Part shown: positions 1 through 42,192 of the stretch, one piece after another
How the letters are laid out: each line of letters starts with the position of its first letter
Position numbering within the stretch: position 1 is the stretch's first letter
Assembly: GCA_001464505.1 (NCBI GenBank)
Contig: LNEH01000134.1
Span: 1 to 42,192, forward strand
Reading direction: 5' to 3'
Length of the DNA: 42,192 bases
Origin: Verrucomicrobia bacterium Ga0077533
Lineage (GTDB): Bacteria > Verrucomicrobiota > Verrucomicrobiia > Opitutales > Opitutaceae
The notes under the pieces: model-generated
What the model was told of the DNA's origin: nothing
What the model saw: only the letters and a program-made list of their open reading frames with translations
Database searches by the model: none
Made by a program: the position numbers and the translations under genes

Positions 1-209
1 ATCTCCGGCTCGACTCGCCTGAGATTGCCCTGAAACGCATCGCCGCCCGCGTGCGCGAGGGTGGACATGACGTGCCCGCTGCCGACGTGCGCCGCCGCTT
101 TGTTCGCAGTTGGCGAAACTTCGAGAAACTGTATCGTCCCCTTTGTGATGCTTGGTGGCTATACGACGCCACCAACTATCCACCCACCCTTCTCACCAAG
201 AGCCCATGA
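1..209 (+). CDS. Zeta-toxin-like P-loop ATPase/kinase, C-terminal end only
   Basis: An open frame enters from the left edge (first full codon at position 3) and ends with TGA at 207-209; only about 68 residues are visible. The stretch of a predicted helix with REGGHDVP, then RRRFVRSWRNFEKLYRPL and WWLYD, matches the C-terminal part of the zeta-toxin/'predicted ABC-type ATPase' family, where an Arg-rich helix precedes a YRPL...WxLYD segment. The Walker A end is outside the window, so activity cannot be judged. Its stop overlaps the ATG of the next small gene in an ATGA junction, which suggests translational coupling. Family assignment rests on a short piece and is moderately sure. Confidence 0.6.
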   Translation, partial: LRLDSPEIALKRIAARVREGGHDVPAADVRRRFVRSWRNFEKLYRPLCDAWWLYDATNYPPTLLTKSP

Positions 210-361
210 AATCAGCCGCCACAGTAAAACTCGATGCACGCACGCGAGGGATAAACGCCGCTTTCCGACGGGCCGCCAAGGTCGCCGCCAGGAGGGCCCG
301 TGCAGCCGGCACCAAACTCTATTACAAGCGCGACGGCAAGTTGGTGGCTGCGACCCCGTGA
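206..361 (+). CDS. Small basic protein coupled to the zeta-toxin-like gene (possible antitoxin)
   Basis: A 51-residue Arg/Lys/Ala-rich protein. The start is the ATG at 206, because it overlaps the upstream stop by 4 bp (ATGA); the same frame stays open further upstream, but that part lies inside the zeta-like gene. It ends with TKLYYKRDGKLVAATP, a 'G-T-x-Y-x-x-x-D-G-K-x-V' tail that small proteins paired with zeta-like ATPases often carry. The role as antitoxin is inferred from position and that tail; no DNA-binding fold is evident. From 362 to 574 there is no convincing gene, only a short open stretch (RTSQGRILTPKGYGAIGL) that looks like leftover coding sequence. Confidence 0.5.
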   Translation: MKSAATVKLDARTRGINAAFRRAAKVAARRARAAGTKLYYKRDGKLVAATP

Positions 362-574
362 ACTTGGCCCGCACGAGCCAGGGCCGCATCCTCACGCCGA
401 AAGGCTACGGCGCCATCGGCTTGAAACCCGCCGCCGGCAACCAGCAGACGCTGCTTTAGGAGCGCCTCTATGCCAGAGTCTTGTTGTTTTTCCCGTCGAA
501 CGACGAACCCTACTTGTATTATCCGGAGCAAACCGTCTGCATGGTTTTGCGAGCCCATTTATCGTTAAGCGACA

Positions 575-3292
575 ATGTTCTGGAGACCAAAATCATCCGG
601 TTATTATTCACTGCTGGTTCTACTTCCTGCGGTTTTCCATGCTGAAACTGCCGAGTCTGCGTTATGGAACGCCATCGAAATCAATAACGTCACGGGGGCC
701 CAAGAGGCGCTTCGGGTTGGTGCTGAACCGGCCGAATCGTCAAGAGCATTTTTGGCATTTGCCGCATCCAAGGGTAACCCGGAAATCGTCAGGGCCTTGT
801 TGCAAGCCAAGGCCAGAATGGATGTCGCAGGGCTCGATATCGGCCCGCCGTTGACTGCGGCCATCTGGAGATCCAACGAAACCCCGGACCGGGTCGAGAT
901 CGTGCGGGATTTGTTGGCCGCAGGGGCTATCAACGCTACAGCCGATCTTGGAGCCGCCGCCGTCGGGCAGGCGTTTTCGAGTGGATGTTTCGCAATCGGG
1001 GCGATGCTGGTGGCTGCCGGTGCCGCAGTTGAAACGGCGGATCAATCCGCTCCATCGATATTGCATACGGTGCTGGCCCGTCCAGTCGTCGCAGAGGACG
1101 AATTGATTCCTACTGTGAAGACCCTGTTGTCGGCTGGGGCGGACCCGAAACGAAAAGACAAGCAAGGTCGCACTGTCGCTGACCTTGCGGCCGAATACGG
1201 ACTCTTGCAAACACAAGCCCTGCTTGAACCGGACAAGCCAACCGAGCGTGATCTCGCCGCGATCAGACAACGCGGTCTTGACCGACAATTACTCGGAGCC
1301 ATCGCCCGACACGATTCGTCACGCAGGCGCTGGGTGACCCCACCGCCCTATCAACCGGGACCACAACTCTTGACAATCAAAGCCCTTCTCAAAGCGGGGG
1401 CCAATCCACGGGTCTCCTTGCGTTTGTGGGGGGAATGGGATCGCACTGCTTTGGGCGTGCTGCTAGATAGCAGCACGGCACCGCCCTATGAAGCCGACCC
1501 TGAGGTGCTCGATCTGCTTCTGGCTCATGGCGCCAAATGGGAAGATCTCGGAAGAAATCAAAACCGCCGCATCAGGGAGATTCTGTCTCTCCCTGGATTG
1601 GGGGAAGTCGCTGTCCGGCATGGTTTACGCGGCGATGCGCTCATTCCCGCTTTCGCCTTCTCTTCTCGCGGGGAGGGCAAGGAAACTTCCAGCACCTTAT
1701 TGCACGCCGCTGCCGAAGGCGGTGTGGTCAAAGTCGTCGAGGCCCTGGTCAAAGCCGGTGGCCAGATCAATGGTGCCGATGGCGCCGGTTACACTCCACT
1801 GGCCCGGGCGGTGGCCGCAGGGCGGGAAGAAGTCACAGAATTCCTAATCAAAAGAGGCGCCAAGATCGATGTCGTAACCACGGATGGTCTGTCTCTGGTA
1901 GATCTCGCCGCCCAAGCGAACAACCGCCGCAGAATAAAACTTTGGGATAAATCTGATCGGTATCGCGAATTGCTGGATAGTTTCTCGCCTCCATCGAACA
2001 GCAAATGGACGGGCAAATGGATGATGGGAGACCCGAAATACCCCAGCGTCGTCACCTTGGAAAAAGACGGTAGCGGATACTCCGGATTCGGTTGGTTGAT
2101 GTGGACCGAAACCGATGAGGGCATCCGACTGCGGATGACCCGCACCAACCGGCTGGGTTTACCCGCCGGCACAGTCGAATTGGATTTGGAGTCCGACCAA
2201 CTGGGCGGCCTGCGCCGGAAGCAACAGGGAGCTGAAGGACAGTGGCACCTTTGGCGTCCGCAGCACCCACCCCAACCAGACTCAGAAAAAGCCCTTGCGA
2301 ACGCCATGGAGCGACAAAAACTGCAGGCCAAGATCGACGAGCAATTTGCCGCGTTGGCAAGCGGGCGGAGCGATGGATTCTGGCTCGACAGCAGCACCCC
2401 ACCTTCCGGTCTCCCGGAACAAGTGTGGACGGAAACCCGTTGGGCCAGGTTTTCAGTGCATGGAGGGGAATTGGGCACCCTGCCCCGAGCCATGTCCGGG
2501 ATGTCCCGGCTCAAGCACCTGGAAATCTCCAATCAGAAACGGCTCCGCATTGAGCCCGGCGCACTGGCACTGCCGGCCTTGGAAATGTTGGACCTGCGAT
2601 CGACTGGCTTGGAAGAGTTGCCCGTTGATTGGTCACTACTGCCGCAATTGCAACAGGTCACAATTTTTGACAGCAGATTGTCCGCCTTGCCCGGCGGGTG
2701 GCGAAACGCCCGCAATCTGATTTGGTTCGGAGTGGGTGACAGCCGCCTCCGCACGCTGCCCGACGATCTTGGTGAGGCCCCCGTGCTCAAGCGACTGGGA
2801 GCAAGCGGCCAGCAGCTGCGTGAGCTTCCTGCGTCCTTGGCCAACTCGGTCGTGGAAGAGCTATACTTGGACAGCAACCGGTTCGAACGGATGCCTACTT
2901 GTGTGCGTAGCATGCGGACACTCAGGTCGTTGTCATTCGGACAGAACCGCCTGGTTTCGGTTGGAGCGGAGGAGCTGCCCTCCGGCCTGCACAGTCTCGG
3001 TCTGGCGGGCAACCGCTTGCGCCGTGTGCCTGACCTGAGCACCCTGCAACAACTGGAAAAACTCGACCTCAGTTCCAACGCCATCGAGGAGTTGCCTGAC
3101 GATCCAGGTTGGTTGCCCAGCTCCGTCATCGAACTGAATCTCCGCGGCAATCCGATAAAAACCATTCCGGACTGGTTGCGCACGCGGGCCTTCCGTCGGC
3201 TTGACCTGGGGCAGAATGCTTGGCCGGAAGAGCAGGCGAGAGAAATCGCCAAACAAGCTGAAACCCGCTGGCGCGAGAAAGCCAAAAAGTGA
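575..3292 (+). CDS. Secreted ankyrin-repeat / leucine-rich-repeat protein
   Basis: 905 residues. The N-terminus (about 1-23) has a basic start, a hydrophobic stretch (YYSLLVLLPAVFHA) and a likely signal-peptidase site, so export is predicted. Residues about 28-230 and 370-455 contain ankyrin repeats (for example TPLARAVAAGREEVTEFLIK). Residues about 475-560 form a separate region starting WTGKWMMGD that I do not recognise. Residues about 640-890 are leucine-rich repeats of the LxxLxLxxNxLxxLP type (LEKLDLSSNAIEELPDD). The two scaffolds together suggest a protein-binding surface; no catalytic motif is seen. GC is visibly lower than in the rest of the window. The next gene starts 7 bp after the stop, so the two are probably co-transcribed. 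No strong Shine-Dalgarno supports the start; the signal peptide does. Confidence 0.8.
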   Translation: MFWRPKSSGYYSLLVLLPAVFHAETAESALWNAIEINNVTGAQEALRVGAEPAESSRAFLAFAASKGNPEIVRALLQAKARMDVAGLDIGPPLTAAIWRSNETPDRVEIVRDLLAAGAINATADLGAAAVGQAFSSGCFAIGAMLVAAGAAVETADQSAPSILHTVLARPVVAEDELIPTVKTLLSAGADPKRKDKQGRTVADLAAEYGLLQTQALLEPDKPTERDLAAIRQRGLDRQLLGAIARHDSSRRRWVTPPPYQPGPQLLTIKALLKAGANPRVSLRLWGEWDRTALGVLLDSSTAPPYEADPEVLDLLLAHGAKWEDLGRNQNRRIREILSLPGLGEVAVRHGLRGDALIPAFAFSSRGEGKETSSTLLHAAAEGGVVKVVEALVKAGGQINGADGAGYTPLARAVAAGREEVTEFLIKRGAKIDVVTTDGLSLVDLAAQANNRRRIKLWDKSDRYRELLDSFSPPSNSKWTGKWMMGDPKYPSVVTLEKDGSGYSGFGWLMWTETDEGIRLRMTRTNRLGLPAGTVELDLESDQLGGLRRKQQGAEGQWHLWRPQHPPQPDSEKALANAMERQKLQAKIDEQFAALASGRSDGFWLDSSTPPSGLPEQVWTETRWARFSVHGGELGTLPRAMSGMSRLKHLEISNQKRLRIEPGALALPALEMLDLRSTGLEELPVDWSLLPQLQQVTIFDSRLSALPGGWRNARNLIWFGVGDSRLRTLPDDLGEAPVLKRLGASGQQLRELPASLANSVVEELYLDSNRFERMPTCVRSMRTLRSLSFGQNRLVSVGAEELPSGLHSLGLAGNRLRRVPDLSTLQQLEKLDLSSNAIEELPDDPGWLPSSVIELNLRGNPIKTIPDWLRTRAFRRLDLGQNAWPEEQAREIAKQAETRWREKAKK

Positions 3293-3299
3293 TCTCCGC

Positions 3300-5267
3300 A
3301 TGAAAACACCCTGGCTTCAGGTTATTTTGCTGTCTCTATGCAGTTGGGGCGCATTACCCGAACTCCATGGCGCTCCTCTGCGAGTGACCGGTTTGACTTG
3401 GGCGGAATCGGCTGCACTCAGCCCCGACGGCCGACTGCTTTGGATAGGACACTTGAACGGCGCCGTGACCTGCATAGATGCCGCAAGTGGCACGGTGCTC
3501 CGGCGCTGGCCCGCCAGCGGGAATAACCAGGTGGAACAACTGTCTTTCTCCGCCGACGGGAGCCGCGTTCTGACAGTTTCGCCCAATCGGGTTCTGCGTG
3601 TGCTGTCGCTTGATCAGTCTATTTCGGGCGATTTGGCGAAGTGGTCGTGGCAGGAGTATTATCCCGGCGGCGCGCTTTCGCCTGACGGGAAGCATGCTTT
3701 GGCCGTGGCGCACCAAGGCCCCTTGCGCTGGTGTGCGGTAGCTTCTGGGCAGACCCTGCGCGAGTGGACCGATACCGCCGGACAGAAACAGGGATACTCT
3801 TCCGCCGTGGTCCTGACGAACGACGGACTGGCTGTGGTCGCGCCTCTGCAAGGCGGCACGGCTGCGTTGATTGATGCCGCAAAAGGGGAAGTTCTCGCCC
3901 GTCTGACCGGCGGGATTGGCAGGATCGAATGGTTGGCGCGCGAGCAGTGCGTCGCATGGGGCGGCCAGACCTGGTCGTATCAGCAATTGGTTGAGGCTAG
4001 GCAGACTCGGCCGTCGGAGCTGATCAAGGGATATGATCCCGGATTGTCACTTGGCTGGCTTGGTCAGGCAATGCGGCGCTCCTTGCCCTCCGACCAATGG
4101 ATTTTCTGGGTCAAGTCTGGCGCAGAAAAGAACCGCGCCGCTTGGCTGGAACCAAGTTGGCCGCAATTAAGATCGATCGACAATCCTCGACGCGGCCGCG
4201 GTCCGGTCGTGGTGGATTGGAAACATCACCGGATATGGTGGCAGGAAGATGACGGGATCTGGGCTGGATGGGACATGGGAGAACTGGGAAAGCCCGATGG
4301 CCTGTCCATTGGCGGCTATCCTTCCGGGTTATCAATGCTCAAAGGCGGGTTGCTGATGGCCGGCGATGTCAACGGCATGCAGGCGTTTGTTCAGCCGCAA
4401 AACATGAAACCACTGGCCTCGAGCCAATCACACGTAAGCACGGATTCGCGTGACGCCAAGCGGGGCACACTGGTTGACCGGCAATGGGATCCCAAATCCG
4501 GTTGGCGGGAAGGCTGGGCTCAAGTCGAACGGGCCGCAGGTTGGCGGGTGCAATGGACAGACGAAAACGGCACCGTGTTGTTTGCGCAATTTTCCGGAAA
4601 CACCGGACAACCACCCCGATTTGTCCATGGCCCTGCGGGCGCAACCGCCATGATCTTTTCGCGCTCTTACATGGAAGATGTTGGAGCCACACAATTGCAA
4701 CGAAGTGCTCTGCGCCTATGGGATAATCAAGAGAAACGCTGGCTGCCGGCGCGTTTTGAAGACCACCGGGAAGTTGAAGTTCGCGAAGTCCGATGGTCCC
4801 CCACCGGGCGGTGGCTTGGTTCCAGCAACTTCATCGAACGAGATGGCCCCAAGACCGTGCGCGTCTGGTCAGTGCCGGAGGGCCGGCGCCTTGGCCAGCC
4901 GGTCGAAGGGGTCGCCGGTTGGGCCGTCGGAAAGGATGGCGCCTTGGCGTGGACTGATCGGGACGGCCAAATCTACTTGCGTTATTCCGACGGGAAAACC
5001 ACTCGCCGCATCAGCGCACCGGATGCACTGCTACGATCTGCAAGAGTAGCCCTGTCAAGTGACGAAACTCATGTGGCTCTTCTGACTGGGGATAACATTC
5101 TACTGGTGAAGTCCGTGCGCGATGGGAAGGAGGTATACCGGGAATCTCTCGCTTGGTGGCCTCAGGCAGGCTGGGAGCCGCCAAGCGGCGATCTTATATA
5201 TATTGGCGAACAAACGCTGGCAGTGCTAACCTCCCGCAATGCTTGGCTCCGCTTGGTGAAATATTGA
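3300..5267 (+). CDS. Secreted WD40/beta-propeller-like protein
   Basis: 655 residues from the ATG at 3300. The frame is open further upstream, but that part overlaps the preceding gene, and starting here gives a clean signal peptide (MKTPWLQVILLSLCSWGALP). The mature protein has blade-like repeats with the 'LSPDGRxLxxGxxxGxVxxxDxxxGxxxRRW' pattern, near residues 35-65, 120-150 and again about 500-640 (RWSPTGRWLGSSN, RVWSVPEGRRL), as in WD40/quinoprotein-like propellers. No enzymatic residues can be named. It lies 7 bp downstream of the ankyrin/LRR gene with similar base composition, so the two probably act and were acquired together as an exported interaction pair. Function unknown. Confidence 0.7.
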   Translation: MKTPWLQVILLSLCSWGALPELHGAPLRVTGLTWAESAALSPDGRLLWIGHLNGAVTCIDAASGTVLRRWPASGNNQVEQLSFSADGSRVLTVSPNRVLRVLSLDQSISGDLAKWSWQEYYPGGALSPDGKHALAVAHQGPLRWCAVASGQTLREWTDTAGQKQGYSSAVVLTNDGLAVVAPLQGGTAALIDAAKGEVLARLTGGIGRIEWLAREQCVAWGGQTWSYQQLVEARQTRPSELIKGYDPGLSLGWLGQAMRRSLPSDQWIFWVKSGAEKNRAAWLEPSWPQLRSIDNPRRGRGPVVVDWKHHRIWWQEDDGIWAGWDMGELGKPDGLSIGGYPSGLSMLKGGLLMAGDVNGMQAFVQPQNMKPLASSQSHVSTDSRDAKRGTLVDRQWDPKSGWREGWAQVERAAGWRVQWTDENGTVLFAQFSGNTGQPPRFVHGPAGATAMIFSRSYMEDVGATQLQRSALRLWDNQEKRWLPARFEDHREVEVREVRWSPTGRWLGSSNFIERDGPKTVRVWSVPEGRRLGQPVEGVAGWAVGKDGALAWTDRDGQIYLRYSDGKTTRRISAPDALLRSARVALSSDETHVALLTGDNILLVKSVRDGKEVYRESLAWWPQAGWEPPSGDLIYIGEQTLAVLTSRNAWLRLVKY

Positions 5268-5320
5268 TCACGGTTTGGTGGTAGATTATCTAGAGAGCAT
5301 GCTCTTGGACTTGGAGCAAC

Positions 5321-5407
5321 TTACCTGTCGGCCACGACGGCCACCGGATTGATTTCGAGTGAATACCTGTTGATCCGCCGGGTGCGGAACATCACGAGCG
5401 CCAGTGC
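5321..5407 (-). pseudogene. Duplicated 3' end of creD (fragment)
   Basis: Read on the minus strand, this stretch encodes LVMFRTRRINRYSLEINP..., ending in a stop at 5321-5323. It matches the C-terminus of the intact creD at 6158 (LVMFCTRRINWYSLEMN) in the same frame with its own stop. At DNA level 5358-5407 is almost identical to the corresponding part of creD; the last few codons diverge and lack one codon. There is no upstream coding sequence for it. The fragment and the true creD end therefore form a direct repeat bracketing the VapBC-like pair. The 5268-5320 spacer before it holds a 12-bp perfect palindrome (5294-5305) and nothing else recognisable. Confidence 0.8.
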
Positions 5408-5437
5408 TGACCCGCCCCGTCACTTGACAACCTCCAA

Positions 5438-5459
5438 TGGTATTACCACGGTAACACCA
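5438..5459. promoter_or_regulatory. Inverted-repeat operator candidate for the VapBC-like pair
   Basis: Ten-base arms TGGTATTACC and GGTAACACCA, separated by AC, match at 9 of 10 positions, and the right arm ends on the antitoxin start codon. A TTGACA hexamer lies at 5424-5429, but no convincing -10 box is spaced correctly from it. Ribbon-helix-helix antitoxins usually repress their own operon by binding such palindromes at the promoter; that this one is the operator is inference from position. Confidence 0.5.
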
Positions 5460-5695
5460 TGCCCACCCTCACCCTCAAGGTCACGCCGGAGTTCAAGCGC
5501 CGCCTGAAGCGCGTCGCCCGCCAGCGCAAGCTGCCGGTCTCGGAGGTCGTCCGCGCCGCCGTGGAGAAGGATTTCCCCGCCGAAGGCCGGGGCTGGCTGC
5601 TGGGCCGGATGAAGCAGTTTTCCACGGGACCATCGACCTATGATCCCTCCAAACCGGTCTTTGACGACGACGAGTGGGATTACACCCGCAAGTGA
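5459..5695 (+). CDS. Ribbon-helix-helix antitoxin (VapB/CopG-like)
   Basis: 78 residues. The first 40 (TLTLKVTPEFKRRLKRVARQ then LPVSEVVRAAVEK) have the strand-helix-helix pattern of CopG/Arc-type DNA-binding antitoxins; the acidic, aromatic C-terminal tail (FDDDEWDYTRK) is typical of the part that wraps the toxin. Translation starts within an inverted repeat that may be its operator. Its stop overlaps the toxin start in a GTGA junction, as expected for a coupled toxin-antitoxin operon. It should neutralise the PIN toxin encoded next and repress the operon. GC is closer to the chromosome than that of the ankyrin/LRR pair. Confidence 0.8.
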   Translation: MPTLTLKVTPEFKRRLKRVARQRKLPVSEVVRAAVEKDFPAEGRGWLLGRMKQFSTGPSTYDPSKPVFDDDEWDYTRK

Positions 5696-6087
5696 AATAC
5701 CTCCTCGACTCGCATGTGGTTGATTGGGCGCAGACCGACGCACATCGGCTGCCCGCAAAGGTTCAGGCCATCATCGGGAATGCGCGGCGGGGTGATCTGG
5801 CGGTCTCGGATGTGTCCCTGACTGAATTGGGCCGCCATTTGGTGGCCCGGCGCATCTCCACGGACTTGGCTCCCGAGGAATGGCTGCACCAAGCCTTGGA
5901 GGGAATTGTGGTGCTGCCGGTCACGGTGGAGATCGCGATCGGTGCGGCCCGGCTCGACTGGGCGCATCGCGACCCCTGCGACCGCCACATCGTCGCCACG
6001 GCCGCGGAGCACAAGCTGCCTCTCCTCACCATTGACGAAAAGATCCACCATCTCTCCGGCGTGCGCGGCCTCAAGGTCATCTGGTGA
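5692..6087 (+). CDS. PIN-domain toxin ribonuclease (VapC-like)
   Basis: 131 residues from the GTG at 5692, which overlaps the antitoxin stop by 4 bp; this start puts the first PIN aspartate at the usual position (KYLLDSHVVDWA, Asp6). The remaining acidic residues of the PIN active site are present: Glu45 (SLTELG), Asp94/Asp97 (RDPCDRHIVATA) and Asp115 (LLTIDEKI). Such toxins cleave RNA, often tRNA or rRNA, with Mg2+ or Mn2+. The family member closest in pattern is the 'LLDTHxxxWA' VapC branch. The gene ends 70 bp before the convergent creD stop. Confidence 0.85.
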   Translation: MKYLLDSHVVDWAQTDAHRLPAKVQAIIGNARRGDLAVSDVSLTELGRHLVARRISTDLAPEEWLHQALEGIVVLPVTVEIAIGAARLDWAHRDPCDRHIVATAAEHKLPLLTIDEKIHHLSGVRGLKVIW

Positions 6088-6157
6088 CGCGCTGTGATTG
6101 GGAAAACCAACGGTGGTTTTTCTTTTTTGACCAATCCCGCCCGGGGCCTTTGCACAC

Positions 6158-7567
6158 TTATCTGTCAACGCCGACGGCAACCGGGGTGTTCATTTCGAGT
6201 GAATACCAGTTGATCCGCCGGGTGCAGAACATCACGAGCGCCAGCGCCCCGAACAGCGCGGCCGTGCCGGCCACCAGCGCGTAGTCCTGCGACTTCAGCA
6301 CGAAGTAGAGATAGCCGTAGGTCGCCGCGAGCCCGCCGCCGATGACGAGCGTGCGCGCGCCGGTCTTGAGGAAGCTCCACGCATACAACGACACGAGCAG
6401 CATGCACAATGCCGCGGCCGCCGCATAGGCGAGGCCGGTGCCCCAGAATTCCGACAGCGCCAGGAACCCGAGGAAGAACAGCGCCAACGCGGCGCCGACC
6501 ATGGCGTATTGCAGCGGGTGGATCTTCAGCCCCGGCACCGTCACCTCGAACAGAAAGAACACCGCGAACACCAGGACGAAGAACAGCACGCCGTATTTCT
6601 GCGCCCGCTCGGCCAGCCGGTAGCCGTCCACCGGCTGCGCGAAGGTCACGCCGAAGCCCGCGGCGTCGATCTTCTGCGCCAGCTCGGTGAGATTCGTGCC
6701 GCGCTTCGTCCAGCTCTGCGGAAACCCGCGGCTGAAGTGCGCGATCTCCCACTCCGCCGTGAAGCCCGCCGGACCGACTTCCCGCCGGACCGGCAGGTAG
6801 GCGCCGCCGAACGACGGGTCCGCCCACGGCGCGGTAAGCTTCACCGTGGTGGCCTTGCCGGCGGGAACGATTTGCAGTCGTTCGCTTCCCTGCAGGGCCG
6901 CCTCGAATTCGAAGTCGATCCGCGCACCCGGCGTGAGCTCCGCGAGCTTGGCCTCCAGCGGCAGGAAGGCGCCCCCGGTGGCTTCGGCCGACTCGAAGGC
7001 CGCCGCCTTGCCGCCCGTCGGCGAGAAGGCAGTGACCGTGCGGATGCCGCGCAGGTCCGAGACGCCGAACAGCACGCGCGCCTGGGCCCAGTCAATCCGG
7101 TCATGCTCGATGCCGGCGGCGGCGAAATCCGGCAGAAACGCGCCGGCGAACTTCAGTTTGGTGGAATACACCACCGCGTCGTAGATGCCGCGATGCCGCA
7201 CCTCGGGCTCGACCGTGCCCGACACGGCCAGCTTGTCCGGGAGGAAATACGCCGTGGTCCACTGCAGGCCCGGCTCCTCCACCGCCACGACCTTTTCACC
7301 GACGATCTTCTGGCGCATGAGCATCGTCTTGTAGGCATAGGGCACCGCCAGCACCGGGCCGCTCACCTGCTGCGCCTTGCCCCAGAGCCCGGCGATCTCC
7401 TGCGTGGCCTGCTTCTGGTAACCCTGCCTCTCGCGCAGCACGCCGTTCGTCATGAACAGCGGGATGTGCAGGAACGGAATAAGCAGGCAGATGCTCGCGA
7501 TCTTGAGGAAGACGGACAGCCGGCGCGAGCCGGGCGTGGGAATGACAGGAGGTTGGGCGGTATCCAT
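6158..7567 (-). CDS. creD: CreD-like inner-membrane protein
   Basis: 469 residues from the ATG at 7567; the frame continues upstream, but this start gives the family's usual length. One N-terminal membrane segment (FLKIASICLLIPFLHIPLF) is followed by a large periplasmic domain of about 280 residues, then five closely spaced hydrophobic segments ending near the C-terminus (LQYAMVGAALALFFLGFLAL, AYAAAAALCMLLVSLYAW and others). This is the CreD (formerly Cet) layout. CreD is the main output of the CreBC two-component system and affects envelope integrity and colicin/beta-lactam responses in Enterobacteria and Aeromonas; the molecular activity is unknown. A CreB-type tag lies 23 bp upstream of the start. 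Its 3' end is duplicated at 5321-5407. Confidence 0.9.
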   Translation of the reverse strand: MDTAQPPVIPTPGSRRLSVFLKIASICLLIPFLHIPLFMTNGVLRERQGYQKQATQEIAGLWGKAQQVSGPVLAVPYAYKTMLMRQKIVGEKVVAVEEPGLQWTTAYFLPDKLAVSGTVEPEVRHRGIYDAVVYSTKLKFAGAFLPDFAAAGIEHDRIDWAQARVLFGVSDLRGIRTVTAFSPTGGKAAAFESAEATGGAFLPLEAKLAELTPGARIDFEFEAALQGSERLQIVPAGKATTVKLTAPWADPSFGGAYLPVRREVGPAGFTAEWEIAHFSRGFPQSWTKRGTNLTELAQKIDAAGFGVTFAQPVDGYRLAERAQKYGVLFFVLVFAVFFLFEVTVPGLKIHPLQYAMVGAALALFFLGFLALSEFWGTGLAYAAAAALCMLLVSLYAWSFLKTGARTLVIGGGLAATYGYLYFVLKSQDYALVAGTAALFGALALVMFCTRRINWYSLEMNTPVAVGVDR

Positions 7568-7589
7568 GCCGCCATCCTGCCCGGCCGGT

Positions 7590-7605
7590 GTGAAGCCCGT
7601 GTGAA
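7590..7605 (-). promoter_or_regulatory. CreB recognition tag (cre tag) upstream of creD
   Basis: On the minus strand the sequence is TTCAC-ACGGGC-TTCAC, an exact match to the TTCAC-N6-TTCAC direct repeat that CreB binds in E. coli. It ends 23 bp upstream of the creD start and is oriented toward it. The match plus the adjacent creBC genes makes this a strong site prediction; binding itself is inferred. Confidence 0.8.
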
Positions 7606-7737
7606 GTCCCGATGAAATCGCGCGGAAATCGCCCCTGGTGGGGCGCACCGGCCCGGTGCGCCGCGGCGGAGCGGGCCACGCCTGTGGCGGGCAAGCCCCG
7701 AGCAAGTTCGCCGCCCACCCAATCCGGCCGCAGCTCA

Positions 7738-7772
7738 GGCGCTGATGTCAACCAATAGTTGACATCAGCGCC
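7738..7772. promoter_or_regulatory. Perfect 15-bp hairpin between creC and creD
   Basis: Arms GGCGCTGATGTCAAC and GTTGACATCAGCGCC are perfectly complementary around a 5-base loop (CAATA). The site lies in the 235-bp gap between the creC stop and the creD start. No T-run follows on either strand, so it does not look like a simple intrinsic terminator. It could be an mRNA stem protecting or separating the creC and creD parts of the transcript, or a dyad protein site. Confidence 0.6.
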
Positions 7773-7802
7773 CTGTTCACGCCGGCTTTTCTCGCCGCAG
7801 GC

Positions 7803-9170
7803 TCAGGCTACTTTCGCAGGAATCCAAAAGACCGCCCGGGCACCGCCGCCGGGTCGGTTCTCCAGCGTGGCATCGCCGCCGTGGAGGTGGGCGATCTCGC
7901 GCACGAGCGCCAAGCCCAGCCCCGTGCTCTTCCGTTCCGAGCCCGGTCGCGGCAGCGAATAAAACCGCTCGAACACGCGCGGCAACGCGTAGTCCGGCAC
8001 GCCGGGGCCGTTGTCCTCGACGGTGAAACTCGCCTGGCCCGCCGCCGCCGCGCCGCGCAGCGTGACCGCGCTGCCCGCCGGCGAGAAATCCAAGGCGTTC
8101 TGCAGCAGGTTCACCAGCGCCTCGCGCAGCAGCACGCGCTCGCCGCGCAGCGTGGCCGGCACCGGTTCCGCTTTCAGCGTCACGCGCGCGGACTCAAACG
8201 CCGGCCGCAGGGCCGCGGCCGCCTCCGCGACCAGATCCGCCGCGGCAATGGTCTCCGTCTGTCGCAGCGCCTTGCGCGCCTCGAGCGACGACAGCTCCAG
8301 CAGCCGCTCGACGCTCTGCTGGATGCGCGCGGCCTCGCCCCGGATGTTGCCGAGGAATTTCTTCCGCTGTTCCTCCGGCATTTTTTCGTCCAGCAACTCA
8401 GCCGCGCCCCGGATGGCGGCCAGCGGCGCCTTCACCTCGTGGGCCAGCGCCTGGGTGTAGCGCTCGACGTGCTGCTTACCCTCGAGCGCATCGCGCATCT
8501 CCTCAAAGGCCCGGCCCAGTTCCGTGATTTCCGTGGCCCGCGAAGGGGGTGGAGTCGCGTGCCGGCCATCGCGCACCGTCCGCACATAGGCCGTCAGCCG
8601 TTCGAGCGAATGCGTGAGCCGCGCCGCAATCCACCAACCAGCCACGATCATCACCAAGGCGACGGCCCCCGCCGACCAAATTAACCCCCAGCGAGCGTGG
8701 CTGATCCCTTCCGCCACGGTCGCAAGCGGCCGCCCGACCCCGACCCAGCCGATCAGTCCCTGTTGTAAACGAACCGGGGCGGCCACCCGCAGCTCGTTGC
8801 CGACCTCGGCCAGGTTGACCACGGTGTAATTCTCCGACGCCCTCCGGCCGCCGCCGGTCATCGTCCAGGCATAGATATGCCCGCTGTCGCGCCGCGCCGA
8901 GTCGAAAATCACCCGCCCGTCCGCGCCGCAGGCAAACACCCGCAACACCTCGGTGCCGGGCGGCAGGCCTTCGAGTTTCCTCGCCCAGTCCTCCCCCGCC
9001 GACGCGGGCGTGACGTAGGTGGCGAGATAGGCCGCCGTGTCGCCGAGCGTGCGCCGCATCGACTCGACGTAGCGCAGGCGCACGTCGCGCAGCACCAGGC
9101 CCATCACGCCGATGAAGCCGACCGCCGAGGCCGCCACATAGACCGTGAAGATGGCCGTGCGGATTTTCAT
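7803..9170 (-). CDS. creC: CreC-like sensor histidine kinase
   Basis: 455 residues. Membrane segments lie at about 7-27 and 163-185, enclosing a periplasmic sensor region of roughly 130 residues; a HAMP-like linker follows (190-230). The phosphorylation motif is [20 protein letters not shown] with His244, the CreC-type H-box ([18 protein letters not shown]). The ATPase part has the N box ([12 protein letters not shown]), G1 (DNGPGVPD) and G2 (STGLGLALV). The ATG at 9170 gives a normal length for CreC. It is followed on the same strand by creD and preceded by creB, with a palindromic repeat inserted in the creB-creC gap. It should phosphorylate CreB, whose gene here looks damaged. Confidence 0.9.
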
Positions 9171-9191
9171 GCTAAACTAATTGATTTGAAC

Positions 9192-9271
9192 TGTAGGGCG
9201 GGAACGCTGATCCCGCCTTTGACTCGCAAGCCGCGCATTGCCCGAGGCGGGATCAGCGATCCCGCCCTACA
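9192..9271. repeat. Palindromic repeat, family A copy 1 (creB-creC gap)
   Basis: An 80-bp element with outer arms starting TGTAGGGCGGGAACGCTGAT and ending in the reverse complement (…CCCGCCCTACA); the two 26-base arms match at 25 positions around a 28-base loop. Each arm itself contains a smaller GGCGGGATC/GATCCCGCC palindrome. The same outer sequence recurs at 12271-12336 and, more diverged, at 38012-38088, so this is a dispersed REP-like family. It sits in the gap between creB and creC. Confidence 0.85.
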
Positions 9272-9327
9272 TGCGAATATCATTGCGGGTTTCATTCGGG
9301 ATTCGGTTTCGACTGCCGGGTTGCGTC

Positions 9328-9980
9328 TTATTCTTCTCTGAGCGAATAACCCAATCCGCGGTGCGTCACGATGGGGTCGGCGTCAGGCGCGACAGTGCGC
9401 AGCTTGGCGCGGAGCGTCTTGATGTGCGCGTCCACCGTGCGGTCGAACGACGCGCCGGGGTCGTCCCACGCCGCCGTCATCAACTGATCGCGACTGAACA
9501 CGCGCCCCGGCGCCGCCAGCAGCGCGGCGAGCAGACGGTATTCGTTGCGCGTAAGGTCGAGCGTCTTGCCCTGAAAACTGATGCGGCACTTCGCCGCGTC
9601 GTGCGTCCAGCCGGTCGGTGCTGTTCCCGTAACCGACGTGCCGTTGCTCCGGCGCAGCACGGCGCGAATGCGGGCGGTGAGCTCGCGCGGGCTGAAGGGC
9701 TTGGCGAGGTAGTCGTCGGCCCCCAGCTCCAGTCCGACAATCTTGTCCACCTCGCTGCTGCGGGCGGTGAGGAAAATCACCGGCACGGCGTGTTGTTTGC
9801 GCAATTCGCGGCAAACGTCGAACCCGCTCATGTCGGGCAGGCCGACATCGAGCACGACCAGCGCCACCGGTTGCTCCTTGAGTGCCTTGAGCGCCTCGCG
9901 TCCGGTGGTTTTCCAGACCGGCGCAAAGCCTTCGGTCCTTCATCCTCGACCACCAAGATGACCTGACGCGAAAGCGACAT
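9328..9980 (-). pseudogene. creB: CreB-like response regulator, frameshifted in the receiver domain
   Basis: The ATG at 9980 starts SLSRQVILVVEDE, the beginning of an OmpR-type receiver. The frame then breaks. The next recognisable CreB residues (EGFAPVWKTTGREAL) resume in another frame after only five bases, so about 13-14 codons of helix 1 are missing and the net deletion is not a multiple of three. After the break everything is intact: phospho-acceptor in VVLDVGLPDMSGFD, FLTARSSEVDKIVGLELGAD, KPFSPRE and a winged-helix domain to the stop at 9328. A GTG at 9867 could start a protein of 179 residues lacking the acidic pocket. Either a real inactivation or a sequence error. It heads creBCD on the minus strand. 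Confidence 0.75.
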
Positions 9981-10081
9981 GCCTGTTTGTGCCCGTCGGG
10001 TGCCGCGAACTCAAGCCGGCACAAGATAATCTGGTTCGTCCCCTGCCCCCTGCCACCCGCTCAGCCGGAAGAATTCAGTTG

Positions 10082-10429
10082 AACCACAGATGGACACAAA
10101 TCCACACAGATTAATGAAAGTGACCGCCTGCCGGGATCGCTAGCTTGAGACTATTTGCCACGCAGTGATGAGCCTAGAATACTCTGATGAGTAACCGCTA
10201 ATCCGCGCTAATGAACGCTCATCAGAGAATTGGCATGGAACTGAGGCCCCAACTGGTTCACCTGATCGGTGAACGAAATCTCCCGAGAGAGAATCTGGCT
10301 ACGGTCTGCATAAACGCCGATTAGCGAAAATCAGCGGTTAACCAACTGCGGAATTCAGGATGAAGCGAAACTTCGTTGGTTGGACACGTGTCCTTCCGTA
10401 TCTGCGTCAATCTGTGGTCATCTGTGGTT
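10082..10429. repeat. Large nested palindromic element, outer arms (family F)
   Basis: The left end AACCACAGATGGACACAAAT and the right end (…TCAATCTGTGGTCATCTGTGGTT) are imperfect inverted copies of the dispersed 'ACCACAGATnnACACAGAT' type phrase. They bracket 348 bp that contain no gene and a second, different palindrome. This accounts for the whole gap between creB (starts 9980) and the TIR-protein stop at 10452, except about 100 bp at 9981-10081 in which I see nothing. It resembles a non-autonomous, MITE-like element. Confidence 0.7.
10192..10340. repeat. Inner palindrome inside the family F element (family G)
   Basis: The left arm TAACCGCTAATCCGCGCTAAT and a right arm ending AATCAGCGGTTA are imperfect inverted copies of a different phrase from the outer element. 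The left arm is itself enclosed in a perfect 10-bp inverted repeat (CTCTGATGAG at 10182-10191 and CTCATCAGAG at 10218-10227). The arrangement looks like one repeat inserted into another. Confidence 0.6.
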
Positions 10430-10451
10430 GCTGCTTTCCCCTGAGCCCGCC

Positions 10452-12812
10452 TCAGAACAACGGCTGGTTGTTCTTCGGATCGTTGAGCAGCGTCTCGAAC
10501 CGCGGGTCGCCGTGGAGCGTGCTGTAGCCGCGCTTCCATTCGTGGACGTTCACGAAGGCGGTGGCCGGGGTGCGCAACAGCCGCGCGAACTCCGCGAGTG
10601 CTTTCTCCTTCTCGCCCGTCATGTCGTAGGTGTTGGCCCGAAAGGCGGCGTAGCTGACCCCGTCGAGGGCATCCAGCGACTCGGGCATCAGCTCCACGCT
10701 CCGCTCCGCGCAGCGCAGGGCCTCCGCCTTGTTGCCAAGGATCACCTCCATGCCCGCGAGAAAGGCCCAGAGGCGGACGCTCTTGGGCTCCTGCACGAGG
10801 CGCGCACGCAATTCAGCCGGGTAGTCGCCCAGCCGGACCTGGGCCCCCGCCTTGTCGCCGAGGGCGTAATAGCTGAGAGCGGCACCATAGGCCTGCTCGT
10901 AGTGCGGCACCCCGTCCTCCTCGTAGTAGGGCTGAACCTTGTCCAGCCGGATGACCTCGGCATAGTCGCCGACCGTCCCGGCCCAGTTCTTCCGCAATTC
11001 GATGCATTCCGGTGAATTCAATTGTTCCGGCTTCAAGGATGCAAAAAAAACATCGCCTTCACGGGTCGAACCGCTGGCCAGAAAATGGCCGTAAGCCAGA
11101 TTGAAAGCCGCCGGCAGGTAGCCCGGCAGCAGCGTGATGATCCGCCGCTGTGTCGCCAGGGCCTCGTCCCAGCGCCGGGCGGCCCGCAGCGTGGCCAGCA
11201 GATTGCGGAGATAATTGATGTTGGCTGGATCGAGCTCGCTGGCCCGGCGCGCATTGGCCAGCGACTGGGCCCAACGACCCTGCCGGCGCTGGATCAGCGC
11301 GAGGGAATTGAACACGACCGGGGAGTTGGGCTGCAGTTTTGCGCGCTTTTCATACTGTTCGGCCGCCCGCACATAGTCGCGGAAGCCATAATAATAATAG
11401 GTGCCGAGGCTCGTGATGACATCGGGGTCATCCGGGGCCAACTGCGCCGCGCGGTCGATGGCCCCCTTGGCGCGGGCGAGCAGGGCATCCATGTCCGGTT
11501 CGCCGAGAAACGTCCCATGGGCATAAACCACCGCAAGCTCACCCCATGCGGCGGCAAAGGCGGGATCCAGCGCCACGGCCGCCGACAGGAGCTCGGCCCG
11601 GCGCTGGCGGGTGGCCGGGTTGCTACTCTCGCGGTTAAAGATTTCACGCGCCTGCAGGAATTTGTCGTAGGCGGCCGGGTTCTCTGTCGGCTTGCGGGCG
11701 ATCAGGACTTTCTCCTCGGGCGACAACGCCATCTTCAGGGCTCCCGCAATCTGCCGCGACAGCTCAGCCTGAATGGTGAAGACGTCCGTGAGCTCGCGAT
11801 CATAGGACGCGGCCCAGATGTGCTCGTCGGTCGCCGCGTGGATCAGCTGGCCGGTGACGCGGACCTTGTTGCCCGAGCGGCGGACGCTGCCCTCAAGGAT
11901 GTAGGTGACCCCGAGCTCCTGGGCGATCTGCCGCATGGGTTTCGACGTCGTGCGGTAGGGCATCACCGAGGTGCGGGACACGACGCGCATTTCGCGGATG
12001 AGCGCGAGGTTGGTGAGGATGTCCTCGTGCATGCCGTCCGCGAAGAACGCGCTGTCTTTTTCCTCACTCATGTTGGTGAATGGCAGGACGGCGATGGACT
12101 TGTCCGCCACGCGTGGCGGAGTGGAAAGTGAGGGTGAAAGTGAAGGTGGTTTGGTTGCGGTGGGTGTCGCGGCGGGCGGCGCGGGCTGGCGCAGGGCCAC
12201 GATGCCCACCCCCACCGCGAGGAGCACGGCGGCAGCCACACCCCACATCCAGCCGGGGAGGCCCTTCTTCTGTAGGGCGGGATCGCCTGATCCCGCCGTG
12301 GTCCGTTGAGGCGGGGTCGGGAGACCCCGCCCTACAGATTTAGCCGGTGCTTCGAGCAACCGTTGCACCTGCTCCACAAATTGCGGCGTGGGCAATGCGC
12401 CGGGCAGGCGGGTCCACTGCACGCGCATGAACTCCGGCGGCACGACCGCGCTGGATTCCTTCGTGTCGTCAATCACGACGGGCGCGAGGAAAGGCACGCC
12501 CTCGGCGAGCAAGTGCGTCTGCTCGACGGCGAGTTTCCATTCGAGCCGGAAGTAGCCTTTGCTCCGCTCCTGCGTGTGCGCGGAAATGATCGGGATGAAC
12601 AGCGCGCAGGCGTCGATCTGTTTTCGAATCTTGGCATCCCACGAATCACCACCGCGCAGCTCGTTCTCGTCGAACCAGACCTCCAGGCCCGCGCTGCGCA
12701 GCGCCTCGGCGACGCGCCGGGCGGCGTCCGTGTCCTCACGGGCGTAACTCAGGAAGACTGCGCCGGGGGTGGAGGCGGTGGAGGCGGCTATTGACAGGCC
12801 CACAGTTGCCAC
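10452..12812 (-). CDS. TIR-domain / TolB-like / TPR membrane protein
   Basis: 786 residues from a GTG at 12812. Residues 17-150 are a TIR domain (FLSYARED; LEVWFDENELRGGDSWDAKI; Glu91 in FRLEWKLAVE is the likely NADase glutamate). A linker at about 159-181 is encoded by a palindromic repeat. A membrane segment spans about 188-207 and a Pro-rich linker follows. Residues about 238-385 form the TolB-like region typical of adenylate-cyclase-type regulators (SIAVLPFTNMSEEKDSAFFADGMHED…LEGSVRRSG). TPR repeats fill 390-760. This architecture is frequent in Opitutaceae and relatives. With TIR facing the cytoplasm and TPRs outside, it could sense envelope ligands; whether it is a defence NADase or signalling scaffold is not known. 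No obvious operon partner. Confidence 0.85.
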   Translation of the reverse strand: MATVGLSIAASTASTPGAVFLSYAREDTDAARRVAEALRSAGLEVWFDENELRGGDSWDAKIRKQIDACALFIPIISAHTQERSKGYFRLEWKLAVEQTHLLAEGVPFLAPVVIDDTKESSAVVPPEFMRVQWTRLPGALPTPQFVEQVQRLLEAPAKSVGRGLPTPPQRTTAGSGDPALQKKGLPGWMWGVAAAVLLAVGVGIVALRQPAPPAATPTATKPPSLSPSLSTPPRVADKSIAVLPFTNMSEEKDSAFFADGMHEDILTNLALIREMRVVSRTSVMPYRTTSKPMRQIAQELGVTYILEGSVRRSGNKVRVTGQLIHAATDEHIWAASYDRELTDVFTIQAELSRQIAGALKMALSPEEKVLIARKPTENPAAYDKFLQAREIFNRESSNPATRQRRAELLSAAVALDPAFAAAWGELAVVYAHGTFLGEPDMDALLARAKGAIDRAAQLAPDDPDVITSLGTYYYYGFRDYVRAAEQYEKRAKLQPNSPVVFNSLALIQRRQGRWAQSLANARRASELDPANINYLRNLLATLRAARRWDEALATQRRIITLLPGYLPAAFNLAYGHFLASGSTREGDVFFASLKPEQLNSPECIELRKNWAGTVGDYAEVIRLDKVQPYYEEDGVPHYEQAYGAALSYYALGDKAGAQVRLGDYPAELRARLVQEPKSVRLWAFLAGMEVILGNKAEALRCAERSVELMPESLDALDGVSYAAFRANTYDMTGEKEKALAEFARLLRTPATAFVNVHEWKRGYSTLHGDPRFETLLNDPKNNQPLF
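12271..12336. repeat. Palindromic repeat, family A copy 2, in frame inside the TIR gene
   Basis: 66 bp (22 codons) with 27-base arms (TGTAGGGCGGGATCGCCTGA… and its inverse ending CCCCGCCCTACA) matching at about 22 positions. It lies inside the coding sequence and is read through without stop, giving the linker SVGRGLPTPPQRTTAGSGDP between the TIR domain and the membrane segment. It belongs to the same family as 9192-9271, which is intergenic. Confidence 0.85.
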
Positions 12813-12870
12813 GGGCGCAAGTCGCTGGCCAGACGAATCTAGCTCGGAAACACCGCGGGAAACGGCCCGG

Positions 12871-13056
12871 TTACAAGTCGCCGGCCTGTGGGCGCAGGAT
12901 GATTTCCTCCACCACGGTGCGGCGGCTGAGGCGGTAGACGTTGAGGATGGCCCGGGCGATGTCCTCGGCGGGCATCATCTTCTCACCGGTGAAGCCGGAA
13001 TTCGCCCAGGAGGGCGTCCACACTGCGCCGGGATGGACGCAGCAGACGCGCACGCC
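12871..13056 (-). pseudogene. 3' fragment of the sepiapterin-reductase-like SDR gene
   Basis: The minus strand encodes GVRVCCVHPGAVWTPSW…RTVVEEIILRPQ…GDL to a stop at 12871. About 54 of 59 residues equal the C-terminus of the intact SDR at 22959-23669, and the DNA is equally close. The N-terminal three quarters, including the cofactor-binding and catalytic parts, is absent, so it cannot be functional. An 11-bp direct repeat, CCGGTTACAAG, flanks it at 12867-12877 and 13055-13065. The remaining 13066-13177 up to the glycosyltransferase start shows no gene. Confidence 0.85.
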
Positions 13057-13177
13057 GGTTACAAGCCGGCTCTGGCCACGATCCCTTGCCTGCCGGCGGA
13101 TCCGCCCGTTCCTGAACATATTGTCAGGGGGTGAGGTTTGCCGGGGCAACCAGAGGACGACGACCCTGTCTGCCATC

Positions 13178-14527
13178 ATGACAATGTCCGACACCGCCCT
13201 CAATTCGTCCAGCCCGCTGCCACGCATCGGCATGGTGTCCACCCACGGCTATGTCGCCGCCGAGCCCCCGCTGGGGAAGGCCGACACCGGCGGCCAGGTC
13301 GTCTATGTGCTCGAGCTGGCCAAGAAGCTCGCCCAACTCGGCTTCGAGGTCGACATCTGGACCCGGCGTTTTGAGGACCAGCCCGAGATGGACGTCGTCA
13401 ACGACCGCGTCCGCGTCCTCCGCGTCCCGTGCGGCGGACCCAACTTCCTCGACAAGGAATACCTCGTCCGCCACCTCGGCGAATGGTCCGAGAATGCCCT
13501 GCGTTTCATCAAGCGGCACCGGCTCAGATATCAGTTCCTCAACAGTCACTACTGGGACGCCGGTTTTGCCACGCAGCGGCTCGCCGAGGCGCTCGACGTG
13601 CCCCACGTCCACACGCCCCATTCCCTCGGCCTCTGGAAAAAGCAACTGATGGAAAAGGATTTCCCGGACGACGCCGCGAAATTCGAAGCCAAATACAACT
13701 TCACCCAGCGCATCAACGAGGAGACCCTCCTCTACCGCAACTGCGAGGAGGTCATCGCCACCACCCCGCTGCAGGTGGACATGATCGTGTCGGACTACGG
13801 CGCCCCCGCCGAAAACGTCCACATGATCCCGCCGGGCTACGACGACAACCGCTTCTTCCCCGTCAGCGCCGCCTCGCGCAACGCCATCCGGCAGCGCCTC
13901 GGCTGCGAGGGCAAGGTCGTCCTCGCCATCGGCCGCCTCGCCCGCAACAAGGGCTATGACCTCCTCGTCAACGCCTTCTCCGTCGTGGCGACCCGCATCC
14001 CCGACGCCGTCCTCCACCTCGCCGTCGGCGGCACCTCGCTCAACGCCAACGAGCAGCAGATCCTCGACGAGCTCAAGGCCCAGGCCGCCGCGCTCGGCCT
14101 CGCGGAGCGCATCAAGTTCTCCGGCTTCGTCGCCGACGCCGACCTCGCCGACCACTACCGCGCGGCCGACGTCTTCGTGCTGAGCAGCCGCTATGAGCCC
14201 TTCGGCATGACCGCCATCGAGGCCATGGCCTGCGGCACGCCCACCGTCATCACCACGCACGGCGGCCTGTTCCGCGCCGTCACCTTCGGCCGCCACGCCC
14301 TCTATGCCGATTCCTTCGACAAGGAGGATCTGGGCATCTCCATCGTGAAAATCATTCGGCACCCGCGGCTGTCGAACCGCCTCGGCCGCATGGGCGCGCA
14401 CAAGGCCCGCAGCCTCTTCACCTGGACCGGCATCGCCCAGCAGCTTACCAGCCTCATCGAGGAACGCGCCACCGCCCTCGCCTTCACCGACAACGAGTGG
14501 GACGAACCCTGGAACGACGGGGACTGA
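13178..14527 (+). CDS. GT4 glycosyltransferase, mannosylfructose-/sucrose-phosphate synthase type
   Basis: 449 residues from the ATG at 13178 (a second ATG at 13184 is possible). The N-terminal domain begins RIGMVSTHGYVAAEPPLGKA with the glycine loop DTGGQVVYVLELAKKL; the C-terminal domain has VLAIGRLARNKGYDLL and the GT4 EX7E motif EPFGMTAIEAMACGTP (Glu340/Glu348). The HSLGLWKK and MIPPGYDDNRFFP segments are those of mannosylfructose-phosphate and sucrose-phosphate synthases. These transfer a sugar from a nucleotide sugar (GDP-mannose or UDP-glucose) to fructose-6-phosphate. Which sugar is used cannot be read from sequence. The matching phosphatase is encoded two genes downstream, so a disaccharide compatible solute is the probable product. 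Confidence 0.85.
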   Translation: MTMSDTALNSSSPLPRIGMVSTHGYVAAEPPLGKADTGGQVVYVLELAKKLAQLGFEVDIWTRRFEDQPEMDVVNDRVRVLRVPCGGPNFLDKEYLVRHLGEWSENALRFIKRHRLRYQFLNSHYWDAGFATQRLAEALDVPHVHTPHSLGLWKKQLMEKDFPDDAAKFEAKYNFTQRINEETLLYRNCEEVIATTPLQVDMIVSDYGAPAENVHMIPPGYDDNRFFPVSAASRNAIRQRLGCEGKVVLAIGRLARNKGYDLLVNAFSVVATRIPDAVLHLAVGGTSLNANEQQILDELKAQAAALGLAERIKFSGFVADADLADHYRAADVFVLSSRYEPFGMTAIEAMACGTPTVITTHGGLFRAVTFGRHALYADSFDKEDLGISIVKIIRHPRLSNRLGRMGAHKARSLFTWTGIAQQLTSLIEERATALAFTDNEWDEPWNDGD

Positions 14528-14542
14528 CCAAACCGTCTGATC

Positions 14543-14644
14543 AACCGCGAAGAACGCGAAGTTGCGCGAAGCCAAACCTTCGGAATCACCCCCCCGATTT
14601 CAATCGCCCTCCTTCCTTCGCGTTTCTTCGCGCCCTTCGCGGTT
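14543..14644. repeat. Palindromic repeat, family D
   Basis: AACCGCGAAGAACGCGAAGT… at the left and …CGCGCCCTTCGCGGTT at the right form 29-base arms matching at about 24 positions, with a 44-base loop. It fills most of the 157-bp gap between the glycosyltransferase and the universal stress protein. The composition differs from the other families in the window. Confidence 0.75.
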
Positions 14645-14684
14645 CCAAAAATCTTAATCCTGCCACCCGTCAGCCACCTTCCTC

Positions 14685-15161
14685 ATGAGAACTTCCTCCG
14701 CTGAAAAAACCACCCACGCGGTCATGGGCCGCGTCAAGACCTCCTACCCCCGTCTCCAGCACCTGCTGGTGCCGCTGGATTTCTCCGGCAAGTCCCGCCA
14801 GGCGCTGCGCTACGCGGTGCCGCTCGCCCAGAAATTTGCCGCGAAAATCCACCTCGTCCATGTGCTGCGGCCCGTGGGCAAGGCGGCGCCGGCTGAGCTG
14901 GCCCACCTCAAGCACGAGGCCATCAAGCGTCTCGGCGAGATGTCCGCTGAGTTGCTGCCTCCGCGACTGCGTGCCGGCAACGCCGTGCTCGTGGGCCGGC
15001 CCGCCGATCAGATCCTGCAGCTGGCGGGGAAGAACAACATCGACCTGATTGTGCTCACCACCAAGGGCCGCTCCGGCCTCGCCCGCGTGCTGGTCGGCAG
15101 CACGGCCGAGCACATCATGCGCCACGCTCCCTGCCCGGTCATGTCCATCCGGCGCCATTGA
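14685..15161 (+). CDS. Universal stress protein (UspA family)
   Basis: 158 residues, one Usp domain. It starts after a 25-residue N-terminal extension: HLLVPLDFSGKSRQALRYAVPLA is the usual beta1-alpha1, IHLVHVL is beta2, and the ATP-loop region TTKGRSGLARVLVGSTAEHIMRHAPCPVMSI is close to the G-2x-G-9x-G(S/T) motif. The first glycine of that motif is a threonine here, so nucleotide binding is probable rather than certain. It sits between the disaccharide-phosphate synthase and phosphatase genes, and the latter begins 2 bp after its stop, so it belongs to that operon and is likely part of an osmotic or general stress response. Confidence 0.9.
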   Translation: MRTSSAEKTTHAVMGRVKTSYPRLQHLLVPLDFSGKSRQALRYAVPLAQKFAAKIHLVHVLRPVGKAAPAELAHLKHEAIKRLGEMSAELLPPRLRAGNAVLVGRPADQILQLAGKNNIDLIVLTTKGRSGLARVLVGSTAEHIMRHAPCPVMSIRRH

Positions 15162-15163
15162 CC

Positions 15164-17269
15164 ATGAGCCCCGCCCCCGATCCGCAGCCCGTCCGCCTCT
15201 TCAGCACCGACCTCGACGGCACGCTCCTCGGCAACCCCGAGGCCACCCAGCGCTTCAAGGCCGCGTGGACCGCCCTCTCCCCGGAGGCGCGGCCGCTGCT
15301 CGTTTACAACACCGGGCGCCTGGTGGACGACCTGCGCCGCTTCGTGGACGACGGCACGCTGCCGCCCGCCGACTTCTACATCGGCGGCGTCGGCACGCAG
15401 GTCTTCGACGTCCGGGCCGGCCGGATGCTGGCCGAGCTGAATGACCACCTGGCCGACGGCTGGGATCTGGCCCGGGTGCGTGAGATCACCGCCCGCTTCC
15501 CCGGCGTGCGTCCGCAACCGGATGAGTTTCAGCACGAGTTCAAGTCGAGCTGGTTCCTCGACCGCGCCTCCCCCGCCGCCATCCGCGAGCTCAAGCGCCA
15601 GCTCACCGACACCGGACTCAAGGTGAAGCTCGTCTACTCCAGCGGCCGCGACCTCGACGTGCTGCCGCGCAACGCCACCAAGGGCGGCGCGCTCTCCTGG
15701 CTGTGCGCCCGCTTGGGCGTGCCCCTCGACACTGTGCTGGTGGCCGGCGACACCGGCAACGACGCCAGCATGTTCCGCCTGCCCGGGGTCCGCGGCATCA
15801 TCGTCGAAAACGCCCTGCCCGAACTCTTCGAGGCCACCGTCGACGTGCCCACCTACAGCTCGCGCCAAATCCTCGCCGATGGCGTGCTCGACGGTCTTTG
15901 CCACTACGGGGTCGTCTGTGTGCTGCCCACCAAGGAGAAAACCCGCGTCAAGCGCGCCGACATGGCGCCGGGCTTCCAGATGCTCTTCACCGGCACCAAG
16001 CTCGGCTCGCTCACCGACAAGGAGAAGGCCTTCCTCGCCACCGCCTACGAGCAGGCCCTCGTCGCGCTCAAGAAGAACATCACGCCGCTCGGCTTCTCCG
16101 CCTGCTCCCTCGCCGACAACACCGTCACCGGCACCGACGCCAACTACCGCAGCGTGTGGGCCCGCGACGGCGCGATCACGGTCTGGAGCACACTCCAGGT
16201 CGACGACGAGGAGGTGCGCGCCGCCCAGATCGCGACCCTCGAGACCCTGCTCAACGCCACGACCCCCAACGGCCAGGTCCCGGCCAACGTCCGGATTGAC
16301 GACGGCGTGCCGGACTACTCCGGCGTCGGCAGCATCGCCTCCATCGACAGCGGCCTGTGGGTCATCATCGCCCTCTACAACCACGCCCACCGCACCGGCG
16401 ACCACTCCCTGCTCTACCGCCACGCCGACCGCCTCCAGACCATCATGAACTGGCTGAGCGCGCAGGATTCCAACAACGACGGCCTGCTCGAAATCCCCGA
16501 GGGCGGCGATTGGACGGATCTCTTCGGCCGCAGCTACAACATCCTCTATGACGAGGTCCTCTGGTTTCGCGCCAACGTCTGCTACGGCCGCATCCTCGAG
16601 CTCATGGGCCAGTTCGACCGCGCCGCCGACTACCTGCGCTGGTCGCAGAAGATCCGCGGCCGTATCCTGGATGTTTTCTGGCCGACCACCGCGCCCGACG
16701 CCAACGGCCCCCGGGCCAATCGCTTCGCCGACCGCCAGAGCGGGCTCGGCGACACGCAGTATCTTTTGGCCGAGATCACGCCCTTCGCCTTCAACTGGCG
16801 CTGCGACACCTACGGCAACATCCTCGCGTTCCTGATGAACGTGCTCGACGTCGACCGCGCGCGCACCGCCTTCCGTTTCATGTGGGGCGTCGGCGTCAAC
16901 CAGCCCTGGCCTGTCGCCAACCTCTACCCCGTCGTGCAGGCCGGCGATCCCGACTGGCGCGCCTACTACACCGTCAACCTGCTCAACCTCCCGCACCACT
17001 ACCACAACGGCGGCCTCTGGCCCTTCATCGGCGGCATGTGGGTGCGCTTCATCCACCGGCTCGGTTTCCACGAGGTCGCCTGCCGCGAACTCGTCCGCCT
17101 CGCCGAGCTGAACAAGCTCGGCCGCAACCACGAGTGGGAGTTCAACGAGTGGGCGCACGGCCAGACCGGCCGGCCCATGGGCAAGGCGTTCCAGGCGTGG
17201 TCCGCCGCATCCTTCCTCCGCGCCTGCCACGAGGTCGGGGCCGACCCCAAGAGCCTGGCCGACACCTGA
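15164..17269 (+). CDS. HAD sugar-phosphate phosphatase fused to GH100-like invertase domain
   Basis: 701 residues from the ATG at 15164. Residues 1 to about 255 are a HAD-IIB phosphatase of the sucrose-/mannosylfructose-phosphate type: STDLDGTLLG (Asp16/Asp18), YSSGRDLDVLPRNATKGGAL and GDTGNDASMF (about 195-204). Residues about 270-701 are an (alpha/alpha)6-barrel hydrolase like GH100 neutral/alkaline invertases: WARDGAITVW, IDSGLWVIIALYNHA with the presumed catalytic Asp395, DSNNDGLLEIPEGGDWTDLF and YHNGGLWPFIGGMW. One polypeptide would thus carry a phosphatase that finishes the disaccharide and a hydrolase able to split it (or a related glucoside). Substrates are inferred. It follows the Usp gene with a 2-bp gap. 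Confidence 0.85.
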   Translation: MSPAPDPQPVRLFSTDLDGTLLGNPEATQRFKAAWTALSPEARPLLVYNTGRLVDDLRRFVDDGTLPPADFYIGGVGTQVFDVRAGRMLAELNDHLADGWDLARVREITARFPGVRPQPDEFQHEFKSSWFLDRASPAAIRELKRQLTDTGLKVKLVYSSGRDLDVLPRNATKGGALSWLCARLGVPLDTVLVAGDTGNDASMFRLPGVRGIIVENALPELFEATVDVPTYSSRQILADGVLDGLCHYGVVCVLPTKEKTRVKRADMAPGFQMLFTGTKLGSLTDKEKAFLATAYEQALVALKKNITPLGFSACSLADNTVTGTDANYRSVWARDGAITVWSTLQVDDEEVRAAQIATLETLLNATTPNGQVPANVRIDDGVPDYSGVGSIASIDSGLWVIIALYNHAHRTGDHSLLYRHADRLQTIMNWLSAQDSNNDGLLEIPEGGDWTDLFGRSYNILYDEVLWFRANVCYGRILELMGQFDRAADYLRWSQKIRGRILDVFWPTTAPDANGPRANRFADRQSGLGDTQYLLAEITPFAFNWRCDTYGNILAFLMNVLDVDRARTAFRFMWGVGVNQPWPVANLYPVVQAGDPDWRAYYTVNLLNLPHHYHNGGLWPFIGGMWVRFIHRLGFHEVACRELVRLAELNKLGRNHEWEFNEWAHGQTGRPMGKAFQAWSAASFLRACHEVGADPKSLADT

Positions 17270-17322
17270 GCCGGACCGGCTTGCCTGCGCGCTGCACGAT
17301 GCGTTGAGTCCCTCTCCCGTTC

Positions 17323-18741
17323 ATGCTCAACCGCCTTCCCTTCAGCTATGTCAAGTGGCTGTCCGTCTTTCAGCCGCAGCGCAAGGATCCCGACCTCCGT
17401 CCGCTGGCCCTGGGCTTCCTCTGCCTGATCGTGGTCGGCGGAGTCGCCTTGCTCCTGCCGTGGGCGCATCAGCCGGGCCGGACCCTGGCGCTGATCGACG
17501 CCTTTTTTCTCTCCACCTCGGCGGTGTGCGTCACGGGCCTGGCTTCGGTCAACATCGCCGGGATGCTGAACGGCACGGGCCATGCCATCCTGCTGGTGCT
17601 GGTCCAGCTCGGCGGCCTCGGCATCGTGACCGCCAGTCTCGCCCTGGTGATGCTCGGCGGCGAACGCCTCAGCCTCGCCAACGAGAGCGCGGTGGCGGCC
17701 ACCATCGGCCGGTTGCAGCGCGCGACCCCGGCGGAGCTTTTCCGTTACAGTTGCCTGCTGGTGGCGCTGTGCGAGGCCGCCGGCGCCAGCAGCCTCTACT
17801 GGCGGCTCCAGGCGCTCAACCCCGACGCCGATGCGCTCATGCTCGTGTGGCAGGCGGTCTTTCACTCCGTCAGCGGCTTTTGCAACGCGGGCTTCTCCAT
17901 CTTTCCCGAAGGCCTCGTGCGCTGGCGGGGCGACGCGGTCCTGCTCGGCATCATTGACCTCCTGGTCATCGCCGGCGGCATCGGTCTGCTTTCGCTCATC
18001 AATCTCCGCTATTATTATTTCTGGCGGCGCGATCCGCGCCGCCGCGGCCGCCTGGCGCTCCAGACCAGGCTCGCCGCCGGCGTCTCCCTGCTGCTGATCG
18101 CCGCCGGCACGGTCGTCACCCTGCTCTTCGAGTGGAACCACACCCTGGCCGACGAACCCTTCGCCCACAAAATTTCCTGGGCCGCCTTCCACTCCGTCAT
18201 GACCCGGACGGCCGGCTTCAATGTGGTGGATCCCGGCCAGATGCATCCGGCCACCCTGCTGTTCAGCATGATCCTGATGTTCATCGGCGGCTCCCCCGGC
18301 TCCATCGCCGGCGGCATCAAGACCGTCACGGTGGCCGTGCTGTTCTGCACCGCCCGGGCCGCCCTGCTCCGCCAGGAGAACGTCGAGATCCTCGGCCGCC
18401 GCATCAGTCCCCGCCTCTCGGGCATAGCGCTGATGCTGGCCCTGCTCGCGTCAACGGTCGTGATGCTGGGCATCGGCAGCCTGATGCTCACGGAACTCGA
18501 CGAGCCGGCTGCGGCCGGCCCGGGCGGCTGGCTGGGGCTTGCCTTCGAAGCCGTCTCGGCGTTCGGCACCGTCGGCCTCAGCACCGGCGTCACGGGCCTG
18601 CTCACCGACAGCGGCAAGCTCGTCATCATGGCGCTCATGTTCGCCGGGCGCGTCGGCCCGCTGGTGCTCGCGGTTTATCTGGCCAGACCGGTCCACCCCT
18701 GGCATATCCGCTCTCCGGAAGAGGAAGTATCCCTCGGCTGA
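17323..18741 (+). CDS. ktrB: KtrB/TrkH-type potassium channel subunit
   Basis: 472 residues, highly hydrophobic with four membrane-pore-membrane units. The four selectivity-filter segments are visible: SAVCVTGLASVN (about 65-75), HSVSGFCNAGFS (about 184-195), HSVMTRTAGFNVVD (about 290-300) and SAFGTVGLSTG (about 408-418), each with the conserved filter glycine. The length fits KtrB better than the longer TrkH. It forms the K+ (Na+-dependent) pore in the inner membrane and needs the cytosolic RCK subunit, encoded 5 bp downstream. Placed after compatible-solute genes, it fits an osmotic-upshift response. Confidence 0.92.
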   Translation: MLNRLPFSYVKWLSVFQPQRKDPDLRPLALGFLCLIVVGGVALLLPWAHQPGRTLALIDAFFLSTSAVCVTGLASVNIAGMLNGTGHAILLVLVQLGGLGIVTASLALVMLGGERLSLANESAVAATIGRLQRATPAELFRYSCLLVALCEAAGASSLYWRLQALNPDADALMLVWQAVFHSVSGFCNAGFSIFPEGLVRWRGDAVLLGIIDLLVIAGGIGLLSLINLRYYYFWRRDPRRRGRLALQTRLAAGVSLLLIAAGTVVTLLFEWNHTLADEPFAHKISWAAFHSVMTRTAGFNVVDPGQMHPATLLFSMILMFIGGSPGSIAGGIKTVTVAVLFCTARAALLRQENVEILGRRISPRLSGIALMLALLASTVVMLGIGSLMLTELDEPAAAGPGGWLGLAFEAVSAFGTVGLSTGVTGLLTDSGKLVIMALMFAGRVGPLVLAVYLARPVHPWHIRSPEEEVSLG

Positions 18742-18746
18742 TTTTT

Positions 18747-19421
18747 ATGGCAAAACGCATCTTCATCCTCGGCGGCGGACGCTTCGGCGTGCATCTCGCC
18801 ACCCGGCTTTGTGAATTCGGCTGCGAGGTCGTCATCGGCGATGACAACGCGGAGCGCGTCAAGGACCTTTCCGCCGGCGGATTCCACGCCGTCGAGATGG
18901 ATGGCAACGACGAGACGGCGCTCAAGGGATCCGGCGCCCTCACCGCCGACGTCACCGTGGTCGCCATCGGCGAGAACATGCAGGCCAGCATTTTGGCCAC
19001 CCTGCTGCTGAAGCAGCACCAGGCCCGCCGTGTGGTCTCCCGCGCCCTCGATGTGAAGCACGCCCAGGTGCTCGAGCGCCTCGGGGCCGACGAGGTCATC
19101 CTGCCGATTCGCGACATGGCCTACCGCCTCGCCGAGCGCCTGCGCGACGGCACCGAGGGGGAGCGTTACCCGGTCGCCGGAGAATTCCATCTCGGAGAGA
19201 TCACCCTCGGCCCGAAGCTGACCGGGCAGTTGCTCGATCCCGCCCGTTTTCGCGATGATTACGACGTCAACGTGGTGCTGGTGAAACAGGCCAAAGGTGC
19301 CCGGGCCGTCGTGCGCGAAGCCGGTTCCGGCGTGACCCTTAACGCCGGCGACGTGCTTTGGCTGATCGGCACCCGGGAAAAGCTCAACCGCTTCGAGCGC
19401 GACTGCGGCCCCGCCCGCTGA
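18747..19421 (+). CDS. ktrA: KtrA/TrkA-type RCK regulatory subunit
   Basis: 224 residues from the ATG at 18747; the frame runs open upstream inside ktrB, but this start gives the standard KtrA size. The RCK_N Rossmann domain starts RIFILGGGRFGVHLA (GxGxxG at 9-14), with the acidic end of beta2 in VVIGDDN, so NAD/ATP/ADP binding is expected. RCK_C occupies about 140-220 (LGPKLTGQLLDPARF…VLWLIGTREKLNRFE). An octameric ring of this protein gates the KtrB channel. It is co-transcribed with ktrB, and its stop lies 5 bp from the convergent kinase gene. Confidence 0.92.
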   Translation: MAKRIFILGGGRFGVHLATRLCEFGCEVVIGDDNAERVKDLSAGGFHAVEMDGNDETALKGSGALTADVTVVAIGENMQASILATLLLKQHQARRVVSRALDVKHAQVLERLGADEVILPIRDMAYRLAERLRDGTEGERYPVAGEFHLGEITLGPKLTGQLLDPARFRDDYDVNVVLVKQAKGARAVVREAGSGVTLNAGDVLWLIGTREKLNRFERDCGPAR

Positions 19422-19426
19422 TATGG

Positions 19427-20830
19427 TTAGGCTGGTTTGTCACCCGCCGGCAGGACGAGGCTGAAGCAACTGCCTTTCGGCTCGCCGGCGGTGACTTCCA
19501 ACCGGCCACCCATCACGCGCAGGTAGGCCTTGGTGATCGCGAGGCCGAGACCGTAGCCGCCCCGCCCGCGCACCCGCGAGTCCTCGACGCGGTAGAACCG
19601 GTCCGCCAGCCGGGCAAGATGCTCGGGTGGAACACCCGGCCCCTCATCCGTGACCGACACGCGGCACTCCCCATTGCCCGCCGCCACCGCGAGGCGGATC
19701 GTCGCGCCGATCGGGCTGTATTTCATGGCGTTGTCGATCAGGTTCTGCAGCGCCTGCCGCAAAAGCACCGGATCGGATTCCACGCTGCATTCCGCCGCAG
19801 TGATCTCGATCTGCTGGTTCTTGTAGTCGGCAAGGATGCCGATCTCGTTGACGCAAGCCGTCACAAACTGATCGAGCCGCAGCCGCTCGCGATGCACCGT
19901 CTTCGCCCCGCCCTCGGCGCTGGCCAGCTCGAGCAGGCGCTCGACGAGCCGGTGCAACCGCTGGGCCTCCTCCAGCATGCTGCCGATGATCTCCCGGTAT
20001 TCCTCCACCGTGCGGCTGCGCCGCAGGCCGACCTCGCCCACGCTCCGCAGCGTCGTGAGCGGCGTGCGCAGCTCGTGCGAGGCGTCGGCCACGAAACGGT
20101 CGAGCGTGCGGAAGGAATCCTCCAGCCGGTCGAGCGTGCGGTTGAAGGCCGCCGCCAGCCGCCCCAGCTCGTCGTCGGTCGCGCCCGCCGGCAGGCGCTG
20201 CCCGAGGTTGTCGGCGGTGATCCCCTCGGCCTGGCGTGCCATCACCTCCAGCGGCTTGAGCCAGTGCCGCGTGATCAGGTAACCGCCCGCCACCAGCAGC
20301 AGCACCGTCAGTGGCAGGGAAAACAGGATGATCGCCAGCAGGGCCGCGAGCGCGTCGGCCGCCGGCTCATGGATGCGCATCACCCGGATCATCCAGCCCG
20401 TCTCCGGGCCGGCATACGGGGTGGACAGGAAGCGCAACGGGATCTCGGGCGCGATGCGGAAGACCGACAGGGTGTCCGAGCCGCGCGTCGGCGCCGCCGG
20501 CACGCGGTCCAGCCGTTTCTCGGTGAAGGGCCACAGGCGGCGCACCAGCCGCCCCTCCCCGTCCCACAGCTCGAACCAGGGATCGCCCGCCTCCCAGGCG
20601 GCCGAGGGCGCGACCTCCTTTTTGTCCCAGAGGATTTTCCGGTCCGGCGTGACGGTGAGCCGCGCCGAGACTTCCGCCAGATCCTGCCGGAGGGGCGGGG
20701 TGAGCGCCAGCCGCCGCGCGGCAAAGCCGTAAAGCGTGGCGCTGAACACGGTGAGCAGGATCGTGCCGCCCGCCGCATACCACACCGCCAGACGGAACCG
20801 CAGCGACCGGCGTCTCCACCAGGCCTTCAT
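19427..20830 (-). CDS. EnvZ/QseC-type sensor histidine kinase
   Basis: 467 residues from the ATG at 20830, which overlaps the response-regulator stop by 4 bp. Membrane segments at about 14-36 and 160-185 bracket a periplasmic region of roughly 120 residues. HAMP follows (HWLKPLEVMARQAEGI…DELGRLAAAFN). The H-box is RFVADASHELRTPLTTLRS (His252); the ATPase part has LIDNAMKYSPIGATIRL, TDEGPGVPPEH and GGYGLGLAI. It pairs with the OmpR-type regulator encoded just upstream. Its stimulus cannot be read from the sequence; the tail-to-tail arrangement with ktrBA hints at, but does not show, a link to ion or osmotic stress. Confidence 0.92.
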   Translation of the reverse strand: MKAWWRRRSLRFRLAVWYAAGGTILLTVFSATLYGFAARRLALTPPLRQDLAEVSARLTVTPDRKILWDKKEVAPSAAWEAGDPWFELWDGEGRLVRRLWPFTEKRLDRVPAAPTRGSDTLSVFRIAPEIPLRFLSTPYAGPETGWMIRVMRIHEPAADALAALLAIILFSLPLTVLLLVAGGYLITRHWLKPLEVMARQAEGITADNLGQRLPAGATDDELGRLAAAFNRTLDRLEDSFRTLDRFVADASHELRTPLTTLRSVGEVGLRRSRTVEEYREIIGSMLEEAQRLHRLVERLLELASAEGGAKTVHRERLRLDQFVTACVNEIGILADYKNQQIEITAAECSVESDPVLLRQALQNLIDNAMKYSPIGATIRLAVAAGNGECRVSVTDEGPGVPPEHLARLADRFYRVEDSRVRGRGGYGLGLAITKAYLRVMGGRLEVTAGEPKGSCFSLVLPAGDKPA

Positions 20831-21525
20831 GCCGGTCCCGGGCCCAAGCGGTAGCCGATGCCCCGCACGGTGTGGATGAGCGGAGCGGAGCCCTCGGAGT
20901 CGATCTTCCGCCGCAAGCGCATCATCTGCACGTCGATCACGTTGTCGAGGGAGGTGAACCGGCGCGTCTGCTTCCACACCTCGCGCTCCAGCATCTCGCG
21001 CGTCACATTCTGGCCCTGGTAGCGCATCAGGTATTCCAGGATGTCCACCTCGCGCGGCGTGAGCGTGATGTCTGCGCCCGCGCGCTGCGCGATGCGGGTG
21101 CGGGTGTCGAGCTGCAGGTCCCCGCACGCGAGCGCCGGTCCGCTGCTCAGCACCGGGCGCCGCAGCAGGGCGCGGCTGCGCGCCAGCAGCTCGGCAAACG
21201 CAAAGGGCTTGGGCAGGTAGTCGTCCGCCCCGCCGTCGAGGCCGGCCACCCGGTCATCGAGCGACCGGCGGGCCGTGAGCAGTAGCACGGGGATGTGGTT
21301 GCCGCGCGCCCGGACGTGTTGCAGCACGGCCATTCCGTCCCGCCCGGGCAGCATCCAGTCGAGGATCAGCAGGTCGAAGGTTGACCGATCGAGCGCCGCC
21401 ACTGCCTCGTCGCCGGAGACTGCGGTGGCCACACCCCAGTCCTCCAGCTGCAGTCCCTCGGCCACCGACTCGCGGGTCTTTTGCTCGTCCTCAACGAGCA
21501 GAACATGGGGTGCGGCGGCGGACAT
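20827..21525 (-). CDS. OmpR/PhoB-family response regulator
   Basis: 232 residues if started at the ATG at 21525, which has GGGGAG a few bases upstream and places the receiver start (HVLLVEDEQKTRESV) six residues in. An ATG at 21567 would add 14 residues and overlap the upstream stop (ATGA), so it remains possible. The phospho-acceptor is Asp56 (LLILDWMLPGRDG), the switch region reads LLLTARRSLDDRVAGLDGGAD and KPFAFAELLARSRAL. The C-terminal winged helix (ITLTPREVDILEYLMRYQG…VIDVQMMRLRRKIDSE) binds DNA. Translationally coupled to the kinase gene. Confidence 0.92.
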   Translation of the reverse strand: MSAAAPHVLLVEDEQKTRESVAEGLQLEDWGVATAVSGDEAVAALDRSTFDLLILDWMLPGRDGMAVLQHVRARGNHIPVLLLTARRSLDDRVAGLDGGADDYLPKPFAFAELLARSRALLRRPVLSSGPALACGDLQLDTRTRIAQRAGADITLTPREVDILEYLMRYQGQNVTREMLEREVWKQTRRFTSLDNVIDVQMMRLRRKIDSEGSAPLIHTVRGIGYRLGPGPA

Positions 21526-21563
21526 TTCGCTCCCCATCTCAAACGGGGAGCCTGCACTCGATT

Positions 21564-22856
21564 TCATTTATCAGTGGCTGACAATGCAGAATCATCGGCA
21601 GAATTCGGGTGCTGCCGGCGGCGAAGCCACCAGCCGGCGGACAGCATCCCCACCAGCAGCCATGCCCCGTAAGTGCGCGATTCCGGCACGGGAGTGATTT
21701 GGTTGTCGTAGTCCTGCCACTTCGTGTCAGCCGGGTTCCAGCCCTGGAACTCCACCTGGTTGAGGGGCGCGCTGCCCTGGAGGTAGTCGGTCTGGCTGTA
21801 GAAATAATCCGCTGCGTTGGTCCAGTTCTGGGCCGTCAGCAGGAGGCCGGCGGAATCAAATCCCAGTGAATTCACGGACAGGACCGAGTCCGCCGTGGAG
21901 CTGAAGTCGATGACGGAATTGCCCGTCACCTTCAGGGCGCCCGCCGTGAAACTGTGGCCGGCCAGTTCCAGCGTGCCGCCCGCGAGGGTAAGGCTGAGGT
22001 TCGAATTGGTGAGGTCCGCCCCGAGCGTGAGCGTCGCCCCCGTCCCGATAATGAGCTCGCCACTGCCGAGAAATGAACCGGCAAACAGGCTGGTGCCCGA
22101 GCCGAGAGTCAACTGGCCGGTGCCACCCAGGCCAAAATCGACCGCCCCGGAACCACTCACGCGACCGATGATGTCGGTCAGGTCGTTCAGCCGCAAGGTG
22201 GCCCCGGAGGAAATGGCGATGGCGGCGGTATCGGCGAAAACGTCGGAGGCCGCCAGCACGATGGCCCCGGCGCGGACGGTGGTGAGACCGGTGAAGGTGT
22301 TCGCCCCCGCCAGGTTCAGGTCGCCGGCCCCCCGCTTGGTCAGCGTGCCGCTGCCGGTGGTGATGTCGCCCGTGACGGTGATGTCACCCACCGCGTTGAA
22401 GGTCAGGTCGCGGTTGGTGCCGGTGAGTTGTGAACTGAGGGTGAGTTCGCCCGTGTCGGTGGTGCGGATCGTGGCGTCGCTCTGGAACTGGAGCGTGGCG
22501 ATGCTGATGATCTGGTCGGTCGGCGACAGGTTTGTGATGAACCCTCCGGAGCTGTCGCCGATCCTGAGGGTGCGCGACCCATTGTCGTCTCCGATGGTGT
22601 AGCCGGAAGCACCGGCGCTGAACCGGATGCCCCGCACGGTGTAATTGCCCGCATTGAGCTCGGGATTGAGCTGCAGGCCGGTGCCGAACTGCGCGATTTC
22701 GTTGCTGGTGTCGGGCCGGTTGCTACCGGACCAGTTGTTGTTCCGGCTCCAGCGCTGGTCGGAGTCACTCGTCCAAGTGCGCACCGTCTGGCCGGCGGCG
22801 ATCCCGGCCAGACCGGCGCAGCATAGCACCAGCGGAACATACGATACACTTCTCAC
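21564..22856 (-). CDS. PEP-CTERM-like autotransporter-repeat surface protein
   Basis: About 430 residues. I place the start at the GTG at 22856 (VRSVSYVPLVLCCAGLAGIA), which gives a signal peptide; the frame is open to a TTG at 22880, but that part is a palindromic repeat. The body is low-complexity, rich in Gly/Thr/Ser/Asn, with 'LTKRGAGDLNLAGANTFTG' type repeats seen in autotransporter-associated beta-strand proteins. The C-terminus is VPESRTYGAWLLVGMLSAGW then LRRRQ: VPE-motif, membrane helix, basic cluster, the PEP-CTERM sorting layout recognised by exosortase. It ends overlapping an upstream ATG of the response regulator. Probably exported and surface-attached; role unknown. Confidence 0.75.
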   Translation of the reverse strand: MRSVSYVPLVLCCAGLAGIAAGQTVRTWTSDSDQRWSRNNNWSGSNRPDTSNEIAQFGTGLQLNPELNAGNYTVRGIRFSAGASGYTIGDDNGSRTLRIGDSSGGFITNLSPTDQIISIATLQFQSDATIRTTDTGELTLSSQLTGTNRDLTFNAVGDITVTGDITTGSGTLTKRGAGDLNLAGANTFTGLTTVRAGAIVLAASDVFADTAAIAISSGATLRLNDLTDIIGRVSGSGAVDFGLGGTGQLTLGSGTSLFAGSFLGSGELIIGTGATLTLGADLTNSNLSLTLAGGTLELAGHSFTAGALKVTGNSVIDFSSTADSVLSVNSLGFDSAGLLLTAQNWTNAADYFYSQTDYLQGSAPLNQVEFQGWNPADTKWQDYDNQITPVPESRTYGAWLLVGMLSAGWWLRRRQHPNSADDSALSATDK

Positions 22857-22857
22857 A

Positions 22858-22876
22858 CGCGGCCAGTCTGGCCGCG
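22858..22876. repeat. Short palindrome at the 5' end of the PEP-CTERM gene
   Basis: CGCGGCCAGTCTGGCCGCG has 8-base arms around GTC. It is part of a longer GC-rich stretch (22855-22880) resembling one half of a REP-like unit. Its position just upstream of, or overlapping, the presumed start makes the PEP-CTERM gene start uncertain. Confidence 0.5.
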
Positions 22877-22958
22877 CCAACGAGGAAGACTACGCCATCC
22901 GCCTGACGCTTCTGTCAGGAACCGGGCGCTGTCCGGCCGCCCGCTCGCGGACCGGCAC

Positions 22959-23669
22959 TTACAAGTCGCCCAGCTGCGGCCGGAGGATGATTTCCTCCAC
23001 CACGGTCCGGCGGCTGAGCCGGTAAACATCGAGGATGGCCCGGGCGATGTCCTCGGCGGGCATCATTTTTTCGGCAGTGAAGCCGCTGCCGGTCCACGAC
23101 GGCGTCCACACTGCGCCGGGATGGACGCAGCAGACGCGCACGCCGTGGCCCTTCAACTCGGCGCGCATGACCTTGGTCAGGCCCGTGACCCCGAACTTGG
23201 CGGCGCAATACGCCGCGCCGAAAGCGTAGGCCTGCAGGCCGGCGATGGAGGACATGTTGAACACGTCGCCGCGCTTGCGCCGCACCATGCCGGGCACGAT
23301 GGCCTTCGAGACGAGGAAGAGGCTGCGGAGGTTGTCGGCGATCTGGGCGTCGAACATCGCGGTGGTCATTTCGAGGAACGGCGCGCCGGCGAACTTGCCG
23401 GCATTGTTGACGAGCACATCGACGTGCTTGAAGCGCGCGGTCACGGCCACGGCCATCGCGGCGACCGAGGCCTCATCGGCGACGTTGCAAAGGAACACCT
23501 CGGCCGTGGCGCCGAGTTTCGCGCAGGCGCGAGCGGTGGCGCGGAGGTTTTTTTCGTTGCGGGCCACGAGGGCCAGGCGGACGCCGGGCAGCTCCGCCGC
23601 GAAGGTCCGGGCGATGGCCGCGCCGATGCCCTGCGAGGCGCCGGTGATGAGGATGACGGGAGTTTTCAT
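22959..23669 (-). CDS. Short-chain dehydrogenase, sepiapterin-reductase-like
   Basis: 236 residues from the ATG at 23669; the open frame extends upstream only through a palindromic repeat. NADP(H)-binding TGASQGIGAAIA (10-20), NNAGKFAG, catalytic Ser in NMSSIAG and YCAAKFG (Tyr-x3-Lys) are all present. The C-terminal part (VHPGAVWTPSW, MMPAEDIA, RTVVEEIILRP) resembles bacterial sepiapterin reductases such as that of Chlorobaculum, although general SDRs share parts of it. Next on the same strand upstream are FolE2 and PTPS, so the natural reading is the last step of tetrahydrobiopterin-type synthesis, reducing 6-pyruvoyl-tetrahydropterin. A generic SDR role cannot be excluded. A 3' fragment is duplicated at 12871-13056. 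Confidence 0.75.
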   Translation of the reverse strand: MKTPVILITGASQGIGAAIARTFAAELPGVRLALVARNEKNLRATARACAKLGATAEVFLCNVADEASVAAMAVAVTARFKHVDVLVNNAGKFAGAPFLEMTTAMFDAQIADNLRSLFLVSKAIVPGMVRRKRGDVFNMSSIAGLQAYAFGAAYCAAKFGVTGLTKVMRAELKGHGVRVCCVHPGAVWTPSWTGSGFTAEKMMPAEDIARAILDVYRLSRRTVVEEIILRPQLGDL

Positions 23670-23677
23670 ACCGGAAT

Positions 23678-23761
23678 CACCACGAAATACACCAAATACA
23701 CGAAAGGAATGGTCCGGAAAAGCATGGTTTGTTTTTCGTGTCTTTCGTGTGTTTCGTGGTG
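23678..23761. repeat. Palindromic repeat, family E (between folE2 and the SDR gene)
   Basis: Left arm CACCACGAAATACACCAAAT… and right arm …CGTGTGTTTCGTGGTG are imperfect inverted copies (about 24 of 28 positions) of a 'CCACGAAAnACACGAAA' phrase, 84 bp in all. It occupies almost the entire 102-bp gap between two genes of the pterin cluster. It is A+T-richer than the surroundings. Confidence 0.8.
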
Positions 23762-23771
23762 GCAAATCCGT

Positions 23772-24743
23772 TCAGCAGAGGAGCGAGCCGAAGTCCATGA
23801 AGTCGGCGGTGAAGCCGCCCTTCACGCCCTTGCAGATCACGCTCACGGCGTCGTGCGAATGCAGCGACTCGAGGTGCGAGCAGGCGATGCGGAAGTCGGC
23901 GATGCGCCGGTCGCGGTCGAACCGGAGGTAGAGCAGGCGCGCGGCGTCCTCGACGAACTTGAGATAGGCGCCGTTCAGCTCGGCGAAGGCCTGCTCGTCC
24001 TCGCGCTTCACCATCACCTGCGTCTCGGTCTGCAGGGCCTGGAGGCAGAGCGCGTGCACGTCCTCGATCCAGATCTTTTTGCCCTCGGCCTCCTCCAGGG
24101 TGATACGCGCCTTGCTGCGCTGCGAGTGCGGCACGCCGTAGGCCCCGCGCTGGGCGCGGGCGTGCTCCGTCAGCTCGGCCGAGCACGGGCAGGCGGAGGA
24201 ATAGACAAAATCGAAGTGGATGAAGCGCCGGTAGCGGCCGTCGCGCGTCATCACGCCCTCGAAGGCGACGCTGTAGAACTGGTAGCCCGCCAGCTTGGTG
24301 CGCAGGCTGGGCCGGAGCATCGGGTAGGAGAAGGCGATCTTCAGCCGCGCGTCCTTCGTCTTCACCTTGCGGAGGTAGCTTTTGAGGATCCGGCCCATCC
24401 ACTCGCCGGTGGTGACGCCGTCCTTGTGCTCGTAGAAGGTCCGCATGATGCGGCTCATGTTGATGCCCTTCAGCTCGGCCTCGAGCGACACGGTGCCGGT
24501 GACGCTGGTCTCAAGCGTGACCACCTTGCCGGCCTTGGTGCGGTATTTGAGCGGCAGCTTGAAGTTGTGGATGCCGACCTGCTGGATCGGGATGTGCGCG
24601 CCCGAGATGGTCTCGTGGGCGACCTCCATCATGTCGGGCAAGGTGGCGCGGTAGGCGGCGGAGGGCTGGAATTTTTTGTCGTAGCGCCGCTTGACCGGCG
24701 GCAGGTGCCCGCGGTTCGAACGGTGGAGATACATCTGCTTCAT
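23772..24743 (-). CDS. folE2: GTP cyclohydrolase I, type IB (FolE2)
   Basis: 323 residues from the ATG at 24743 (an ATG at 24734 is an alternative). FolE2 converts GTP to 7,8-dihydroneopterin triphosphate and, unlike FolE, works with several divalent metals. The family signature is clear: [20 protein letters not shown] in the first half, and the catalytic/metal cysteine region [20 protein letters not shown] (Cys185, Cys187), then [12 protein letters not shown]. The usual FolE2 length is somewhat shorter (260-310). The product feeds folate, queuosine or biopterin; the neighbouring PTPS and sepiapterin-reductase-like genes point to biopterin. Gaps on both sides are filled by palindromic repeats (families E and B). 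Confidence 0.92.
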
Positions 24744-24799
24744 GGGCGGATCGTTTTTGGTTCTGGGCGGGGTGACGTAACCGCGGAAAAGTGGATTGC

Positions 24800-24870
24800 G
24801 TGGGAGGGGCTTTACGCCCCGACGGGATGACGGCCGCACCGGCAGAGTCGGGGCATAAAGCCCCTCCCAC
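24800..24870. repeat. Palindromic repeat, family B (between ptpS and folE2)
   Basis: GTGGGAGGGGCTTTACGCCC… and its inverse …AAAGCCCCTCCCAC form 24-base arms with a single mismatch around a 23-base loop. It sits in the 145-bp gap between the PTPS and FolE2 genes. No other copy is in the window. Confidence 0.85.
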
Positions 24871-24888
24871 ATGGTTGCAGTGAGGCAG

Positions 24889-25365
24889 TCATGTGGTCTC
24901 CGGGCCGAAATATTCGGCGTAGTTGCGCGGGGTCTCGTAGAGGCGGACGCAATGGAGGCGGGCCGGGCGCGGGATGCGCGGAGCGATCTGCGTCCAGAAG
25001 GCCAGGACGAGGTTCTCGGTCGAGGGGATGACGTTTTTCAGGAACGGCACCTCGTCGTTCAGGTTGCGGTGGTCGCACTTGTCCACGACCGCGCGGTGCA
25101 GGATGCGCTTCAACTCGCCGAGGTCGACGATGTAACCGGTGACGGGATCGGGCACGCCCCTGAGCGTGACCTCCAGCACATAGTTGTGGCCGTGCCAGTG
25201 CGGGTTGGTGCAGAGGCCGTATTGTTTTTTGTTCCAGGCCTGGCTTTTCGCCGGGTTGTGCAGCCGGTGCGCGGAGTTGAAATGCACCTGCCGCGTGATG
25301 AACACGGTGCCGCTGAGGGCGCGCACGGCACGGGGCTTCTTTCGACTGGGGACCAGCTTCGGCAT
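24889..25365 (-). CDS. 6-pyruvoyl-tetrahydropterin synthase (PTPS) family
   Basis: 158 residues. The zinc histidines are His33 ([10 protein letters not shown]), His58 and His60 ([12 protein letters not shown]). The segment [13 protein letters not shown] carries the catalytic Cys in the C-x-N-P-x-x-HGHNY arrangement of true PTPS rather than the C-x3-HGH of QueD. Asp/His (KCDHRNLND) and Glu (STENLV) of the catalytic relay are also present, as is [11 protein letters not shown]. It should convert dihydroneopterin triphosphate to 6-pyruvoyl-tetrahydropterin. A QueD-like activity (queuosine) cannot be ruled out by sequence alone. First gene of the minus-strand pterin cluster. Confidence 0.85.
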
Positions 25366-25412
25366 GGAGGGTCAAGGCAAGCCAGTTTCCGCCGCGCGTC
25401 AACCCTTGCCAA

Positions 25413-25490
25413 AGGTGGAGCGCGGTGACCCCAACGCGCTACGGCCGGTTAGCGCCGAAACCAACGCGTTGGGGTCAACGCGTTCCACCT
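25413..25490. repeat. Palindromic repeat, family C (upstream of ptpS)
   Basis: AGGTGGAGCGCGGTGACCCC… and the inverse ending …AACGCGTTCCACCT form 26-base arms matching at 24 positions, 78 bp in all. It lies in the 190-bp gap between the divergent PTPS and MBL-hydrolase genes, so it may overlap one of their promoters. Confidence 0.85.
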
Positions 25491-25555
25491 CAAACAACTC
25501 ATTCGCCGAGAAAACCATTGCGGACGGACGGCGGTGGGGCGTTCAATGCGCGCCG

Positions 25556-26353
25556 ATGGCCCTGCGGTTCAGCATCCTCGGCAGCGGCAGCAATGGCAAC
25601 GCTGCCCTGCTGCGCAGCGACGACGCGCGCATCCTGCTCGATGCGGGATTTTCCACGCGCCGGCTCAGCGAACTGCTGGAGGCCGCGGACGAAAAGCTGG
25701 AGTCGATTGATGCCATCCTGCTCACGCACGAGCACGGCGACCACGCCGCGGGCCTGGCCGGCCTCGCCCGGCATCCGCACATCCGGGTCTTCGCCAACCG
25801 GGGCACCGCCGAAAAAGTGCAGGCCGGCCTCAAGCACCGCGTGACTTGGAATTATTTCGAAACCGGCTCGACCTTCACTTTCCGCGATCTCGCCATCTCC
25901 GCCTTCTCCGTGCCGCACGACGCGCAGGATCCGGTGGGTTTTGTCGTCGCGCAGGGCCACGGCGATTTGCTGTCGCCCCGCCGCAGCGTGGCCTGGCTGA
26001 CCGACCTCGGCCATGCCCCCGGCCATATCACCGGGCACATCCGCGATGTCGATGTGCTCGTGCTGGAGTCCAACCACTGCCCGGAGCTGCTGCAGGCGGA
26101 CACCAAGCGCCCGTGGCAGGTGAAGCAACGCATCAGCGGCCGGCACGGGCATCTCTCGAACCTGGCCGCGCGCGATCTGCTGGCGGGCGTGGCCGGCGCG
26201 GCGTGGCGGCACGTCTATCTCGCCCACCTCAGCCGCGACTGCAATTCGACCGAGGCGGTGACCGCCACCTGCGGGGCCGCGCTCAGCGCCCGGCAGTGCG
26301 GCTACACGATCGTGCCGCCGGGGGAAGGCGCGGCGGCGTTCGAGCTGGCTTGA
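25556..26353 (+). CDS. Metallo-beta-lactamase-fold hydrolase, WalJ/YycJ-like
   Basis: 265 residues from the ATG at 25556. The N-terminus RFSILGSGSNGNAALLRSDD and LLDAGFSTRRLSELL is the YycJ/WalJ signature, the zinc motif is LLTHEHGDHAAGLAGLA, and later ligands fit TDLGHAPGHI (Asp) and YLAHLSRDCNS (His). This subgroup has been linked to DNA repair (5'-exonuclease activity) and, in Firmicutes, to the WalKR locus; no walKR is present here. It converges with the MFS transporter gene, with 15 bp between the stops. Confidence 0.85.
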   Translation: MALRFSILGSGSNGNAALLRSDDARILLDAGFSTRRLSELLEAADEKLESIDAILLTHEHGDHAAGLAGLARHPHIRVFANRGTAEKVQAGLKHRVTWNYFETGSTFTFRDLAISAFSVPHDAQDPVGFVVAQGHGDLLSPRRSVAWLTDLGHAPGHITGHIRDVDVLVLESNHCPELLQADTKRPWQVKQRISGRHGHLSNLAARDLLAGVAGAAWRHVYLAHLSRDCNSTEAVTATCGAALSARQCGYTIVPPGEGAAAFELA

Positions 26354-26368
26354 AGCGGGGCGGCCGCG

Positions 26369-27718
26369 TCAATGGCCGGAGGGCTTCCGCAGGTCCCTTT
26401 GCTTCGCCATGCTGAACATCAGGACCGCCCCGAGGATCGCCCAGGGAATCATGAAATAAAAGAAATAGGTGTAGCCGGTCCGCTCCAGCAGCCGGCCGAG
26501 CAGCTGCATCGCCACGCCCGCGCCGAGGTATTGGAACGAGTTGATGCACCCCGAGGCAAAGGCGGCGCCCTTGCGTCCGCCGATATCCATGGCCGCCGCC
26601 GGCCCGAGCAGCGAATGGGTCGAGTTGACGGTGAACGCGATCGTCACGAACGCGATGGCGATCGGCACGGGGCCGTGCAACTGCGACGCCACCAGAATCA
26701 CGACAATCTCCAGACAATAGATGCCCGCCGCCACCGGGGCGCGGCGGCCGGCAAACAGCTTGTCCGACACGATCCCGGAGATGAACGACCCCGCCGACGC
26801 CACGAACGGAATCAGGAACCCGACGACCAGGAACAGCGCCGAGTCGAGGTTGATGTGGTGCGCCTCCTGCAGGTAGCGGGGAAACCACTGGTCCACGGTC
26901 TGGCGCACGGCGCCGGTGCAGGCGTAGGCGGACGCCATGATCCAGACGAATTTGTTCGTCACGATCACCTTGAAGACTTCGCCCATGCGGCCATGCACAT
27001 CCTTGTCGTCATGGTCGGCCTCGCCCTTGTAGACGTGGTGGAAGCCGCACTCCTCCGGCGTGTCCTTCGCAAAGAGCCACAGGGCGAGCGCCACGACCGT
27101 GGCGATGCCGGCCGGCACGAAGAAGAGCATGCGCCAGTGTTGCGGCGGGATCTGCCACATGCCGAGAAACACGAACCCGCCGAGCAGCGCCGGCCCGAGC
27201 TGGTTGATCGCCACGCGGCCGAGGTTGATCATGAAGCCGAACACGCCGGCGAAGGTGCCGCGCTCCGTCTGGCTGAACCACGACGCGTTGAGCTTGATGA
27301 AGCCCGGCGCGCCGAACGACTGCGAGTAGCCGTCGATGCCGCGGAGCAGAATGAACAGCCAGAGCATGCCCCAGAAGGAGGCGAAGCCGAACAGGAGGTT
27401 GGAGAGGATCGTGCCCGCCGCCCCGATCAGCAGGGCGTTTTTCCCGCCCAGCCGGTCGGTGATGAGCCCGTTGACGACCTGCCCGATCGCGTAGGCATAA
27501 AACTGCGCCGCGAGGATGTCGCCCATGTTCTCCTTGGTGAAACCAAACTCGTCCGAGATCGCCTTGTTGGCGATGGAGAGGTTGTAACGGCACATGTAGA
27601 AGCTCGTATACATGAAGCCCACGACGCTCCAGTTGAGCCCGCGCCGGGCGCCATAACCCGGCGGCAACACCAAGCGCGGCGACAAGATTTTCCCGTGGGT
27701 GCCAGTTGACGAATCCAT
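26369..27718 (-). CDS. MFS transporter, organophosphate:phosphate antiporter (GlpT/UhpT-like)
   Basis: 449 residues, twelve predicted membrane segments. The N-terminal half (YTSFYMCRYNLSIANKAISDEFG, GQVVNGLITDRLGGK, GFIKLNASWFSQTERG, PPQHWRMLFFVPA) carries the patterns of the OPA family (GlpT, UhpT, PgtP), which exchange sugar- or glycerol-phosphates for inorganic phosphate. The conserved arginine of the R-Y-N segment in helix 1 is present. The start at 27718 (MDSSTGTHGK) is chosen because the region upstream is non-coding. It is divergent from pyruvate kinase across a 141-bp gap, which may suit a three-carbon phosphate substrate such as phosphoglycerate, but that is inference. Confidence 0.88.
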   Translation of the reverse strand: MDSSTGTHGKILSPRLVLPPGYGARRGLNWSVVGFMYTSFYMCRYNLSIANKAISDEFGFTKENMGDILAAQFYAYAIGQVVNGLITDRLGGKNALLIGAAGTILSNLLFGFASFWGMLWLFILLRGIDGYSQSFGAPGFIKLNASWFSQTERGTFAGVFGFMINLGRVAINQLGPALLGGFVFLGMWQIPPQHWRMLFFVPAGIATVVALALWLFAKDTPEECGFHHVYKGEADHDDKDVHGRMGEVFKVIVTNKFVWIMASAYACTGAVRQTVDQWFPRYLQEAHHINLDSALFLVVGFLIPFVASAGSFISGIVSDKLFAGRRAPVAAGIYCLEIVVILVASQLHGPVPIAIAFVTIAFTVNSTHSLLGPAAAMDIGGRKGAAFASGCINSFQYLGAGVAMQLLGRLLERTGYTYFFYFMIPWAILGAVLMFSMAKQRDLRKPSGH

Positions 27719-27859
27719 GGGGTGGGACTTGTAGCCGATTTGCCGCCGCCTGCACGAATAATCCGAACGCCCGCGACCCGGAGGCGGCGACCCGCGCCCG
27801 CCGCCGCCGGGTGGCTTTTGTTTTGCCGCCCGGCAGGGTAACTGCTTCCGTGCCGCCCT

Positions 27860-29287
27860 ATGCCTCAACCCATGCGCCGGACCAAGATCATCGCGACTCT
27901 CGGGCCCGCCACCGAAAGCGAGGAGATGCTCGTGAAACTCATCATCGCGGGCGTGGATGTCGTGCGTCTGAACATGGCGCACGCCAAACATGACTGGACC
28001 CGGATGATCATCCGCCGCATCCGCGCCGCCTCCAAGACGGCCGACCGCGAGGTCGCCATCATGATGGACATCAAGGGCCCGGAAATCCGCACCGGCGATC
28101 TGGAGGCGCCGATCGAACTCAAGGCCGGCGAAATTTTTGACTTCACCGTCAAGCCCGGCATCGACCGTCCCGGCGGCGAGGAAATCCGCTCGGTTGACGT
28201 CAATTACCGCGACCTCGTGAACGACATCAAGGTCGGCGACACGGTGTTGGTGGACAGCGGCCTGATCCGTCTCGAGGTGCTGTCGAAGGATCAGGCCCAC
28301 ATCCGCTGCCGCGTGCTCACTCCCGGCCAGCTCACCTCGCGCCGGCACATCAACCTGCCGGGCGTGAAGGTCAACCTCCCCTCCTTCACCCAGAAAGACC
28401 GCGGCGACACGCTCGTCGGCATCGCGGAAGGCGTGGACTTCATCGCCCTCTCGTTCGTGCGCGAGGCACAGGACATCGATCTGCTCCGGGTGTTTCTCAA
28501 GGAGAACAAGTCCCGCGCCCGCATCGTCGCCAAGATCGAGGACCAGTCCGCCATCGACAACCTCGACGACATCATCCGCGCCACCGATGTCCTTATGATC
28601 GCGCGCGGCGACCTCGGCATCGAGGTGCCGTTGCATGAGCTGCCGGTCATCCAGCGCCGGGCCGTGCGCACCTGCCTCGCCATCGGCCGGCCCGTCATCA
28701 TCGCCACGCACATGCTGGAGTCGATGATCGGCCAGCCGATGCCCAGCCGCGCCGAGATCACCGACGTCGCCAATGCGGTCTATGAGCAGGCCGACTGCGT
28801 GATGCTCTCCGGCGAAACCACCGTGGGCCAATACCCGCTCGAATGCGTGCAGGTGCTCGACAGCATCGCCCGCCGCATCGAGGAGGAGCTGGCGGCGGAT
28901 TTCCCCGAGCCCGCCGTGTTCATCCAGGAGCGCATGAAGGTCTTCCGCGCCGCCGTGGTGCTGGCCAACGAGTTTCCCCGTTCGCTGCTGCTCGTTTTCA
29001 CGCGGCACGGCACCAACGCCGCCGGCATCGCCGCGCACCGCCCGGCGCGCGCGCCCATCCTGGCCGTCACCGACTCGCTTGAGACCCTGCGCCACTTGAA
29101 AATGGTGCGCTCGGTCGAGCCGTTCCTGCTCGCGCCCTTCGGCGACCCCGAGGCCACCATCGAGCGCGCGACCGCCTCCCTGTTGAAACTCGGCCGCATT
29201 TTTCCCGGCGACAAGCTCATCATCGTCTCGGACGTGCAGGCCAAGGATCACCGCATTGACAGCATCCAGCTGCGCAGCGTGGAATAG
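27860..29287 (+). CDS. pyk: Pyruvate kinase
   Basis: 475 residues, full length. It catalyses PEP + ADP to pyruvate + ATP. RRTKIIATLGPAT starts the barrel; MDIKGPEIRTGD, IVAKIEDQSAIDN, MIARGDLGIEVPL (Mg2+ Glu/Asp region), PVIIATHMLESM and DCVMLSGETTVGQYPLE are all present. Two substitutions stand out: the usual N-F-S-H-G is N-M-A-H-A (Asn38 kept, Ser replaced by Ala40), and D-T-K-G-P-E is D-I-K-G-P-E (Thr replaced by Ile71). Those Ser and Thr bind the essential K+ in muscle-type enzymes. Glu75, which is Lys in many K+-independent enzymes, is retained. The next gene starts 8 bp downstream. Confidence 0.93.
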   Translation: MPQPMRRTKIIATLGPATESEEMLVKLIIAGVDVVRLNMAHAKHDWTRMIIRRIRAASKTADREVAIMMDIKGPEIRTGDLEAPIELKAGEIFDFTVKPGIDRPGGEEIRSVDVNYRDLVNDIKVGDTVLVDSGLIRLEVLSKDQAHIRCRVLTPGQLTSRRHINLPGVKVNLPSFTQKDRGDTLVGIAEGVDFIALSFVREAQDIDLLRVFLKENKSRARIVAKIEDQSAIDNLDDIIRATDVLMIARGDLGIEVPLHELPVIQRRAVRTCLAIGRPVIIATHMLESMIGQPMPSRAEITDVANAVYEQADCVMLSGETTVGQYPLECVQVLDSIARRIEEELAADFPEPAVFIQERMKVFRAAVVLANEFPRSLLLVFTRHGTNAAGIAAHRPARAPILAVTDSLETLRHLKMVRSVEPFLLAPFGDPEATIERATASLLKLGRIFPGDKLIIVSDVQAKDHRIDSIQLRSVE

Positions 29288-29295
29288 GCGGTGTC

Positions 29296-30009
29296 ATGAA
29301 ATACCCGACCTTTCTGTTGGCGGTGCTGTCCATTGCCACGGCCGCCCTGGCCGCCGACTCCACCCCGGCCGTCGCGCCGGAATTTTTCCACGCCGCCGGC
29401 TTTGACTGGCGCGCCGTGGTCCCGCTCCCGCCCGCTGGGGATTCCATCGCTGCCCAAGGCGAGCATGAACTAGCCGCCATGCTCGATGCCACCCGCACCT
29501 CCGAGCAGGCCGCGTTGGCCAGGCACTACGAGAAGTTCGATGAATTCTCCCTCATGGCCCCCGTGTTGGGCGACTGGTGCACGGCGCAAAACCTGCCGCG
29601 CACCCACGTAATTTTCCAACAAATCTACCGCGAGTGCCGCCCGACGGTCGAGGCGGCCAAAGCCGGCTACAACCGGCCGCGACCCTCCGTCAATGATCCG
29701 GCCCTGCGCCCGGCCGTCGCCAAACCGGTCACGACCTCCTACCCCAGCGGCCACGCCTACTCCGCGTCTTGCATCGCCGCTGTGCTGACCGCCGTGTTCC
29801 CCGAGCATGCCGCCGACTGGGAAAAACAGGCGGCGCTCGTCCGTTGGAGCCGCGTGGTCGGCGGCGCGCATTACCCGAGCGATGTGATCGCCGGAAAAAT
29901 CCTGGGCGAAGCCGTCGCCCGCGAGCTGCTCAAGTCGCCCAAGATGCAGCAAGCCCTCGCGGAAATCCGCGCCGAGGCCGCGCCATTCTTCCGGAAAAAG
30001 GCCGCCTGA
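29296..30009 (+). CDS. Exported PAP2-family (class A acid) phosphatase
   Basis: 237 residues with a signal peptide (MKYPTFLLAVLSIATAALAA). The three PAP2 motifs are complete: KAGYNRPRPS (K-x6-R-P), SYPSGHAYSA (P-S-G-H) and SRVVGGAHYPSD (S-R-x5-H-x3-D). Family members are periplasmic, non-specific acid phosphatases. Only 8 bp separate it from pyk, so co-transcription is likely although no pathway link is evident. It ends 24 bp from the convergent sigma-factor stop. Confidence 0.9.
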   Translation: MKYPTFLLAVLSIATAALAADSTPAVAPEFFHAAGFDWRAVVPLPPAGDSIAAQGEHELAAMLDATRTSEQAALARHYEKFDEFSLMAPVLGDWCTAQNLPRTHVIFQQIYRECRPTVEAAKAGYNRPRPSVNDPALRPAVAKPVTTSYPSGHAYSASCIAAVLTAVFPEHAADWEKQAALVRWSRVVGGAHYPSDVIAGKILGEAVARELLKSPKMQQALAEIRAEAAPFFRKKAA

Positions 30010-30033
30010 GGTCCCTCGGCCTGGCGGGCCCGT

Positions 30034-30615
30034 TCAGTCGGCCGGCACCAGCGTAAGTTTCAGTTGTTGTCGGGCGCGATAGAGACGGTTTTCCACGGCC
30101 TTCGTCGTGCAACCGAGCGCCGCGGCAATGTCGGCCATCGATAGCCCTTCATATTCAAAAAGCACGAGGGCGGTGCGCAAATCGAGCGGCAGCGCGGCCA
30201 CCGCCTTTTGCACGGCGACGATCTGTTCGTGCCGCACCGCCTCGTGCGAGGCGGACGCACCGGCCGGCGACTCGTCGGTCGCATCGCCACCTGCCCCGAT
30301 CCAGGCGTCGAGTGAGAGAGCCGGCCGGCGCCGCCACCAGCGGAGCCGGTTTTTTGCCTGGTTGGCCGCGATGGAAAAACACCACGTTGAAAATTTCGCC
30401 CCGGGGCGGTAGGTGGAGCGTTTGGTGTAGATGCGCACGAACACCTCCTGGGCGAGATCCTCCGCCTCCGCCGTGTTGCCCACGACCCGGAAAACAAAAC
30501 GCTTCACCGGCGCCTCCCAATGCTGCATCAACGGCGCCAGGGCCGCATCTTCGCCGGCTTGCAGCCGGCGCATCAACTCCTCATCGCTTGGGCCGGCGCC
30601 CGGGTCGGCTTCCAT
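30034..30615 (-). CDS. ECF sigma factor (CnrH-like)
   Basis: 193 residues. Region 2 (LMQHWEAPVKRFVFRVVGN… EAEDLAQEVFVRIYTK…FSTWCFSIAANQAKNRLR) and region 4 (VAALPLDLRTALVLFEYEGL and MADIAAALGCTTKAVENRLY) are both complete, with a short linker and no regions 1 or 3, so it is an ECF sigma. It is third in a minus-strand operon, after a small membrane anti-sigma-like protein and a CnrX-like metal sensor, the same order as cnrYXH of Cupriavidus. It should switch on metal efflux genes; matched promoter motifs lie at the head of its own operon and of the efflux operon. Confidence 0.88.
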   Translation of the reverse strand: MEADPGAGPSDEELMRRLQAGEDAALAPLMQHWEAPVKRFVFRVVGNTAEAEDLAQEVFVRIYTKRSTYRPGAKFSTWCFSIAANQAKNRLRWWRRRPALSLDAWIGAGGDATDESPAGASASHEAVRHEQIVAVQKAVAALPLDLRTALVLFEYEGLSMADIAAALGCTTKAVENRLYRARQQLKLTLVPAD

Positions 30616-30619
30616 GGCG

Positions 30620-31099
30620 TCAGTGCGTGTGATTGAGCTGCAAGTCGGGCGCGGTGGCGTGACCGAAGCTGGCGATTTTGGGCAGCACCAGGGCCAGGTA
30701 GCGCCGACCGTCCTCCGGGGACATCAGCGCGGCCACCTGCCGGACATGGGCCGTGATCGCGGTCTCACAGGCGGTGCGCAGCTCCTGCAGTTTGCGCCCG
30801 GCCGCGATCTGGGCGGCGGGGTCGGCCCCGGCGGCGGACTTGAGCGCGTTGTGCTCCCGGGTCGCCTCTTGGATGAGCCGGCAATGCTCCGCGCAAGAAG
30901 GCGCGTAGGCCTCGTGCAACTTTTTGATCGCCGCAAACCGGTCGGCGTCCAGGTGAAAATCCGTGCGCAGCCACGCCATGGTGTCACCTTTCGCCACTGC
31001 CGCATGCAGCGGTGGTTCGCAGCTCAGGCGGTAACAGACAAAACCCGTGACAGCCGCCACGAGAACAAGAGCCCCGCTCGTGCCCAGCAGGTATTTCAT
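30620..31099 (-). CDS. CnrX-like periplasmic metal sensor
   Basis: 159 residues: a membrane anchor (about 5-23), then an alpha-helical periplasmic domain. FHLDADRFAAIKKLHEAYAPSC (His49, His62, Glu63, Cys69) with EHC (His72, Cys73), and later HVRQVAALMSPEDG (His118, Met126), correspond to the helical-hairpin sensors of the CnrX/ZraP group, in which His, Glu and Met residues bind Ni/Co or Cu/Zn. Such a protein holds the membrane anti-sigma factor until metal binds. Its ATG overlaps the upstream stop (ATGA), and the sigma gene starts 4 bp after its stop. Confidence 0.75.
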   Translation of the reverse strand: MKYLLGTSGALVLVAAVTGFVCYRLSCEPPLHAAVAKGDTMAWLRTDFHLDADRFAAIKKLHEAYAPSCAEHCRLIQEATREHNALKSAAGADPAAQIAAGRKLQELRTACETAITAHVRQVAALMSPEDGRRYLALVLPKIASFGHATAPDLQLNHTH

Positions 31100-31398
31100 G
31101 GCTTAAGCAAGGCCTGGACCCGCGGGTCCAAGTCCACCAGGTAGGTGGCCACGATGGCTTCGCGATCAGCCTGCACCCGGGCCCGCGCCATGGCGCTGCC
31201 GGTATAGCCAGCGGCACTCAACGCCAGCACCGCGGCGAGCGACCAGACGGCGGCGTGGGCCCGCAGGTAGGCCGGCCAGGTCGCCCCGGCCTGGCGTTCG
31301 ATGCGCTGCCACACACGGTTACGGAAGCCCGGATCGGCGGGCGGGGTCACCCGCCAGCTGCGCAGACTTTCGGCAAGGGAATCAGGGGTGGTGTTCAT
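31096..31398 (-). CDS. Small membrane anti-sigma factor (CnrY-like position)
   Basis: 100 residues. A cytoplasmic N-terminal part (LAESLRSWRVTPPADPGFRNRVWQRIERQ) is followed by one membrane helix (about 50-70, AAVWSLAAVLALSAAGYTGS) and a short periplasmic tail. Sequence similarity to named anti-sigma factors is weak, but position, size and topology equal CnrY, which sequesters CnrH. First gene of the operon; the predicted promoter at 31413-31442 is so close that the mRNA leader would be only a few bases. No Shine-Dalgarno is evident, so translation may be nearly leaderless. Confidence 0.7.
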   Translation of the reverse strand: MNTTPDSLAESLRSWRVTPPADPGFRNRVWQRIERQAGATWPAYLRAHAAVWSLAAVLALSAAGYTGSAMARARVQADREAIVATYLVDLDPRVQALLKP

Positions 31399-31412
31399 GG
31401 GGATTACGGAAG

Positions 31413-31442
31413 ATTATACACCCGGAACAGCGAAATCCCTCA
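31413..31442 (-). promoter_or_regulatory. Predicted ECF-sigma promoter of the cnrYXH-like operon
   Basis: On the minus strand: TGAGGGATTTC (31442-31432), ten bases, then GTGTATAAT (31421-31413). The same pair of boxes with identical ten-base spacing occurs in the opposite direction at 31467-31496 for the efflux operon. Taken as -35 and -10 elements, TGAGGG and GTGTAT are 15 bp apart, a normal ECF spacing. That the adjacent sigma factor reads it is inference. Confidence 0.7.
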
Positions 31443-31466
31443 AAATCGTCGGACGAATCATATTTC

Positions 31467-31496
31467 TGAGGGATTTCCAGTCCGGCGGTGTATGAC
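31467..31496 (+). promoter_or_regulatory. Predicted ECF-sigma promoter of the metal-efflux operon
   Basis: TGAGGGATTTC (31467-31477), ten bases, then GTGTATGAC (31488-31496), a mirror image of the boxes upstream of the cnrYXH-like genes. It points toward the Cys-rich protein and CusCBA-like genes, leaving a leader of about 230 bases before 31735. The two copies form a 13-of-14 inverted repeat around a 24-base centre. Confidence 0.7.
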
Positions 31497-31549
31497 TGGA
31501 TGACAGTCGCACAACCCGTGCGGCACCCGAGCTAAAACTCATCCCCGCC

Positions 31550-31639
31550 ATGAAAGCCACCAAACTCCCGCTCGCCGCCGCGATCTTCACCGGCCTCGCC
31601 GGCCCCGGCCCCGATTGCCGGACCCGCATCCTTTCCTGA
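31550..31639 (+). CDS. Possible 29-residue leader peptide or truncated exported protein
   Basis: An ATG at 31550 opens a short frame, MKATKLPLAAAIFTGLAGPG and then DCRTRILS, which looks like a signal peptide cut off soon after its hydrophobic core. It lies just after the predicted ECF promoter, in the long leader of the efflux operon. It may be a remnant of a deleted gene or a small peptide; there is no homology to judge by. The rest of 31399-31734 holds the twin promoters and a weak stem around 31662-31690, nothing else recognised. Confidence 0.3.
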   Translation: MKATKLPLAAAIFTGLAGPGPDCRTRILS

Positions 31640-31734
31640 CTCCCGCAGACAGATACACCGGTCCAGCCGCGGCCTTTCCGTCGGGGCTGGACTGTCAATG
31701 ATACCTTGCTACTTCCTCCTCATCCCACCCATCC

Positions 31735-32166
31735 ATGAATAAATCCTCCCTCCCCCACGCCCTGCTGTTTTCCGCCACCGTCCTGCTGGCCGGTCCCCTT
31801 GGCTTCGCCGCCGAAGGGCACAACCACTCCGCCTCCGCCAAAGCCGCCCCCGCCGAAAAAGCCGGCCAGCTGATCCCCGTGACCGAAAAGGACGCCGTCT
31901 GGGCCGCGAAAGCGCGCCAGAACTATCCCCTCGATGTCTGCCTCGTTTCGGACGAGAAGCTCGGCAGCATGGGCAAATCGCCTGAGTATATCTACCGCGT
32001 CGACGGCAAAGCCGACCGCTTCGTGGTGTTCTGCTGCGACGGCTGCGAGGGGGATTTCCTGCATGAGCCGGCGAAACACCTCGCGAAACTCGCTGCGGCG
32101 GCGAAATCCGCGCCCGCCCCGAAAGCCGATGCGCCCAAGGGCCACGGCGAACACAAGTCCAACTGA
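31735..32166 (+). CDS. Exported Cys-rich metal-binding protein of the efflux operon
   Basis: 143 residues with a signal peptide (about 1-26). A His-containing stretch (EGHNHS) follows, then a compact domain: YPLDVCLVSDEKLGSMG (Cys69) and VVFCCDGCEGDF (Cys100, Cys101, Cys104), and a His-rich tail (GHGEHKSN). The C…CC-x2-C layout resembles TRASH/YHS-like metal-binding domains. It is probably a periplasmic metal carrier or scavenger feeding the pump. First gene after the predicted ECF promoter; the outer-membrane channel gene starts 5 bp after it. Confidence 0.7.
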   Translation: MNKSSLPHALLFSATVLLAGPLGFAAEGHNHSASAKAAPAEKAGQLIPVTEKDAVWAAKARQNYPLDVCLVSDEKLGSMGKSPEYIYRVDGKADRFVVFCCDGCEGDFLHEPAKHLAKLAAAAKSAPAPKADAPKGHGEHKSN

Positions 32167-32171
32167 CCCCC

Positions 32172-33422
32172 GTGCGCCTGCGTCCCCTCCTCCTCGCGCT
32201 CGGGAGCGCACTGGCTTGCTCCACGCTGTTTTCGGGTGCCGAGCCGCCTGAGGCGCATGCCGAGTTTATCCGCATTGTCACCGGGGCTCCGGCGCTTTCC
32301 GCCGCCTCAAGCCGGGCCGCGGCCGCCCGCGAGCGCATCGACTCGGCGGGCCGGCTCGCCGATCCGGAGGTGGAGGGCATGACGTCGCGCCTCAACGGCC
32401 CGCTGGGCGAGCGGCGCACGATGTATGGACTCAACGTCCGCCAGCCGCTCCCGAAACGCGGCGAGCGCGCCGCGGACCGCGAGCGTGCCCACGCCGGTGC
32501 CGCGATGGCCAATGCCGATTATGCCGTGATGGCCGGAGAGATGGCCGCCGACACCGCGATGGCGCTCGCCGAAGCCGAGGGCGCGCAACAGCGCATCCAT
32601 ATTTTGGAAACGCAGCTCGGCCGGCTCGACGCCGTGCTGCGCAGCATCGAGGTCCGACTCGCCGCCGGCCCCACCGGTCGCATCGCCGACCGGCTCACCG
32701 TCCAGACCCGCATCGCGTCCATGCAGTTCATGGTCGAGGAAGAGCGCCGGATGGCCGCCGATGCGCTCGCCGAGGCGCGCGGCCGCCTGGGGCTCAAACC
32801 CGACGCGCCGCTCCCCGCGTTTGCCGCGCCGACCGTCGCTGACATCAGCGTGGACGACTCCGCCGCACTCCAACTTGCCGCGGCCCGCTCCGCCGAGGCC
32901 ACGGCGATGGCCAGGATGGCTCGCGCCTCGGCGAATCCCATGACCGCCGTCGGGCTCAGCCTCGAAAATGAAAAAACCGCCATGGGCGACGAGAACACCG
33001 TGGGCCTCGCCTTCATGTCGGAGATTCCCTGGCGCAGCCGCCGCTACGCGCGCGCCGAAGTGCGCGCGGCCGAAGCCGAACGCGCCGCCGCGCAGACGGA
33101 CGGCACCGCCGCCCGCTACCGGATCTCCGCCGCCTTGACGCGCGTCGATCGCGCGCAACGTCTCGCCGAAACCGCGCGCCGGCTCAGCGCCGAAACGCGC
33201 GCCCGCCTCGACGCTGAATACGACGCGATGGTGCGCTCGGCCGGCGTCGGTGGATCCGGCGAATCAACGGTGTTGCAAATCGTCGAACTGCTCGAAAAAG
33301 CCACCGACACCGAGCTGCAGATCATCCAAGCCGACACCGCCGTGCGCAGCGCGCGCGCCGAACTCTGGCGCTATCTGCCGGCCGGCCAATTTTCCGCCAC
33401 CACCCAACAGGAACTCCCATGA
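32172..33422 (+). CDS. TolC-family outer-membrane efflux channel (CusC/CzcC-like)
   Basis: 416 residues from a GTG at 32172, with a signal peptide ending near FSGAEPPEA. Two long helical, Ala/Arg/Glu-rich halves (about 40-210 and 225-400) have the repeated structure of outer-membrane factors; SAASSRAAAARERIDSAGRL and the DPEVEGMTSRLNGP strand region are typical of CzcC/CusC-type channels. It would form the trimeric outer-membrane duct for the RND pump encoded downstream. The next gene overlaps its stop by an ATGA junction. Confidence 0.85.
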   Translation: MRLRPLLLALGSALACSTLFSGAEPPEAHAEFIRIVTGAPALSAASSRAAAARERIDSAGRLADPEVEGMTSRLNGPLGERRTMYGLNVRQPLPKRGERAADRERAHAGAAMANADYAVMAGEMAADTAMALAEAEGAQQRIHILETQLGRLDAVLRSIEVRLAAGPTGRIADRLTVQTRIASMQFMVEEERRMAADALAEARGRLGLKPDAPLPAFAAPTVADISVDDSAALQLAAARSAEATAMARMARASANPMTAVGLSLENEKTAMGDENTVGLAFMSEIPWRSRRYARAEVRAAEAERAAAQTDGTAARYRISAALTRVDRAQRLAETARRLSAETRARLDAEYDAMVRSAGVGGSGESTVLQIVELLEKATDTELQIIQADTAVRSARAELWRYLPAGQFSATTQQELP

Positions 33423-33829
33423 CCCGCAGCATTTTCATCTTCCTCGGCACGTTTGCCGCCGGCGCGCTCATCGCCCTCATCGTGCGCGCGGCGGCGTATA
33501 ATCCCCACCCCGGCCACGCGGGTCATCCCGCCAGCGGCGGCGACTACGCCGCGATGGTTTCCAACCCGCTCGTGCCCGCCAGCGCACCGCCAGCGACCGC
33601 GGCCGATCCGCACGCGAATCACAGCCCCGCCGCCGCGACTCCCGCCGCCGGCCAGCCGGTGAACACCGTCTGCGCGATCTGCGGCATGGACGTCGATCCG
33701 AACCTTCCGACCGCGGAGTATCAGGGCCGGACCATCGGCTTCGGCTGCAGGATGTGCCCGCCGAAATTCAAGGCCGATCCCGACCGCTACGGGCCGTCCT
33801 ACCTGAAAAACGAAGTCATCAAGCGCTGA
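33419..33829 (+). CDS. Membrane-anchored YHS/TRASH-like metal-binding protein
   Basis: 136 residues. An N-terminal membrane helix (IFIFLGTFAAGALIALIVRA) is followed by a His/Pro/Ala-rich linker (HPGHAGH, HANH), then VCAICGMDVDPNLP (Cys85, Cys88) and TIGFGCRMCPPKFKADPDRY (Cys110, Cys113). Two CxxC pairs in this spacing resemble the YHS/TRASH metal-binding fold. It is tightly coupled to the TolC-like gene (4-bp overlap) and 6 bp from the adaptor gene. A role in handing metal to the pump is inferred. Confidence 0.7.
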   Translation: MTRSIFIFLGTFAAGALIALIVRAAAYNPHPGHAGHPASGGDYAAMVSNPLVPASAPPATAADPHANHSPAAATPAAGQPVNTVCAICGMDVDPNLPTAEYQGRTIGFGCRMCPPKFKADPDRYGPSYLKNEVIKR

Positions 33830-33835
33830 GCCGCC

Positions 33836-35155
33836 ATGCGTTCCCCTCCCGCCCTTCTCATCGCCGCGGCCGGTCTGGCCGCTGGCGCGCTCGTCATCGC
33901 GCTGCTGCCGTCACGCGCGCTTTTTTCCGTCCCGGACGCCCGCGTTGACCCGGCCAAATCGGCGGCCGGCGAGCGCTGGGCCTGCCCCATGATGGACTTC
34001 ATCGGCACCCAGCCCGGCAACTGCCCGGTCTGCGGCATGCAGATGACCCGGGTCACCGCCGGCGAACTCGCGCGCGAGCAACAGCGCCGGATGGGTGTGC
34101 AGCTTGCGACGGTCACTGAAGGCCCGGCCAGCGTGACGGTCAGGGCCTACGGCGCGGCGGACTACGATCACCGCTACACCTCCGTGGTGATCCCCCGCGT
34201 GGCGGGCCGGATCGTGAAGCGCTACATGGCGACCTATGGTTGCTGCGAGAACCTCGCGGCCGGCGCGCCTGTCGTGGACCTTTACAGCCCGGAGGCTTTC
34301 ACGGCGCAGGGCGAGCTGGCGGCCGCGGTGAAGCTGGGCGATGAGCCGACCATCCGGGCCCTCACGGAGCGCTTTGCGCGCTGGAACCTCTCCGCCATCG
34401 CCGCCGCCATTCTGGGCGGCGAGCCCCCGCGCGACATCGTCACCATCCATACCCCCTTTGCCGGCCAGGTGCTGCTCCGCGACTTTGAAAAGGTCAACGA
34501 GAGCCTGGAACTCGGCCGGGAAGTCATGGCCGACACGCCGTTGCTCCGGCTCGTCGACCCGGACCGGCTGACGCTGGTCGTGCATGTGCCCGAGGGCCGG
34601 GCGCGGTTCCTGCGCGAAGGGCAGCGGGTGGTGTTGGAAAGCGACGATCACGGTCCGTTGCCTGAACTCGAAGCCACCGTCGCGCGGCTGGGCCAGGAGA
34701 TCGATCCTGAGATCCGCTCGCGCGAAGTGCGCATCTACATCAGCGGGGCGCGGTCCGTGCTCCAACCGGGTTCCCTCGTGGCCGCGCAGATCAAGGGCGT
34801 GCTCGCGTCCGACTTCCGCCCCGCCGATCCGCAGGACCCCGATACCTGGGGCAAGTTCGTGCTCATTCCGAAAACCGCGGTGCTCTCCACCGGCGTGCGC
34901 AACGTGGCGTGGCGCGTAGCCGAGCGGCAGCGCGATGGCCGCGTCCGCTTCGAGCTCGCGCCGCTTGCGCTCGGGCCGCGCCTCGAGAACGAGTCGGGCA
35001 ACGACATGTATGTCGTGCGCGCCGGCCTGAAACCCGGCGACGAAGTCGCGACGCAAGGCGTGTTCCTCATCGACAGCCAGGCGCAGCTCGCGGGCACGTC
35101 GAGTTTACGCTTTCCCGTGGGCGCCGTCGCGCCCGCCGCGGCGCACCAGCACTGA
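33836..35155 (+). CDS. cusB: RND periplasmic adaptor (CusB-like) with heavy-metal-binding domain
   Basis: 439 residues. After an N-terminal membrane/lipid-free anchor (about 5-22) comes a small metal-binding domain, WACPMMDFIGTQPGNCPVCG and MQMT (about 43-68), the HMBD seen in CusB-type adaptors. The barrel and lipoyl-like parts follow (SVVIPRVAGRIVKRYMATYG, VDLYSPEAFTAQGEL, IHTPFAGQVLL, TPLLRLVDPDRLTLVVHVPE), and the membrane-proximal domain near the end (GLKPGDEVATQGVFLIDSQA). It links the RND pump to the outer-membrane channel. Cu+/Ag+ is the usual cargo for this subgroup; Ni/Co/Zn is possible given the CnrYXH-like regulation. Confidence 0.85.
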   Translation: MRSPPALLIAAAGLAAGALVIALLPSRALFSVPDARVDPAKSAAGERWACPMMDFIGTQPGNCPVCGMQMTRVTAGELAREQQRRMGVQLATVTEGPASVTVRAYGAADYDHRYTSVVIPRVAGRIVKRYMATYGCCENLAAGAPVVDLYSPEAFTAQGELAAAVKLGDEPTIRALTERFARWNLSAIAAAILGGEPPRDIVTIHTPFAGQVLLRDFEKVNESLELGREVMADTPLLRLVDPDRLTLVVHVPEGRARFLREGQRVVLESDDHGPLPELEATVARLGQEIDPEIRSREVRIYISGARSVLQPGSLVAAQIKGVLASDFRPADPQDPDTWGKFVLIPKTAVLSTGVRNVAWRVAERQRDGRVRFELAPLALGPRLENESGNDMYVVRAGLKPGDEVATQGVFLIDSQAQLAGTSSLRFPVGAVAPAAAHQH

Positions 35156-35243
35156 CCCAGCAGCCGCGAGCGTGAACGGGCGGATTTGGCCGACTCACGC
35201 TTGATCACACTACTCGCTCAGGTTCGCAGCACAATTTCCCTCA

Positions 35244-38200
35244 ATGCTCTCCTTTGTCATCCGTAACACCTTTCTCACGCTCACCGCGGCGCTGGGGCTG
35301 GCGGTTGCCGGCTTCTGGGCGTGGCGGAATGTCCCCGTCGATGCGATCCCCGACCTGAGCGACAACCAGGTGATCGTCTGGGCCGAATGGCCGGGCAAGA
35401 GCCCGCAGGACATGGACCAGCAGGTCACTTCGCGGCTCGCGCGTGAACTCCAGGGCCTGCCGGGGGTGCAGACCGTGCGCGGCATGTCGCTCTATGGGGC
35501 GAGCTACATCTACGTCATTTTCGACGAAAACCGCGATCTCTACGATTGCCGCACCCGCGTGCTTGAGCGGCTCTCCCAGTTGCAAGGCATCCTGCCGGCG
35601 GGCGTGAATCCACGGCTCGGTCCCGATGCGACCGCGATGGGCCAGGTCTATGCGTTCACCTTGCAGGGGCCGCGCGACATCGAGAAAAAGCGTTTCATTT
35701 TGGATCAGCTGGTGGTGCCGGCGTTGCGCGCCGTGCGCGACGTGGCGGAAGTGGCGCCGGCCGGCGGCGTCGTGCGCGAATACCAGATCGACGTCGATCC
35801 CACGCGGCTTGAGGAACAGGGCCTCACGCTCGATATGCTGATGATGGCCGTGCAACAGGCGGGCCGCGATGTCGGTGCGATGAGCGTGGAGCAGACCGGC
35901 GTCGAAACCATGATTCGCGGCGTGGGTTTCATCCGCTCGGTCGCGGACGTGGAGAACATCGTCATCCGCGGCAACCGGCTCAAAGGCGCGGGCCTCCGGC
36001 TCGGCGACATCGCCGACGTGCGGCTCGGCGGACAGTTCCGCCAGGGCTTGCTCGCCGACGGTTATCAGGAACACGTCGGCGCCATCATCGGCATGCGCGT
36101 CCAAGGGGATCCGAAGACCGTCATCAATGCGGTGAAGCAACGCCTCGTGGATCTCGGGCCGGCACTCGCGCGCGAGGAGTTAAGCGTCGTGCCGTTCTAC
36201 GACCGTTCCCATCTCATCCGCGAGACGACCGCCACCGTCACCGCCACGCTTATCGAGGCGGTTATCACGACCATCATCGTTGTCGTGCTCTTCCTGTTGC
36301 ATGTGCGCGCCAGTCTGGCCGTCGCTGTGAGCCTGCCGCTCGGCATGCTGTTCACTTTTCTGGTCATGCACCTGTTCGGAGTCGGCGCGAACATCATGAG
36401 CCTTGCCGGCATCGCCATCGCCATCGGCGTGATGGTGGATTTTGGGATCATCATGACCGAAAACATCACGCAGCACCTCGTGGACCTGCAGGAAAAATGC
36501 CGGCGCGAGGGCCGCGCCATGCCGACTTCGCCGTTCAATCCCGAAATCACCGACACGGTGGTGCATGCCGCGCAGGAAGTCGCGCGGCCGCTGCTCACCT
36601 CGGCGGCGACCACCGTCATCGGCTTTCTGCCGATTTTCGCCCTGAGCGACCAGGCGGGCCGGTTGTTTCAACCGCTCGCCCTGACCAAATCACTCGCCAT
36701 CAGCGGCGCCGTGCTCTTCGGCACGCTGCTTGTGCCCGTGCTCTGCCGGCTGCTCCTGCCCCCGTGGCACGTGCGCAAGCCGGTTTTGCTCGCGCTCGCG
36801 GGCATCGCGGCGGGTGTCGCCTTTGGCTGGTTCGTGCGCGACGGCTGGGCGCTGCCGATGGACTACGGCCGCTGGACGCTCACCATTCCCGGCTGGCTGT
36901 TTGCGCCGCTGTTCGCCACTCTAGCCGCCTCCGCGGTCTGGCGGATCGGCCGCGAACGCCTCGTCAACTACGAGGAAAATCCCATGAGCCACGCGATTCA
37001 CGTCGCCTACGAGTGGGCTTACGAGCGCATCCAGCGCCACCGCGTGATCTTCACCGTCGCCATCGCCACGATGGCCTTGGGCGGTTATCTGCTCGGCGCG
37101 GGCTGGCAGACACTGAGCTGGCCGCTGCGCCAGGTGATCGCCGCCGCCGGCGGCGACCTGGCGCACACGACGCTTGATCGCACGATGACGCGGGCTTTCC
37201 CCGGCGCGGGCTCAAGCTTTCTCCCGCCGCTCGACGAAGGCAGCCTGCTCTTCATGCCGTCGATTCCCGCCACCGGCGGGCTCGGCGAGACGCAGCGCAT
37301 CATGCTCGCGCAAAACCGGCTGATCGAATCCATCCCCGAAGTCGCGAGCCTGATGGGCAAGATGGGCCGCGCCGAGACGGCGCTTGATCCCGCCCCCATC
37401 GGCATGATCGAGACCGTCGTGCTGCTGAAGCCCTATGCGGACTGGCCGATGCACGAGATCACGCGCGCCGACGGCCGGATCGAGCATCGCCCGCGCACGC
37501 TCAATGAAGTCCGCGCGGCGCTCGCCGCGATCACGGAGATGCCCGGCGTCGCGCCGAGCTGGCTCCAGCCGATCGAGACCCGCATCGTCATGCTCTCGAC
37601 CGGCATCCGCAGCCTGATCGCGCTCCAGATTCTCGGCGACGACGGCGAGGCGCTGGAACGCTTCGCCGAAAGGGCGGAGAAGATCATCCAGCCGACGCCC
37701 GGGGCGGTGGATGTGCAGATGCAGCGCGAGGGCGGCAAGCCCTACGCGGAGATCCGGCTCGATCCGGCGAAGCTCGCGCGCTTCGGGCTGGGCAACGAGC
37801 AGGTGATGCGCACCGTGGAGACCGCGCTCGGCGGCATGGCCGTGACGTATTCGGTCGAAGGGGCGCTGCGTTATCCGGTCCGCATCCGCTACCTGCGCGA
37901 GCGCCGCGACGATCCCGACGAGCTGCTCCAACTGCAAGTCGCCGCCACCGACGGCCACGGCGCCATCCCGCTGACCAGCCTGCTCGCGATTCCGACGGTC
38001 CATGTGCTGGAGGTAGGGCGCGTTATCCCTAACGCGCCGCTCAGCGCGAACGAAACCGAACGGCGGGTTAAGGATAACCCGCCCTACCCGGAAAACACCG
38101 CCGCGTTTCTCGCGAGGCTCCCCCTCGCCCACCAGCGCAACTTCACGATCCTTTCCCCGCATCGCGCCGAACTCACGGTGCCCGCCGGCGATCCGCTCCC

Positions 38201-39014
38201 CCGGGAAGTCGCGGCCGCCCTCTCCGCCGGCAGCGTCCGCGTCACCTCCACCCGCCCCAGCGAAGCCGGCCTCACCTACACCATCGGCCCGATGGCCATC
38301 CGCTCCGAAGGCGGCAAGCGCACGCAATACGTCCTCCTCAACGCCCGGGGCCGCGGCGAGGTCGAGGTCGTGCGCGACGCCGACACCCGCCTGCGCGCCG
38401 CGCTCGCCGACGGCCGCTTGGAAATGCCGCCCGGCGCGACCTATCGCTGGGTCGGCCGCTACGAGCAGAAGCTGAAAGCCGACGAGACGCTCCGCTGGAT
38501 CATCAGCGCCTCGATGCTCGTCATGGTGGTCCTGATCTACCTCGGCACGCGTTCGTGGCTGATCACCAGCATCATCGTCCTCTGCAACGCCACGGTCACG
38601 ACCGCCGGCGGATTCTTTTTCGTCTGGCTCTGGGGCGCGGAGATGACCACGGCCGTGGTCGTCGGGTTCCTCGTGCTGCTCGGCGTGATGTTCAACGACG
38701 GCATCCTCCTCGGCACGTATATCCAAGACCAGTTCAAAACCCATCCCGGCACCGTGCAGGAAGTGCATCGGCGCGTCTTCCTCGCCGGTCTGCGCCGCCG
38801 CCGGCCCGCGATCATGACCAACGCCACCACGCTGCTCTCCTTGATCCCGGTGCTCTGGGCCACGGGCCGCGGCTCCGAGCTGATGATCCCGATGATCCTG
38901 CCGGTCATCGGCGGCATGGTGTTCGACATCGTGTCGCTGTTCTCCGTGCCCGTGTTCTTCACCTGGTATTGGGAACGCCGGCTCGCGCGCGAAGCCAGGT
39001 CCGCCGTGGCCTGA
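35244..39014 (+). CDS. cusA: Heavy-metal RND efflux pump (CusA/CzcA family)
   Basis: 1256 residues, about 200 longer than usual. N-terminal TM1 and [20 protein letters not shown] are classical HME-RND. TM4 contains [15 protein letters not shown] with the Asp/Glu pair for proton relay; [20 protein letters not shown] and PATGGLGE are the second-repeat signature; the last helices end [20 protein letters not shown]. The extra length lies partly at about 510-570 and about 915-1010, where residues about 923-948 come from a palindromic repeat (38012-38088) and [20 protein letters not shown] extends it. The GPM-x-R-S-E-G segment that normally follows is intact, so the pump may still work. Confidence 0.9.
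38012..38088. repeat. Palindromic repeat, family A copy 3, in frame inside the CusA-like gene
   Basis: GGTAGGGCGCGTTATCCCTA… and the inverse ending …AACCCGCCCTACC form 27-base arms (about 23 matches) around a 23-base loop. It is read through without stop as [20 protein letters not shown] and DNPPYP in a periplasmic loop. The outer GTAGGGCG/CGCCCTAC ends match the copies at 9192 and 12271; the inner part (TTATCCC) has diverged. Confidence 0.8.
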
Positions 39015-39027
39015 AGCGCGCGCCGCC

Positions 39028-39135
39028 GGCGGCGGCGGCATGCTGTCGTCACTCGTGCATATCCTCGTCGTCACGCCGGTCATCTTCACGTGGATCCGCG
39101 AACGCGAGGTAGTTGCTGAGGCCGTGACTGAATAA
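39028..39135 (+). pseudogene. C-terminal fragment of a second CusA-like RND pump
   Basis: The frame [20 protein letters not shown] followed by IRERE and a stop at 39133-39135 equals the last transmembrane helix and tail of CusA-type pumps. It starts abruptly 14 bp after the intact pump's stop, and differs from the end of that gene ([11 protein letters not shown]), so it derives from another paralogue. The short ATG frame at 39040 cannot be functional alone. Confidence 0.65.
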
Positions 39136-39212
39136 GTATCCGTCAACCAACGGCTACATACCCGATCACGAAAAGGTAATTCAATATTTCAGACGGTATG
39201 AATTCAATACCT

Positions 39213-40334
39213 TCAAAACGGTCGGCGGAGAACTTCAAAAAGAGATTTTTTGGCCAAGGGCTCACTGATGCCGGCTGCGCGGGCATCGTTTTCGGCCTGA
39301 ACGACAATGGGGTGGTTTAAGGCCCAAAGCGGATGAATGATCACCTCAACCCGCTGAGGGCGCTTGGGATTTCGACCCGCCGGCAAGCCTGCCAAAGTCA
39401 TCGGTTCCAAGCTGGCAGCTTTGAAGTAGGCCGGTATCGCAGTTGCCGCCAGTGGCTGCCAATGCGGGGAGTTCAGATTCACGTTGGCACTGGCATTGAG
39501 AGCGAGTTGGGCCATGTCCACCGCCAGCCGCCAATCAAGAATGCAGTGCCACGCAAGATTGGCGTAGTCGCGGAGGCAGTCCGGGCATGAGGTCTGGCAA
39601 TTCGCATGATCGGGCGACAGCCACTTTGAAAGAAAGTCGCCGTTGGGATCCGCCATGAATTCCAAGAGCTGTTTCAGTCTCGCCGGTTGCTTGAAGTGGG
39701 AGCAGTAGCCCGCGCCGTTTTCCAGACTATCGGACAAAAAGACCTGTCCGACTATCTGGTCGGAATGCTTTGTCACCCGCAACCCCACGCGAATTTCCTG
39801 CGGGCTGATGTCCAGATGGGCGGACATGGCGCGACGAAGCATGAATCCAAAAGAATTAAGGGCGGCTCGCCCTTCCACCCGACCTATGGGTGATAGATTC
39901 AACTCGGGCGGAATTGCGTGGACATTCACAATCAGCAAATCGGTTTGCTTGATGGAGCCCAAGACACGCTCGTCGGGTTGTGCGTTGCGGTCGAAACTCA
40001 GATTCGGCCGATCGGACAATTTGCGCTGCGCGATTTGCTCGGAAATGTGGTCTATCGCCTCTTGCGTGACCCAGGTTTGGCTTGGATTCGCCAGCTTCAG
40101 AAAGCGGAACCGCTTCCCGGCGTTGTTGTTCACAATGCAAACCTCCGCTTCATCTGACCAAAAGTCACAATTCTCCACAGTTTCCATCTTCAGAACGCCC
40201 GGATCGGTTTTGGGATAGGAAGCGCGCGGCGTCCATTCAAAGATTCCGTCGAAATCCCAAGATGAGCCAAACCAAGTCGAGAATCCGCGCGGCTGGGAGA
40301 GTTCTACCGTTACAGCGGCGGTTCTTTTGGCGAC
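39213..40334 (-). pseudogene. C-terminal fragment of a DUF1998 helicase-associated protein (DrmB/MrfB-like)
   Basis: 373 codons are open from just after a stop at 40335-40337 down to 39213; an ATG at 40187 would give 324 residues. Upstream of that ATG the frame still reads plausible protein (QPRGFSTWFGSSWDFDG, WTPRASYPKTD), so the gene was longer and its 5' part is gone. The diagnostic part is LENGAGYCSHFKQ and CQTSCPDCLRDYANLAWHC, the zinc-cysteine cluster of DUF1998, found at the C-terminus of DrmB (DISARM defence), MrfB and related helicases. GC is far lower than the surroundings. No other defence gene remains nearby. Probably a remnant of an acquired defence locus. Confidence 0.65.
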
Positions 40335-40393
40335 TCACCGCATTTCAGGTTTCCCTCCCCAAGAAATCCGTTTTTGCTGCGTCGTTTCCCCCT

Positions 40394-42192
40394 ATGCGCC
40401 ACCGTCCCCACGTGGTGGTCGCCATCGGCCTGATGGCGGCGACCGCATTATCAGCCTTGCCATCCACAGCCCTGAGCCCGTCGAACGGGGCGAAGGAGGG
40501 CGTGCCGTCGCTCGACGTGCGCCCCACTGCCACGCCGCCGAAGATCGACGGCGTCCTCAGTCCCGGCGAGTGGGCCGGCGCCGTCCACTCCGACGCGCTC
40601 CGCATGGTCGAGCCGACGGAGAATGGCGAGCCGACCGAGCGCACCGAGTTCTGGGTGACCTACGATCCCGACACCATCTACGTCGCCGTCCGCTCGCATG
40701 ATTCCGCCGGCGCGGCCGGGGTGCGCGCCTATTCGATGCAACGCGATCAGGACAACGGCTCCGACGATATCGTGCGCATCGTGTTGGACACCTTCCATCG
40801 GCAGAGTGACGGGTATTACTTCGCGCTCACCGCTGCCGGCGGCAAACACGACGGCTTGATCCAAGACAAGGAGCAGGCCAACAGCCAATGGGACGCCATC
40901 TGGTTTGGTCGGACCACCATCGACGCCGGCGGCTGGACCGCCGAGTTTGCCATCCCCGTCAAGAGCCTCGCCTTCGATCCCGCCAACGACACCTGGGGCT
41001 TCAATGTCGCCCGCGCCGTCCGTCGCAAGCAGGAGGTGATGCGCTGGACCGGCATCGCCCGCAACCGGCCCACCATCGCGCTGCCGCTGCTCGGCGACCT
41101 GCGCGGTCTCACCGGACTGCGCCAGGGCCGCGGGATCGACTTCAAGCCCTACGCCAGCCTCACGCGCCGTTCGGCTCCCGCGCCGGATCAGAACGCGTTC
41201 GATTTCAAACCCGGCTTCGACCTCATCTGGCAGGTCACACCCTCGCTCGCCGCCACGCTGACCGTCAACACCGACTTCGCCGACGCCGAGGTGGACGAGC
41301 GCCGGGTCAACCTCGGCCGCTTCTCGCTCTTCTTCCCGGAGAAACGCGCCTTCTTCACCCAGGACGCCTCGCTCTTCACCTTCGCGGGCATCCGGCTGGA
41401 TCCACTGCCGTTCTTTTCGCGCCGCATCGGCCTCGCCACCGACGGCACCAAGGTCGACGTCCTCGGCGGACTGAAACTCACCGGCCGCGCCGGCCCGTGG
41501 ACCGTCGGCCTGCTCGACGTGCAGATTGACGGGCACGCCGGGGTCGGCTCGAAGAACCTGCTCGCCGGCCGCATCGCGCGGCAGGTGCTCGCCGAGTCCA
41601 GTGTCGGCGTCGTGTTCACCCACGGCGACCCGCGCATCAACGGCGACAACACGCTCGTCGGCGCCGATTTCAACTACGTCAACAACCACGTCCTCGGCAA
41701 AAAATCCCTCACCGTCCGCCCCGCCCTGCAATACACCGACGGCGACCATACCGGCGGCCCGGGCACCGCTGCGACCCTCAGCCTGGACTTCCCCAATGAG
41801 CCCTACGGCTGCTTCTGGTGGTTTTCGCGCGTGAGCGAGCGCTACGACCCCGCTCTCGGCTTCGTGCCCCGCACGGGCGTCCAGCAGATCCATTCCTGGA
41901 ACCGCTACCGCTGGTATTTCGACCAAAAGCCCCTCCGTCGGCTCGACCTCTTTGCCGAAGGCGACCTCGTGACCGACCTCGGCGGCCGGCGCCTGGACCG
42001 CAGCTTCTGGCTCGGCGGCGAGGGCACCACCCCCGGCGGTGATTACTTCGTCGCCTTCTGGCAGCCCCAGGTCGAACGGCTCGACACCCCGTTCGGCATC
42101 CGGCCCGGCATCGTGATCCCCGTCGGCGACCACCGCTGGAGCAGCACCCGCGTGGAAATCGGCACCAGTAACTCGCGGCCCGTGAACCTCGA
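40394..42192 (+). CDS. DUF5916 outer-membrane protein with N-terminal CBM9-like domain (partial)
   Basis: An open frame from the ATG at 40394 runs off the right edge; 599 residues are visible. There is a signal peptide (about 1-28). Residues about 40-225 match the carbohydrate-binding-module-9-like domain that precedes DUF5916 (TPPKIDGVLSPGEWAGAV…TEFWVTYDPDTIYVAVRSHD…WTAEFAIPVKSL). Then comes NTDFADAEVDERRVNLGRFS and LFFPEKRAFFTQDASLF, the DUF5916 hallmark, and a beta-strand-rich barrel-like region. Such proteins are outer-membrane beta-barrels of unknown cargo, often near polymer-use or TonB-type genes. The start is supported by the signal peptide only. Confidence 0.8.
   Translation, partial: MRHRPHVVVAIGLMAATALSALPSTALSPSNGAKEGVPSLDVRPTATPPKIDGVLSPGEWAGAVHSDALRMVEPTENGEPTERTEFWVTYDPDTIYVAVRSHDSAGAAGVRAYSMQRDQDNGSDDIVRIVLDTFHRQSDGYYFALTAAGGKHDGLIQDKEQANSQWDAIWFGRTTIDAGGWTAEFAIPVKSLAFDPANDTWGFNVARAVRRKQEVMRWTGIARNRPTIALPLLGDLRGLTGLRQGRGIDFKPYASLTRRSAPAPDQNAFDFKPGFDLIWQVTPSLAATLTVNTDFADAEVDERRVNLGRFSLFFPEKRAFFTQDASLFTFAGIRLDPLPFFSRRIGLATDGTKVDVLGGLKLTGRAGPWTVGLLDVQIDGHAGVGSKNLLAGRIARQVLAESSVGVVFTHGDPRINGDNTLVGADFNYVNNHVLGKKSLTVRPALQYTDGDHTGGPGTAATLSLDFPNEPYGCFWWFSRVSERYDPALGFVPRTGVQQIHSWNRYRWYFDQKPLRRLDLFAEGDLVTDLGGRRLDRSFWLGGEGTTPGGDYFVAFWQPQVERLDTPFGIRPGIVIPVGDHRWSSTRVEIGTSNSRPVNL

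Follow-up and report, generated by a model that had tools for sequence, protein, structure and literature searches.

Contig C134 of the draft genome of Verrucomicrobia bacterium Ga0077533 (2.9 Mb, 82.75% complete, 226 contigs) was analysed over its whole stretch of 42,192 nucleotides, referred to below as the window. It contains three strongly palindromic segments, one located between genes and two read through as peptide inside unrelated proteins. The question raised by this locus is whether the two coding segments are ordinary protein sequence or copies of a mobile element that were inserted in frame and, in the latter case, what the element is and how it persists in genes. The features concerned are the following.

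9192..9271, no strand assigned: intergenic REPIN copy with GGGATC-type arms; REP units at about 9193-9218 and 9245-9270 with a spacer between them
12271..12336, no strand assigned: REPIN copy within the reading frame of the TIR/TPR gene; its GTAG...CTAC core of 64 nt spans 12272-12335 and reads SVGRGLPTPPQRTTAGSGDPALQ on the minus strand
38012..38088, no strand assigned: REPIN copy within the reading frame of the CusA-type pump gene; its GTAG...CTAC core of 75 nt spans 38013-38087 and encodes 25 residues on the plus strand
10452..12812, minus strand: gene of a 786-aa TIR/TPR protein, host of the copy at 12271, which lies between the TIR domain and a hydrophobic stretch
35244..39014, plus strand: gene of a 1256-aa CusA/AcrB-type efflux pump, host of the copy at 38012; the insert comprises residues 923-948 approximately
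7803..9170, minus strand: histidine kinase gene, a neighbour adjoining the intergenic copy and outside the element

Palindromic copies in the window

The three copies and their hairpin potential, described in a first-pass annotation of this DNA, were found again at the same positions. Their inverted-repeat arms span 9192-9218/9245-9271 (96% complementary), 12269-12297/12310-12338 (86%), and 38012-38042/38058-38088 (87%), and the folding z-scores are -10.1, -6.7, and -6.3, respectively, with none of 200 shuffles of each copy folding as well. The codon frames of the flanks agree with the location of two copies in frame within unrelated proteins (TIR/TPR and CusA-type) and of the third between genes: the copy at 9192 lies outside the histidine kinase ORF, and no coding frame is common to its two sides. 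The TIR domain encompasses residues 19-139 of the 786-aa protein, and the interval 901-1006 of the pump, which holds the insert, is unaligned to E. coli CusA.

The three copies had been described as one repeat family sharing TGTAGGGCG...CGCCCTACA ends. This description holds in part. The GTAG tag is present at both ends of all three, but the ends of the CusA copy are GGTAGGGCG...CGCCCTACC. The arm cores are of the GTTATCCCTAAC type in the CusA copy and of the GGGATC or GGGGTC type in the other two, and the "one family" is therefore one superfamily with common outer bases and without a common core. The 9-mer tag by itself is weak in the window (12 matches with at most one mismatch, 8.5 expected; 17 of 100 shuffles reach this count). 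No segment of the window reached the gathering score of any Rfam family, and plasmid records showed no match to the cusA region. Further strong inverted repeats, which belong to different families, are found at 14543-14644, 23678-23761, 24800-24870, and 25413-25490.

A dispersed family of paired REP units

Alignment of the window copies with 22 more copies revealed a plan in which GTAGGGCG is followed by an imperfect palindrome, usually with CGCC or GCC at its end, then by a variable spacer, and last by the mirror image of the first part; the arms are of several subtypes. This is the plan of a head-to-head dimer of GTAG REPs, i.e. a REPIN. Degenerate tags (GCAG, GTGG) occur in some of the in-gene copies outside the window. 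With 106 and 93 matches, lone GTAGGGCG is found in the genome less often than the reversed control (124 and 156); single 9-mer or 8-mer tag counts are thus uninformative, and paired tags were used. The pattern GTAGGGCG-N28..58-CGCCCTAC is found at 28 places in the source genome and at none with the reversed-pattern control, so the genome search that had been proposed for further copies uncovered a dispersed paired family. The gap range of the exact pattern fits only the TIR copy among the three of the window; the copies at 9192 and in cusA were found by a covariance model that had been built including them. This model gave at least 130 matches on both strands of the source genome (150 of 7,243 candidates scored), and the matches listed collapse to 74 distinct places, 68 of which were classified after fetching their surroundings. 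The other six are five weak places (C166, C186, C121:19190, C209, and C150) and C59:5916, which is outside the fetched stretches. Three of the 68 (C132, C179, and C102) have almost no sequence on one side. Among the genomes of the family, the exact pair pattern is present in 59 of 120, representing 30 of 49 genera; the reversed-pattern control gave 0-2 matches per genome, with the exception of 11 in G071 (versus 52 pattern pairs there).

RAYT transposase genes

Six genes of the source genome match PF01797. The two that were put to NCBIfam, located on C12 and C156, are REP-associated tyrosine transposases (RAYT, TnpA-REP), and one of them also matches a solved TnpA-REP chain. Of the two arms that flank the C12 gene, one is a single base away from the left arm in the CusA copy, and the opposite one is an exact match to the left arm of the copy in ugp, a core gene described below. 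The C156 gene has, on either side, arms of the type that forms the left half of the copy in nuoG. No such flanking REP arms were found within the 700 bases scanned for the remaining four PF01797 genes, and no RAYT with GGGATC-type flanking arms was found, which may be an effect of the incomplete draft. Since RAYT genes are present and matching REPs flank them, the elements are probably moved by these enzymes. According to the available text of the respective reports, E. coli TnpA-REP cleaves at a CT adjoining the REP and recombines REP DNA in vitro (PMC8266576), and REPIN excision reads were reported for P. fluorescens SBW25 (PMC3116915). By analogy, such activities would allow loss or exchange of an element at a site.

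In-frame copies and the search for broken genes

Using a codon model trained on the long ORFs of the same loci, 240 bases were scored on each side of each copy. At nine of the 68 classified places, in eight genes, both flanks are coding in one frame and the element and flanks are free of stops. The host genes were named by Pfam or solved homologues, with the exception of the PrmC-like protein, named by our own reading of its MTS domain.

Window, 12271, minus strand: TIR/TPR protein (codon model)
Window, 38012, plus strand: CusA-type pump (codon model)
C203:31215: PrmC-like methyltransferase (prmC)
C121:66889: TsaD (tsaD)
C30:2009 and C30:2239: two copies in one gene, TPR-rich protein
C59:1327: UTP-glucose-1-phosphate uridylyltransferase, called ugp
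C155:23729: HrpA (hrpA)
C201:18181: NuoG (nuoG)

A share of 9 in 68 is far under the usual coding share of bacterial genomes, taken as a general figure, and the in-gene copies consequently look like rare survivors. Six places with one common best frame and a stop-free element were excluded, either for stops in a flank or because a flank is missing. Where a long ORF traverses a pair ahead of any domain (e.g. C119:7250, C119:3158, and C151:2317), the pair was left out of the in-gene count because a later start is likely.

The tag is read as Val- or Ala-Gly-Arg in seven of the nine copies and in the next phase, as Cys-Arg-Ala or Gly-Arg-Thr, in the other two (prmC and hrpA). The third phase reads the GTAG tag as a TAG stop, and no read-through is possible. 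The element length is a multiple of three in only five of the nine, so either some copies did not arise by simple and precise in-frame insertion or indels occurred later. The TsaD and HrpA inserts appear as alignment gaps with respect to solved homologues, and those of NuoG and CusA lie outside the stretches aligned to solved homologues. In the model that AlphaFold gave for the PrmC-like protein (mean pLDDT 80.6, from 15 sequences), the REP peptide, residues 126-147, falls in a predicted coil; the preceding helix ends at 125, the following strand begins at 153, and pLDDT is below 50 at residues 127-142.

Each of the 68 places was searched for a frame that would be open if the element were removed; ten of them were inspected and the others were judged by the codon model alone. 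There was no clear case of a gene split by a copy among the ten places inspected. At C157:750 the TAG of the element terminates the upstream ORF, and the start of the next gene lies immediately past it. The ORF at C181:13859 ends on a TGA within the element, yet its C-terminal YfbK domain is complete; as the frame beyond belongs to a DUF386 protein, this element is located between genes. The downstream frame is open at C119:7250 and the upstream side is non-coding. In the other seven, the coding flank is separated from the element by a stop, or a stop is found close by. None of the ten was counted as broken. As a separate observation, the tsaD gene of the source genome (L082, about 2471-2499, G000:C121) is interrupted by a frameshift that lies upstream of the REP pair, with the N-terminal part in frame +1 and the rest in frame +2; this could be a draft error or real.

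Orthologues of cusA and of the TIR gene

The insert of the CusA-type pump is absent in 13 of 13 orthologues of 71-87% identity, and the net gain with respect to the nearest of them is 21 codons (63 nt), as compared with a core of 75 nt. In the named genome collection 36 of the 38 CusA loci covering the site are without the insert, at least seven contigs being common to the set of 13 and the set of 38. The two exceptions have about 40 (L185) and about 10 (L215) extra residues, and scanning of both ORFs for GTAG or GTGG pairs found none. The approximately 40-residue loop insert of L185 includes internal repeats. At the level of gene comparison, these alignments establish an insertion at cusA. 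For the TIR gene, whose linker is variable in all 18 orthologues shown, an insertion is only likely. The nearest orthologue (L153, 70% identity) has a non-palindromic linker that is only three residues shorter, and in G113 the linkers of two neighbouring TIR genes contain REP-like sequence of another kind at this place. The expectation of empty orthologous sites was consequently borne out at cusA, and the TIR gene offered no clean empty site. Taken with the RAYT genes flanked by matching REPs, the empty site in all 13 cusA orthologues supports the earlier proposal that REP-like DNA was inserted in frame as linker sequence. TIR/TPR genes form multi-copy clusters in several genomes of the family (e.g. 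G113:C1, about 836,000-845,000), and their post-TIR linkers are very variable.

REP pairs in the same loops of five core genes

The genes tsaD, nuoG, prmC, hrpA, and ugp were searched in the 120 family genomes and matched in 114, 113, 117, 107, and 112 of them, respectively. The 29 best non-self loci per gene were aligned, giving 145 rows, among which hrpA of L323 is counted although unalignable at the site. Most of the aligned sites are empty. An in-frame REP pair in the same loop, read by eye, was present in 14 of the 145 orthologue rows, a proportion that is not a population frequency since the queries held the insert and carriers of similar inserts were favoured. Each of the five genes has at least one:

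tsaD: G071, G096, G054
nuoG: G037, G027, G116, G096
prmC: G116, G043
hrpA: G027, G071, G116, G096
ugp: G037

Other contents are found as well: the nuoG loop holds other palindromes in G005 and G002 and a single REP in G050, and the tsaD loop of G093 holds one REP arm. An inverted-repeat score assigned blindly reached 14 or more at 11 of 145 sites and in 8 of 1164 control windows taken from other parts of these ORFs (Fisher p = 7e-7), 12 or more at 14 sites and in 16 control windows (p = 7e-7), and 10 or more at 16 sites and in 43 control windows (p = 4e-4); these tests share the bias of the queries. Among the 11 high-scoring sites that of L345 is a non-GTAG element, among the 14 pairs read by eye that of L317 scores only 8, and at least one control window (L325) is itself an in-frame REP pair. 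The ugp loop of L345 contains a AGGTCTCAGG-type repeat and not a GTAG pair. Several hrpA ORFs have palindromes elsewhere in the open frame, located near codon 450 in L325, 700 in L317, 600 in L319 and L315, and 650 in L341; the one in L325 is a near-perfect GTAG pair.

Common origin or independent insertion

The nuoG pairs of the source genome (G000), G037, G027, and G116 have spacer and offset in common, and on this basis the four are orthologous. Genomes G093, G071, G113, and G040 fall among the nuoG carriers in a five-gene tree, yet lack the nuoG pair, and in G096 a pair with other arms and another spacer is found at the identical offset. In tsaD the spacer is common to G000 and G096, the arms are different in G071 and G093, and all four genes have a Phe codon directly before the tag. 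The left arms of the ugp copies of G000 and G037 differ at two stem pairs by paired changes. Such sharing of spacers with patchy presence needs more than insertion alone. The hrpA tags of G000, G027, G071, G116, and G096 start 10, 13, 1, 13, and 0 nt, respectively, after the same codon and are in two phases (a less clear element in G074 has its tag start at 3 nt), and these differing offsets and phases make several of the insertions look independent. The prmC pair of G043 lies upstream of the site used in G000 and G116.

Fourfold sites were compared between shared inserts and the rest of the gene. Over five comparisons, those within nuoG being non-independent, 72 of 79 sites are alike in the inserts versus 725 of 1068 in the rest (p = 3e-6), and with one comparison per gene the values are 43/47 and 369/585 (p = 2e-5). 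The hrpA insert of L317, unaligned to that of the source genome, was left out of the pool. Residue identity ranges from 0.78 to 0.92 in the shared inserts versus 0.78 to 0.86 in the rest and is not higher throughout, although two orthologous nuoG inserts keep 92% of their residues, more than the rest of the protein. The fourfold pattern appears to fit recent arrival, exchange, or constraint at the DNA level more than selection on the peptide. It also upholds the view that the peptides are not ordinary protein segments: the same peptide with unrelated codons was not seen, and the fourfold sites were more alike in all five pairwise comparisons.

Origin of the in-gene copies

The dispersed paired family, the REP-flanked RAYT genes, the nine in-frame positions, the empty cusA site, and the pairs in the same loops of other genomes are, with high probability, explained by REPINs, most likely moved by RAYTs, that survive in genes only where their phase is open and the site is a flexible loop or linker. 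The REPINs, in which GTAG-tagged REP units belonging to several subtypes are paired head to head, would be dispersed by tyrosine transposases (RAYT, TnpA-REP) that the same genome encodes and that act on single-stranded REPIN DNA, leading to its insertion. Selection would then retain the copies that land in genes only if the hairpin is in an open phase within a flexible loop or an interdomain linker, where it would be translated as a Gly/Pro/Arg-rich spacer, the phase reading GTAG as TAG being excluded. We infer from this pattern that the elements are transposed and translated, that the peptide is nearly neutral, and that copies are lost or replaced at a site. A bolder reading, which we consider possible but hold only tentatively, is that core proteins of the Opitutaceae have exchangeable hairpin slots, in which RAYT-mobilised pairs would be gained, swapped for other subtypes, and precisely lost with the frame kept, so that mobile DNA would steadily rewrite the linkers of core enzymes and be maintained at the DNA level, not for the peptide.

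A single ancient insertion per loop, inherited and lost in some lineages, with arms that diverged or were converted by other REPINs and without repeated insertion, is the most serious competitor, but we consider it rather unlikely. It accommodates the spacer and offset common to the four nuoG pairs together with the missing pair in G093, G071, G113, and G040, the other arms of G096 at the same nuoG offset, the Phe codon preceding the tag in the four tsaD genes, and the paired changes in the ugp stem. The varied offsets and two phases of the hrpA tags speak against it, as does the G043 prmC pair upstream of the G000/G116 site. Selection of the inserted hairpin for a function, such as mRNA structure or a useful peptide, seems improbable: the higher fourfold conservation in shared inserts (72/79 and 43/47) agrees with it but equally fits recent arrival or exchange between copies, and most aligned orthologues are without the insert and different subtypes occupy the same loop.

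If the segments were ordinary conserved protein and the palindromes due to chance or codon use, the 92% residue conservation of the orthologous nuoG inserts, above that of the rest of the protein, would find a place; the empty site in 13 of 13 cusA orthologues and in most core-gene rows, the 28 genome pairs versus none in the control, and fourfold sites that agree more often within shared inserts than in the remainder of the gene make this very improbable. Least probable of all is an artefact by which repeats were misplaced in genes of the draft. The assembly is fragmented in 226 contigs and its tsaD is frameshifted upstream of the element, but in-frame pairs are found in the same loops of other genomes, including the single-contig G071 (tsaD and hrpA), and the nuoG spacer recurs in four genomes. 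We favour RAYT-moved REPINs that survive in open phase within flexible loops.

Relation to known intragenic palindromes

In-gene palindromes had been thought, in the first-pass annotation, to be known chiefly from Rickettsia. This does not stand: the available text of Di Nocera et al. 2013 (PMC3733652) describes intragenic GTAG and CGTC REPs forming in-frame inserts of 20-30 residues and names Opitutus terrae, also of the Verrucomicrobia, as the genome with the largest number of GTAG REPs in genes; uvrA, DNA ligase, and RNA helicase genes are among the hosts. The elements described there resemble ours in the GTAG tag, the imperfect palindromes, the head-to-head dimers with a variable spacer, the several subtypes per genome, the REP-flanked RAYTs, the in-frame inserts of 20-30 residues, an RNA helicase host, and the phylum. 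As far as that text goes, different REPs at about the same site are reported only for recB of two Xanthomonas species, the sites differing in other genes of that functional category (PMC3733652). The present set differs in the genes and genomes concerned, the empty or differently filled orthologous sites, the shared spacers, and the arms matched to two RAYTs. In-gene GTAG REP pairs are therefore already known as a kind; what is new are these members, the series of orthologues, the pairing of arm types with two RAYTs, and the turnover at shared sites. No report of REP site sharing in Opitutaceae was found in the literature searched, in which subscription journals were covered only in small part and supplements were excluded.

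REPINs as described in the available text of Bertels and Rainey 2011 (PMC3116915) are likewise inverted REP doublets that form hairpins and are thought to be moved by RAYTs. Those of P. fluorescens SBW25 are nearly all extragenic (14 of the 1,067 most abundant 16-mers overlap genes; PMC3116915), whereas here a set is in frame in core genes. From what is accessible of the work on Rickettsia, RPE-4, RPE-6, and RPE-7 are in-frame palindromes in unrelated proteins at solvent-exposed sites, similar to the elements described here, and different RPE groups are found near the same sites of R. japonica orthologues, with hotspot or common origin left open (PMC3767692). In our set, common origin is suggested at some sites by a spacer found in several genomes, and independent insertion at other sites by the variation in offset and phase. 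By their description in the text of PMC3733652 at our disposal, the R. conorii intragenic repeats are CGTC elements without a dedicated transposase, which sets them apart from the GTAG tag and RAYT genes found here.

The Opitutaceae copies would thus constitute a case outside Rickettsia of mobile-type palindromes supplying protein sequence, with the likely transposases encoded in the same genome. Related genomes with filled, differently filled, and empty states of one site make the hotspot or common-origin question raised in Rickettsia testable. The inserts are also natural data on which loops of TsaD, NuoG, HrpA, PrmC, and CusA tolerate about 20 to 25 foreign residues, and a warning to annotators that such linkers are not conserved protein features.
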